Assembly: GCA_017506865.1 (NCBI GenBank)
Contig: JAFCMP010000064.1
Span: 124,001 to 188,000, forward strand
Reading direction: 5' to 3'
DNA length: 64,000 bases
From: Tribonema minus
Lineage: Eukaryota > Sar > Xanthophyceae > Tribonematales > Tribonemataceae
A program made the position numbers and the translations under genes. A model generated the notes under the pieces. It saw only the letters and a list, made by a program, of their open reading frames with translations, was not told the origin of the DNA and made no database searches. Shown piece by piece: positions 1 to 64,000 of the stretch; the stretch's first letter is position 1; each line of letters begins with the position of its first letter.

Positions 1-180
1 TATTACTAGTAAAAAACTGGTACCACAGGTGAAAACCGGTCAGACCAATTTTACCGGTTTCACCAGTATACTGGTACCGGTTGTCACAGCGCACCAGTTA
101 AACTGGTACGGGTAGCTGGTGGTACCAGTTATTGAGTACTGGTACCAGTACCGGTTAAATATTTTCTCGCGCTACGCGCG
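1..180. repeat. ACTGGTACC/ACCGGT-rich repeat, possible transposon end
   Basis: Short palindromic words (ACTGGTACC, TGGTACCAGT, ACCGGTT) recur about a dozen times in both orientations, ending near 165 where AT-rich then GC-rich DNA begins. Dense, alternating subterminal words of this sort are typical of hAT-like MITE ends, as in the element at 10711. The other end lies outside the window, so neither terminal repeats nor a target duplication can be checked. Confidence 0.4.
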
Positions 181-311
181 ACTGGTGCGATGATGGCAGT
201 ACGGGGCATCTCTGATATATCGCAGGCTTACCTACTTGCTGTTTTTTGTGGCTGTCGCAGTTTGATCTCCTTCAAACACTTACAGTTGTCGCAACTGCGG
301 CTGCCACACTC

Positions 312-799
312 CAGTCCCCTTGACCTGCTTTGTAACCTTCGTAACTGCTGTGACTGCCACAGCACCCTCTCTCGCTGCTCTGTGCGCCCGCCGCATTCGA
401 CTCTGCTGCCAACCCTCAGCCCTACCCCTCAACCCTACCCCTGAACTGCAGTTGACTCCCCTGGACATGACCGTCACTTGAAACGCTTTGTAACCATCGT
501 AACTGCCTCACAGCACCCTCTGCTGCTGCTCTGCGCGGCTGCCGTATCTGACTCTGCTGCAATTGTTATGTCCTACCGCTACCCCCCAACCCTTACTCTA
601 AACTGCAGTTGACCCCCCTGGACCTGACCGTGAGCCGTGTGGATCGTCTACAGCACCAGGGAGGGACTTTGCTCGGGTGCGTGCTATACATACATACATA
701 AATGCATACGTATTACATACATACATATATACATACATTCCCTGTAAACACATGGATCGGCTACAGCACCAGGGGGGGGCTTTGCTGGGGTGCGTGCCA
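312..799 (+). repeat. Ghost copies of PFK exon 609-676
   Basis: The exon with its upstream intron end is tandemly repeated. A unit of about 160 bp (CTTTGTAACC..., CACAGCACCCTC..., CTGACTCTGCTGC, CTGCAG|TTGACNCCCCTGGAC) occurs at about 326-478 and again at 484-640, where it carries the true exon start. A remnant lies at 312-325. Downstream, 751-797 repeats the 3' half of the exon (ATGGATCGGCTACAGCACCA...) and its donor GGTGCGTGC, but has no acceptor. Confidence 0.75.
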
Positions 800-3700
800 C
801 GTTGCGCGTATGTAAGTATAACTACACACTAGCTGCGGACTTTGCGTGTTGGTAAACCGGGGCATTTTGCGTGATTGCGAGCGATACGCATTGTTGACTT
901 GGGGATATCATACGCAAGATACGGTGGCTTAGTTCAAGATGCTACACAAACAGGGCTAGGGGTATGTACACAAGCAGGGCTGGGGGTATAGGACCACTTG
1001 GTGCTGGTGCTGGCGTGTGTGCCACGCTGTGTAACCCTAACCTAACCCTAACCCTAACTCTAACCATCAATCTCGCTGGACACTGAAACACACAAGGTCC
1101 GGTGATGGTGTAAGAAACGAGGAATCTCAATCGATGTCACGAGTGCTAGGGCATGATGAACAGTTTCGCTTCTTTTGAACTGAACTTCAGGACCGCTAAA
1201 AAAATTGTGGCCTTGACTGGTGCTCCTGAGGCAGGTAGAGATAGGACAGGAAGCCAGGTTGATGTACTCGATGAAGTTTTCAACATTCTTCATCTGCTGT
1301 GAAGCAGACACTTGCAGCCCTTCACACAGATCGCAGCTTGAATGAGCAAGGCAATGTGCATACTTCTACATAAATGCATACATGATGGCCACGCGCCGTT
1401 CGTTTCTTAAAAAATCTCAGTGCACCTGATACGCTCAGCCACGCCGTTTCACTCATTCCAGTAACAATGCTGCAGCATGCGCAGAAGCGTGAGATCCAGT
1501 TCCTGACCCTGACAACGACTTCAAAGCCTGGTGACAGATTGAGACATCAAAACTTCGTGATCTCGGCCCTTCTTCAATCACGGTGTGCTGTTGAAGTTGA
1601 CATTTCTGTGCTTGCTGATGACGCCCCAAACTGCAGGACGTCCCGGGGCGGCTTTGAGCTGGACAATATCATCGCCTTCCTCCGGGCGTATCAGGTGCGT
1701 GTATGATGTCAGTGCCAGTTGTCAGGTATAGCATTGTGACGTCATCACCTGGGCCTGTGTGCTGAGCAGCATGGCCAGCCACGTGCGTAACTGCTGCAAC
1801 TGCCGGCTCAAACAGCGATGTAACGTTACAGGTGTATCTGCGCTCACAACTTTGTCCCACAGGTACCACACTCAAAAGCGTATGATGTTGGAGTCGTCAG
1901 GTAGATGCATTGCGACGGCATCAGCGGCACCTGTGTGCTGAACGCCATGGCAAGCCACGTGCGGTCTGCAACCTCTTTGCTGCTGGTGCAGATGTGTGCA
2001 CTTGACCTCGACTCCTTCCCATCCTGACTGTCTCACAATGGTTTGGGCTTTCAATTGCGTGCTGCGGTGGCTGCACACAGGCAAACAATTCTAGCCCCAA
2101 CACTAAGCCATGGTTGCTTGCTTCTGCATCAAGCTATGTACTTTCTTGGGTTCAAAAGCTGTAACCCCATAGAAATGTAACTCGATGCCATGACACACTG
2201 TTTCGTCACTGCAATCCCTGTACGACTATGAAACACAGGTGACCCAGTTGTACGTGATTGGCGGCGATGGCACGCACAGAGCGGCGCAGAAGATAGCCAT
2301 GGAGTGCAAGGCGCAGCAGCTGAACATTGCCGTGGCCGGGGTCCCCAAGGTATGTCACCATGTGACGTTCTCATACTTCAACTTCTTGAAGAATGAAACT
2401 GCTGCAGTGCTCGGCAACAAGTGCACCCACGCACTCAGAAGGAGCCATCAACTGCAATGCTGTGCACCCAAGCCAGCGTGCAACGCACAACAAATGCCAG
2501 CGTTTCCGAGTCAGCAGAGGCGGGCTGGTGGCGTTGCCGTCGCTGTCGTGGCGCGCAAGGCGCAACAGCTCCATAAATTGCCGTGAGGAAGGGGTTTGCA
2601 AAAGGCTTTTCACTACGTGAAGTCCTCCTTACGGAGGTTCTGAAGGCATGCGCAAGAAATTGATTGAACATCAAGCTCGTCTGCAGTTTGACACAGTGCC
2701 GCATTGCTCACTGAGGAGCACACCAGGGTTAGGGTCAGGGTTAGGTCACTGACATCGCCAAAAACGGCATCCCCCCCACTACATCTTCAACTCCGTGTCA
2801 ACTGACATATGTTGTTCTCGTAAGATGACGTCGTCTTCTGGCAGATGAGGCTAGGGTTAGAATTAGGGTTAGGGTGCGCGTATCTGCACAGCAGGCAGAG
2901 GAGAGTGGCGGTCTTCCTACTCTATAGCACAAACTGCTTTCACCGCAGCCTACAGCCCTGCGCAACAATTCTTGCAGGCACCGTGCTCAATTGTGCATGA
3001 TATCCGTTGTCACATGTGCGACTGGCACCCGCCCGATTACCCACCCACGCCCACTGCATTGCTCATATTCGCTGCACGTTCTTAGTGACCCACAATTTCG
3101 TCTGAAGATGTGTTCTACTTCCACTCGAAACAATAAATCAGCTCATCTACCTTTCTCTGGTTCAGACGATCGACAACGATGTGGACACGCTTGACAGGAC
3201 GTCCATTGTCACGAACAGTGACTCTCCTTTTGACCACATCAGCTGGTGTGTCTCTCTAACTGCCTGCACGCGCCTGGTTTGGACGATTGACAACAACGTT
3301 GACAGCTTGGCAGAAGCGCCTTTGCTGTGAATTGCTGTGAATTGGTGACTCTTGTCCCTAAGAAGAAAAAGATAAGCTGATGTGTCTGGGTGACTGCCCG
3401 CGTCCCCCCCTGCCACAGACGAGTGAAAATGACACCGACATGCTTGACAGGAGCTCTGTTGTCATAAATTGGTGACCCTTCTCTTGAAACATCAGCTAAC
3501 GTGTCTCTGTAACTGCCCGCGTACCCCGTAAAAATGCTTGACAGCTCCTTTGCCATGAAATGGTGACTCCTCTTTGGAAACTGATATGATGTGTCTCTGT
3601 AATTGCCCACGTCCCCCCTGCCACAGACGATCGACAATGACGTCGACATGCTTGACAGGAGCTTTGGCTTTGAGACCTCCGTGGAGACAGCACAGGCTGC

Positions 3701-6700
3701 CATCACCTCCGCTGTCACAGAGGCCTCCTGCAACCTACCCAACGGAATTGGCATAGTAAAGGTGAGCGTCGAGTCGATTAATCAGGGCACAACACTACAG
3801 TAGATACTGTGTCATCATGCACATAGCAATCTGACACCGGCATAGTGAAGGTGAGCGTTCAATTGATCTATCTGTTGAGTCGATCCATCTGGGCACAACA
3901 CGGTGGTCACAACACTTCTGTAGATTATATATACGGCCACGGTCGTTGGTGGAGGGCACTTGCGGCTAACCACTCCTTGTCACCTAGAGCTCTACGATGA
4001 TTTGATTCGTTTCCATTATTATGGCATCATGCACATGGCAGTCTGCCCAGTGCAATGGACGTTCGGAATGTGTGCGTTTGAGCAGTTGGGGCGCGCTGTG
4101 ATGGTAGTCTGCCCAATCACAATCGCACAGGGACGCCAACTCACTCGCATAAATGGTATGGCAGGTATGTAGGAGTACGGTATGTGTAGGGTACGAGCCG
4201 TGAGACCTCTGTGGCGACAGCCCAGGCTGCCATAACCCCCAATGTCACAGAGGCTAGCTGCACAATCGAACCCGCATTGTGAAGGTGTGTTCAATCGATT
4301 TTGGACACAACGCGGTAGTGTCCACAACTTGCAGATCGCTTTCGTCGCCATGGACATAGCGTTGTGCCCAATGCAAGCGGCCCTGCGTTTTGCTACATAT
4401 CTCTTTTTTCTTGATTTGCTGCTTGCAAAACTGACATATCAAGCCATCACATGACACATCATTCACATCTACTGTTGGGGCACTTGAGGGTTAGGGTAAG
4501 GGTTATACTGCGCACAGCCCTGGAGCTGTGCGTAAAAGTAACCCAATCTCCGATGAAACCCCTGCCATCACAAACAGTCATGTCATTTCCGGCTCTCAAG
4601 CCCCAACTTCAGGGTCCAGACAGAGTGATCAACATGGTTGCTCATGTTATCTGTGCGACTGCACTGTGCAGTTGGTGTGGCGCAGCAGCGGCTTCACATG
4701 TTCAGTTGTGATCACTGGTGATCTTGCCTTACAGATCGTTCGTGTTCTGCAGTGCATTCACGTTCATGTAGAGTGCGCAGCTGATGGGGCGCAGCAGCGG
4801 CTTCATTGCAGCAATTAGGTTCTCTATGGTTGTGACTTGCTGATCATTCTTGTTCTCGCTGATCATCGTTATTCAGCCGTGCATTCACATTCATTAATAG
4901 TGCGCTGATGATGGGGCGCAGCGGCGGTTTCGTCGCAGCAGTTGTGTTCACTGATCATGACTCACTGATCATTCACATTCACAATGCACTCACTTTCATG
5001 AATCCGCATTCATGAATCACGCGCAGTTAATGGGGCGCAGCAGCGGCTTCATTGCCGCACACGCCACGCTCGCGTCGGGAGACGTTGACCTCTGCCTGGT
5101 GCCTGAGATGCCTCTGGGTGAGCTCACGACCGTGTTCACACGAATACGTGCTTCAGTTCAAAGCTAGTTAAACCCCTAACCCTAACCCTAACTTTCTGCT
5201 CACTTTGGAGGAGCTAACATTTGATGGTGTGTGGGTCTGAACCGTTTTTGCAGAGTCACATTCGGGCTTGCATTAGCCCCGCAGCTCACTTCCATGTTGA
5301 AACCTTGTCCGATTTCATCTGCCCTTACTGGAAAAAAGGATGATTGTACCACTGCAGACCCTTGGGTTAGGGTTAAAGCCAGGGCATGTCCACACATGCA
5401 TCTGCCATTTCTTGTTGCTGGCACCAAAATACAGCCTTATTTGGCGCTTTTGAAAACAAATGTATCTCTGCTCAATGGTAAAGTTAATTCATTTGGGCTC
5501 CATGGGTAGGCTCGCCATCATATACACTGAAGAAATGCTTGAATTTTTTGTTATTGCTGAAGAAGAGAGTACAGTACATGTTAGGGTTGATGTGATGGTT
5601 AAAGAGCGTGGGAACCGCCATGTACAAACGGACCTACATGCGCGCATTTGATAGATAGAAATTTGATAGATAGAAGCATTACGTATACTAGTGCTGCAGC
5701 AGGCATAACGCGACTGCATATACATGTGTCCTAACGTGTTGCTGCACCTCAGGCGTGGCACATTCATACTACTCAAGCACAACACGGCGAGTGCATGCAT
5801 GCACTGTAACCAGGGTGCGCTTGACAATTTTCTTTTGGGCTTCTTCTCTAAAGGCGCTTTGACAAGCCCCTGGTTTCGACCCCCCAATAGAAATGTTGAT
5901 GCCAAAAATCCCTTGCTTTCGGCGCTATGGGCATTGTAACCCTGACCCTCATTCTTTGTACCATGATGCCAGGCACTTTGCTGAGCAGTGCTTCCAGACT
6001 GTGACCAACACCAGCCACAATTACAACAATGCGCTCTCCCCTGATCCTACTCAAAACCCCTCTTGGTGCCTCCTGACAGCGCCAACTGATCAATCTCCTG
6101 AAGTTTTAGTTATTGCTACCGCTACCCCAACCCTGATCTCAATCCCATTGAGTAGTCCAGTAAAGCATTCCAAAGCTCTATCCCGAACCCTCACCCTACT
6201 CGTAACCCCCGTAGGTGCTAACCCTTACCCTAACACCAACCCTACTCTTTACCGTAACCCCTCTTGTTGCCTACTCATAACCCCTCTCAGTGCTAACCCT
6301 AATCCTAACCCTAACCCTTATCTTAACCCTAACCCCTCTTATTGCCTGCTGAGCAGTGCTGGAGGGTCTCAATGATGTTGGTCGCTGCTGCCGCACTGTC
6401 CTAATCTCAACCCCTCTTGTGCGCCGGCCAACCAGTCCAGTATCGATTGCCACAGCTCTACCCCTGACCCCACTCTTACCCCCCCTTGGTGCCTCCTGAC
6501 AGTACCAGCTGATCGATTCGCCCTAGTATTGATCGCTGCTACCGTTACCTCGGCCCTAGTCTCAACCCCCATTGAGTATCTGCCGACCAGCGCAGTATCG
6601 ATTGCTACAAACCCTCACCCTACACTCACCATTTTTTGGTGCTAAACCTAGCCCTAACCCTACTCTTAACCCCTCTTACTGCGTGCTGAGCAGTGCTGGA

Positions 6701-9700
6701 GGGTCCCAAGGGGTGTCTGCCCCACCTGATGCAGCGCGTTCACGACAAGGGGTATGCCGTGGTGGTGGTGGCAGAGGGGGCGGGGGAGAACGTTCTGGGG
6801 TCCAGCGCAGAGGTGGACCTTTCCGGGAACAAGAAGCTACCAAAAGTGAGTGGGATGTTGTGTCTCTTGAATAAAGTTCAATTTGATGGTCAGGTGGATC
6901 ATTCCGGGAACAAGAAGCTACCAGAAGTGAGTCAGATTTCATCTTGGGAATTGAATGCACCTGACGGTCAGGTGAACCTTTCCGGGAACAAGAAGCTACC
7001 GAAAGTGAGTCGGATTTTGTCTAAGGAATGGAATGAAGCACTGTGCAAGTCACCGGCAGGTCATGGCGGCAGTGATAACAGTGGGTAAGGTTGGCAAAGC
7101 ACTTAGAGGGAGGCGTGCAGCACCGATTGGAGCATTACATTTGTAGGGCCCATTATTCTATTGTTGATCCCGCAGCGGCACCAACAGCAGCAAGACCCCA
7201 TGCCTGCCAGGGCCAGTGGGTGGCCCCAGGGCAATGCGGAGTGTATCGTGCCATCGTGGCTGCCCCTTCGGTGGATGATACACGCCAAGAGCTTGCATGT
7301 AGAATGGCGGCAGGCTGACGTGCCGGACGGGGCACGGAACTCGCCTATGTACAGGCACTGAGCTTTGCCTTCCTCCCAGGGCTCTACACGGCTGATGCGG
7401 GGGCTCAGCCTGGGGTGAGCACGCCCTCACTCGTTGTGTGCGTCAAGCCTGCTCTGGGTCACATCACAAATCACGTGGGCGATCCCACACCCACGGCGCA
7501 CATGCCCGCTGCAGGGCTCTGTGATCACGAAGCACAGAATGCTGCTGGCCATTGCGTCCACAAGGTGAATGGCGCGGGGTTTGAACAGGCCCTGGAGGTG
7601 TTTGCATGCGTCATGCAAAGGCCTGACGCACGCAACGAGTGCAGGTGCACACACCCGGGTTCTGTGAAGCCTCGCCTATAATGCTGCTGGCCATGGCCCC
7701 CGAGAGGCGCACCAATGCGGCTTTGACCACGTAGTCTGTGATGGGATCGAGAGCAGGCTTGATGCACACAGCGAGTTCAGGCGCGCTCGCCCTTAGGGTT
7801 AGGGTTAGGGTTAGGATTAGGGTTAGGGTTAGGGCTACTAACCCTAAGGCTGCGCCTTGACCACCTCTGTGCTCCCATCAGCCATGTGCAACCCTAGCAG
7901 GACGCCAAAGCGCTGTACGATATATTCTGGCGAGCTTCATGCCCCATTGCAGCACGCCAGCCTGCCGCTTCTGTACATGCAGGCTCTTTGCCTGTACTGT
8001 CCACCGTAGGGGCAGCCACACTGGCACGTTATACTCCACACTGCTTTAATGCCACACAGGCAGGGGTGCTGCTGCTGTTCGGTGCCGCTGCAGGATCTGA
8101 ATAATGGGCTACATTGATTCTCCAATCAGCGCTACACCCTTCCTCCAAAAACTGTTCACCAACTTCAGCTTCACATCGCCTTATACCAACTTCACCGCCG
8201 CCACAGCCTGCCGGTGATTTCAACCAAGGGGTCTAGAAAAGAAAAGTGGAGGTCGCACCTCCGCAGAGACCGTGGTCGACTCATCCCCACAAAAAATACT
8301 TTCAGCACATGGGTTAGGGTTAGGGTTAGGGTTAGGGTTAGGGTTAGGGTTATACGTGGTTTTCCACAGCGCTCTTGTAGATGCAACATCAACACATACT
8401 GGAGCGTGCTTGCGAAGCCTTCAAACGCACCCGGTCGCACTTCATGCGGTGGCGCATAAATTGAGCACGGCTCATTGTGTTTGCTGCTGCTGCACTAGCA
8501 AGCCCCCCCCGCCCCCCCACCCCAAGGTGCCTCAAAGGAGTGCTCTTGTCAATAAGAATTCGTACCTCGGCACAGACAAAAGATTATTATAGCGCCCCTT
8601 GCTATTGCCATGCAGGGCCGTGTATGAGAAATTGCCGGGTCGCGCCCCTGAACACACGCGTAATGCTGCAAAAAATGTTTTTTGTAGTGCTACATGATTG
8701 AAAGAAGTGTTGCTTTACATGATGACATCACGCTTTGCAAGGCTAAGTCAATCACGCGTTTGTACGGGATTTGGGAGAGTTCCAATTCCACTTTTCTTTT
8801 CGTAGAACCCCCTTGCTTCAACAATGCATTGCACCAAGCTCAACATCTTATGCTGCTTGCTGCCTCTATGTACGTGGGTTGTGAGCATGTATTTGTTATC
8901 CTGACTGCAACAAAGGAAACTCCCGTTTCCTCCAAAACGTCCGGCACGTTTTGTGTCAGGCCCCATGCCACAACCTGCCTGTGACTTCAACAGTGCTTTG
9001 CACCAAGCTCAACATCTCATGCTGCTCGTGGTGCCTCTACTTACAAATAGGTGGCGGAGTTTATGCAGCACTCCATAGAGGACTTCTTCCACCGCCACAA
9101 TCTCCCAGTCACGTGCAAGAGCATCGACCCCTCCTACACCATCAGGTGATGCTAATCTTCTTTCGTTTTTGCTTTTGTTCCGTAGTCTACCATTTCTGCA
9201 TGGGGAGCACAATAGCACACGCATGCGCGGTGTGGTCAGTTACGCCATCAGTTACACCGTCAGTTACAAATGTCGATTCTCATGGTCAGTCACATGTAAA
9301 CACACATGGACTAATGCACGCATGGTGCTGGCCCCAGCATCATGCCGGCTGCCCCTCAGTGCCTCAAATACGTACTTGCATACCTCTTGTGCCAGCGAGC
9401 GCAGCTTTTACCTTTCCCAAACGCCACGCCCTCTTCGCCTGCGCACGCTCCTCTCTTCTCAGTTCAAACTCCACAAACAATTACATACATAGATACATAC
9501 GTACATACATATACGAAGTATACTTGGAAGTGTATTTATGTATGCAGCTCCGCGCCCGCAAATGCGTTGGGCCCGAGCGCCGTATGCACACGCAGCAGCA
9601 GTGCTCATGCGGCAGCGCGCACACACCCACCCTACTTCAAGACTGTTCAACGTTGAGCTGACATGTTGGAATATGGACCTCACTCATATCTACTGGTGGT

Positions 9701-12700
9701 TGACTCAGCATCAGCACTCATCTGTCGTAGGTATGGTGCGTGATGACGCACTTGCAGCGCATGCGCTGCAAACGGCAGTTACATCACAGTTACATGTCTC
9801 TCGATTCTCCATTCAACTTCAACCTCAATTTCCATGCGCCTGCCGGCCCAGCAGAGCAGTGCTCATGCAGCAGCGTGACACCCAACTTCAAAACTGCCCA
9901 ACTTGAGCTGATCAATGAATTCAACTTCAACTTCCGGCCTGCAGATCTGTACCGGCCAGTACGTCGGACCAGATACTGTGCATGCAGCTGGCGCAGAATG
10001 CCGTTACATTTCTCTTCATTTCTCAGCTGAACTGCAACTTCACTTTCACCCTGCCTGCCGGCCTGCCGGTATGTACCGGCCAATGCGTCGGACCAGATAC
10101 TGTGCATGCAGCTGGCGCAGAATGCCGTTACATTTCGCTTCATTTCTCAGCTGAACTGCAACTTCACTTTCACCCTGCCTGCCGGCCTGCTGGTATGTAC
10201 CGGCCAATGCGTCGGACCAGATACTGTGCATGCAGCTGGCGCAGAATGCCGTTACATTTCGCTTCATTTTCTCAGCTCAACTGCAACTTCAACTTCAATT
10301 TCACCCGTTGCCTGCCGGCCTGCAGGTCTGTACCGGCCAACGCGTCGGACCAGATTCTGTGCATGCAGCTCGCGCAGAACGCAGTGCACGCCGCCATGGC
10401 CGGCTACACAGCTTTCACCGTTGGACTCGTCAACAACAAGGTGATTGGTATGCTTTTGACGGCAGGATTGGTTGCAACACGATGCTTGAAAGTCACCATG
10501 GCGTATCGTACATGACAAGAGTCACCATGGTGTATCGTATGCTCGTCAACAACAAGGTGGGTCTGTATGCTCTCGACGGCAGCATTGGTGGTAATGTGAT
10601 GCTTTAAAGTCACAACGGTGTAACATATATGACAAGAGGTGCTGTGGAGCGACTTGGCCGGCTACGCGGCCCTTACTGTTGGGCTCGTCAACAACAAGGT
10701 GGGTTGATATTAGTGTTCTGAGCCAAAGTCGGCTAAGCCGATCGGCTTCGGCTACAACAGAAAGCCGAAAAGCCGGCCGATCGCTCAGTCGGCTTTTCGG
10801 CTTTGTCTTAAATGTGCCTATTAGGCCTAACCAAGTAGTTGTGAGCCTTTCTCAGCCATACCACGCCTCTGTGTGCCTGCAAGCAATGCTGCAGATGGTA
10901 GCTACTTCGAAGCTAACTGTTGCGGCACCTACGTAGCTTGACTTAACGTTGGGTTGCCGTGCCAGCACGCTTGAGCTTGAGAAGCAAAGCATGACGAGTG
11001 GAATGGTTTCGGATATGGCGCAGCAGAGAGTATACATTCTCTTCTCTGCGGTGGTGGGCAGTCACTCTGTTGTAGTTGGTGCGTGGTTGAGCAGCACGGT
11101 TGAGCATCAACACACTTTGAACAGCTCTCGCCAAACACAGGAATGTGCTTAAGGATCTGAGCAGTCTGCTTGGTTTGCCAGTTACAGTACTGTTCCAACC
11201 AGTATTGAGACAAGAGAGCTGAGTGATCATCAGCAAAAAAGACCCTGACAGAAGCTGGTTGTGGCGAAAAGCCGGCCAAATAGCCGAAAAGCCGATGACG
11301 GCCGATTAAGCCGAAAAAGCCGGCCGATCCATATCCGGAAAGCCGAAAAGCCAGCCGATGGCATCGGCTCAGAACACTAGTTGATATGCTTTCAATGGCA
11401 GCATCAGTTGCAACACGCTGCTTAAAAGTCGCCATGGTGTATCCTGTATGATGAGAGGAGCTGTTAAACGGCTGGGGTGATGTTGCCGCTCTCACAAAAG
11501 ACTGCTGCTGAGCAATGCATCATGAAGTGTGCAGAGTGCGCGGCCATGGCCTGACCCTAACCCTAGCTTTGCTCTAACCCTAATCTTAACCCTAGCCCAC
11601 ACGGCATTGCGCTCGCGAGCAATACAGTAAGGTCAATAAGCAGAAGGTTGAGTACTTCTATGATGCAGACCAAGGTATACCTCGATATACACAACATAGA
11701 CACCCTAACTGTAACTCTAAGTGCCTTCCTTGGCAGCGACTTTCTGGTTAAAACTTTGCGCGTGATCAGCAACGCGAAGCCACACCCAGCATTGTTACTG
11801 TGTTAAGTTGCTTGACGCATGGTGAATGGAACAAACCAGCAGCACAGCCACTTTCCTGCGTGTGCCAAACCTTCAGCAGGGCTGTCAATCAATGCACATT
11901 TGTCAATTCATGCCCCTCCCCCCATCGCCCCCCCCCCCCCCCCCCCCCGCCTCCTTTCCTTGTACCACACCATGGACTGCCTTCATTTATGCAGCAAAAC
12001 TGGCTCTTGCTTTTCTGATGCGGTGGTCGTTGTGGTTTGCCCCGCAGGCGGTGTTGATCCCCTAAGACTCTCGCGACGCGTTAGGGCAAGGAGCATATAA
12101 CCCCTCCCCTATTGATTGTGAATTTACTGACCAAACCCTTTGCCCTATTGCTGACGGTCAGGTGATGATAATGGTTGTCCTGCAGGCTGCGGTCACCCCA
12201 AACTCCCTTGTTCACGACCAGCACAAGGGCTACTCTGTTTACTTCCGCTTGGGGGGCGGATGTATGGCCCTGATGTATGAAATATGCAAGGTTTTATGCA
12301 GCTTAAGTGCGTGTGCAGTGCATGTTGCTTGCAGCACATCTGTTGGCTCAGCCGCAAGCAAGCATCACCTATGCTCTGCCAGGTCAGCTACAGACGCGCC
12401 TCAAAGGAGGACTTCAACTTGAAGTTGTCAGCCGCCCTTATGCCTGACCAGGCGTACCTAATCCTAGCCCGAATGGTACTGGCTCAGACCCTTGAAACTG
12501 ACCCCTACCCTCTGTCGATGACGCTCAACTGTTGCCCTGCAGGCAGTGCTCATCCCCATGTCCTTTAACCTAACTTTAACCCTATGTCAATGACGATCAA
12601 CTGTTGCCCTGCCCTTGAGCTAACCCGAACGATATGCAGGTAATGCTCATCCCCACGTCCCTTAACCTAATCCTAACCCCAAGTCGATGATGCTCAACTG

Positions 12701-12870
12701 TTGCCCTGCAGGCAGTACTCATCCCCATGTCCCTGGTCACGGCAACGAGTCCGCGCTGCCTGGACCCCTATGGCCGCGTTTTGGAGCGCGTGCTTTCAAC
12801 AACACTTCAGCCATCAACGCTGCCGTACAGACCCCCAAAGGGAGGCCTGGACAGTGCTACGCAGCCCTAG
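609..12870 (+). CDS. PFK: ATP-dependent 6-phosphofructokinase, plant type (5' end missing)
   Basis: Phosphorylates fructose 6-phosphate in glycolysis. Nine exons join in phase: 609-676, 1637-1694, 2239-2349, 3627-3761, 5027-5117, 6694-6845, 9051-9145, 10326-10440 and 12712-12870 (TAG stop), giving 327 residues. Motifs appear in family order: [16 protein letters not shown], the nucleotide loop [25 protein letters not shown] (substrate site), [47 protein letters not shown] and [13 protein letters not shown] together with PKTIDND (Gly104/Lys124 in E. coli numbering) is the pattern of plant-type ATP enzymes rather than PPi-PFK. The N-terminal glycine-rich segment must lie left of position 1. Introns of 0.5-2.3 kb hold ghost copies of most exons, CCCTAA-like repeats, a fold-back element and a MITE. 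Exons are intact, so the gene is probably functional. Family call is secure; single splice sites less so. Confidence 0.9.
2546..2602 (+). repeat. Ghost copy of PFK exon 2239-2349
   Basis: CGCAAGGCGCAACAGCTCCA and following bases are a degenerate copy of the 3' part of the GGDGT exon (AAGGCGCAGCAGCTGAACAT...). The frame is broken by a TGA. It lies about 250 bp downstream of the true exon, in the next intron. Confidence 0.6.
3166..4290 (+). repeat. Ghost copies around PFK exon 3627-3761
   Basis: Start-of-exon copies (ACGATCGACAACGATGTGGA-like, each after a C-rich CAG acceptor) lie at 3166, 3281 and 3414, with a weaker trace near 3520; the intact exon begins at 3627. Downstream, 3838-3875 repeats the exon end plus donor (GGCATAGTGAAGGTGAGCGT), and 4198-4285 repeats its second half (GAGACCTCTGTGGCGACAGC) with an altered end. 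All copies except the last upstream one carry stops or lose the frame. Confidence 0.75.
3943..4018 (+). repeat. Dispersed repeat A, copy 1
   Basis: A block starting TTGGTGGAGGGCACTTGCGG and continuing through CACCTAGAGCTCTACGATGA matches 40354-40422 (opposite strand) and 47403-47490 (same strand). All three copies lie inside introns of three different genes, so this is a dispersed element and not a ghost exon. No coding potential is visible. Confidence 0.65.
4674..4945 (+). repeat. Ghost copies of PFK exon 5027-5117
   Basis: Three partial copies of the MGRSSGF-coding start (ATGGGGCGCAGCAGCGGCTT) lie at 4679-4705, 4779-4815 and 4906-4945, upstream of the real exon. Copy two ends in a TAG after a few codons and copy three has GGC for AGC. 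Intron text between copies (GTTCACTGATCATGACTCAC) is also repeated. Confidence 0.75.
6346..7012 (+). repeat. Ghost copies around PFK exon 6694-6845
   Basis: Upstream, 6346-6372 repeats the acceptor and exon start (GTGCTGAGCAG|TGCTGGAGGGTC). Downstream, 6889-6931 and 6967-7008 each repeat the exon end coding for SGNKKLPK plus the donor AAAGTGAGT. The copies keep a readable frame but would add repeated peptide if spliced in. Confidence 0.75.
7098..8155. repeat. Degenerate fold-back (inverted repeat) element in PFK intron
   Basis: The left arm (about 7098-7480) reads again on the opposite strand in the right arm (about 7720-8155). Examples are GCCCATTATTCTATTGTTGA against the complement of 8107-8080, GCAGCGGCACCAACAGCAGC against GCAGCGGCACCGAACAGCAG, and the TGTGCGTCAAGCCTGCTCT region near 7440 against 7790-7750. 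Identity by eye is roughly 75%. The centre holds about 200 bp without obvious pairing. A (TTAGGG)n tract at 7792-7834 interrupts the right arm. No protein is recognisable. Confidence 0.55.
7792..7834 (+). repeat. Interstitial (TTAGGG)n tract
   Basis: About seven near-perfect TTAGGG units in an intron of PFK. The sequence is the telomere-type hexamer found in many stramenopiles. Confidence 0.9.
8310..8352 (+). repeat. Interstitial (GGGTTA)n tract
   Basis: Seven perfect hexamers in the same PFK intron as the 7792 tract. Shorter runs of the same or complementary hexamer lie near 1036, 2727, 2851, 5176, 6290-6335, 11557 and 36124, all in introns. Confidence 0.9.
8816..9053 (+). repeat. Ghost of the acceptor region of PFK exon 9051-9145
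   Basis: CACCAAGCTCAACATCTTAT with its flanks (8816-8880) repeats 8993-9053, the intron end that leads into the true exon. The upstream copy has lost the AG acceptor and the coding start. Confidence 0.55.
9945..10325 (+). repeat. 124-bp tandem array: three ghosts before PFK exon 10326-10440
   Basis: Units begin at about 9945, 10069 and 10193, exactly 124 bp apart, followed by the real exon at 10326. Each carries the pyrimidine tract, the GCCTGC(AG) acceptor area and the first half of the exon (TGTACCGGCCAATGCGTCGG...), then diverges after CAGAATGCCGTTACATTTC. Copies two and three are nearly identical, so the array is young or was homogenised. None has a donor at its end. Confidence 0.85.
10529..10702 (+). 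repeat. Ghosts of the 3' end of PFK exon 10326-10440
   Basis: GTCAACAACAAGGTGGGT, the exon end plus donor, recurs at 10544-10561 and 10687-10704. The second copy is longer (GGCCGGCTACGCGGCCCTTA...). The following intron text (TATGCTNTCGACGGCAG...) is repeated as well, so whole exon-intron junctions were duplicated. Confidence 0.75.
10711..11379. mobile_element. Non-autonomous hAT-like MITE (669 bp)
   Basis: Terminal inverted repeats TAGTGTTCTGAGCC (10711-10724) and its complement (11366-11379) are flanked by identical 8-bp direct repeats GTTGATAT (10703-10710 and 11380-11387). An 8-bp target duplication and a short TIR beginning with TAG are hAT-superfamily traits. Subterminal words GCCGAAAAGCCGGCC are repeated in opposite orientations at the two ends, as expected for transposase binding sites. 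No transposase was recognised inside. It sits in a ghost junction copy; removing it restores similarity to 10441-10500, a paralogous empty site. Confidence 0.85.
12044..12664 (+). repeat. Four ghosts before PFK exon 12712-12870
   Basis: Copies of CTGCAG|GCAGTGCTCATCCCC occur at 12048-12066, 12186-12215, 12543-12568 and 12640-12664. The last two share their upstream GATCAACTGTTGCCCTGC tract with the true acceptor at 12711. All break off after the first 20-25 coding bases. Confidence 0.75.
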
Positions 12871-14132
12871 GTGCTTGGGAGCGGCTGGGGAGGGGGGGGA
12901 GGGGGGGAGAGGGGGAGGGCAAGCGTGGCGCATGGAGGCGCAGTTCAAGAGTTGACTCTCCTGGCGCATTATAGCACTCAACGACCATGAAGAGAAAATA
13001 GTAGCAGGCGAGAAGGACACTCAAGCCTGATCACAACAGTTGCAGCCGCCGTATTTTGAGGTGTTGTTCAAATGAACCATGTAGGAGAAGGGGGCACTGT
13101 CCCGCACGCAACTCCGCCTTTTTGCTGCGTATTTGGCGGCGGTCGTGTCCCGCTTTCACGTCATTGTCGGTATCGCAGGAGGGCGCTTCGGGGCATGCTT
13201 CCTGGTTTCTGTTCATATGTTGTAGTCATGCCGCCAGGTTCAGTTGAAAGGGGTTTATCATAGCAGTTCTGCTTATAATCACAGTATGTTTGAAGTTCAT
13301 GCACATGGAACCGGCTTTGTTACTTCAGTACTCTACATTGCCATTGTGCTGCCCTGCTCTGGCTGTTAGTGCTACGCTGCATATCGAAGTACTTCAAAGT
13401 GCTTGATGTGTTTCTGTTGAAGGGGTGGTGTACTCCGCAAGTGTCATGACTCATTGACCCATCTATGTGGCATGCATCAATCATAACATCTTCTCACATG
13501 TCATGCGCACAATGCACAACTGCTTTGATGCAAGATCAAGGCAACAGACTTGAAGAAAGCGTCACTGCGTGCAGAGACTTCGGTATACTTCTACACGTAT
13601 GTTTGTACTTCCAGAGAGAGAGATGAAAGTGGGTGACGTTTTCCGCCCTCCTTAAGGACCCCTGGTTTGCATGGCACCAATGCCACCATGTTTGTCTAGT
13701 GCCACTTTTGTGAAACTGATACTGACATGGCACAGCAGCAAGCAGTCCCCTCAATGCAGCACAGCAGCAACAGGCTCAGAGGCATGAAACAGGCACACAA
13801 GGCACATGCACACAGACGGAACACTCAATTGCACCACTGAAGTTGAAAATCACTGTATTCTTGTCTCGAGAGATGTGATGGCATGTGTGTTGTACCAAAG
13901 CGCACCAACAGCTCGAGGCTGCAGGTGTATCAAAGTCAGCGTAGGGATTGTACAAACTCACAGCACATCAACATGAAAAACTGCTCCCTGCAATCCAAAG
14001 GTGCCATGGCAGACACACATGTAGCTGGCTATCACTCGAAAAGCGCCATAGCGAACACACACCCAAAATTGCTGCTGACCGCACCTCTAAAGATGGCTAG
14101 CAGCCACAAATCTGTACAAAGCCAAAAGCAGC
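12871..14132. other. Intergenic region after PFK
   Basis: A G-rich stretch (12886-12920) follows the PFK stop. The rest shows no gene. It contains the left arm of the inverted repeat at 13582-13781. Confidence 0.6.
13582..13781 (+). repeat. Inverted repeat, left arm, flanking the 14133-14924 gene
   Basis: From AGAGAGAGATGAAAGTGGGT to CAACAGGCTCAGAG this arm is a near-perfect reverse complement of 15512-15690, about 175 bp. An extra ~21 bp near 13592-13612 separates the outermost GGTATACTTC, which is also shared. The pair encloses about 1.7 kb. No target-site duplication is evident outside the arms. Confidence 0.85.
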
Positions 14133-14924
14133 TCACTCCACCACCCTGAGCCCAAGCTTCGCAGGGGAGTCTATCAGCTTGGTGAAGAAAAGCTTGTAAA
14201 CCTTGCCGATGTCGGAGCGCTTGTCCTGCCCCCCCCCTGCGCCTGCCACGCGCCACAGCCTCACCCCCAGCGGCAGATCCAGCGACTCCTCCAGCAGCTT
14301 TTGCGTCCAGTACTCCACCTTCTTGATATTGAGACGGTTGTTGGTCTGATAGATGGGCTCCGGCGTCCAAGTTGCCAGCTTCCTGGCGTTGGCCTCAGTC
14401 AGGAAGCCAGAAGTCTTGCTGGCGCGAGAGTCGTTGGCTGGGTCGATGGGCTGCACAACAGGCGTCGAGTTGTGCGCCCAGAGGAACCTGACAGACTCAT
14501 CCTCTATCTTGGGGCAGCCTGTGAACCCAGCGTAGCCGCTGTCGGGGTTCTCAGTGGATGCGGCAGTGATGAACTCGGCCACCATGGGGTCTTGGAACAC
14601 GACAGTCTGCACGATCTGCTTGGCCTCCTCATCAGTCAGCTCAGCATCCAGGGCAGCGCCAAGCTCGCTCTGGGCCTCCAGCCGATAGGCTTCCTCCTTC
14701 TTAGCCTTCTTCTTGCCATTGTGGATGGCGTCGATCTCCTTGCGCTTGCCGCTGGCCTTGTTCTTGGCGTTTCTCTTGGCCTGCGCTTTGCGGTCCTTGA
14801 CATTGCCATCGCCAGGGGCACGCTCATGGTCCTTCAAGCATGACCCGCACGCCTGCTCTTGGTAAAGCATGATCCTGCCAGAAGTGCACCCATCGCCGAC
14901 GTACATGCAGTCGTACTTGCCCAT
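14133..14924 (-). CDS. Unknown intronless gene between inverted repeats
   Basis: An uninterrupted 263-codon frame starting at ATG 14924. I recognise no family. Visible traits are an N-terminal Cys-containing stretch (residues 6-29, with C6, C13, C26 and C29), a very basic Lys/Ala-rich segment at about 42-75 that could be a coiled coil or a nuclear/nucleic-acid-binding region, an acidic stretch around 85-100, and a mixed C-terminal domain with no membrane segment. It lacks introns in a neighbourhood where genes are intron-rich, and it lies between ~180-bp inverted repeats at 13582 and 15512. It may therefore be the cargo or gene of an uncharacterised mobile element; equally it may be a host gene caught between two inverted copies of a repeat. 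Confidence 0.65.
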   Translation of the reverse strand: MGKYDCMYVGDGCTSGRIMLYQEQACGSCLKDHERAPGDGNVKDRKAQAKRNAKNKASGKRKEIDAIHNGKKKAKKEEAYRLEAQSELGAALDAELTDEEAKQIVQTVVFQDPMVAEFITAASTENPDSGYAGFTGCPKIEDESVRFLWAHNSTPVVQPIDPANDSRASKTSGFLTEANARKLATWTPEPIYQTNNRLNIKKVEYWTQKLLEESLDLPLGVRLWRVAGAGGGQDKRSDIGKVYKLFFTKLIDSPAKLGLRVVE

Positions 14925-15511
14925 GGCGGCAGCAGCAGCTCAGCCAAAACGTAACTAATTGAGAGCAGGCGCCACAGCGGCGCTGGCCGTTCTTCGCAGC
15001 AAAGTAATGAAGCTGTGCTCTGTTCTGCTGGACGCAGCGAGAATATACTCGACCAATCAGAGACCAATCATTTTGGCGGGAATATACGAAATTGCAGGGA
15101 GATTATGGGGGAATATAACGGTATTTGTTATCGTAGCAGGTCTACCAATGCTCCACACAGGCGAGGAAGGCGGCACTGCGGGTGAGCTTGGTGGTATGAG
15201 GCAGGCATATGTATAGCCATGCTCTTACAGCGCAGCCGCTATGATCACCGCCACCGCCACCTGTGGCAGTTCTGCCACCACCCTTGCCGTGGCAGTAGAG
15301 TTGTGCGTCAGCGCAGCAGCAGCGAAGGCAACTCGCAGGTTTCCAAACACACACTGTGGATCACCCAGCAGCGCCTTTGCGGCTGCGTTGGCGCCTCTGG
15401 CATAGCTGCTGTGGAATAATGCAACACATGGCTGTGTGGTAATCACTGACTGACCAGTATTTTAGCAGTGGCACATCTGCCACCGGTGGCGCTAGCACCA
15501 CGGCCTGCCTG
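14925..15511. other. Upstream region of the 14924 gene inside the inverted repeats
   Basis: Contains A/T-rich segments near 15060-15130 (GAATATACGAAATTG, GGGGGAATATAACGG) that could be promoter of the minus-strand gene. No coding sequence is recognised. Confidence 0.4.
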
Positions 15512-15690
15512 CTCTGAGCCTGTTGCTGCTGTGCTGCATTGAGGGGACTGCTTGCTGCTGTGCCATGTCAGTATCAGTTTCACAAAAGTGGCACTAGACA
15601 AACATGGTGGCATTGGTGCCATGCAAACCAGGGGTCCTTAAGGAGGGCGGAAAACGTCACCCACTTTCATCTCTCTCTCTGAAGTATACC
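15512..15690 (-). repeat. Inverted repeat, right arm
   Basis: Reverse complement of 13582-13781, running from CTCTGAGCCTGTTGCTGCTG to CTCTCTCTCTGAAGTATACC. The near-identity of the arms compared with the diverged flanks implies a recent insertion or gene conversion. Confidence 0.85.
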
Positions 15691-16419
15691 CAGTTTGCAT
15701 GCGCACTAACACATGCAGCTCAAGCAATCAATGCGTCAACAGCTTTGGCCTCATCTAGAACAACAACCGCCTGTTCCGTATTCTGCAAGCGTGGGTCACT
15801 CTGTGGCAGTTGCGGGTGATTTAGCAGAGGGAGCGAGTGAGCCATTGTGGCCACAAAGTTGTAGCCGCTGCTCAGCACGTTTGCCACAGCGCGATGCGCA
15901 CAATCTTGAACTGTTGTTCATATGTGAGGAACAAGTGAACCGCATTGCCTTGCCTTTGCCTTTGCCGGGTTAGCCCCCAACAGCATAGTGAGGAGCAGTG
16001 CTTATCAAAGTCACGCATACCGTGACGCGCAGGCGATAACCATGCGCGATGTCAAGTAGGTATACTCAAGTATGGTACAGCCACAACACGCAGCGGAACG
16101 GCACAGACCATGAGCCTGCTGCGAGTGACAGCGCCGCACCGGTGATGTCGCTTGCAGCAGTGACAGCGTATGATGGAAAACCATTTGGCAGCCAGAAGAG
16201 TCTTATTACAAGACATCACCGGCACCAATCGGCGAACACCGGCAGCTGCTTGGGCGCACTGTGCGGCGCTGTGGCTGCCGCACCGGCCGATGTAGACCTC
16301 GTGCACGCAGAAGAGTCACAGCGATATGATGACAAAATGTCTTCCCGGGCGATCGCGATTGCACTCTTGTCGAGATAGAGAACAGACACGCAAAAACAGC
16401 GCGCGAGCACGACTGCTCT
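15691..16419. other. Intergenic region, nothing recognised
   Basis: Contains only short frames without family resemblance. It separates the inverted-repeat unit from the duplicated 3' end at 16420. Confidence 0.4.
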
Positions 16420-16545
16420 AGCTGAGCCGCTGCGATTCAACCCGAAGCCTAGGTCTAGCCAGGTAGAACTCGCGCGTGCGCTCCGCATCGCGCTGAATGA
16501 CCGTCGCCATTTCCATCTTCTCCGTGGAGGCATATTCAAGCACTT
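16420..16545 (-). repeat. Degenerate duplicate of the 3' end of the plastid-protein gene
   Basis: GAGCCGCTGCGATTCAACCC and the following bases match 16605-16715, which includes the stop codon, the C-terminal MREFYLG coding part and the sequence just after it. The copy has CCAGGTAGAACTCGCGCGTG where the gene has CGAGGTAGAACTCGCGCATG, then diverges. It is a terminal-exon ghost located downstream of the gene. Confidence 0.75.
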
Positions 16546-16640
16546 AATCGCCACCCCTTTCTGAACAAAGGAACAAGACGTCATGGCCCGATGTCCGACC
16601 GATCTAGCCGAGCCGCTGCGTTCTAACCCTACCCTTAGGG

Positions 16641-18268
16641 CTAGCCGAGGTAGAACTCGCGCATGCGCTCCGCTTCGCGCTGGATGTCCTTCATCTTGTC
16701 CAGATTCTCCTGAGGCATGTTGGAGCGCACGTCGATGCCCCCATTCTCAAAGTACCCCACGCCCTCCGTCACAAAGTCCAAGAACTCCTCCAGGTCCTCT
16801 AGCTTGGTGAAGGCGGAGCGCAGGTAGTCTGAGCGCTGCAACGCCGTGGGCAGACGCAGCGCGTATGCCAGGATGCGGATCTCAGGCCGCGATCTGACAG
16901 TGCAGAAAGGGGGGCAGCCAGGGGGGGGGGGGGGTTCAGTGCTCAGCAGCGTGCAAGAGTGGAGGGCACTGTTACTTGTGTGTACATTTTATAATGTATG
17001 CAGGGTGATGCAGTGCGTATCCGGAACCCTGATCCGCAATCTAGAGAAGGGGAGAGGGGGCAGCAGCAGTGCTCAAGTAGATTCAACTTGAAAGAGTGAG
17101 GCCCGACTTAACACATGAACGGAGATATTCGTGGTGCCCTCCACTGCAGAGGGTCACTGAATTACAATCACCGGCAATGGTGCAACTGCGATGAGTCACG
17201 CATGCTCTGGGCGTTACCGCCTGTCACATCTGTAGTCAACCGCTGTGTTTATTGGTCGCCACTGCACCAACAAAGGCTGTCAAGCTGATGCTTGTCTTGG
17301 GCACCAGCGCCGTGCGCCAAGATACGGAACTGTCAAGCAAAGCAGGGTTCTACAGGCATTGATCCTTCTCCAGCTTGCCTGCGGCATCATACTGACTGCA
17401 AACATTTGCTTTGGAGAAACCAATGCCCCTATATGTTGTGTTGTTCAGCTGACTGTGCTGTCAACTTGATGAGTGCATCTTGAAGCTGCTTGCAGTACAC
17501 ACTGAGTCAAACTCACCCGGTTCTCAGCTCCGCCTGCAGTCTGTCCCTCACAGCGCGGAGCACCGCCAGCAGCCGCGAGGAGCCATCCGTATCCATGCGC
17601 TTCATTTCCTCGGCCTCCACCAGCCCCGTCACGTATTCCACCAAGTCGCTATCGATGCCCTTACTGGCGCTGAGCTCCGCCATCGCCGCATCTAGTTCTT
17701 GCGGGCCTACTGCTGCTGCTCCCAGCATTTCCTGCACCTTGACGCGGCTGGCGCGGCGGCGTTGCTGCTGTAGATAGCCGTTCAGGAAAGCTTCAACCCG
17801 TTCTAGCTTGGCTCGCTCGTCCCCATCACGGGCGCGGGAGGCGCGCAGAGCCATCGTCTGCTTGTAGACGGCACTGCCGTCCCGAAGCAGGTCGGGCGTG
17901 TGGCTTTCGAGAACGTCCGGCGACCACGCACTCTGCGGCAAGTTGCAAAGGTAAGATATGAAGTTGTTGATGCGGATGCGATCCTCTTCGCCGCCGCTGA
18001 TCACGCTTTTTATGTCGCCGCCGCCGGTCAGCACGGCATCGTCGATTGCGTCGTCCGCTGAAGTTGATGCTTCGGGTTCTGATCTTAAGGCACTAGAGCG
18101 GGGCCTAGGCCGAACCAGGGCACGATTGCGGTGCGCGATCTGATGGCGAGCAGATGCTGGTGAGGTTCTGACGGCTGCTGTCGAAGGTCGGAGCAGGGAC
18201 GTCGTGCAGAAGGCGCATCCACCGCTAGCGGCTGCCACTGCTAAAGCTGCTGCCCTTGGCACTTTCAT
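16641..18268 (-). CDS. Plastid-targeted protein of unknown function
   Basis: Two exons, 17517-18268 and 16641-16893, joined in phase (ACC GG|A TCG) across a GT-AG intron, give 334 residues. I prefer the ATG at 18268 (MKVPRAAALAVAAASGGCA-FC) over the one at 18295 because it makes a clean signal peptide followed by Ala-Phe, the ochrophyte plastid presequence. A Ser/Arg-rich transit region follows to about residue 80. The mature part is helical: an acidic region (GGEEDRIRINNFISYL), a Lys/Arg/Gln-rich helix (NGYLQQQRRRASRVKVQEML), and C-terminal RPEIRILAYALRL followed by a helix ending MREFYLG. I do not recognise the family. It is divergently arranged with 18385-19194, with start codons only 116 bp apart. 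Confidence 0.75.
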
Positions 18269-18384
18269 GGCACCCTTTTTGGCCGATACCAACAAAACTC
18301 ATCAACTTCATCAACCAACTTCAAGCGCCAACTTCAAGCGAAAGAAAAAGGAGAAAACCAACAACAAAAAATCATGCCCCTGCC
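18269..18384. promoter_or_regulatory. Short bidirectional promoter region
   Basis: The 116 bp between two divergent start codons must hold both promoters and 5' UTRs. It contains CTTCAA words repeated in CATCAACTTCATCAACCAAC and CTTCAAGCGCCAACTTCAAG. The same word is scattered through introns, so it cannot be called a promoter element from this alone. Confidence 0.45.
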
Positions 18385-19194
18385 ATGGCCTGTGCAGCGG
18401 CATTGGTGGCCTGCTTGCAGACGCACAAGGAGAGCGCAAGGGCTGCGCTATGGGGGGTGCAGGCCGTGTCTTCACTGCTGCACAGTAGTGGTGGCTATCT
18501 TAGTCTTCACGAAAAGCAGCGAAAGCTTGCCGAGGCAGGGGCGTGTCAGGCTGTGGTGGCCGCGGTGAAAGAGCATCCCATGGACCTTCAGGTGCAATGG
18601 CACGGCGCAAGAGCAATTGCTTGGCTTGTCTGGCTCTGCCATTCCAACTGTGCTAGACTCGGCGCGGAGGGAGCCTGCGAACTGTTCACATCCTTGCTGC
18701 AAAGTGTCGAAGCGGATTTGTCGGACCGGAGGGCAGTCAGTTTTCTGAAAGTCGTCTCTGTGTTGGCTGAGTTGCCCGACAACAGCGAGAGGTTGGCTGC
18801 GGCAGGTGTCTGCGAAACATTGGTGGCAATGCTCCAACACCATCCCGTTGATTTGCCCACAAGCTTGCAGGACCAGATTGAAATTACGCAGTGCAATGTG
18901 GCACAAACAATCATAGCAATGGCTAAACACAGTGCGGCTCGCCTGGGCACTGCGGGCGCTTGTCAAGCTCTTGTCAGAGTGATCAACACCTCGTTGGAGC
19001 GCACTGACATGCAGCTGAGTGCTTTGAAAGCCGTGCTGGCGCTTGTACAGCTTCATGAGAACAGGGAGCGGCTCATTGCCGTAGATGTATTTGCAGCTGT
19101 GAATAGGTCTACCACGCAGTGGGGCTACTTTCGTGAGGACCTACGCGCCACTGCCGCAGTCATACTTCAACTTGACTTACATCAAGGCCATTAA
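18385..19194 (+). CDS. ARM/HEAT-like helical repeat protein
   Basis: Intronless, 269 residues from the ATG at 18385 (MACAAALVACLQTHKE); an in-frame upstream ATG at 18256 would overlap the divergent gene and adds low-quality sequence. Repeated units of about 42 residues carry the armadillo-like signature of a short helix ending in a small residue and then a long helix: RKLAEAGACQAVVAAVKEHP, ARLGAEGACELFTSLLQSVE, ERLAAAGVCETLVAMLQHHP, ARLGTAGACQALVRVINTSL and ERLIAVDVFAAVN. Such repeats form a superhelix that binds peptides. The variable A-G-A/V-C-x-x-L motif resembles the armadillo-like repeats of algal and LRRK-type proteins. No catalytic domain is present. Partner and location are unknown. 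Confidence 0.75.
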   Translation: MACAAALVACLQTHKESARAALWGVQAVSSLLHSSGGYLSLHEKQRKLAEAGACQAVVAAVKEHPMDLQVQWHGARAIAWLVWLCHSNCARLGAEGACELFTSLLQSVEADLSDRRAVSFLKVVSVLAELPDNSERLAAAGVCETLVAMLQHHPVDLPTSLQDQIEITQCNVAQTIIAMAKHSAARLGTAGACQALVRVINTSLERTDMQLSALKAVLALVQLHENRERLIAVDVFAAVNRSTTQWGYFREDLRATAAVILQLDLHQGH

Positions 19195-19911
19195 TGCCAG
19201 CAACAAAAATACATCAACAGGCGCGCGCTACCTGGCAGTGTGCTGCAGCCCACATGTGATGCTGCAGCATCTTGAATTTACAACCATGCCTGCTCTGCCA
19301 TCACAACTTGCCATGAAATGGATTCCATTTGATGTCATTCTTGCCTAACTGGCAGCCATCCACTCCTACAGACCATCAAGCAATCAGCACTTGCAAGGTG
19401 ATCAGCCCAACCTCAACTACTGCAGGCTTTGGTTCATGTCTATGCATGGCTGCAAACAACTGCACAGTTTCGATGCATCTGGTGCGGTGTTCACAGCTGT
19501 GGAGTCCATGCTTGTCTACCACCAGTAATGCTGTATGCATCGCAGAACAAAGCAAGTTCGGCTGCAATGTCCGTGCTCATTACACCTAGCCGCAAGGGTA
19601 AATACCGATCGTATATACAGTATACATATACTTTGAAGTCTGCATCTTTGAATGACAACAACTCAGAAGCAACAACTATGATATGATTATCAGCTCAGTG
19701 CTCAGGACTGCCATTGAAGAAATTGAGCATTGCCATATCGGTCAATCAGTGCAGAAAACGCACAAATAAGCCGCAATGACAGCAAGTAGTGGAGCTGCCA
19801 TGCATTCACGGCATGGTCGAGCACACTCACCAGGGCATGCTGGCGCGTTGGCAGCTACTGTAGGTTCTAAAGAGATTTTTTAGCCTTTTTTTTTTTCCTT
19901 CAACATCAAGT
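19195..19911. other. Intergenic region with dispersed repeat B
   Basis: No gene recognised. It contains repeat B (19705-19845) and a T-rich run at 19888-19901 just before the palindrome. Confidence 0.5.
19705..19845 (+). repeat. Dispersed repeat B, copy 1
   Basis: CAGGACTGCCATTGAAGAAA through GTAGTGGAGCTGCCATGCAT to CAGGGCATGCTG matches 33478-33638 with small gaps. Both copies are followed 50-120 bp later by TTCAACATCAAGTGGA (19901 and 33757). No coding potential. Confidence 0.7.
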
Positions 19912-20605
19912 GGACCGAGGCGGATGGACTCATCCAGGGAGCAACGGCGGACGACATCAGAGATCCGCTAGAACGGCTATTCATGCAGCCCACCCCCAAG
20001 GACGCGCGGCACGCGATGGCGTTCGTGCCGCAGCAGCAGCAGGCGGCGGCCAGCGCGGTGGAGGGAGCTCGCACCCACTCATGCGCCATGGGCAGCCTTG
20101 TGAACGGCATTTTCGTGAAGCTGACATGGCCGCGAGAGGACACAGCGCGGGGCGGCATGGCGACTGTGGACACTGGTAAGGCGGTGGCGACGCTCCTTGC
20201 CAGCTATGGCCCCGCTGCGTCGGTGCCACGCGGCGACGGCGCCGCGCGCGGCTGCGGCCGGCGGCGCCAGCGCGGAGACCGTGCGCGGCGACGCAGCGGG
20301 GCCATAGCTGGCGAGGAGCGTCGCCACCGCCTTACCAGTGTCCACAGTCGCCATGCCGCCCCGCGCCGTGTCCTCTCGCGGCCATGTCAGCTGCACGAAA
20401 ATGCCGTTGACAAGGCTGCCCGTGGCGCATGAGTGGGTGCGCGCTCCCTCCACCGCGCTCGCCGCCGCGTCTTGCTGCTGCCGCATGAACTCCATCGCCT
20501 GCTGCTCTTCCTCGGGGGTGGGCTGCATGAATAGCCGTTCTAGCGGATCTCTGATGTCGTCCGCCGTTGCTCCCGGGATGAGTCCGTCCGCCGCCTCGGC
20601 CGCGC
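19912..20605. repeat. Large palindrome: ~310-bp inverted duplication with 72-bp centre
   Basis: Left arm 19912-20221 and right arm about 20294-20605 are reverse complements at roughly 90-95% identity (for example GGAGCAACGGCGGACGACAT on opposite strands). Between them is a GC-rich 72-bp spacer. The right arm is the 3' part of the minus-strand gene at 20079-22224, so the left arm is an inverted copy of gene sequence. Differences cluster in one patch near 19993-20045. A possible donor (ACTG|GTAAGG) is present in both arms. Confidence 0.85.
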
Positions 20606-22224
20606 ACGCCTTGAGCTTGTCCCTGGCCGCAGCAGCGTCGACTGCGGTGATGCCGTTCCGCACGGCGTGCTGCGCCTCCCGCCGCTGACCAGGCGGCAGC
20701 AGCGCGTTGCCGGACAGCACAAACAGTGCCGTCGCGACAGAGATCCGTCCGTCCTCTGCAGGCGCGCAAGCTCCACCGTTCGCAGGGAACACACCGCTGG
20801 CTGCGGCGGCAGTCTCCCAGGCACGCAGGTGTGGCAGGGGTGTCCGCGCCGCCCGAGCTGCTACGGCGCGAACCATGGCCTCGAGGACGGCGTTGTGCGA
20901 GAGGTCGGCGCTGATTGCCGGGGCAGCCAGAACACTCGCTGCGGCCCCCTGAAGGGAGAGGGCCTGCAGCAAGTCGCGCGCGGCGTGCGCGAACTTGGGC
21001 TCCGTCCCGCTCCAGAGGCTGCAGTGCGCTGGTTCCGGGGGGGTAACGTTGGCAAAGGGCGCCACGGCACATGACGCCCGCAGCGACGACCCCACCAGCA
21101 ACTCGCATCCGTACTGGATGTTGTCGCTGGTGGTGGGGTCCTGCCAGCCTCCAGGGGCAACCGCCAGCACCCGAATGGATGCCCCCCGCACCAGCGGAGG
21201 GTTCGCTCCCTCTGCCGCGTCCTCCACGGCGCTGTACAGCAGCTGGAAGATGTCTGCCGCTCGAGGGGCCGCAACGATGTGGCTGCCATCGGCAGACACT
21301 CTGAGCTGAGCGTGCAGCCGGCCGAGCGGGTCGTCCTGTGCGCCAGTGCAGCTGATGCGCCCGATCAGCAGGTTGGAGCCGCTGGCGAGAGTGCGCGCAT
21401 CTTTGAGTGCCATGCGCAGGAACGCATCCCGCAGCGCCTCTCCGGCGAATGGCGCGTCGCCGGAAGGCGGAGCAGCAGGCAGCTGCGCTGTGTTGAGGGG
21501 GAGCTCATGGATGCGAAGGAGGTCGTCGCTGTCCACCTCTACGACCTGCAGATACGTGAAGATGGTGCGAGGGAGCTCGTCTGTGGTGCACCCCATCTGC
21601 ACTGCCAACTCCTGCGAGGTTGGCGCCAGATATCCCTGCGCCAGCAGCTCACGCAGCAGCTGCTGCGTGTCACTGTTCCCGCCACGAGCCTGCAGCAGCA
21701 GCCCCGCAACCTGCGGCACCGCGAACAGCGCCATGTGCTCCAGCTGCTTGGCGCTGTCGACCGCATGGCGGAAGTGAGCCTCGAGGTCGGCATGGCCGCA
21801 GGGGTTGGCGTCGACGACGGCGCGCAGGTTGACGATGTTGGCAACATCGCTCCGCTGCTCCTCCTCGTTCAGGTGCGCATGGAGCTGTCGGCGGAGGTCG
21901 AGCAAGCACACTTTGCGCGCCAAGGTGCTCCAGCGCGGCATCCTCCATCGCAGGCAGCTGCTGAGGCGCCAACTCCGAGTCGGTAAACATTGTGCCTGCG
22001 ACGTCGTCGTGCAGCTGCTGCGCCGCCGAGCAGACGCCAGCCAGCTGTGCCAGCGTACAGCCGCACGGCGCGCCGTCCACGGCGCCTGTTTTGATAGCCG
22101 CCTGACAGACGACACAGCGGCACTGGAGGAGCACGTCAGCGAATGCACTGACATGTCCACAGTGCAGTGGAGCACGGGCGGCGTGCAGACCGAACGCTCG
22201 CTGGCTGAAGTTGATGTTGATCAC
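20079..22224 (-). CDS. Unknown protein, frame-disrupted and ending in a palindrome
   Basis: Long coding-like frame on the minus strand. From about 21920 to 20294 it reads as one frame (residues such as RRQLHAHLNEEEQRSDVANI, LAVQMGCTTDELPRTIFTYL, DGRISVATALFVLSGNALL, DDIRDPLERLFMQPTPEEE). Upstream of about 21920 the plausible coding shifts one base: it gives a Cys-rich stretch (LLQCRCVVCQAAIKTG, APCGCTLAQLAG) then MEDAALEHL, which joins to ARKVCLLDL only with a frameshift. No clear ATG was found; the 22224 end is a GTG. Downstream, after LLASYGPAAS, the frame passes through the palindrome centre and reads antisense of its own 3' end before a stop at 20079. The original C-terminus is therefore lost or spliced away at GTAAGG. 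No family recognised; possibly a pseudogene. Confidence 0.5.
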
Positions 22225-22978
22225 ACTTCAATGGCGACATGTAAACTTCAAGTTCAAGCCGACTTGACCTAACATCCATGCTGAATGCACATTACGGGCG
22301 AGGTGGCGCTCGTTGTGTCGTACCAACTTGTGGACTGCACCATTGCTTTCACAGAAAACGCACGATTCGAATGAACTACTTGAAGTTCAAATCGAGGTTG
22401 ATCATCAGCACTTCAGGTAACTTTTAAAAACAGCCAATTTGATTGATGCTCAAATTTCCAACTTCAATTGTCTCTTGAACTTCCACACCTGTTGAACTTG
22501 AACCCTCGATATGCTCTACCTTCAGCACGCCGACGACCACAGTAAGAAGTCGTGGCGACTTCAACATCATGAAGACACTTCAACATTGTTGGCTGTAAAC
22601 TCATGTCGTGATGGGTGCCTGGGTTGCAGCTGGCCTCTGAGAGCGGCAATTGAGGCTGGGTATTGACATCTGATTCATCACTTGGACAGGTCGCCTTGAC
22701 TTGACGTTGCATTTGCAATGCGGGTGTCATCTTGACAAACTGCCCGCGCAATGTCATGCGATATGGTCAGAGGTGACACGTCGAACTCAATGTCTGTAGC
22801 AATTGCCTTGATTCTTGACTTCGGTGCAGCAGGGCAGGTCGCCGATGAAGTTTGAAATGCGCACCATGGGTGCTCATGACAACAAACATCAAACAGCTTC
22901 GATGCTGACAGCCTCACCTCAAAGTGTCAGCGGCGCATTAAGGCACTGCATCAAAAGCTAGCAGCAAAAAAAACAAAC
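22225..22978. other. Intergenic region, nothing recognised
   Basis: Rich in AACTTCAA/TTGAAGTT words (22230-22255, 22380-22500). No gene is visible. Confidence 0.5.
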
Positions 22979-23908
22979 TCAGCTCATACAGCGTGATGCC
23001 AGGACCTGCGACTTCGCGGTGCCGATGCATCTCTCAGCAGCGCCCACCTGCCAGTGTTGGGCGATGCCACCGCCGCCGCCGCCACCGCCGCCGCCGCCCC
23101 CGCCGCCCCCGCGGCCGCGGCGGCGGCGGTGACCGCGGCCGCGGCGGCCGTCACCGCCGCCGCCGCGACCGCCGCCGCCCCCGCGACCGCCACCGCCGCC
23201 GCCGCGACCGCCGCGGCCGCTGCCGCCTCCACCGCCGCGCCCGCCTCCGCCTCCGCCGCCGCCGCCGCCGCTGCGGCGCCCGCCGCCGGCGCCGCCGCGG
23301 CCGCTGCCACGACCGGCTGCGCCGCCAGCTGCGCAGCGGCGGCCGCCGCTGCCGCGTCCGCGCCCACCACGCCCACCGCAACGGCCACCGCCGCCACCGC
23401 CGCCTCTGGTGCCGCCGCCGGCGCTGCGGCCGCCCCCGACGCGAGTGCCTGCGGCACGGCCCCCGCCGCCGGGCTCAGTCGCCTGCGCACGTGTCGGCGG
23501 CGGGCTGATGGACATCGACTCGGCACGCGCAGCCGCTGCAGCAGCGGCGGAGGCGGCGGCTGGCGCGCCGGCGCCACGACCGGCTGCGCCGCCAGCTCCG
23601 CCGCGGCCGCGCGCGCCATGCCCACCGCCACGGCCACCACCGCCTCTGGTGCCGCCGCCGACACCGCCGGCGCCGCCGGCGCCGCCGCCGCGAGTGCCCG
23701 CGGCACGGCCGCCGCCGCCGGGCTCAGTCACTTGCGCACGCGTTGGCGGCGGGCTGATGGACATCGACTTGGCGCGCGCAGCCTCCTGCGCGGCCAGGGC
23801 CTTCTTGGACGGCTTCGATTGCCGCCTGCTCCTGCCCCAGGCGAGACCCTCCGCCTGCAAGACGCGGAGCAGCACGGAAACCGCAGCACGGACGTCAGCA
23901 CCTGCCAT
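22979..23908 (-). CDS. Gly/Arg-rich (RGG) low-complexity protein
   Basis: 309-codon frame from an ATG at 23908. Residues 1-50 are non-repetitive and look real (MAGADVRAAVSVLLRVLQAE, then a basic RRQSKPSKKALAAQ helix). A module SMSISPPPTRAQ followed by TEPGGGGRAAGTR occurs twice, at 23,760-23,700 and 23,520-23,440, a tandem duplication of about 240 bp. The rest is RGG/GGR repeats. RGG regions bind RNA and drive condensates in other eukaryotes; that role is inferred here. The opposite strand gives Ala-rich frames which I treat as shadows. The stop at 22979 follows a less repetitive tail. Start and lack of introns are uncertain. Confidence 0.55.
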   Translation of the reverse strand: MAGADVRAAVSVLLRVLQAEGLAWGRSRRQSKPSKKALAAQEAARAKSMSISPPPTRAQVTEPGGGGRAAGTRGGGAGGAGGVGGGTRGGGGRGGGHGARGRGGAGGAAGRGAGAPAAASAAAAAAARAESMSISPPPTRAQATEPGGGGRAAGTRVGGGRSAGGGTRGGGGGGGRCGGRGGRGRGSGGRRCAAGGAAGRGSGRGGAGGGRRSGGGGGGGGGGRGGGGGSGRGGRGGGGGGRGGGGGRGGGGDGRRGRGHRRRRGRGGGGGGGGGGGGGGGIAQHWQVGAAERCIGTAKSQVLASRCMS

Positions 23909-24676
23909 TGTGGTGTGCGCTTCGAATTACGTGGCGCGAGCACTGCGCGAGGTGCTGCTGGAGACGGCGCTGGCCGCTGCCAGCGTAAACAAGCGGAGCG
24001 AGTGTGATCATCGCACGACATGGAGCGCCTGAACTCCACCAGACAGCAAGGGCTGCCTGCACGCAGTGTTGTTAATTACGCAAGTACGGGTAGCGACGTA
24101 AGTACGCGTAACGACGCAAGTATGCAGATTTCTGCGTAATGACGGCTAATGACGGCAAACCCTAGTTGCTGCAATATCCAAGCCTTAGCCCTAACCCTGA
24201 CTAAAAACAGGGTTAAAATGCTCCAGGGCGCATTGGTGCATGACAAAGCATGCTAAATACCATCAGAAACTACTGCATGGCTGCATGGCCGATGCATGCA
24301 AATGTGACCACTAGCACAACCATGAGTGGGTACAAGTGTCATGAATTCATGTACGCACTGCCACGCAGATGCAGTTTGCAAGAAAACATGCCGAGGCAGC
24401 AGCGGCACAGATCGCCAGCAGCAACACTCGTCCCGGCGAGCCTGACTGCCAGCAGCAGCAACACTCGTTAAACACAGCATCCTTAAGTCTACATTGTCCT
24501 CTGTCTTGAGCATGATGCCTCTTGCCTCCGAGCACCTCGCTCGACGTGACCGTCGGCAGAACTGTTTGAGCCCGATTTCCTCAAACACTAGCCAGGTCAA
24601 ACCCTAAACCTCATAACCCTACTTGTGCCAAGCCCTAACCCCCCTAGCCCTACTTAGGCCAAACCCTAAGCCGTCA
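23909..24676. other. Intergenic region, nothing recognised
   Basis: Contains repeated GTACGNGTAACGACGCAAGT words (24085-24150) and CCCTAA-like pieces (24190, 24600-24660). No coding feature. Confidence 0.5.
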
Positions 24677-25637
24677 TTACCGTAGTATGTACGATCCGAC
24701 TAATGACGTCATAACGCATACGTACCTACCCCCAGGACACGTGATTGACAACACTGCCTGCACGTGCGCACGCATTCGATCTTGCACACGCTTCATTGAC
24801 AAGTTGCGTCGCACCCTGCTCACCAACGGCTCTGCATGGTCGCCATCCAGTCCCCTGTGCACATCCGCTGCTGCGGCTGCTGCTGCGGCGGCGGCAGCCG
24901 CTTCGCCCTTTGCAGCTGCATGCCCCTTCTTCTTCACAGGCTTGAGCTTGGGGCCGCGGCGCCCCCTGCTGGGAGGCGCCGCAGCGAGGCCGCCAGCAGG
25001 GACACCGCCGGACGCGTTGGACTGCGTGGGGTCCGACAGGCCGCTGCGCGCGCGCTTGTCGCCGGCACCGGTGTCGCGGGGCCCGATCTTGAGCTGCAGC
25101 TCGTCGTGGGTGTAAGCAAGTTCCTCGTCCTCGTCGGCTAGGCGGGCTGCGGCAGCGTCGAATCCCATGGCGCTCAATCTGCGATCATCGTCTGCACAAA
25201 GATCGACGCTGGCTTCATGCTGGCGTCCTTCGCGACACTCGCGCTGCAGCGACAGCTCGTACTCGTCGTGCTGCCACTGCTGGTGCTGCATCTGCTGCTG
25301 CTGCGCCTGTTGCTGCTGCTGGTGCTGCTCCTCGTCCCGGTTCTGGTGCAGCAGCTGCTGCTGCTGCTGCTGGTGGTGCTGCTGCTGCTGCTGGTGGTGC
25401 GCCTGGTGGTTATACGGCTGCTGCTGCTGCTGCTGCGCCGCCGAGTGCGTCAGCAGGTACTTGGTCCACATCTGCTGCTGCTGCTGCTGGCGCTGCGCAT
25501 GCCGCTGTGCCTGCTGCAGCTGCTCCTGCGCCTCGTGCTGCGGCTGCTGCTGCGCTTCGCGGGACTCGTGCTGGCGCGACAGCTCGTGCTCATCGTGCTG
25601 CTGGTGCTGCTGCTGCTGCTGCTGCTGCTGCTCATGG

Positions 25638-25669
<32 letters not shown>

Positions 25670-26140
25670 GCGACGCTGCTGGTGGTGGTGATGCTGCTGC
25701 GCCTCGTGATGCTCCGCCTCGTGCTGCTGCTGCTGCTGGTGCTCGTACCGCTGCTCATGGTGCTGCTGTGCCTGCTGCTGCTGTGGCTGTGACTGCTGCG
25801 GGGGCGCCTGCTGCTGCTGCTGCGCCTGGTACTGCATCTGTAGCTGCTGCTGCTGGTGCTGGTGCTGCTCGTGCTGCTGGTGCTGCTGCTGCGGTTGGTG
25901 CTGCTGATGCTGCGCCTGCTGCAATGCAGCTGTGCCTGCACGTGCAGCTCCTGCTCGTGCTGCTGCTCCTGTTGGACAGAAGTCAAGAATGTGTGCATCA
26001 GGCGCTGCTGTTGTGGAGTGTATAAGAGTGCGCCGGATTCTCGTAGGCACCAACAACGTCATTGAGCGCAGCAGCCCACAAGGGTGTGAAAGCACATGTG
26101 CAGAGACAGTGGTCGCTGGGTGAGAGCGCGGGTCTGGGGA
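24677..26140 (-). CDS. Q/H-rich region, probable C-terminal exon of the ubiquitin protease
   Basis: An open frame dominated by CAG/CAC codons (polyQ with His, Glu) from about 25990 to 25260, followed by a more normal tail: acidic DADDEDEELAYTHDELQLKI-like segment, a basic RGRRGPKLKPVKKKGHAAAK stretch and SRVRRNLSMKRVQDRMRAHV. The acceptor at 26140/26141 (TTGTCAG|TCC) is in phase 0, matching the phase-0 donor of the upstream protease exon ending at 26428, on the same strand. I therefore infer a long disordered C-terminal extension of that protease. Alternatively it is a separate Q-rich regulator whose first exon I have missed. A donor-like GGGG|GTAGGT near 24735 means the true stop may lie further on. 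Confidence 0.5.
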
Positions 26141-26427
26141 CTGACAACTGATACTGACAGGTGATACAATCCTGTTGAACACCGCCAGCGAGTCCGGGAT
26201 CTGGCAGTGGATTGAGTCTACACATTTGAAATTTTCTGTCCATGCAAATCGTCTGCATCTGAGTTCGTCCTGATGGATGATGTCTTGTCACCACAACCCT
26301 GTGCATGTGTGTATGCTGAGCAACATGTACTTGAGTGAAAATTCGGCTCGTGCGTGGGCCCACATACAGGACCTGGTGGTGATGTTGCATGGTTGCCTGA
26401 TGCAGTGTTCCACATCGTACTACATAC

Positions 26428-29400
26428 CTGGTTGGGATTGAGAAGGTAGAACAGCATATACGCAACTTCCAGCAGGTCTGTCAGAACCTGCGGCCACGGC
26501 ACACAAAAAAAACAGAGCCGCACACACTGGCGTCTGAGATCGAAGCCGCCGCATACAGCCTGAGGGCGGCACGAACGGTCGAGCATGATGAACACTACCC
26601 GGCGAGGGGGTGATACACATAGGTACAAGGTGGCAGCCCAATGCTGGAGTGATGGCAGCAGTGATGGCAGCAGTGATGGCAGCAGCGGGGAGCATGGTCG
26701 TCACAGGCAAGTCAGAAAGGTATGCTGTGACGGATTGCAATTCACAATTCACAGTTGGGATGAGGGATGAGACAAGTCATTGACGGGATGAGACAAGTCA
26801 TTGACTCGTTGCTCGTACTCGTAGAAGGACTTGTGCACAGGTGCTTGTACATGAAGTCTGAGGCGGTGCTAGTACACGACAAGAACTCATACATTATGTA
26901 TCATGCAGTACTCATGCAGTACGGGTACTCATAAATGATCTCTGAGGCCACACTTGAGCAGGGACGAGTGCTCGTACATCATTGTCACCGCTGTACTCGT
27001 GCAGTGGTGCTCGTGGTACTCGTTTATTCACCTGGTCCCAACTGTGATACAATCACTGTAAGAGCAGCAGCCGGGTCAGGACCCACTCCAACTCACCTCC
27101 TGCTCGGAGATGGGCTCCACTGATGTGTCATTAACCTTGAGCCACTGGTAGGAGTCGGGGATGTGATCGTTGCAGCGGCGGACGTACGCGTGGTAGTGCC
27201 CATGCGCCCCGTTTTTCCCTATATGGGCAATCACGCCATGCAGCCGGTATGCACTGAGCATGGCTGCAAGTGGTGGTAGCGGCGGAGGCGTCATGTTCAG
27301 ACTTGAATGTTGCGGGAGCAGCAGGCAGGGAGTGCCAGGGGGTATATGCGCACACGCACACTGATGCGCAGAGGCGCATGTTGACACGCATGGCGCAGAA
27401 TCCACCAAGAACGGTGGGGCGCTCACCCGCAACAATCAGACCCGCTGGCGATGCCCTCGACCACAATCAACAGAGCATTCAGCTGCAGACATGCACGTCG
27501 CAATTGTGAACAAGCACGGCGGCGAAAAGGGCAGACCACACACTGATACCCCACAACGCCCCTCCAGCCGGTGCACATGTGCATGTGTTCTATCGGGCTG
27601 TGCCTGACATGGCGGTCACAGTGCTGCATACTGTGTAGTACTGTTCAGGTGAAGGCAGGGGGGGGGGTTCCATGACGACGTCAAGCAGAGAGCACAGGGC
27701 GGGGTGCGGGTTACCTTCGAACATGATGATGGTAGTGTGGATGAGCGACACTCACATGCAGTGGGATCGGCGCCGGTCACCAGGCAGGGGCGCATGTCGA
27801 GATGGACAGGAAATTGTACAGGGTCCGTGATCTGCACAGGCACAAGAGTATCATGGATAGGGGATGCAGGGGTGTGTCCTCTGCAGCGTGGACAAGAGCA
27901 TGGGCGGGGGGCAAAATGGGCATATGCTCTGCTGTGCATGTTGTCATCTGGTGGAGTTCCGGGCCTCGCACAAGACTGCGCCACAATGTCTGACATGAAC
28001 AGCCGTGCACTCGCAGAATCACGGCCAAGAGGCGAAGATCAACCCTTCGCCTGCCGGGCATACATACACAGCAATTATAACTGACTGTTGGACCATCCTC
28101 ACCTTGGTGCTGGCTTTCAGTTCCTTGTGATAGACAAAGCGTTTTAGGTGCAGCACCAGTGCCGGAGGAAAGGGCTGAGAAAGCGAGCACTCTGTCAGAG
28201 GGGAGAGCGTGCACACGGCGACAGGAGACAGCGAAACGGCATGAAATAGTGCCCCTGTGAGTGACAGCATTACATTGCAGCAGTCATGGCGGCCGGTGTG
28301 GTTGTTCATGTACGTGCGTGGGGGAGTGTACGTACAAGCAGCGGGGGGGGGGGGGTGCTTGGGAAATTTGAGGGTATTATCGTTGCTTATTAGCGCTGGC
28401 ACTGGGTTGAGCTGGCCCTAGACCTGTCCCTAACCCTACGCCTGGATCTGGGTGACAGGGTCCTTGCCTGGGCGAGCTGCGCGCGGTGACGCTGGCGCCA
28501 ATGAAAGGACCACTCGAGAATACATGCGAGCCTGTGCGGGGGCTTTTGCGTCCGCCGGTGGGCTGCAAGAGAAATGCATGGGGAGCCCGGTCACCGCACT
28601 CAACGCAGCTGGATGTCTGCGTGTCGACAGTCTGCCTGCTCTTGATGTGTCGCGGCGACCTGCACACGCCTCTTCACGACTGATGGCGAGCACTTTGGTT
28701 GTTGCGGTATTCATGAGCGCAGAGGCAAATCACAGCAGGATCGGGTTTGCCTCCACTCCACTTTAGACCACAACACACAATGTAGAGACGGTCACGGTTC
28801 TATAGCTCACCTTGTATGCCCGTTGCTTGCTCTGCTTGGGAATGTGGGCGCGCTCGTGGGCGGAGCCCTCGACTTTGGCACCCTCAACTTTGCGGGGCTT
28901 GTGGTCGGTGCACTCGGTGTTGTACATCCACTCGCCGTCCATCAACTCTGGCTCGATGTAGCGCTTGAGACTGAGAGTATGCCGTGCAGGCAGGGGGGGC
29001 GGGGGCAATTAGACGGGCCCCGGCACCACTGAGTGTCAACGACACAAACAAAAAGTATGAAGAAACTCTGCAAGTTTGGAGACAGCGGCTGGCATGAAGT
29101 GCGTCACTGGGCCTCTCTTGCTCATCGAGGCAGCGCTCAGCGAATCCTGGATGGAACATTGAATGGCGTGTTGCCGACCACCTAATTACCATTGCCGCAC
29201 ACATGGCTTTCGAGGATACACTGAGGCTGTGCAGTCGCATTTCACACCGAGGCTGTATGGTCGTTTTTGCTTCTCACGCTGACGCGTGAAATCACACGCA
29301 CCTGTCTTTTATACCATCACAGCCATCGACCTCCAGAGTCACGCAGCTGAGGGTGGACGGCGTTTTGCTCTCAAAGTCGACGTTGATGCACTTCTTCCGC

Positions 29401-30104
29401 TAGCAAACGGTGCTGTACCACTGGGCGCGTATGACGTTGTCCGCCCTTGCTTCCCCTCCAGCTATGACGTCGAGGACATTCATCATCGTCTGGAGGAGGC
29501 AGCGACGGCACATGTGCACCATGTCACATTATTACTTTTACTAATGATGCTTCATGTCTGGATGTGTGCAGTGGGGGCAGGTGGCGTGCAAAATATTACT
29601 CAATTTTAAAGAGCTGAGGGCAGCCGCTTGTGAGCAGCATCTTCCATGACAAGGAGTGCAATGCCATGTTATGCTGGCCTCCAGCACTGCCTGGACAGGC
29701 GGCGATGAGTGTTCAACAACTGCAATTGTGTTTACAACGGGCCGCAAAGCAAGGTCGCTCCAGTGCAGGGCCACTCCCAGCCCTGAGGGATGAGCGCCAC
29801 AGTGCTCACCGAGTGTGCACTGCCTGAGTAGCATGCGATGGAGGGTGGACAGGCGTGGGGCTCACGTGCAACAGCCAGTGGCAACCGAGCGACGCGCCAA
29901 TGCAGCGGCGCTGCACGGCGCGGGGCGCCTGCATCACTGTCGCTATGGGATGATATTGCTGTGGCCGCGTGTATAATATGCCGCACGCATGCATCCGCGG
30001 CCTAAGAGCCAGGGGCACGCGGGTTTGAGAGATGGTTGCTCACCAGGAAGGTGTCATGGGCATCTTGTTGTTGTGTCCAAAACGCCTCGCCCCACCCAAG
30101 CCAC
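26428..30104 (-). CDS. Ubiquitin-specific protease (peptidase C19), catalytic exons
   Basis: Cleaves ubiquitin from substrates. Exons on the minus strand: 30044-30104 (WGEAFWTQQQDAHDTFL, the QQDAHEFL box), 29302-29399 (FESKTPSTLSCVTLEV), 28811-28970 (SLKRYIEPELMDGEWMYN, finger region), 28103-28174 (PFPPALVLHLKRFVYHKEL), 27756-27831 (ITDPVQFPVHLDMRPCLV), 27097-27263 (YRLHGVIAHIGKNGAHGHYH with the catalytic His, then WLKVNDTSVEPIS) and 26428-26487 (DLLEVAYMLFYLLNPNQ). Phases agree from 29302 onward. The LDMRPCL and AYMLFY blocks resemble the USP36/UBP23 branch. An exon carrying the CxxC finger between 29400 and 30044 was not resolved. Further upstream exons are at 30522-30583 and near 30632-30709. 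Confidence 0.85.
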
Positions 30105-30521
30105 CTCACCAGCTTTTTTGTAGAAAGGTCATCGGTTGATACCCGTGACCTGCATGGCAGATGCAAGGCGCGGCGTCACGAATGGCAGCAGGGGCATAGG
30201 CAGAGGGGTGAGCGCACTGCTGTTGGTGAGTGAAAGATGCCCTTGCCGTTATTTTGCTGTGAGGTGATGGGGGTTCCAGCAGGGGTCACAGGGTCGAGGG
30301 CCGTTAAAACCAATCACGGAATAACATCACGACAGAAAAAAAATGAGACCATGATCATGGTTGCATGGAACACCACGGCATTGCGCTTGAATGCTGGGGC
30401 ACTCTAGACCTGCAATTGCAGGCGATTACTGCACTGTCGCAGACCTGACTAGTGACAGCAGCTGCTGCCTCATGCGTGTTGGGCAGACCCATGAAGACAT
30501 GAGGCATGCGTCTGCGCTCAC

Positions 30522-30709
30522 CTGTCAAACAGTTCGTCCAGCTCTTGACGAATCCTTGCCTCACGCACTCCGCCGCCCACATGCTGTAGGACAGGCAGCA
30601 CATTCTCGCCCTGTTGTGTGAACTACGCCACCGGCAAGTGGAGGAGGGCCTGCAGGATGGAGTTTGCGTGGCATCATGTGACACCCTCATTCACAATGCC
30701 CGGAGGCAA
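30522..30709 (-). CDS. Upstream exons of the ubiquitin protease, Cys box with in-frame TGA
   Basis: Exon 30522-30583 (HVGGGVREARIRQELDELFD) has good splice sites and its phase-2 end fits the next exon at 30104. Just upstream, 30632-30709 encodes NEGVT, a TGA stop (30674-30676), then CHANSILQALLHLP. This is the catalytic Cys box (consensus G-x-T-C-Y-x-N-S-x-L-Q-A-L) with three extra bases. Either this is a ghost copy and the real box is elsewhere, or the gene is inactivated, or the assembly has a small error. No second copy was found in the window. Confidence 0.55.
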
Positions 30710-32820
30710 CTGTGCCTGAACCTGCGCACGGCGAGAGGGAAGGCATGGCACGTTTTAAGGACTTCTGCACGCCTGGTTACGGAAGTGGCAGAAAACGAAG
30801 AGGGCAGAGTCACTGTGGAGGAAACCCCATGCTGAGAGTGACGTCAAGCACTCCACTCATATCAGGCACACGGTGCTTTCTGTTCATACGAGATGAAGAA
30901 ATGTGTTGTTGGAGGTGACCAGAAAATTTGCAGGCAGGTCACATGCCAGCAGACGATGTGGATCAAGCGAGTGTGCGTAGAGGAGGGACGCCATGCGTGT
31001 TTCGATGGCTGGATTGGAACCTGGCCAACAGAGCGAGGCGACGCCACTCACCCCTTTTTTTCTTGCTGGGTCTTAGGCCGTCATTTGACGGCCTTAAGGC
31101 CTGACGAGATCACTGCAGGGGTTCGGCAATGGCCTGTAGCCTTGGCAGCTGCCTTTGCTGACATCTCCGAGTGGAACACTGAAGCTGCAGCGCAAATCAC
31201 TTTTGCTGTGTGCCAGCCTATGGAGCCAGTGCAAACTTTAAAGGAAAACTGCGCTCTGTTGAAACAGGGCCTCTCTGGGCCAGCAGAACTGCGCTGCAAG
31301 CAGCAGTACACCACACACCACCAGATCCATGCAAAACGAGTGATCCATTCAGCGTGGAAAGGAATGCAGTGACACTCCATCTTCACTGCTCCCTAACAGG
31401 CAATGCTACCACCGCTCAATTTTTTTGATAACGACATTTATGGAAGTTGCTGTGACGGTGGGCGGCAGGTACTTTTAGGAGAGTCAATCACGCACACACA
31501 CACACTCACCGCTGCTGCTGCTGCCGCCTGCATGTCGACAGTGGGTCTCGCACACAGGCCTGCACTGGTGTTTGGGAAATTCTTCTTCCTCCACGCAACT
31601 CGAAGCTGAGCAAGCTGGGCACACAGTTTAGGTCTGCAAGGGCGAGCACCTCCCTGTGGGTTCAGCTCTGGTGGATGGTCCCGTGGTGCAGGTGTCGCTG
31701 GATCCGCATGCAGACAAGGGCGATAGGGCGGGGGCAGGTATGTATGCAGAATTGGGTCTAAAGAGTTCGATGCACGAAAACGGTGCAGAATCAGACGCGC
31801 GGACAGAGACACGCTGCAGCAGCTGCTAACGGTGTTGGTGGCCCGTCCGATGAGGAAGGGAGTGCACGCAGAGGGTCTGTGGAGGCCGCATCTGCCACCA
31901 CAATGATTATATCAGGCGCTGACTGCTGCTGCTCCCCAGACACGCTGTCCCCAAGAAAAAAATCCGATTTTGGCTCCGACCATTGTGACCCACCCCTGGC
32001 CACGGCTTCGCTGCCCGCCACTCGCCAGCTTGACATCACTCTGAAGGTTCAAATCGTCACTTCTGGAAGTTGATGGGAGCTCGTGGGGAAAAAACCAATA
32101 AATCTGAAAGTGCATATTGAGGGGGCGATATAATATGCCATTGGGAATAGACACTTCCATGCACACGTTGTGGATCACTGATTTCGGGTGCTGGCGAGTT
32201 AAGCTTGACAATGCAAAGTTCGCAGTAGCTTCCTTGTCCATGAGCACCACACACGCGCCCTGTTCTCAGAGGCTTGTTTCCATATACAATTGACTTGTTC
32301 ACATTTGCGCTTTCCAATTCTTGACTGCCAGCCTGTCAGTGAGTGGCCTCCCGTTCCCATCTACTTGCATCACAAAAAGAGCCCTCACACACTTGTTCTG
32401 GATCGCGCCTTTCAGCAGTTACATCACGTGTGTGACCCCCACGAAGCAGCCCACATCTTTGTGTGCGACATCTAACCTCTGCTCATGCCGTGTGGTCAGC
32501 TTTACATGTCTGCAGTGAGCAGCTGCCGCCGGCAATCATGAGGGTGATGCCATCATCGGCATGAACATGTCATGCGTGTGTGGTGTGTGCACGCCTGTGG
32601 GGGGGTCGAGGGGGAGGACCCCCCACCGATTCCTGATAAGAGTAAGTTGCAATTGGACCCTCGGCACAATCCAGCCCTAGGGGATCTGACTCAGGAGTAA
32701 CTTGTATGAAACCCTGCATCATCACCCGACATACCAGGGGTATGCCCTAATAATGGCATCATCAGACACGGATACCACAATGTACAATCCGTAACACAGA
32801 CCTGGTTGTCAGGCGTGTGT

Positions 32821-33110
32821 GAGACCATGTCTGCGTGCAATGCGAGACGCCCCCCCCCCCCGCCCCGTCCCGGAGGGGGGGGACGGGGGGGGCAAGCCTA
32901 GTGGGCAGCCTGAGGCCCTGGCACAGCACATCTGACTTCAGGGCGGCCAACTTTTTGAGCGGTCATCACGCATTCATTTGCAATCTGTGTTTGTGAACAA
33001 CAGCAGGTGCTGCTGTTGTGCAGACCGTGGTCGTGCGCGCAGCGAGATGCCCCCCCCCTGGAGGGGGGGGGGAAGGGGGGGGGGCAATCTAGGCGGGGTC
33101 TGGCACGGCA
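32821..33110 (+). repeat. Duplicated G/C homopolymer unit
   Basis: Two related units, about 32821-32935 and 33021-33110, share GAGACGCCCC or GAGATGCCCC, a C-run, GGAGGGGGGG, a G-run, then CTAGNNGG and CTGGCAC. C-run and G-run can pair into a hairpin or form a G-quadruplex. Confidence 0.6.
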
Positions 33111-33477
33111 AACCTAATCCTTGTCAGCTCTTTGGTGAACAATGTTTCTTTAGTTTCAGGTAACACGCATGTGAGCTTAAGCTAATGCCCCCCCCAGCGG
33201 TGTAGATCATGAGTTGACAGTGAATCAATTACGTGAGCGAAAGAAGATGCTGCTTCGTACATCACTCAAGCGTAAATCACATTAGGTGTGTGTGCAGATC
33301 AGAACTGTTCCAACTATCTCGCACAATCACGTCCGTGCACGTACCCAGGACTCGACCCACTCGCAGTGGGTCCTCTCCCGCAATTCCATCAACATCAAGT
33401 GGAACTTGGAGTGTGATGGCTGCGACGTTTGAAATGTCAACAATTCAGCATTCACAGAATCATTTCGAAGTCAATGG

Positions 33478-33638
33478 TCAGGACTGCCATTAATTAAGTT
33501 GATCATTGCCGTGAGCTAGGTCAGAAACCTCATATGAAAAGCCGTGACGCAGGGCCCTGGCGCAATGACAACAAGTAGTGGAGCTGCCATGCATTTCACT
33601 GCATGGTCGAGCATACTCAGCAGGGCATGCTGTTGCAT
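33478..33638 (+). repeat. Dispersed repeat B, copy 2
   Basis: Matches 19705-19845 (CAGGACTGCCATTAATTAAG ... GTAGTGGAGCTGCCATGCAT). It ends about 210 bp before the start codon of the prenyltransferase gene. Confidence 0.7.
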
Positions 33639-33848
33639 TCAATACTCATGATGGACTCTGTGTCCGAAACTGCCATGCTGTGCATGACAAAGCTCTCTTG
33701 CTTTGCCAGTCGACAGTGGCAACTTCTGTGTCGGGTTCCGATGATGAGATTTTCTTTCAACATCAAGTGGAACTTGAAGTGCGATGGCAATGCGACTCGC
33801 GGCGTTGTCAGAACAATTTGAAAGCTAGGGGGTTGCGACAGCACGCCA

Positions 33849-36800
33849 ATGCGATCCACGGCTCTGTTGTGGGCAGCTGCTCTGGTAAGCCATTGCTGTA
33901 GCCAGCAAATTGCGTACCTCATACGCGGTGTGTGCTTGCAGCAAGGAAGAAGCCAAAAAAATTGAACTCCGTTTTTTGTTGGTTTTGTATATCTGCGACT
34001 CGCAGGGCCTGTCGGCTCAGTCCGTGCGTGCGTTTCAACTGACGCTGCCTGGCGCGCGGTTGCCAGCGTCTGGGAGGCATTGGGCAAGCTGCAAGGTCCG
34101 AGCACCACAGCAATCTCACAAGGTGAGCTCTCAGATTTTAGAAGGTTCACGGACGCGAGACGACGGCAAATGCCGACCGTGAAGACAACTGCAGCAGAGC
34201 AGTCGTCAACAGCATGCAACACCATCAGCTGCTGATCGCGCCATTCTGTGGAATGGTGTTCATTGTTATGGGCCGAGTCGGAAAATTGAAGATGGCTGTG
34301 ATCTGGACAATGACGACGGTGCTGATGGCGTGGTCTAATTTGATCTGCGCAGGCCTCATCTACAGCACTTCATGTGTCATCAACAGTGGCGCCACCCACA
34401 TCTGCCACAAACAGCACCCTTGCACCACAAGTGCACCACACAGCAGCAGCTGCGGCGGCGGCGGCGACAGCGGCACAAGTCAATGGGGAGCAGCACACCG
34501 TTGAAAATGACAGCTTCTTGAGAGTCATCTATGACTTCAGGTAAGCGCTGCTTAAAATATCCCGCAACCTTTTTTTGCGTAAAGAAGTGAGGCTTTCATG
34601 GTTGGCGATGGCATCTATTTACCCTGCCAGCAACGGCGGACGTGGTAATTCTATGCCCGACGCATGGCGTATGACTGCAACTCGTGATGCACAGCTCGGG
34701 CCAATCAGGACTGTTCTGCTACACTTTCATCTGGATTTCTAAATGGTTGCAGGTTTGAAATTCAGCACGCTGCTGCTGTTTCAGTTACGTTTCGACCAAC
34801 ACGATGGCAGTTGCGCCCTTGGTGGCCGCATGCTGATTTCTATGCGTCTTCTGCAAACTGTCAATAGATACTTTTCTGTCGTCCACTCGTATGCAATTTC
34901 GCGCTTGTCTTGATGCATCATCCATTCCCACGCAATCCGCACTCCTCGTGCAACACACACCACTGCCATAGCATTGTTACTCCTCATTTACTCACCAACA
35001 CCCCATTCTGCCCCTATCACGCGCACTCTGCAGCCGCCCACACACCCTCATCGGCAGCGCGCTATCAATCCCAGCCATAGCAATTTTTGCCACGGGATTG
35101 CCCGCGTCTCTGCCTGCGGCGCGCCAGTTGACGGCGCTGGTGCTGGCTGCAATGGTGCCCTCCCTGCTGATCAACATACACATCACGGGGCTTAATCAGA
35201 TCACCGATGTGGAGATTGACAGGTGACAACGTTTGTAAACATTTATTCCATACATATTTTTTACAGCTACGAAGTGCATGTAGTCTACAGCGTACTTGCA
35301 TTTATCAAATGGGGTACAGTTGCGGTGTCCCATGCATTCCAACATCGAGACTTGGCACAACAATAATTGCAATAGCATTGCATGCTGCATGTTTCAGTGA
35401 CCGTGTGTGCTCCATGATTTATGCAGACGGTACTCTGAAATACCACTCAAAACATCCGGTGACTGCTTGTTTGCCGAGAATTAATGCGTGCCGTTGACGT
35501 TATTTTTCAGTGCAATGCGTTCTGCAACTTGGATATTGATGTGACACTCTGCAAGCATTGAGTGTTTTCAGTCAGCGCCAGTGTTCATAGTTGCAACTGC
35601 CATGCAGCTGCCCCACTGTCCTCTGTCAAGTCTTTAGAGAGCTTCATGGTAGCCTACGTGAATTTACATTCCGACACTGCTTGTATGTGAGTACTTTGCA
35701 GCATAAGTACATGAGGCTTGCGCTGCTTTCAGTTGAGGTGCATGCCACGGACAACTATGTGCTGCTTGATCAAGAAAACTGTACCTCTGCAGGGCGTCTC
35801 TTAATACACACCCAATTTCAACACCCGCCCGCCCTAAACCGCGCTCTACCCATACCATCTTACAGGGCGAACAAGCCAGAGCTGCCGATAGCTGCGGCAA
35901 TGCATGTCCAAAATTACAACACTTTTCTGCTCTGAACCGAGCTCTACCCATATCCACTTTACAGGTCGAATAAGCCGGAGCTGCCCATAATTTACGGGCC
36001 AACTCTCAATGCATAACCACCCCAAACCGCGCTCTACCTTTACCTATTTCACATGGTGAACAAGCCGCAGCTGCCCATAGCTGCGGGGCGGCTCTCAATA
36101 CATAGTCAATTCCATTACATACCCACCCTAACCCTAACCCATACCTACATCTACAGGGTGAATAAGCGGGAGCTGCCCACTGCTACGGTCAGGATCTCAA
36201 TGCGTACCCACATTCAAGACTTACCCACGCTAACCCCAATTCTAATTCACACTTACGTCTACAGGGTGAATAAGCCAGAGCTGCCCATAGCTGCGGGACG
36301 GCTCTCAATGCGCGCCGCCATCGCAACGGTCACCGCGTGCTTGGTGGGGGGCGTGGGACTGGGGTACTTGATGCCAGCGGCGCTGACGTCACATGCACTG
36401 CAGGGGGTTATCGTGGGGAGCACCCTACTGGGGGGTATGTATTCGCTGCCACCGATCCGCCTGAAGAGGTGAGTCACCACCTGAAGTTGATGAACATGAA
36501 GTTGAAGAAAAGTGCTGCATGGGAGCACCCTGCTGGGGGGTATGTATTCGCTACCGCCGATCCGCCTGAAGAGGTGAGTCACCACCTGAAGTTGATGAAC
36601 AAAAAGTTGGTGATCAGTGATGCAGGGGCCATGGTGGGGAGCACCCTGCTGGGGGGTATGTATTCGCTGCCGCCGATCCGCCTGAAGAGGTGAGTCACAG
36701 GCTGAAGTTGATGAAAATGAAGTTGGTGATCAGTGCTGCAGTTATGGTGGTGAATACCCTGCTGGGGGGCATGTACTCGCTGCCGCCGATCCGCCTCAAG

Positions 36801-39800
36801 AGGTGAGTCACAAGCTGAACTTCAAGGACAACTGCTGCAGGGAAATTGTGTTTGTGAGCATCGTGCTGTGGGCATGGCATGCACTCGCTTTCATCGATTT
36901 GCCTCAGGAGGCGTGCCATAAACTGAAGCTGAAGGACAGCTGCTGCAGGCGTGGTCCACCTTACGCTTGCTCATTTGCACCTCATTGCACTGTCACACAA
37001 TTATTTTGCCGATCTGCACCTCCAAAAGTACATCACGCTTTCTTGTGTGACAATGATTTTTCTTGTGCAGTTTGTGAACAGATTGGGCAATGATAAAGTG
37101 CCTAGCAGCGCAGGTTGTCCAGAGACTTCAATCAGCACCACTAGCTTTTATTGCTACATATGAGCGCTTCACGTAGCTCAATAGTTTGTCTCTATATAGT
37201 CATGACCAGGCCGGAATTTGTTGGTAGAACGCTCGTGCACTCCACCATAATATCAGACAGGATTCTGTACATATTGCATGTGGATTGCGAGCAGTTGCAC
37301 GAGTTTGGTTCAAACTCTGCAATAACCCTCAAGCTGTTGTGCCGCTACAGTGACACATATTTCAGTGCATGTAGCATGGTCATCCGATGAGTATGTCCAT
37401 CTTCAGGTTGGAGGCTCTGATGGATAGCCAACATGTCGCAGGCAATGCAAGTTGAAAAGTCGTGTGGGACCGTGATTTCATTAATCTTTAATGTACTCAG
37501 TCATGTCCTGTTGGTGTTGGCACACTGATCAGGTCATAAATATATTTGATCTGGAGCAGCAATGTATGGTGTTCAATGCGAACCCTATCCGTTCAGTAGG
37601 GTATTGGGGCCAGGATTGGTTGAAGCACAATGTACATATTCATGTGCTGGCGCCAACGCTGAGCAGGTCATAAATAACTTGGAGCACCAATGTATGGTAT
37701 GTATATGTAATGGGAACCCTAACCCTGGGGTATTGGGGCCGAAATAAGTAATAAAGCTTGACCCTAGCGCTGAAGCACGAGTGTGATCTAACAGTGCTTA
37801 GACAGGGCCTACAAGATTCACTGTGCTCACAAAATGCAAAGCTTCGATGTCTTTTTGGGCAAAACCATATACATGTCCCACCTGCGTACATACCAGCCTA
37901 CGCATGCATCTACATTCCAAATGTATACCTACCTACCCCAATGTGTGGTGGCAAAAGTGGCATTTATTGCTGGCATTGCGAGCGCCAAGCACCTCAGCTG
38001 ACTGCTGTGCATATTAGAACTCTCTGCCTTCCTGGGGTGCAAGTACCTACCACCCACATTGATTTTGCAGTGTATCATATCAGTGTTTTGTGTACGTGTG
38101 CGGACAAGTCTTTTCTTGTTCTGATTGAAGCGCGCTGACCCCCCCTCAACCCCCCCCCCTCCCCCCCTTGCACCGCCGGTTTCCATTCGTACATCACCCA
38201 AGGAGTCGGAGAGGCTTCTCTCCTTCTGATCGAAGCACGCTGACCGCACCCCCCCCCCCCCCCCTTCGTTCGGCAGGTTCCCCCTGCTGGCCGCGATGTG
38301 CATCCTCAGCGTGCGCGGCGCAGTGATGAACGCGTGCTTCTACGCGCACTTCGCGCTCAAGTCTGGGGCCCTCTCGGGTGCCCTTTCGGGTGGCCTCTCG
38401 CCGCCCTCCCTGACCAGTGGCATACGGGACGTCTGCCTGCTGCCGCTGCGGGATGCGCGCTGCGGCCTCCTGGTGGGGTTCTTTGCGGTGTTCGGCGTAG
38501 TCATTGCGCTGCTGAAGGATGTGCCGGACTTCAAGGGCGACGCTCAGGTGTGTGCACTTCAACTTTATGGGTGACGCTTACGCTTGGGCAGAATATGAGT
38601 CTTGCATGCATTTGTGGTGGTGGTCTTCAGCGTGGTTGGCTGCGCTGCTGAAGGGGGGGGGGGTGGCTGGACTTCAAGGGTGACGCTCAGGCGCATCTAC
38701 TTCAACTTCAAGTGTGACGCACGGACAGTTGCACTGTACAGATACACCACTTGTGCTGACTACCAGTAGCTTGTGTTGCAAAAATGAATTTAAATCTGTG
38801 AGGTGTACACGCGTTTAAAGTTAAGTGTGCCTGCAGCGTTGTTCGCCTTCATTGTATGCGCGTGGCACTCCTCATCAATGCCTCTGCACGCTGCGCACTG
38901 CGCCCCGACATACCGCAGCAGCCAACTCTAACGCTTACCCTAACTCAAGCCAAGGCTTCTTAGGGCCAGGTTAGAGTTGGGGTCTGAAAGTCATGCGGCA
39001 CTGCTCACCAGCACTTGCCCATTGCTGTTGCCTGTTGTGTATTGCCTATCGCTTTGCAGCACAACATCCGCAGCTTCACGGTGCGCATGGGGCGCGAGCG
39101 CGTCTTTGCAGCAGCGAGCAACCTCATGATTGCGGTGAGTACACTGCACTGTACCTTGAACTGTCCCCTGCACTCATATGCTGCCTGAGAGCGCTGGCTG
39201 CGGCAGCGAGCAGCCTCATGATTGCGGTGAATACACTGAATTGTACCTTGAACTGTACTTGAACTGCGAGCGCGTCTTTGCAGCAGCGAGCAACCTCATG
39301 ATTGCGGTGAGTACACAATCTGTATACTAAAATGTGTATTCAGCTTGCATGGGCGCATCTTTAGTCTGCGGCAGCGAGCAACCTCATGAGTGCGGTGAGT
39401 ACACATATGGTACACTGTACTGTAGCATAAACTGGAAAGCGCCACAGCATTTATTCGAAAGTGATAGCAGTGCCTTGACAAGGGCAGCCGCAATGCACAC
39501 AGGGAAGTGGAAGTCATGTGTTAGCTGTGTATTGACTCATACTCTCTGTTGTTTGAGTTATGGCCCTCAAGTCTGATGTCTGTTCTGTGCTGTGCGCTGC
39601 AGCTGCTGTGGGGAACGGGAGCGGCGATGGCGGCAGCGGCGGTCAGGGCGGCTAGTGCGGCGGGCACACCGTTGTCATGGGTGGTGGGAGCCAGGGCCGC
39701 TCTGGCGGCTGTCGCTGGCGCAGCAGGTATGCATTGTAATGTAGCAAGCCTGCAAACGGTAATGAGCATGTAATTGCCATATGCTCCAACACTAATGCTC

Positions 39801-41416
39801 TGCCGGCTATCGCTGGCGCAGCACGTATGCAGTGTAATGCATCAAGCATGCCACCGTCAATGAGCATGTAACTGCCATACGCTTCAATCATCATAATTTG
39901 GCGGCTATCGCTGGCGCAGCAGCTATGCAGTGTAATATAGCAAGCATCAAAACGGTAATGAGCATGTAACTGCCATATGTTCCAACAGTACTGCTCTGCC
40001 AGCTACCGCTGGCGCAGCACGTATGCAATGCAGTAAAAGGAATTGCAGCTGGCGGCTATCGCTGACGCAGCAGGTGTGCAGTGGAATCGGGCCTGATGGC
40101 GGTGGCCCATTAAAGGCCGTAGCGGCCATGTTGACGACGCCATTACGCACAGGTGCTGTAAAATGCCCTTGGAGGGCACAAGTGCCTCATGTTGTGATGT
40201 GTATGATGCGGGCTTGAGAGAAGTCCAGGGTCAGAGGTCAAATGAGTTTTGAGTGTACAGCTGACTGGTGAGGGGTAAGTTGAAGTTGGACGCGGTGCGA
40301 GTGGCCATGCAACCAGATCACGAAGTGCTTGAGGGGCACAGGTGGCCCGTAAATGAAAACGAATCAAAAGATCGTAGAGCTCTAGGTGACAAGGGATGGT
40401 TAGCCGCAAGTGCCGTCCACCAATAATGTTATGCTGTCTATGATGCAGCTCAAGGGACGTTTAGGGTCACAGGTGGCGAGCCACAGCCATCACCGTGCAG
40501 GGATCGGCACCAATGATGGCTTGATACAATCTCGCAAGCATTTGCTGATTTGAAAACATTGACTGTAATCAGCTTAGCAAATGTAAACGAGAAAGCAATC
40601 AGTTGCGGTGAGACACATTGAAATCTGCTGAGTGCATCATTGCCTGCTGCTTTATGGCGCAGGTGTTTTACGGTGTGCATGCTTTGAAGACTTTGCAGTT
40701 TGAATGAGCATCCCTCGTGTTAACGCCATCTGCACCTGCCATAGGGATGCCCATATGAGTGAGGCAGGCCCCACTGGCATGGAACTATGGACGTGCAGAC
40801 ATTGCCCTTGCAGTTGAAGTGTTGAAGTGATGTTGCACTGACGCAGCAGCAAGGCAACCTGCGCATCCTGCTAAATGTGCTCCAATCATCGTTGCATACC
40901 AAATCTCAGTGCTGAGCGAAGCACATACGGGTTCCTTATACTTCAATTATCAAATAGGTCCACTGTACCATGGCTCTATAATTACAAGTAAGGCTTGAAC
41001 TTGAAAGTGCGCAGAAGCAGTTGCATGGGCTTTGTGTCTAACCATGGCAAGTCCTGGTCGGTTGAAGAATGGAATCACATGGTGGAGTGCAAGATAACAG
41101 GCTGCACCAGGGGCACAGGGAGCCTTTGTGCCGTCAATCATCAAGAACAACAGCGGGGTGTGCCAGGACAGCACTGGTACACAGCAGTTCACCCCTGGGA
41201 TTATCTGCTTACTCGTTGCCAACGGACATTTACAAGCAGGCTTTTCATATTGTGTGCTGATACAGTGGATTCATTCTGTTCTCCTGTGCAGGGCGAACGG
41301 TGCTATTGAAGCGGCGCGCTGTGAACCCCACAGACCCCAAACAAGTCTACAAGTTCTACATGTTCCTCTGGGGCCTCTTCTACACCAGCTACCTCTGCCT
41401 GCCGTTTGTGCGATGA
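33849..41416 (+). CDS. Plastid homogentisate prenyltransferase (UbiA family)
   Basis: Joins a prenyl or phytyl chain to homogentisate in the plastid membrane, for plastoquinone or tocopherol. Nine exons join in phase to 442 residues: 33849-33884, 34006-34122, 34353-34540, 35034-35222, 36265-36468, 38277-38547, 39060-39134, 39603-39726 and 41292-41416. The start MRSTALLWAAAL is a signal peptide; its cleavage lies before SVRA-FQL, so the bipartite plastid presequence is itself split by introns. Family motifs: YDFSRPHTLIGS, GLNQITDVEID (first Asp-rich motif), NKPELPIAAGRLSM, GGMYSLPPIRLKRFPLLAA, LKDVPDFKGD (second Asp-rich motif), HNIRSFTVRMG, and the C-terminus FYMFLWGLFYTSYLCLPFVR. Several membrane helices are evident. 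Phytyl- versus solanesyl-transferase cannot be decided by eye. Ghost exons surround exons 5 to 8. Confidence 0.92.
35866..36205 (+). repeat. Four ghosts before prenyltransferase exon 36265-36468
   Basis: Copies of CTACAG|GGTGAATAAGCC and the NKPELPI coding start at 35866-35905, 35965-36010, 36055-36105 and 36157-36205, at intervals of about 90-105 bp; the intact exon starts at 36265. Each copy includes the preceding AACCGCGCTCTACCCATACC-like intron text and fades after 40-50 coding bases. The third copy has lost its AG. Confidence 0.9.
36515..36911 (+). repeat. Four ghosts of the 3' end of exon 36265-36468
   Basis: The exon end coding for LGGMYSLPPIRLKR plus GTGAGTCAC and the intron start (CTGAAGTTGATGAA) recurs at 36515-36573, 36621-36689 and 36737-36802, and in decayed form at 36838-36911. 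The second and third copies still read GGMYSLPPIRLKR without error. Confidence 0.9.
38110..38170 (+). repeat. Ghost of the acceptor of exon 38277-38547
   Basis: GATTGAAGCGCGCTGACC, a C-run and GGTTTCC repeat the true acceptor region at 38228-38290 (GATCGAAGCACGCTGACC, C-run, GGCAG|GTTCC). A further ghost, of the 3' end of the same exon, is at 38634-38691 (CTGCGCTGCTGAAGG ... GGACTTCAAGGGTGACGCTC). Confidence 0.7.
39203..39402 (+). repeat. Three ghosts of exon 39060-39134
   Basis: GCAGCGAGCAACCTCATGAT and the donor GCGGTGAGTACAC recur at 39203-39237, 39265-39311 and 39366-39402. The second copy also includes GAGCGCGTCTTTGCAGCAGC, so it is longer. Confidence 0.85.
39803..40082 (+). repeat. Four ghosts of the end of exon 39603-39726
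   Basis: GGCTATCGCTGGCGCAGCA followed by the donor (C/G)GTATGCAGTG recurs at about 39803-39835, 39899-39932, 40000-40032 and 40047-40082, with the intron word AATGAGCATGTAACTGCCAT between copies. Confidence 0.85.
40354..40422 (-). repeat. Dispersed repeat A, copy 2
   Basis: Reverse complement of 3943-4018: GAATCAAAAGATCGTAGAGC, then AGGTGACAAGGGATGGTTAG and CGTCCACCAATAA. It lies in the last intron of the prenyltransferase gene. Confidence 0.7.
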
Positions 41417-42856
41417 ACTGGTGAACGAGCGTCAGCGAGAGAAGTGCACTGCGCATGTACAAGGCGAATCGGTGCTGTTCCACTATCTCTTCCGACATGT
41501 TGAGCATCGCTGCGTGGAAGTAGTCTCAACAGACAACACATGGCGGCTGCGATAACGTTGTCGAGAGCGGAATTCTGGCCCTTCTTTCAGGATCCCTTTG
41601 CTTGTGCCCCGCTTCTGATGCGTCTGTGCGCGCGGGAGAAAACGGGGTGGGAAGGGAGGATGCACCCCTGATGTAGTGGGGGGGGGGGGTTGGGCCAGGG
41701 AGGGGGGAGGACAGCAACATCAATGTGCGGGTGCCTGTTGCTTGTGTAGCAATAAATAAGTCGGGCGCAAGCGCTTCATGTGTGGACGTCCTGTATTGCG
41801 TGGCAGCACATCTGCAGCACACTGCGCGTGTGGCCCCGTACGTGTGCTAACTTCAAAGAGTACTAGTAAGTGGCGGAGTGCTGCATACCTACCGACACCA
41901 TTTTACACAAATCTGTAGCAGCAGCCCATTGTGTAATGAAACGTACGCAGCCCGTCTGCTCTGTGAACTGCGCCATTCATGTCGCTCGTGTTTTGTTGCG
42001 CTAGCATCTGTTTTGCGATTGAACATCTGCGCACTGCTGGTGACTGGATAATATGAAGCGTGTCATGTTTGCGTAAAGCGTCCGATTGACACTGCATGCA
42101 CGCTGTGTACTCTTGGTGCTGTGAGCGTTCACGTGCGTTCCGAACGGGTGTGGTGTTGATGTACAGTGGTCAAAGGAACTGAATAAATAAAAGTCTGATG
42201 TTCGCATGCGCATGCTGTGGAGCACACACACGGCGGGCCACATATACGTCGTCACCTTTCATGCGTGTCTTATCATGTCCGTGTGGGAAAGGTACACTAC
42301 ACTCAGGATGTTGGAAGTGATCGTCTCTCGAGAGTTCTTGCTGCAATCATTCCGTTTTATTTATTTATGATTCATTCATCCATTTCATGCATTTTCAGTA
42401 AAAAATGTCATGATGTTCAAGGCTTCGTTCACTTCAGCAACAGCGAGAGAAGCTCCAGCTAAGCTCTACTGCTGCTCGCGTGGAGGATTTGGGCAGCTCT
42501 CGCTTTGACGACCTGCTGCACCCTGCCAACAACAGGCCAGTCTAAGCAGGAGCGCTCGCTGGCTCGCATCTCGCTGGTGTGCAACTTGCATCAGGGTCAA
42601 GCGGCAGATCCGGCGAGTGACGCGTATGTACACCAAACTGTTGACGCTGGGGCCGTCTGCTAGTACTGGATAAGCGGTGTTGTCAGCTGAGGCCTGTTTG
42701 GCGGGGGAGACGGCAGTCTGCGCCGGTCTAGATCAATACAAAGCTCTACCTCAAAGAAACAGCTCGAGTACCACGGGACACGTGCAGTGAGGCAGAAAAA
42801 CACCTGCGGTGCCACCAGCAGCAGCGCAGCAAGGCTCACGCAACAGCAGCGTTCTC
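41417..42856. other. Intergenic region between prenyltransferase and kinase
   Basis: Holds a G-run (41677-41689) and no recognisable gene. The final part upstream of 42857 should contain the kinase promoter. Confidence 0.5.
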
Positions 42857-45800
42857 ATGGCTGCCATGCTGGAGCAAACCTCGGGATCCTTCGACAACAC
42901 CGCTGGCGGCGATGGTTCGGGGAAGGACTGCTCTGTCACTGCGCCAGCTCGCAGCGTGCTGCCAGCAGCGGGGGACACCACCGATTGCTACCCATTGGCC
43001 GCCCCTCCCACTACAGCTGAGCCATCGCTAGAGGAGCCTCCACCGCCAGCGCACGAGGCACCCGCGGCGAGCAGCACGGCTGCCTCAAAGGAACACGAGG
43101 TGGCTCACACCAGCAATACGCCGCAAGCGGTGTCCACCGGAGCCTTGCTGCACAGCAATCACAAGGGGGGGCCGGATGTGAAGCGGCACTGCCCTCCACA
43201 GTGCATATGCCAAGGGGGCAAGACTCTCTACAATAGCAATACTCAGGGGTACACCAAGGTACGTTGCCTGCACCTGCACTGCCCTGCGGATCGTTTCGCA
43301 TCTTCACTGTGTTGTAACCAATGAGGGTATCAAGACATTGGGCTTATGGTCATTCATATCGCATTCGTAGTCGGGGTTGATGTGAAGGGCGCCACTTTCA
43401 CGAGACCTGTCAACTCACCACTTAAGATTGGCTGAGGGAGCGCGGTCGATGCAAAATACCAACACAAATACGCACATCCACTGAGCATAGCGCTCAGCAC
43501 ACAAGCTGTGCCACCCTGCCTCATGGCAGCAAAAACAAGGAAAGTTGGCGCTATACTTCAAGTCACGACGTGCCAATCGCGTGCCATGCTGCCGCTGTGC
43601 CGTCAGGATGATGATGCAGCGATTGTACTGTCTGGCCGCTGCTACTTCAGCGCACGCGGGGCTGGTGGTCTCAGTGACATAGGCAGCGGTGTGCGCACTC
43701 AGACGCTGTGCGATGGCCACCATGTCCAGCAAAGACGCAGCACCATAATCGTCCTGCTGTGCTGTGCGCACGTGTTGGCAATTACGGATCGCGTAACAGC
43801 TTGTCAGAACTGGTCAGAGGCATGCGGGCCCGTGTGAGATAGTCGCCACAACCGCGCATGTCCTGATGTCAGGTCGATGTAAATTGCCTGTGTCTTGCAC
43901 CAGGCTTTTGCGGCCTGCATCTGGATGACATAACCGCCACTTGCAGTTGCTGCACTTGAAGTTGCTGCCCATAAACCAAGCAGCGAAGACTTGACTCAAG
44001 CCTGGATAGTGTGATTGCGACTGAGGCTTAAAGTACCTCACTTCAAATGCCACTCGTCTCTTGACCTAAGCAACGAAACATAGTATCATGCTGCATGCAC
44101 TCTGCAGACATGCGCAGCATATGGTTACGCGCTGAGTATATGCCTGCTCACAGCACAAATAAAAGTGGGTACAGGCACACATTCATCATTTCTCGCAGCG
44201 TGCTCTCGCTGCCGCATGTGTCAGGCGTTTAAGAGCTGCATCTCTGCGTTCGTGCTGCAGCATGCAAGCAGATCACCAGTGGCACCGCTCATAGCTTGGC
44301 ATACATACCCTTGCTGCTTCTACTCCATGCGCGGTGCCTCCTAGCTTGGCATACACACCCCTGCTGCTTCTGGTCCATGCTGCCGCCCCCACAGATCGTA
44401 TGGGAGGACCTGAAGAATTTATTCTACATGACGGAAGGAGCCATGTGCCGCATCTACAGCGCAGAGTACAGGGGCGCTAAGGTGGTGGTCAAGCTGCCGC
44501 GGGATGACTGCGAGGACCCTGAGATTGCGGAGCACGATCTGGAGGTGGAGCTGGAGGTGCTGTGGGGGCTTGATCACAGGTACGTATGTATGGCCACATA
44601 TGTGGGTAGGCAGGTAGGTAGGACCCCGAGATTGCGGAGCACGATCTGGAGGTGGAGCTGGAGGTGCTGTGGGGGCTTGATCACAGGTATGCATGTATGT
44701 ATGTATGGTTGCATGCATGGGTAGGTAGGTAGGTAGGACCCTGAGATTGCGGAGCACGATTTGGAGGTGGAGCTGGAGTGCCACATGCATGGGTAGGTAG
44801 GTATATCTTCAGTGTTTTTCACGGTGTCTACTTTTTTAGACCGTGTCTGGCAGTGCTGTTGTAGTGTGAGTAGGGGATTGATTACAGTCAGGCATGTATG
44901 CACGTCTATGGGTAGGTGTACATACCCATGTGTCTGGCGTCAGTGCATTGTCCGCGGAGCATAATCTGGTGGCCTGGCACAATCATATATGTTGTGTGAT
45001 TAGGTAGGTAAGTATGAATGATGGGTAGGTAGGCACATCTATGGTGGGAACGGGATGCGCTTAAGCACATCCTGTGTGCACTGGCAGCCATTCGCTAAGT
45101 GTACTGTGTCTATACCGCACATACTCTATGTGAGTGATGATCGCCTGCTGAGCATCATCACGCAGTGACCCGGAATTCGTGTTGGTAGGTACAAAGGTAC
45201 ATTAGTTGAAGTTGAGCAATAAGATGTGGGATTTACGCCTGTCATCCAATTGCATCACTATAGTTGGGTATACTACTATGGAAACGAGCTGTACTAAAGC
45301 TCGTACTATATGTCAGCGAATGCTGCCGCGTGAATTATGTTGAAGTTGAAGTTGCAAGGTTCAGTGTGATGTGGATGTCAGCAGCAGAGACAGAGAAAGT
45401 GGCTTCAGGCGTAGTGAGATGCATAGAGTTAGAGCGACGCGCCAGCGAGTTGAACTTCAAGTACATGAGCCTTAACTTGAAGTGCAGTTCCACAACGCGC
45501 TCAACAAACAAAAGCATTCCCACTTCAAAGCCAGTGCTGCTCACCAACCAGCATCCAATCAGATGCATGTTTTGTGATAAGCAGCACATGACTTATCGAC
45601 AACGCACCGCATCTGTGGAGTCATGATGTCTGTAGTATCGCACACACTCAGGCCGTCATACTCAGCTTCTCCTGTTGCGCATTCTCAAGATTCTTCCGTC
45701 ATCAATGGCTGTGCGGTCCCTCGGCAGGCATGTCTCAATCGCACAAATACCAGTGCCTTGTAGTACATCGCGTGTATATGTATATGTAGGTAGGTAGGTA

Positions 45801-48800
45801 TGAAATGCCGTCAGCTTGATCCCATATGTAGTCACCTCTTCACTTTGCCAGGCGCATGTCTCAGTCGCACCTCATACCTGTTTTTCGTCATGCATGTACG
45901 TATATACGCATGTACCTATTTCAGGAAGTATGTACTTAATGCTACACCGCCATCAGCACGGTCCCATCGTGACCCCCCCCCCCCCCCTCTGTTTACTTCT
46001 TTTCAGACACATCATCAAGCTCCTAGGGGCGGGCCTGCGCGAAATTCCCCCCTACCGCTTTTTGGTGCTGGAGTATCTTGAGATGGGGACACTGGCGGAC
46101 AGGCTCAATGCGGGGGCGCCACCCGGGCAGGAGGAAACGGGATACAACAAAATTATCAAGGGCACCAAAAAGTGAGTCACACTTGAAGTAGCAACAAATG
46201 TTGACGTAGTTGTTGCTCAATGAGTCACACTCGAAGTAGCAACAAATGTTGAAGTAGTTGTTTCTCAATGCGGGGGCGCCGCCGGGGCAGGAGGAAACGG
46301 GATACAATGAATTACTAGGGCACAAAAAAGTGAGTCACACTTAAAGTAGCAACAGCTGCTGTGCGTGCAGCCACAGTTGAGTTTGTCAGCGAGGTGCAAC
46401 TGGGGTTAACTCCACCGGGGCAGGAGGAGACAGGATACAACAAAATTATCAAGGGCGCAAAGAAGTGCGTCACACTTGAATCAACATCACTCCCTGACAA
46501 CTCCACAGGCAATGCAGGAGGAGACGCGATACAACAAATTGTTGAGGGCACTCAACAGTGAGGCACACTTGAAGTAGCATCGTTGTTGACAACTTCACAG
46601 GCTCAAGCAGGGGCCCCGCGGGGGCAGAGGAAACGGGGGGGGGGGAGTACAACAAAATAACCAAAGAAGTGGGTCACACTAGAATGACTCATACTTGATG
46701 TGGAAGTGAGTCATTACCTGGTGTAGCATATGTTTGTTGGCAGCATCATTTACGCATTTGGAGACACATTCGGTGCACTACAATCATCCGGGCACCAAAT
46801 GGTGAGTCACACTTGAAATGGAAGTAGCAACAACTGTTGTACGCGGCAGCAGCAACCATAGTTGAGTGGTCAGGTTTTTGCTTGATGGCGCAAAAAGGTA
46901 GCGACGATCGAATCGGCATGGTGAATCACTTGTTGCACTTTGTTCCACGCTCTCCTGCTCGCAGGTGCCAACGCTTCCACCAGATGTCCATCACTCAAGC
47001 GAGCACCAGCACTTGAACTTCAACTTCAACTATTCAATAGCATGATTTCAATCGCTCATATGTTGAGTCACATGTTGCGTTGAGTCACATGTTGCACTTC
47101 ACCCTGCTCTTGCAGGTACATACCAACGCTTTCACCTGGTGACCATGTTGGAGCGAGCACTAGAACTTGATCTTTGACTTCAACTGCTCAACGCCACGTC
47201 ACATGTTGCACTTCGCCGTGCTCTCCTGCCCGCAGGTACCAACGCTTTCACCAGGTGACCATGCTGGAGCGCGCTATGGAGCTGGCGGAGGCGCTGGAGT
47301 ACTTGCATCACAGCGTGTGCGGCGGCGCGGCGTTTGTCGTTCATCGCGATTTGAAGCCTGATAACGTGAGCGAACGCTTGTGGCCAAGTGATGCAGCAGC
47401 GGCGACCACGGTTTCTGGTGGAAGGCACTGGCGGCTCATCACACTTTGTCACGTAGAGCTCTATGATGTTTTTGAATCGTATCCGCGAGCAAACGCTCAG
47501 CTGTAAAACAGCACACAAAAAGTGTAGTAGTAGGCGTTTCTCGTCCATCGCGATTTGGAGCCTGTGAGCAAAAACGCCCAGCTGCACAATGTTCACCTGA
47601 CCCAGTAGACTACTATCATTGTGTGCTGTTTGCTTGCTGATGCGGTTGCAGGTACTGTTGGTGCTGACCTTAACCCTGACCATCAGCTGCATGCAAAGCG
47701 TGCGTGTGGCTGCCGGAGTTTCACGTTATTAGGGTTAGGGCTAGAGTTAGGGTTGGGTTAAAGGTAGGGGTAGGGTTAAAGCTGCACGCAGCACGCAGCC
47801 TCTCACTACTCACACCTGGCTGCGTGAGCCCACCTTGTCCTTCGTGTCGTGATGACATGCTGTTGGTTGTCGTTGCAGTTAATTGGGTGCAAAGCGTGCG
47901 CGTTGTGTAACCCCTGCCTGTCAGGGTCTTGCAGCACCGCCATCTACATGCATATCGCATGTACTGACCTGGCATATTGCATGTACAGCAGATGTACAGC
48001 AGCTGTACACTGCTGTACCCATTTGGCTGCGAGCTTTGTCTCAATGTGCGGCGCCTGACACACACGTGTTTCCATAGCAGCTGTAGACTCTACTCTTCTC
48101 ATGCGGTTTGCATGACGCGTTGACTCATTGACTCATCATGAGACTCATGTGTCATTGTGCATCGCATGCGGCCAACTGCAGATTGGCTTTAAGGCGGATG
48201 GCACCTTGAAGCTGTTTGACTTTGGGCTGGCGCGTTGTGTGAAACGGAGAGCCCGCGTGAACGCACGATACGACATGACCGGCGAAACGGTGAGAACTTC
48301 AACATGATAGTACTACTCGTGAGGCAATCTGCATTTCAACCCATAGACTATATGTACTCAAGTATGGACTTCAACTACAGTATTTGAAGGAACTTCAACT
48401 TAGTGTTCATCAGAGGCATTTGGCGTGATATGACATGACTGGCGAAACGGTGAGAGCCTCAACATGGCATTGAAGTAGTACTAGTCATGAGGCATATGCG
48501 CTTCACAGCTTTTTTTACTCGCGTGTGACATTGAACCATGGTATCCAAAGAACCTTCAACTTAGTGAAGCGGAGGGCCTGCGTGAATGTGCGATATGACA
48601 TGACCGGCGAAACGGTAAGAACTTCAATATTGCATTGAAGTACTAGTGTGAGGCTCTTGAACTCAATTTATCAACTTCAACTTTGATATCAAAAGGAACT
48701 GGAGCCTAGAATTTATCAGAGGCATTTTCAAGCATCTGGCAGTGTGCAGTATAGCTTGACAGGCGAAACGGCAAGATCTACTGCAGCATAGCGTGTCGGA

Positions 48801-51800
48801 GTCATTTGTTGTTGGCATCAGCGGGTGTTGTGGGACTGGCAAGACAACAGCACATTCACGCACACTTGGTAATGGAGTAATACAGCTGTGCGTCTTGGGA
48901 GGCATTGATACGATCTGCAGTGCTCAAACGCAACATGGCACGGAACTCCAACTCAGAACATCACATCGAATCCTTCTTGTGAGGTTTCATAACAGTTTCA
49001 TGTTTTGAAGTCATTCATTGGAAACTGGCAGTTTGCAGGTGAGAGGGCCGGGGGCGCGCACAAATGCGCCTTCAAGCTGAAGTAGACGTCTGACACCCTG
49101 ACGAGGTACTGGCAGTGGTGTAGACTCGCTCCTGCACCATCGGTACACTTAAAATTGCTGATGAACCAGCCCTTTGGATAAGCTCAATGTACCACTGCAC
49201 TCCCCCTTTCCACTCACCCCCTATTTGTGCATGCCCGCGGAGGTCGTGATCTCGCACACTCTACAAAGCTCTTTTACTGACATGTACAAATGCCTGCCGC
49301 ATCATCACTGACCTTCTCTCTTCCACTCACCCCCTTTCTGCGCAGGGTTAGTACAACTGCTCTTTTACCGACATGTACATATGCCTGCCGCGGTCACCAC
49401 TGACCTTATCCCTTCCACTCGCTCCCTGTTTCCACAGGGTTCCATGCGCTACATGGCCCCGGAAGTCGTGGAATCCCTGCCCTACAACGAGAAAGTAGAT
49501 GTGTACGCCTTCGGCCTCCTTCTCTGGGAGATGCTGCAGTACCGGCGCGTCTTCGAGGGCATGAGCGTAGGCGATTTCTATCAGCGCGTCGTTAACGGGG
49601 GCATACGGCCACCGCTCGACAGTAGCTGGCCGCCCGCGCTGCGCAAGCTCATAGATCTGTGCTGGCACGCGGATGTCGACAAGCGCCCCGACTTCCACTA
49701 CATAGCCGCGCAGCTGAAGGACATCTACCGCCAGGTCAGTACAGTAATTCTAGACAATAGTAGCGCTCGATAGGTAGTACAGTAGCGCTAGATGGTACGC
49801 ATTAGGGTCAGGTAGGGTTAGCAGCTGGCCTCCCGCGCTGCGCAAGCTCATAGACCTGTGCTGGCATGCGCACGTCGACAAGCGCCCATACTTCCTCTAC
49901 ATTGCCGCACAGCTCAAGGACATCTACCGTCAGGTCAGTACAGTAGCGCTATAGAAAGCGCTCGATAGTACAGTAGCGCTAGATAGTGAGGGTTAGGGTT
50001 AGGGTTAGTGTTGGGGTTAGGGTTAGGGTCAGCAGAGCAGTGCTCAACAAACACAAGCGCCCCGACTTCCACTACACTGCCGCGCAGCTTAAGGACATCT
50101 ACTGCCAGGTCAGTGTGTACCCTACTCAAGTGCTCGGTAGTAGCGCTAGATAGTGAGGGGTAGGGTTAGGGTTAGGTTAGGGTTAGGGTCAGTAGAGCAG
50201 TGCTCAATATACACAGCGCGCCGACTTCTACTAACCCTGACCCTAACCCTAACCTTCGCCGCGAATTTACCGGCACGTCAGTACAGTAGTTCTAGACATT
50301 AAGTAGGGCTCAATAGTAGCGCTAGATAGTAAGGGTTATAATTAGTGTTAGGTTTCTGTTAGAGTAAGGGTTAGGGTAGCTGGGGGGTCAGTTGTCAGTG
50401 CTAGTGATGATGCAGCTGTGCTCAGCAGATGTACGCTATCGGGCAGCAGCAATCAGCAAGAAGGTGGGCTGCAATAACGTAGCATTACTGCCATCGCGTC
50501 ATCCGTACTACCCCACGTGCCGTTTTGTATAGTTCTAATGTATACCTACGTACCCTCTGAATGCTTTTCGTACCCTTGCATCGCACAACAGGAGAAGGCA
50601 GGCAGTGTCAAGATATGTAGCCATGAGCGCCATCAGCCTTATTAACAAGCCACATGTCATTATTCCTGTATGGGTTGACGCACATGCCTACATGCCCTCA
50701 CAACTGCCCTACGCACCTACCCTCTCAACACATATAACAGGTGGGCGGTGACATGATAGCCATGAGCGCCATCAGCCTCACTCAAACTCTACTTGAATCA
50801 TGTGTCTTTTTCCAGCCCACAATGCATACCTTACACACCCCACGAAATGCTCTAAAATGCGTACCCACATACCTTCCCTCTTATGACACAACAGGAGAAG
50901 GCAGGCGGCGACAAGATAGCCATGAGCGCCATCAGCCTAATGGCGGAAGGACGCGGACGCTTGATATCCTCGCCGCAGCACATTGCACGCAGCGCCACTT
51001 CCACCGTCATCATACACAAGCACTCCACCCCCCAGCGAAACTCCAGCAAGGCAGTGGCGGGGGGGGGGAAGGCGCGATTGGGGGCAGCCACTGGGGGGGT
51101 GGGGGGTGGTGCTGCTGACAAGGGAAAGGGAGGGGGGTTCATGCGGCGGCTGGGGAGGCGGTTGCTGGGGCGGAGGAGTGCGGGGGGGACGGGGGGGGGT
51201 ATTGCGTCGCTGAAGGATGTTCCGCTGGAGAGGGGAGCGGGATTGCATGGGTGAGAGAACGTGCTTAATGACCGCTGTTTAGAGGTGGTGTAGGGGTGAT
51301 GCAGTTGCAGTCATATGCTGCCATTGAGAAGGGGTAGGTGCTGAAGGATGTTCCGCTGGAGAGGGGTGCGGGGTTACATGGGTGAGATAATGTGCCTGAT
51401 AAGCGGTTGTGTGGGTGAGAAAACGTGCTTAGCAAGTGTTTTTCGTGAGAGAACGTGCTTTGAAATAAGCGCTTACATGATTGAAAGCACGCGGATGATG
51501 AGTGCGTTTTGGAGGTCGTGTAGGGCTGATGCAGTTGCAGTTGGATGCTGCCGTTGGATAGGAGCAGGGGCAGAGTCCTTGAGATGTCTATCAAAGAAGA
51601 ACAGTTGGGATGTGCTGCTGTAGATGTGACAGGGATGCCAGGATGAAGGAGCGAGAGGACGTGCTTGATAAGGTCTACTTAGACTGAAACGGTAGTTGCA
51701 GTCATTGTCTGCAAATCTAATCATCATACATTGAAGTATAGGGCTAATGATATCCGTTTGAGGCAGTATAGGGGTGCTATATTCCTAAGTACGACTGCAA

Positions 51801-52250
51801 CTTAGATGCGCAGTGATTGGACCTGTATATTTCTACCGCTAGTGCCTGTAGTTGTGGAGATTCTTTTGCTCAAGCAGCACCCGCAAGCGATGGGAGCAGC
51901 GTCACATGTGGCCCTGTCTTGCACCCAGTAGCCCTGGACGCATCTTGCCCACTTTGCAAGTAACCCTGACTCTGACACATGCAAAGGAGCAGAGGTGCCA
52001 CTGTGGTTCACACTTCAACTTGAAGTTGTTCATACCAGTGCAACATGCTGGTGCAAGCGTTTTGGCGCATGACATGTCACTGCCTTACTCTGACCCCACC
52101 CCTTCGCTCACTCTAACTTCACGTCCGTACAGGAAAGGAGCAGAGCCCCTGGAGGACATGGATCAACTGACGTCTGTCGTAGAGAGCTTGGGGGAAGATC
52201 AAGAATTTGACTCACACACTCATTTGCCAGGATTGGCTGCCACCAAATGA
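42857..52250 (+). CDS. TKL-type protein kinase with disordered tails
   Basis: Phosphorylates proteins on Ser/Thr (or Tyr); substrate unknown. Eight exons join in phase to 586 residues: 42857-43258, 44395-44579, 46007-46171, 47236-47365, 48182-48289, 49438-49734, 50895-51250 and 52133-52250. Residues 1-134 are Pro/Ala/Ser-rich. The kinase domain (about 135-430) has EGAMCRIYSAEY as a weak glycine loop, VVVKLP (catalytic Lys), VELEVLWGLDHRHIIKLLG, VLEYLEMGTLADRL (hinge), VVHRDLKPDN, LFDFGLAR, GSMRYMAPEVV, VDVYAFGLLLWEML and the C-lobe RPDFHYIAAQL. The order and the GSMRYMAPEV loop fit the TKL/Raf-MAPKKK group. The tail is Gly/Arg-rich, then acidic (GEDQEFDSHTH). There are no membrane segments, so it is likely cytosolic or nuclear. 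Ghost copies surround exons 2 to 7. Confidence 0.9.
44620..44779 (+). repeat. Two ghosts of kinase exon 44395-44579
   Basis: GAGATTGCGGAGCACGATCT to the donor GATCACAG|GTATG recurs at 44620-44687 and, shortened, at 44736-44779. The first copy is essentially identical to the exon over its whole 65 bp. GTAGGTAGGTAGG microsatellites adjoin both. Confidence 0.9.
46265..46672 (+). repeat. Four ghosts of kinase exon 46007-46171
   Basis: The exon end (GGGCAGGAGGAAACGGGATA ... AAAAA|GTGAGTCACACTTGA) recurs at 46265-46330, 46411-46466, 46510-46560 and 46601-46672. Intron text AGTAGCAACANNTGTTG is copied with it. The frame is broken in most copies. Confidence 0.9.
46962..47162 (+). repeat. Two ghosts before kinase exon 47236-47365
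   Basis: CTCGCAGGTGCCAACGCTTC at 46962-47007 and TGCAGGTACATACCAACGCT at 47114-47162 copy the acceptor and the YQRFHQVTMLERA coding start. The second ends in TAG where the gene has TGG. Confidence 0.8.
47403..47490 (+). repeat. Dispersed repeat A, copy 3
   Basis: CTGGTGGAAGGCACTGGCGG through CACGTAGAGCTCTATGATGT matches 3943-4018 and 40354-40422. It lies in a kinase intron. Confidence 0.65.
48421..48777 (+). repeat. Three ghosts of kinase exon 48182-48289
   Basis: The exon end GATATGACATGACCGGCGAA and the donor ACGGTGAGA recur at 48421-48455, 48566-48620 and, decayed, 48749-48777. The middle copy also keeps AAGCGGAGGGCCTGCGTGAA. Confidence 0.85.
49820..50283 (+). repeat. Three ghosts of the 3' part of kinase exon 49438-49734
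   Basis: AGCTGGCCTCCCGCGCTGCG through GACATCTACCGTCAG|GTCAGT at 49820-49937 is almost intact (about 115 bp). Shorter copies are at 50050-50113 and, heavily decayed and mixed with CCCTAA repeats, 50211-50283. A (GGGTTA)n tract (49988-50030) separates the first two. Confidence 0.9.
50590..50780 (+). repeat. Two ghosts before kinase exon 50895-51250
   Basis: AACAGGAGAAGGCAGGCAGT at 50590-50640 and ACAGGTGGGCGGTGACATGA at 50741-50780 copy the acceptor and the AMSAISL-coding start. A ghost of the 3' end of the same exon lies downstream at 51339-51386 (CTGAAGGATGTTCCGCTGGA with donor TGGGTGAG). Confidence 0.85.
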
Positions 52251-55021
52251 CAAGGTGCGTGTGAGCTTCAATGAACTTGTATGCCAACACATCGCACACA
52301 ATTGATGTTTTCAGCGATTCGGCAATGATGTGTTCAGTAAATTGCCCTCCGAAATGTATGCACGATGTGTCGTCCATGACAGAGCAATAGGGCTCGAAAA
52401 CTGTGCATAAGGCATGTGAGTGGCACAAAGCATGAGCACTGTCTCCAGCAGCAATACGCCACAGACTGCGTGCAGGCAACGGTGAGGTGAGGTGAATGTA
52501 CATGGCCAACTCACTTGCAAGTGTGTGGATGCATAGAAGTGCGTAACTTGATGTTCTGTCAGGCCTGCTATTCCCGCAGCTACACACCAGGACCTCGTCA
52601 ACCTTGAAGTTCATACTTCAAAGATGAAGTACATCTGCACCGCTCTCACAACATCACAATGCTGAGGATCCCTGGCTCTGGTCAAAGGCCCGTTGATATA
52701 CTCGTGTCGCGCGTGTGCGCCATGCGATCCGCTTGAATATTGGATGCGGCAACTCCGTTGCAGTGCCAATGTCAACATTGAAGTTGCAGTGTCTGACCCA
52801 GACCATCCACTACCTCTGCCGCCTCCCGCAGCGCACCAGGGACCTTTAGGCCTGCGGCACTGAGCCTCACGGCAGCTGCGCTCGACCGAGCTCTCACGCG
52901 CAACTGACAGAAGCACAAGCATCTGCAGTGGCATAACCCCTGCAGTGGCATAACCCCGCCTACCCTCACAAGACCCCCACACACGAGCACCGGTAGCTTC
53001 CGGCGACAGCAAGTGGCCGCTCCACTTCTTGCAAACGCGCCAGATTTCCGCTGACTGGATGCACTTACAGTCAGCGGCGCGCGCCGGCAGCAATAGCAGC
53101 AGCGCCTGGGCGCATTGCGTCCTGTGTGATGAATGAGCAGGTGGTTGTGCAAGAAGGGGGGCGGGCAAGGGGGAAAGCCAGGGTCGTTCTGCAACGCACT
53201 GAAGGGGATTTGCAGCTGAGAGGCAGCATTTCCTGAGCACTGCTGAATCAGTGCTGATGCACGGCATCCAGCGAAGGGGGGGGGGACTTGCTGAGAGCGA
53301 CGGAACTGGTGCTGCGTGTTGGAGCAGAATGCATATTTGCAGAATGGCATTCTGAGACGCAATGCCAAATGAGTGCCAGACAGACGGTGGAGAGCACCTT
53401 GCCTCGTTTGCTACTTCAAGCTCCTGCCTGCTGCTTTGCATCGAAGCTTAACCAGGTGGCATGCCCAGTTTCCATTCCCTTTGCATTATGAGATGCGCGC
53501 GCCAATCGAATACCAGACAGACGGTGGAGAGCATGCCTTGCCTCACTCTCTATTTCCTGCCTGCTGCTCTGCATTGAAGCCGTTTGCAAGTGGTGTGCCC
53601 ACTTTCCATACACATCCCTTTGCATACCTACATGCCAGGCTCACTCACACTGACTGCAGGATTTGGACCCATGAAAATCGTCCAGTGAGTAGCACGCTCC
53701 GGTGCTAGATTTTCGCTGCCTTTGCTCCATGGCATTCGACATTGCAGATTACCTGTGTGTGTGGCACATCACATAGGCCATGCATGCCATCTCATATGCC
53801 ATGCATTCCATGATGCCACGTCTCATATGCCATGCATGCCATGAAGCCACATCTCATATGCCACGCATGCCATGATGCTCAGAAAAACAAATTTGTACGC
53901 GAATTTGTGACTGGTTCTGCAATTCTACAGAAGGCTTGTGCTGCTTGTGGCTTGAGCTACTGCCACACGCTGACAGAAACCCAATGGTATTGCTATGTAA
54001 GCAGCTTGTGACCATCGCGCTGCAAATGCTGCTGCCTGAACTGCTGCTGCTACACACTGAGACTCAATCGCGCTGCCGAGCTACAGCAGACCAGAACACA
54101 TGCTTATTCGCTTTTGGGCTATTTCCCCCGGCCTGCTTCATGGACGACCACTTCGCCTGGAACGTGGCCGCTACATTAGGGGGGAGCCTGACAGCTTGGC
54201 CATGGCAGACCGCAACACACTTTGCTGATGCCAAACAACAGCAGTGCAGACTGCGCAAGGCCAAGCACGCGTCTACGCACACACACAAATAACAAACAAC
54301 AGTGCTCAGCATACAGGAACACACAAAAGCGCGCGCACACACACACAAACTAGTCTTGTGTAATAAGAATTGTAACATTCGGTTCCTCCGCGCGGGCGCA
54401 GTCTGTGTGTAATCCTGCGAATGGAGGAGCTGCGGGATCTGCAGTCGATCGCGCAGACGTGCGAGGCCATCTCTGACCCCCTTTGTTAACACTCACTCGC
54501 CATGGAACAGCCGCAGCCAATACGGCACACGCATAACAGCGGTGCGAGCCACAGCGGCAAGCGCATAGAACACAACCCACAGAATCAGGGCCTTACGAAC
54601 GGTGTGAGTAGAGAGGGCGGCGGGGGGGGGGGGCACTGAGGGGTACAGTCTGGGAGTATGGTACCCAACACCCTCAATACCTACCCCACCCCCCCCGGAA
54701 CCTCTTGCACACAACAGGAGAACATGAACCGAGAATACGTCGACAGTAACATGAAGAAACCACACGCGCGTGCCAGTACCTGGCTCCCCCCTCTCCCCCG
54801 CCTTTTTGCTTGGTCTCTAGTCGACAAAGACACAATGGAACAACCGAGAGACATGCAGCACAACTTCACTCCAGTTCACGCCAACGCGTAGCACGAATAA
54901 AGGGTGGCGGCGCCGGGTGCGGGTGGCTTTGAAGGGGATAGGGGGGGGGCACTTGCAGGGGGTGCTCCCTACAGCCCCCCCCCCCCCCCCCATTTCCCCC
55001 CTTTGCGCCATCAGACACGGC
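52251..55021. other. Region with tandem repeats and possible minus-strand exons
   Basis: Contains a two-copy ~140-bp tandem repeat (about 53376-53510 and 53511-53640, starting CCAGACAGACGGTGGAGAGC). Short CATGCCAT repeats lie at 53780-53880. A minus-strand frame at 54493-54600 reads KALILWVVFYALAAVARTAV followed by RVPYWLRLFHGE and a stop; it looks like a membrane helix and might be a terminal exon, but I found no partner. Otherwise nothing is recognised. Confidence 0.4.
52796..53160 (-). CDS. Possible 3' exons of an unknown minus-strand gene
   Basis: Two frames join in phase through a GT-AG intron: an upstream exon with ALLLLLPARAAD (ending at about 53069, donor GTAAGT) and a downstream exon beginning LRVRARSSAAAVRLSAAG and continuing VPGALREAAEVVDGLGQTL to a stop near 52775-52790. 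The second exon looks like a normal helical protein end. No start, no family and no upstream exon could be fixed, so this is a weak call. Confidence 0.25.
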
Positions 55022-55142
55022 TCAGTAATCGTTGAGGCTGTATGCCCCGTACGCGGACGGCGCAGCGGCAGCGGCTGAGGTTTGCCACGTGTAGTTACCA
55101 AAGCCGCCACCGCCGCCGCTGCCGCCGATGCCCGAGCGCTCG

Positions 55143-55179
<37 letters not shown>

Positions 55180-57881
55180 TGTACAGATTCGCCTGGCGTG
55201 CGAAGGCCGCCGCCAGCTGCGACGCGGGGCTGCCGAGGTCGGGTAGGTAGGTATCCGACCGGACATCCGCACCATACCCCATACCCCCCGCCGCCGCCCT
55301 GCGCCCCCCGCCGCCGCCGCCGCCGCCACCGCCGCTGCTGCTCCCCTCCAGGGGATCCACCAGCCCTAGCAGCCGCGCAAAGCTGCGGCTTGCTGCGCCG
55401 CGAGTGAGCGTCGCGCCGCCGGCGGCGGCGGCGGCGGGCGGCGGCTGCCTGAAGGAGAAGTCCTTGTCGGGGCAGTCGCTGCCAAAGTTGAAGTTGTGGT
55501 TGCCGCCGGCGAAGTTGCTGTTGGCGTCGTACCGCGGCGCCCTGCCGCCGCAGCCGCCGCTGCTGCTGCGCGCAGCCAGGTACTCGCCCGCCATGCCGCC
55601 GTACGCGGCGGCGGCGGCAGCAGCAGCGGCAGCGGACTCGCGCGTGTAGCCGCCCCGCAGCGGCGCGCCGACAATGTGGCCGGACCGAGTCAGGCCGTCG
55701 TCGCTCCCAGGGGGATAGCAGGGGTCCAGCAGTGCGGGGCTGAGAGAGCGGTCGTACACGCCTGCGTAGCCGCTGCCGCCGCCGCCGCCGCCGCCGCTGC
55801 CGTACAGCGCGTGGTGCTGCTCCGAGAGCATCATGGCGGCGCTGCGCGCGGCGGCGGCGGCAGCGCGCCCGTCGTCGCAGATGATGTCGAGGTGATCCAG
55901 GCTCGGCGGCACGATGACGATATCTTCCTCTTCCAGAGGGCTGCCGGGCCTCTCGACAGCGGGCGGCAGCACCCCCGCTGCGGCCATGGCCATGGCCCAG
56001 GAACCGCGCCGGCCGTGGAGGCCCAGTCCGAGACCGTTCCACCCAGGAACGCGCGGCGTGAGCAGCACGAATTCTGCCACCTTATACGAGATGTCCTCTT
56101 CGATCTCTGTGGAGCCGACGGAGCCGCGGCGGCTGTGCGCCCTGTAGCTCGGCATGCGTCGCATCTGCCGCGGCGCCTGCGCCTGCTGCTGCTGCGGCTG
56201 CTGCTGCTGCTGGTGCTGCTGCTGCTGCGGAAGGTGTTGCAGCGTCGGCGACGGCGCGTGGAACGCCGAACCCTGCTGCTGCTTCTGCTGCTGCTGCTGA
56301 CGAGGCCGCTGCTGCGGCAGCTGCGCCGGGTCGAATGCGAACGCCTGCTGCTGCTGCTGCTGCTGCGGCTGCAAGTGCTGCTGCGCCGGGTCGAACGCGA
56401 ACGCCTGCTGCTGCTGCTGCTGCTGGTGCTGCGGCGGCGGCGACAGCACCGAATCCATTGAGAACGCCGCCATGTGCAGCGCGCGCGGCGAGCGGCCACC
56501 CTGCGGCGACAGCGTCTCCAGCGGAGGCAGCGTCGCGGCGCCGGCGGCAGCAGCGGCAGCAGCGTCAATGTCCAACGCGCCCCACGCCCACTTGGCGTCC
56601 TGGTGCACAGGCGACAGCGGCGGCTGGCACAGCTTGTTGAAGCGCCCGGGGCGCTGCTCCACGAACAGGAGCGTGTCGGTGATGTCATCGGCGGCGGCGC
56701 GCGCGCTGCTAGGGTTGGGGTTGCAGCCGTCGTCGTCGTCATCGTCGCTCAGCGCGCCGCCGCAGCCGGCCGCGACCACCGCGGCGACGAGCTTGCGCGC
56801 GCTGCGCGCGCGGTTCTGCGGCCCCTTGGCGCGCTTCTTGTGGTGCCGCTTCTTGTGCTTGGCCAGGTGCGCCGCGCCGCTGCCACCGCCGCTGCCGCTG
56901 CCGCCGCCGCCGCGCGTGGACGAGGCGTCGCTGCCCTCGCAGTCGTGCCACGGCGCCAGCGCCGCGGCCAGCCACTCGCTCGCGCTGCCGCCGCCGCCGC
57001 CGCCGCCGTCTGCGTGGCCGGCGGCGCTGCCGCTGGAGCTGTAGCTGCCGTCGCCGCCGCCGCCGCCGCCGCCGCCGTACCACTGCTCGTCGAGGTGCCT
57101 GAAGCTCTCGAGCCCTCCCACATCTGGGTGCAGGGGGTAGGGCGATGATAGGGCTGCAGGTGCCTGGGCGCGTGCGGGGGTGGGGCGTGGACTGCGCAGC
57201 GGGGAACATGCCCCGGAAGGCAGCTGTTGAGCACAGGGGGTTTGCCGACCAGCCCCCGCTCCGTCGTGGCTCGTTGTTGAAGCAGGCTCGCCTGATGCCG
57301 CTGGCGCCGCACACTCGCCTGTCTCAGCCTCCCTCGCCAGCCTCAGCTTGGTCAGCTCCTTAAGCTCCTGTACCGTGAGCCCGTGAGGCATCGGCACTAT
57401 CTCGGGAGTTGTGGTACAAACCGAAGTGGAGCTCTGCGAGCGATGGTGTCCGGATTGTGGATCACTCGCGTCGCTGGCCCCAGGCTGACTGCCCTTCGCC
57501 CCCGTTCCAGCCGCGGCAGGCCGTGGCAGAGGAGATGTCGACCTAGATCTCGCAGCATTGCCTGCGTTCAGCCAGTAGCACACATCGCACATCGTCACTG
57601 ATTTGTCAACGCGCGCCGTAATTCTAAAACTTTCAGCAAGCGAACAAGATGGCGCAAACGCACAGGTTCATATAATTTCCCACTTCAGCCAAATTTGTGC
57701 TCGAAAGACAACCAGAGCATGGTGCGTCTAGCCTCTCACCAGCCAGCAGATGCGTTTCCGCTATTCTCTTGGCGGTCATCTGCTTGAGCTGCTGGACACT
57801 GATCCCCTTAGGCAGCCCCACAGTTGGGGACGCACTGCCGCTGCTGGCAGTGTGCCTGTGCATTTGCGCCACCGACGCCAT
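55022..57881 (-). CDS. Large disordered protein with two copies of an LKxxT motif
   Basis: Two exons, 57740-57881 and 55022-57561, join in phase (GCT G|GC AAT) to 893 residues from the ATG at 57881; the frame is open further upstream, so the true start may be earlier. A short helical motif occurs twice: LPKGISVQQLKQMTAKRIAE in exon 1 and MPHGLTVQELKELTKLRLAR in exon 2. Both are the only strongly amphipathic segments in the N-terminal part. The remainder is low complexity: polyG, polyA and polyQ, a basic AKHKKRHHKKRAKGPQNRAR stretch that could be a nuclear signal, and two AFAFDPAQ repeats. Isolated folded-looking islands include EIEEDISYKVAEFVLLTPRV. Function is unknown; similar motif-bearing proteins are, I believe, found in other stramenopiles, but this was not checked. 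Confidence 0.7.
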
Positions 57882-59214
57882 CGTGTCCTCCGAGCGCTCT
57901 AGCACGCCTGCGTCAGCATCGCCATCGCCGTCCTTGTTGGTCTCACGAGATGTGTGTTTGTTAGTTTTTTTTTTGGCGCGCCTCTGTAACTGTCGAACGA
58001 AGCCCGAGGGGCTCTCTCCAGCGAGCCCCTCACACAGACTGTTTTTTTGAATTTTATTCGCTGGCGCGGCAGGATGGTGAGGAGCCATATACAAAAACAG
58101 CAGGCCTGCACGTACGCGACCTGCCCATGCTGCTTTTGTGCGGTCCGCTCCCATCATGCACGTCATTCGTGCCCGCGTTGACCTCCCTCGGTCTCTCAGG
58201 CTTGCACGACGACACTATGCACACGGGGTTCACACACTACATGTGATGCACGGGGTTCACGACATCCCAACACAAGGCACAGCTTATTCACTTCGCGCTG
58301 CTGCAGAAGCTTCTGACCTGCCAGCTTGCCACGGCGCCAGGGCACTAAAACGAGCGTGTCCAGTTACGCAGTTACGCATTACCTGGGTACATGACATGAT
58401 GCGATGCCTGGGAAGTTTTGTGCGCAGCCGTGTTTCTTACCTACAGTATTCAGATGCAGTGCTGCGTTGTGATGTAACTGAAGTTGACTTGCATGCGCTG
58501 CTGTTTATGCTGCTGCATTCATTCATTTATACATGAACAATTACTGCCATCATTTATAAATGCACTTCAACATTATAAATCAAAACAAGTACCTGAACGA
58601 AGACCTTGACCAACATTCGCTGACGACTGCATTCGACCTGTGCCCATTTGAACAATGCCAGTCACTTCCCTGTCATCTGACAGCCCATATGAAAACTGAC
58701 ACCGCCAGCGGTGCCACCTGATGATAACAAAGCTCAGGGCAAACAATGAAGCAGCGTTCATACACATTGCACGTGGCGTGGATTCAATGTCGTAGCATTG
58801 CATTGCTGGAGTGCACCGTGTGTGGCAAAGCGCTGCTGTTACCAAGGATACATGCCTACCCCCTACCCCCCCCCCCCTCACAACTCGTCTTGGCTGGAAA
58901 CGTGCCAGCCATCCCATGGAACAGAAATGTTCACACTTTAAACGCCTCTGTCGCCAGAGTGCAGGTGCTGCTGTAAGGTACACAGTCCACGCAGACCATC
59001 GGAAGGAGGAAATGGGTATGCCCATTCGGGGGACTGTTGCAGTTGCTGCTAGACTACTGAGTAGTACTGACTCTGGAGGATGCCAGCAGCAGCAGCGCAT
59101 TGCTCGTGCTGCAGCTCCGATTGCCAGCGCTTATTTACACGTGCGTTGCCGTTCAGCCGCAGTAACAAATCCCAACTACTTCGACCTCAATGATGATGAG
59201 GTCACTGAGATAGA
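57882..59214. other. Intergenic region, weak plus-strand frame near its end
   Basis: A plus-strand frame from about 59010 ends at 59231 with NPNYFDLNDDEVTEIDHCCG and overlaps the CMC2 3' end by a few bases. It could be a last exon of a convergent gene but has no supported upstream exon. A run of Ts lies at 57963-57975. Nothing else is recognised. Confidence 0.35.
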
Positions 59215-60049
59215 TCACTGCTGCGGTAGCTGATCTGGCAAACCAGCAGCTGCTGCCTCCAGTGCCTGCCTCTCTGCGGTTCGCTGCCGCCTCTTTTCAT
59301 CCATCGCTTTCGCAGACTCCATGTTTGCCTTGTAGCGAGCGATCTTCTCCTGGCGGAAGCATTTGTCGAGCGCAGTCTTGGCCTCATTGCATGCTCCCAG
59401 GAACTTGCCGTAAGGATTTTCGTCGTGACATTTCACTAGCTGCTCCACCATCTGCATGGTGCAACCGGACGGCCAAAAGCGAGTCACGTGTGTTAGTGCC
59501 AGAGGCAGAGTGAATATGACTACGGGCACGTAGTGATGATGTTAGCCACAACACTTGGTGCCAGGTCAGAAAATAGAGGATGCCCTCAACGATGTATTAT
59601 GGTGGCTTGTATCTCACGGTAAATACTTTGACTGCAGCAGCAGCAGCAGCTGGAGCTGCCTGGTGAGATTCACCCACATGCCGATAATAAGAGCTCTCCA
59701 GGAGCTGATGAGGTGTTGCTGTGAGATAGCACCAAGTCTTGGAACTTCAAGTGTCTGACCTTCAAAGCTGTGGCAATGAAAAGATGGATCCTGGCAGTGA
59801 ATTGCTATGGCAGACTACAATTTCATGACAAGAGCGCCATAAGCTGCTTTGTGCAGCTGTCAACGTCGCTGTCGTGCGTAGCTGATAGACACAAGCTCGA
59901 ACCAGAGTAAACTCAACATGGGCTTTTTAATGGACACACGAAACTTTCATCCGATGTGCATGGGCTGCAACAAGGTAATTGCAGCTAGCTGTAAAAGCTG
60001 CACTGACCTCCTGGCACATCGGGTGCGGCTTGAATAGTGGGGGATGCAT
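59215..60049 (-). CDS. CMC2: CMC2-like twin-CX9C mitochondrial protein
   Basis: Acts in cytochrome c oxidase assembly in the mitochondrial intermembrane space in other eukaryotes. Two exons, 60008-60049 (MHPPLFKPHPMCQE) and 59215-59451, join in phase 0 to 92 residues, the usual size. The first helix is CQEMVEQLVKC and the second CNEAKTALDKC, each Cys-x9-Cys, which form two disulfides after import by Mia40. The exon junction splits the first CX9C. HPPL..HP.C, CHDENP and KCFRQEK are family landmarks of CMC2. The C-terminal KRRQRTAERQALEAAAAG extension is charged. It is divergent from the ABC transporter gene, 386 bp away. Confidence 0.92.
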
Positions 60050-60435
60050 GGCGCCTCGCTTGGCTCGCCAAGAAGCAAGTGTTTGTCGGTGGGTACGTGG
60101 CGCTGTCCTTTTGCTGGTCTGCCCTGCGAAACCCACAGCGCTGTCAAGCCGAAAATAGGACCTGCTGATGACCGCACTCAGCTATATCGCGCACACGCGG
60201 CTCTGTTTGCGTGTGTAGAGCGTCGTGCGAGGAGGGGAAGGGGGCTTTCGGGGGCACTTAAAACGCTTTGATTGCAGATCGCTAACTGAAGCGGTGCTCG
60301 TGTGTGTACACTATTGCGGCCATGAACCGGTAGCAAGCGCGCAGCTAGCCTCTGTCCCATAGTTCTCCGCTTTGCAGAGTCAGCTCGCGCTGGCACACTG
60401 CGCATCCTGTACAATAGTTGGACACAGCGGCGAAG
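60050..60435. promoter_or_regulatory. Divergent promoter region between CMC2 and ABC transporter
   Basis: 386 bp between two start codons on opposite strands must contain both promoters. No defined element can be named; a TATA box is not obvious. Confidence 0.5.
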
Positions 60436-63400
60436 ATGCACACCTCCAGGACTGGTGTTTACGAGCTGGAGCTTGCACCACTAGCAGGCCCGAGCAGCAT
60501 TCTAATGGATGATGCAGAGCAGCAGAAACTGCTGCTCGAAGCGTCGCCACCAATCGATGACAGTAGTGTCCGAGAGTCTTTCAACAATGCCCCTGGAGCG
60601 ATGGCACCGTCTTGGCGACATAGCTTCCTGCACACTTGGATTGCAGGTGTGATTACTCAGTCTCAACAAGGCGCTTTGAGTGCACGCTGCCTGCCGCCGC
60701 TGCCGCCAGAGGACACAGCCGAGCAGGTGCACCTGGCCTTTTGCACTCAATGGAACACACAGCTGAACGGTATTGGCAGAGGCGGCATGTCCAAGCGCAC
60801 CCGCAAGCGCCGGGAATCCCGCCCTCCCTCTCTGTTCTGGGCGCTGATGCAAGCTTTCGGCAGCTCTCTCGTAGAGGCGGCGTGGCTGCTGGCAGGGCAC
60901 TGCGTGGCGCTGCTCATTTCCCTGCAGCTGCTAAGCATGGCGCTGCGGCACGTGGATCTCGTCACGATGTATGGCGACAGGGGAACGGCGCTGGGGGAGG
61001 GCCTGGTGGTGGTGTGCGCGTTGGCGGCGGCGACGGCGGCGTGCACTGTGCTGCTGCGGCGCTACGATTTCGTGTGCCAGCGGGTGGCAATGCAGCTGGA
61101 AGCGGCGGCGGTGCTCGCTGTGCAACACAAGGTATGTATGCATTGAAGTTACTATCATCCAACAACCTGCCCTAGGGCAGTTCAACCAAAGTGTAACATC
61201 AAGTCGCCGCTGCGCGCGTTACACCTGGCGCCCCCACACCAAAAGTGCCGTGTACACATCTGCTGCTGCGTTGATCTTTCACGTTGAGGCGGCAGACTGC
61301 GGGTCACCAATCCGTTGAGACATGCTGCACGACCCGCTCATGAAGAACCCCAAGTGCTGCCCTCTCCTTCACCCTTCGGGTTTTGGCTGCTGCTGCTGCC
61401 GCTGTCCCTGTCAGCCACGTGCGGCATCCTACGCCGCATTGCTGACCAGTTTCTCAAACAGCATGTCTCGCTGCCTTGACAAGTCTTGAAGATGCGCCAC
61501 CCCCTTCGGGCACTGCCTGATCGCTGCCACCCCTATAAAACTGAGCACTGCCACCGTTCCAGGCATGGCTGAGCACTGCCACGCCCATACAACTGAGCAC
61601 TGCTGTTGCCACTCCGCCTGAGCGCTGCCACCCCCTGAAACTGAGCACTGCTGTTGCCACTGCGCCTGAGCGCTGCCACCCCATGATACTGAGCACTGCT
61701 GTTGCCTCTACAACTGAGCGCTGCCACCCCCATAAAACTGAGCACTGCCACCCCCCTCCCCCGCAGGCGCTTCGCCTCAGCGCGGCCACGCTGTCGCGCC
61801 TCTCCCCCGCCGCAGCCGCGACGCTCGTCGACCACGACTGCAAGATCCTCGCGTCAGCAGCTCAGCACGCGCACGCCATCTGGGCCACACCCGCCCAGAC
61901 TCTGCTCATACTGGTGTTTTTGGGGGTGGAGTGGGGGTGCGCAGCAGCGCTGCTGGCGGCAGCAGCGCTGGTGCTGCCGGCGGCGGCGGTGGCGGCGGAA
62001 GACTACGCTCGAGAGCGCGCCGCGCGCGCCGACAGGGAGGCCGCCTCGCTGCGGAGAGCGCTGCTGCTGCCGCCGCTGGTCGCCGCTGCTGCTGCTGCAG
62101 CGCCGCCGGCCGCGCGGCCGCACCATCGCGATGCCGCCGCCGCCGCCGCCACGGCGGAGTATCCGCTGCAGGGCGCGCTGGCGGCGACGCTGGCGCGGCG
62201 CGCGCGCGCCGCGAGAGCGGAGCGCTGCTGCCGTTCGCTGGCGCACGCGGCGCTGCACGGCGCGCCGCTCGCGCTCGCCGCCGCCGCGCTGCTGCTGCTG
62301 CGGCCGTCGCGCAGCGGCAGCGGCGCGCTGCCCACAGCGGCAGTGCTCAGCGGCCTGGCGGCGCTGCAGGCGCTGCGCGAGGCGGCGTGCGGCGCGCCCG
62401 GCGCCGCCGCGCAGCTCGCGGCGGCGGCGCTCGCGCTGCGGCGGCTGCAGCGCTTCCTGCTGCTGGCGGAGCGCGCGCCCGTCGCGCCGGCGCCACCGCC
62501 GCCGCCGCAGCAGCAGCAGCAGCGCACCGCCGCCGCCGCCGCAGAGGACCCCCTCGTCTCTATCGCGTGCGGAACATTCGTCTGGGACCCCGTGGCGGAG
62601 CTATCTGAGACAGAGGCGCTGAAGCGGGAGCTGGAGCTGAGCCGTGCCATCGCGCGCGAAGCTGACCGCGCCGCCGCGTCGCTGGCGGCGTCTCTTGAGG
62701 CCAGCCAGTCGCAGCTGGCGGCGGTGGCGGCAAGCCCTGGCGGCATCAGCGGCAGCAGCGGCGGCGGCGGCGGCGCGCGCGGCCACCGCAAGTCCATCAG
62801 CTGGACGCCCGATGCCGCGGCGGTTGCGGCAGCAGTGTCGCCGCCGCGCAACGTCGACGGCTCGCTGGTACGGTTCGCGGCGCTGAACCTGGCGCGCCGC
62901 CGCGGCAGCGACGGCGGCCACGCTGCTGCCGCGCAAGCGGCGCTCTGCAGCAGCAGCGGCAGCAGCAGCAGCAGCGGCAGCAGGGGTCAGGGGCTCGGCG
63001 GCTGCCGCGTAAGCATGGCGCCGGGGGTGTTGGGGGGGGTTGCGGGGGGGGGTGTTGCCAGGGTGCCTGTGCGACAGGAGAGGGTGCCGCGGGAAGAGCT
63101 GCTAGCGCTGTCGCGCGTGGAGCTTGAGGTGTGGGGGGGGCAGCTAGTCGGGGTCCTGGGCGCAAGGTATGTATGTACGTTTGGCCAACATGCACTCACA
63201 AGTTGAAGTTGGCGGTTGTGCGCTTGCCATCTGCATTTAGTCGTGAAGACTGAAGAGCTCACATTGGTGGTATTTGGCCCTCCTGTCGGCACTGGGCACC
63301 TGACCAGTACTGGAGCTGCTGGGACGCAGTCGAGAGCTTCATGCGCTCTGAGCTGAAGTTACTGATATCAGTTGAAGTTGATGAGCACTGCCGTGCACAC

Positions 63401-64000
63401 GACAGCAGCTGATGCCTCAGCGTGCAATGCCTTGCTTCCCTCCGCTTTAATCTCTGCAGCGGCAGCGGCAAGAGCACGCTGCTGGCGGCGCTGCTCGGCG
63501 AGGCGCGCCGCGCCGCCGGCCGCCGCAGCATGCGCGCCCAAGTCGCCCACGTCGGCGCCGCGACCTTCCTGCTGCAAGGCAGCGTGCGCGCCAACGTTCT
63601 CTTTGGCGCGCCGTTCCGTGCGGCGCGCTATGCCGCGGTGCTGCGCGCCTGCGGCCTCGACCGCACTGATGCTGCCGCGCCGCCGCTGCTGCTGCGCGCC
63701 GGCGCCGTGCGCAACTGCCGTACCTGCCGCTGCTGCTGCGCGCTGCGCGCGCGCGCCGCGCTGGCGCGCGCCCTCATGTCCGACGCTCCCGTCCTCCTCA
63801 TCGATGACGTAATCGACGACATTGCGGAGTCTGTGCGCGACGCCATCCGCGACGCCGTGGCGCGCGAGGGGCGCTGCGTGGTGCTGGCGACGCGCCGCCC
63901 GCGCGCGCTGCTGCGCGCCGCCGACCGCGCGCTGCTGCTTGACGGCGGGCGCGTCGTGCACGCGCTGCCGTATGAGCGGCTGCTGGCGACGGCGGAGGGC
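60436..64000 (+). CDS. ABCC (MRP)-type ABC transporter, N-terminal half, partial
   Basis: ATP-driven exporter of organic anions or conjugates in its family; substrate unknown. Exons 60436-61131, 61767-63166 and 63460-64000 (running off the window) join in phase, giving 878 residues so far. Landmarks in ABCC order: LPPLPPEDTAEQVH before the membrane domain, SLFWALMQAFGSSLVEAAWL, ALRLSAATLSRL, LVDHDCKILASAAQHAHAIW, the intracellular loop EDYARERAARADREA, and more Ala/Leu-rich helices. A long linker with polyP/polyQ and polyS follows, then NBD1: GASGSGKSTLLAALLGE (Walker A, split by an intron) and PVLLIDDV (Walker B). The LSGGQ signature and the Q-loop Gln are not recognisable. The second half lies beyond the window. 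The extreme GC and Ala bias is shared with neighbours. Confidence 0.85.
61500..61766 (+). repeat. Minisatellite in ABC transporter intron 1
   Basis: The words CTGAGCACTGCTGTTGCCAC and CTGAGCGCTGCCACCCC alternate about eight times up to the acceptor at 61766. The unit (about 45-50 bp) ends in the same CACCCC tract that precedes the true CCCGCAG acceptor, so it may be a repeated acceptor region without coding sequence. Confidence 0.7.

Follow-up and report, generated by a model that had tools for sequence, protein, structure and literature searches.

Why should the introns of a gene hold partial copies of the edges of its own exons, and are such copies functional, dead or artefactual? The question is raised by a stretch of 64,000 nucleotides of the Tribonema minus genome (158 Mb, 554 contigs), here called the window (contig JAFCMP010000064.1, positions 124,001 to 188,000, forward strand; G000:C64:124001-188000), which has a GC content of 56%. 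Partial, drifted exon-edge copies, referred to below as ghosts, are confirmed as real in the introns of several genes.

Gene models in the window

Spliced models of three plus-strand genes, encoding a PFK, a UbiA prenyltransferase and a protein kinase, were built by eye and their frames were checked by script. All three models have open frames and GT/AG introns. The PFK gene (609..12870; Pfam PFK, E 4.9e-38) has nine exons in the window (609-676, 1637-1694, 2239-2349, 3627-3761, 5027-5117, 6694-6845, 9051-9145, 10326-10440 and 12712-12870). An additional PFK match was found at G000:C64:121920-122060, and the 5' part of the gene probably lies upstream of the window. The prenyltransferase gene (34006..41416; Pfam UbiA, E 8.2e-26) was modelled with eight exons (34006-34122, 34353-34540, 35034-35222, 36265-36468, 38277-38547, 39060-39134, 39603-39726 and 41292-41416), and the kinase gene (42857..52250; Pfam PK_Tyr_Ser-Thr, E 1.8e-41) with nine (42857-43258, 44395-44579, 46007-46171, 47236-47365, 48182-48289, 49438-49734, 50416-50463, 50895-51250 and 52133-52250). 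These 26 exons provided 48 junctions for testing, 25 acceptors and 23 donors.

Exon-edge copies in the introns

A blastn self-scan of the window (at least 40 bits, offset 40-2000) revealed 88 direct pairs, covering 9,759 bp, and 5 inverted pairs; the same scan gave 0 pairs in each of three dinucleotide block shuffles. Probes of 80 bp placed on each of the 48 junctions were compared with the surrounding ±1 kb, at a threshold of 25 (the 99% point of 384 shuffled-flank scores). An upstream match was found for 13/25 acceptors and a downstream match for 1/25 (score 26, marginal at this threshold), while donors showed downstream matches in 14/23 cases and upstream matches in 0/23. Ghosts of acceptors thus lie upstream and ghosts of donors downstream, in ratios of 13:1 and 14:0. 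The comparison of intronic matches with shuffled controls, proposed in the preliminary description of this DNA, refutes chance: the shuffles were empty and 27 of the 48 junction probes scored above the shuffled-flank threshold.

An iterative search yielded 66 copies, 46 of which cross the junction by at least 5 bp on both sides, in agreement with the more than forty first reported. The highest number at one junction is six, five of them spanning (donor 46171, kinase). Copies were found at 17/26 exons (PFK 7/9, prenyltransferase 4/8, kinase 6/9); the initial statement that nearly every exon is accompanied by them is too strong. It was also claimed that copies span the junction and take intron flank with them, and this was borne out: flanks are copied at ~86% identity, and the unit is a DNA-level segment and not a processed exon copied without its intron.

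After removal of low-complexity pairs, the copies in the three genes were grouped into 22 junction-spanning families (at 21 junctions), 4 families ending within 20 bp of a junction (near), 1 classed as exon and 5 confined to introns. All lie on the plus strand. In the PFK gene, a ghost upstream of the acceptor of exon 609 (319..631; 75% over 163 bp, offset 158) is accompanied by one downstream of donor 676 (640..797; 91% over 45 bp). Five pairs lie upstream of acceptor 3627 (3163..3666) and four upstream of acceptor 5027 (4665..5059), and a partial copy of exon 3627-3761 downstream of its donor (3671..4262; 84% over 62 bp) is the family classed as exon. Exon 6694-6845 has a ghost upstream of its acceptor (6338..6709; 91% over 35 bp) and ghosts with a period of ~80 downstream of its donor (6811..7035). 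Acceptor 10326 is preceded by a 124-bp tandem array at 92% (9931..10385), donor 10440 is followed by five pairs (10397..11464), and three pairs precede acceptor 12712 (12489..12732; 85% over 75 bp). Two PFK families were classed as near, an intron copy beginning 7 bp past donor 1694 (1701..1963) and a duplication ending 11 bp short of acceptor 9051 (8816..9039). Intron-only duplications of this gene comprise families 6033-6609 and 6195-6350 (together 6033..6609), one at 9592..9911 and a weak one of 25 bp at 10760..11362.

The prenyltransferase gene harbours six pairs with a period of ~100 upstream of acceptor 36265 (35787..36312) and tandem ghosts with a period of 105-116 downstream of donor 36468 (36399..36949). 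Further ghosts follow donor 38547 (38505..38720; 75% over 80 bp), donor 39134 (39094..39434; 3 pairs) and donor 39726 (39699..40087; 98-bp tandem ghosts), and a weak duplication is confined to an intron (37522..37740; 70% over 96 bp). In the kinase gene, ghosts were found downstream of donors 44579 (44513..44803; 107-bp tandem ghosts), 46171 (46099..46843; 10 pairs), 48289 (48239..48654; 2 pairs), 49734 (49621..50331; 6 pairs, with TTAGGG tracts between them) and 51250 (51209..51574; counted as two families), and upstream of acceptors 47236 (46922..47274; 3 pairs) and 50895 (50584..50941; 3 pairs). Two kinase families are of the near class: the ghost downstream of donor 47365 (47329..47564; 91% over 32 bp), whose alignment ends 5 bp before the junction, and the ghost upstream of acceptor 49438 (49268..49441; 84% over 83 bp), whose alignment reaches 4 bp into the exon.

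Tandem arrays run head to tail, for example with periods of 78, 98, 105, 107 and 124. Measured at 33 junctions, of which 21 belong to the window, the nearest copy lies at a median offset of 127 bp, and 112/192 clusters have nearest offsets of 80-200 bp. Copies include a median of 46 bp of exon. The median exon share of the units is 0.39, below the expectation for uniform placement (KS p 0.007, 31/33 junctions, offsets above 260 excluded), and a branch-point requirement may be partly behind this low share. No ghost family matched another junction in the window self-comparison (E 1e-3). A genome search with a kinase segment, in which 40 of 1,523 candidates were scored, returned among these 40 the segment itself and two short dispersed stretches; a second allele with a different ghost number was not among these 40.

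Other repeats in the window

Interstitial telomere-like tracts (TTAGGG, at least two units) are located at 1046-1057, 2863-2874, 5174-5191, 7793-7810, 7817-7834, 8314-8349, 36126-36137, 47729-47740, 49993-50004, 50017-50028, 50177-50188 and 50241-50252. Every one of the 12 falls within an intron of the PFK, prenyltransferase or kinase gene, the introns of these genes accounting for 40% of the window, and none occurred in 20 shuffles; tracts of TTTAGGG or TTTTAGGG were absent from the sequence examined. In Chlamydomonadales, AACCCT has been reported as the telomeric motif (PMC7617258). A link between TTAGGG tracts and duplication was considered and rejected: a strong correlation in the window (8 bins; rho 0.85, p 0.008) disappeared when 28 loci elsewhere were examined (rho 0.11, p 0.57). 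Nor were the tracts nearer to duplications than random intron positions (8/15 within 100 bp versus 0.48).

An inverted repeat of 176 bp (13606-13781 / 15512-15686; 99.4% identical, ~1.7 kb apart) surrounds a minus-strand ORF (14133-14939), and together these look like a young mobile element. A dispersed repeat of ~105 bp has one intronic copy in each window gene (47377-47491, 3946-4017 and 40352-40423) and at least 40 other copies in the genome, with 79-90% identity. A PFK intron contains a diverged inverted repeat of ~300 bp (7103-7397 / 7876-8148; 71%). A minus-strand coding frame has its 3' end, with what seems to be the stop codon, repeated in the sequence that follows (16410-16536 / 16596-16721; 79%); this pair is a CDS-edge ghost without a splice site.

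Copies in other genes

Direct pairs were found in 13 of 14 other 10-kb stretches (0-33 each), with one inverted pair across all 14; three of these stretches had been placed on PFK-like matches and two on the contig of the window. In CCT genes, partial repeats are already visible in protein-level exon matches, and arrays stand at junctions in the DNA of three of them. Multi-locus scans omitted loci L001-L005, which lie within or overlap other sequence analysed. In L025, L031 and L032, introns next to a missing exon were skipped. In L024 and L025, two loci chosen because of their ghosts, corrected models revealed 8 families at junctions, 4 near them and 1 confined to introns. A blind sample, made up of genes selected before their DNA was seen (L026-L033; 40 introns, 22.5 kb), gave 10 junction, 3 near and 4 intron-only families. 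Among them, the HSP70 gene L033 (C190) has 6 junction families in 6 introns and no intron-only family, and its paralogues L026 and L027 (C522) have no families in 10 introns with 20 junctions. Local direct duplication is widespread in the genome but patchy between genes.

Two further HSP70 loci (G000:C179:221650-223642 and G000:C90:846742-848762) show closely similar match patterns and may be a recent duplicate or a leftover allele. On the contig of the window, L015:22-1556 (C64) is a 136-bp tandem array with strong donor-like sites recurring on the minus strand.

A probable origin in small tandem duplication and selection

We consider the ghosts to be, with a probability of about 0.6, dead by-products of small tandem duplications (units of ~80-200 bp) that arise at many places in the genome and are filtered by selection. 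The duplications would arise when DNA breaks undergo error-prone joining accompanied by fill-in synthesis. Those within an exon would be lost because they alter the protein and wholly intronic ones would be neutral, while those crossing a junction could survive, the copy still joined to the exon preserving the frame and the other being left as a ghost. Repetition of such events would create arrays and longer introns. In a donor-side duplication the upstream copy alone is continuous with the exon, and in an acceptor-side duplication the downstream copy alone, so that selection by itself explains the geometry. Tandem duplication is further supported by the copies being direct, local and in many cases head to tail, as seen in the excess of direct over inverted pairs and in the tandem arrays.

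Two fresh joints in L028, one of the genes picked without sight of its DNA, resemble end joining. At the first, a 97.7% copy is separated by an 8-bp filler that opens with the reverse complement of 6 exon bases straddling the unit end, although a single 6-base inverted match could be due to chance; at the second, the pair overlaps by 6 bp. Judging from these few joints, the filler is of the kind that snap-back synthesis could leave. Copy gaps at other joints were 0 (L006), -2 (L010) and +3 (L007); the joints fresh enough to be read are too few to establish microhomology or short filler. After Cas9 cleavage in Chlamydomonas, chiefly where ku80 was mutated, deletions at microhomologies and templated insertions have been reported and ascribed to Pol theta (PMC8495919), and in human and mouse cells fill-in by Pol alpha-primase at breaks has been shown to generate small tandem duplications (PMC8355091).

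Frequency of copies at splice junctions

Counter to a purely passive origin, the share of junction families exceeds the simulated share both in the window genes and in the genes picked blind, units contain less exon than would be expected if they were placed uniformly, and genes differ unevenly. In the simulations duplications were placed uniformly, events disrupting an exon were lost, copies decayed neutrally beside exons under constraint, and families were detected as in the real data. With present-day intron lengths, a first null put junction families at 13-20% (24 simulations for each setting); it was judged unfair and replaced, because the ghosts themselves have lengthened present-day introns. 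A fairer null, in which introns started at 0.47-0.65 of their length today, gave 26-39% for the window genes. Observed were 22/31 (71%), in a window that was selected for its ghosts. This share was reached by 0/160 simulations (highest single value 55%) and the number of 22 junction families by 1/160. In the genes picked blind to their DNA, 10/17 families (59%) were of the junction type versus 38-43% expected, a share reached by 2/60 and 3/60 simulations (5/120); with near families added, 13/17 were found versus 51-54% expected (2/60 and 0/60). These comparisons of observed with simulated values may be biased by how families were merged and by the choice of ages and unit sizes. The junction excess is strong in the window and modest to weak outside it, in the same direction.

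An alternative is that splice junctions are targeted, DNA near the exon-intron boundaries of some genes being broken or re-copied preferentially, so that units of ~100 bp astride junctions are duplicated more often than other intron DNA. We hold this to be unlikely on balance, yet a serious contender. Besides the simulated shares, the centred units with their median of 46 bp of exon and the HSP70 gene L033, with six junction families and no intron-only one, speak for it. Of 12 pairs of at least 94% identity over at least 40 bp, ten (in L020, L024, L025, L028 and the window) read as exon edges, which also speaks for it, and two (L015) do not; L020 was read by eye and L024 and L025 had been selected for ghosts. 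Nine further pairs were read by eye, and of these two resemble exon edges, two possibly do and five do not. Against targeting stand also the choice of the window for its ghosts and the small excess elsewhere, as well as the two HSP70 paralogues without families. In 11 stretches not chosen for genes, splice-site-like motifs occur in both copies in 16/41 clusters versus 9/41 in a reversed control (score 8), a mild excess. Furthermore, the intron interiors of the window genes match too: 46% of 520 interior probes did so, versus 27/48 junction probes, many interior matches being the ghosts themselves. Probes in four stretches outside the three genes matched in 0/80, 6% of 178, 22% of 60 and 6% of 65 cases. 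In a stricter count of alignments of at least 36 bits across the junction, made with the first PFK exon not yet included, 8/24 acceptors and 11/22 donors were spanned; the corresponding values were 25% for points in intron interiors (n = 4,280) and 19% for points in exons (n = 758).

Co-transcriptional R-loops and boundary-positioned nucleosomes can be named as speculative routes to targeting; the literature searched gave nothing decisive on such nucleosomes as a cause. It is possible, though less likely than not, that in this lineage a mutational process preferentially duplicates ~100-bp segments astride the junctions of a subset of genes, in which case introns would grow outward from the exon edges and carry a datable fossil series of duplicated splice sites. 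A mild junction preference of the duplication process itself is possible. The preliminary description had proposed a recurrent, genome-wide tendency to duplicate splice junctions. Copies do occur in other genes, but a duplication machinery acting on junctions is unsupported as stated, since the geometry follows from random tandem duplication plus selection.

Decay of the copies

Mismatches between ghosts and their exons amount to 44/564, 35/563 and 100/557 at codon positions 1, 2 and 3 (7.8%, 6.2% and 18.0%; counts worked back from rounded identities). In the intron flanks the mismatch is ~13-14% (summed from a rounded table), twice the value of positions 1-2. The ghost alignments were cut by score, which makes absolute ages unreliable. 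If a dead ghost is paired with a constrained exon, positions 1-2 should differ by half the neutral pair divergence and position 3 by nearly all of it, and this pattern was observed. By this measure the ghosts behave as dead, unconstrained DNA, and would be the scars of duplications that lengthened introns without harm to the genes.

The same pattern disfavours the idea that ghosts are decoy or alternative exons or spare splice sites retained by selection, which we regard as very unlikely. GT or AG is kept in many copies, and in donor-side copies the identity at intron positions +1 to +3 is 0.90-0.93, as retention would predict; that identity is, however, about the level of the adjoining exon positions (0.77-1.00), the copies are partial, and their differences from the exon fit an unconstrained ghost. 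Re-insertion of pieces of unspliced transcript through an RNA template would account for copies that hold intron and exon, like pre-mRNA, but it is more improbable still, given that the copies lie on the adjoining side of their own junction (13:1, 14:0) and many are head to tail. Chance matches or an assembly artefact can practically be dismissed on the empty shuffles and on divergence structured by codon position, an assembly artefact being unlikely because copy-exon differences track codon position.

Relation to known systems

The ghosts have parallels in several known phenomena. In tandem exon duplication, including mutually exclusive exons, whole, functional exons are repeated side by side. 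The ghosts likewise place exon sequence beside itself, but whole-exon copies with both splice sites and a preserved frame were not found; the copies are partial, extend over a single junction with, at the median, 46 bp of exon, and are drifting. Introner elements are dispersed families that have multiplied intron content in algae. Multiplied intron content is shared with the window, whereas similar intron sequence dispersed at many loci was not seen in the window self-comparison, in which ghosts of one junction did not match another.

The small tandem duplications formed at breaks (Schimmel et al. 2021, PMC8355091) are also direct, local and small, and the two clearest fresh joints found here can be read as end joining; those duplications come from induced breaks and from cell lines, whereas a fossil series at exon edges, with up to six copies per junction, was found here. 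Intron gain by tandem genomic duplication, described for potato RdRp (PMC4974935), shares the interaction of tandem duplication with splicing. In potato the duplication gives rise to an intron that did not exist before, whereas the introns here were already present and acquired copies of their own edges. The arrangement belonging to intron gain, with an upstream exon end before the acceptor or a downstream exon start after the donor, was not observed; each ghost repeats the edge of the exon next to it, together with the splice site of that edge. Among titles and the beginnings of abstracts (subscription papers and bioRxiv being outside the scope), no report was recognised that describes drifting partial exon-edge copies at such density. 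The class of mechanism is already known; the density, the patchiness and the possible junction preference are new.

Implications

Repeated small tandem duplications provide a concrete route to intron lengthening, in which the duplications that persist often leave behind an additional splice site that is dead. Software predicting genes in such genomes would tend to call ghosts exons. Since a ghost can be dated by comparison with the exon it copies, rates of duplication, decay and loss become measurable within one genome and junction targeting can be tested by counting.
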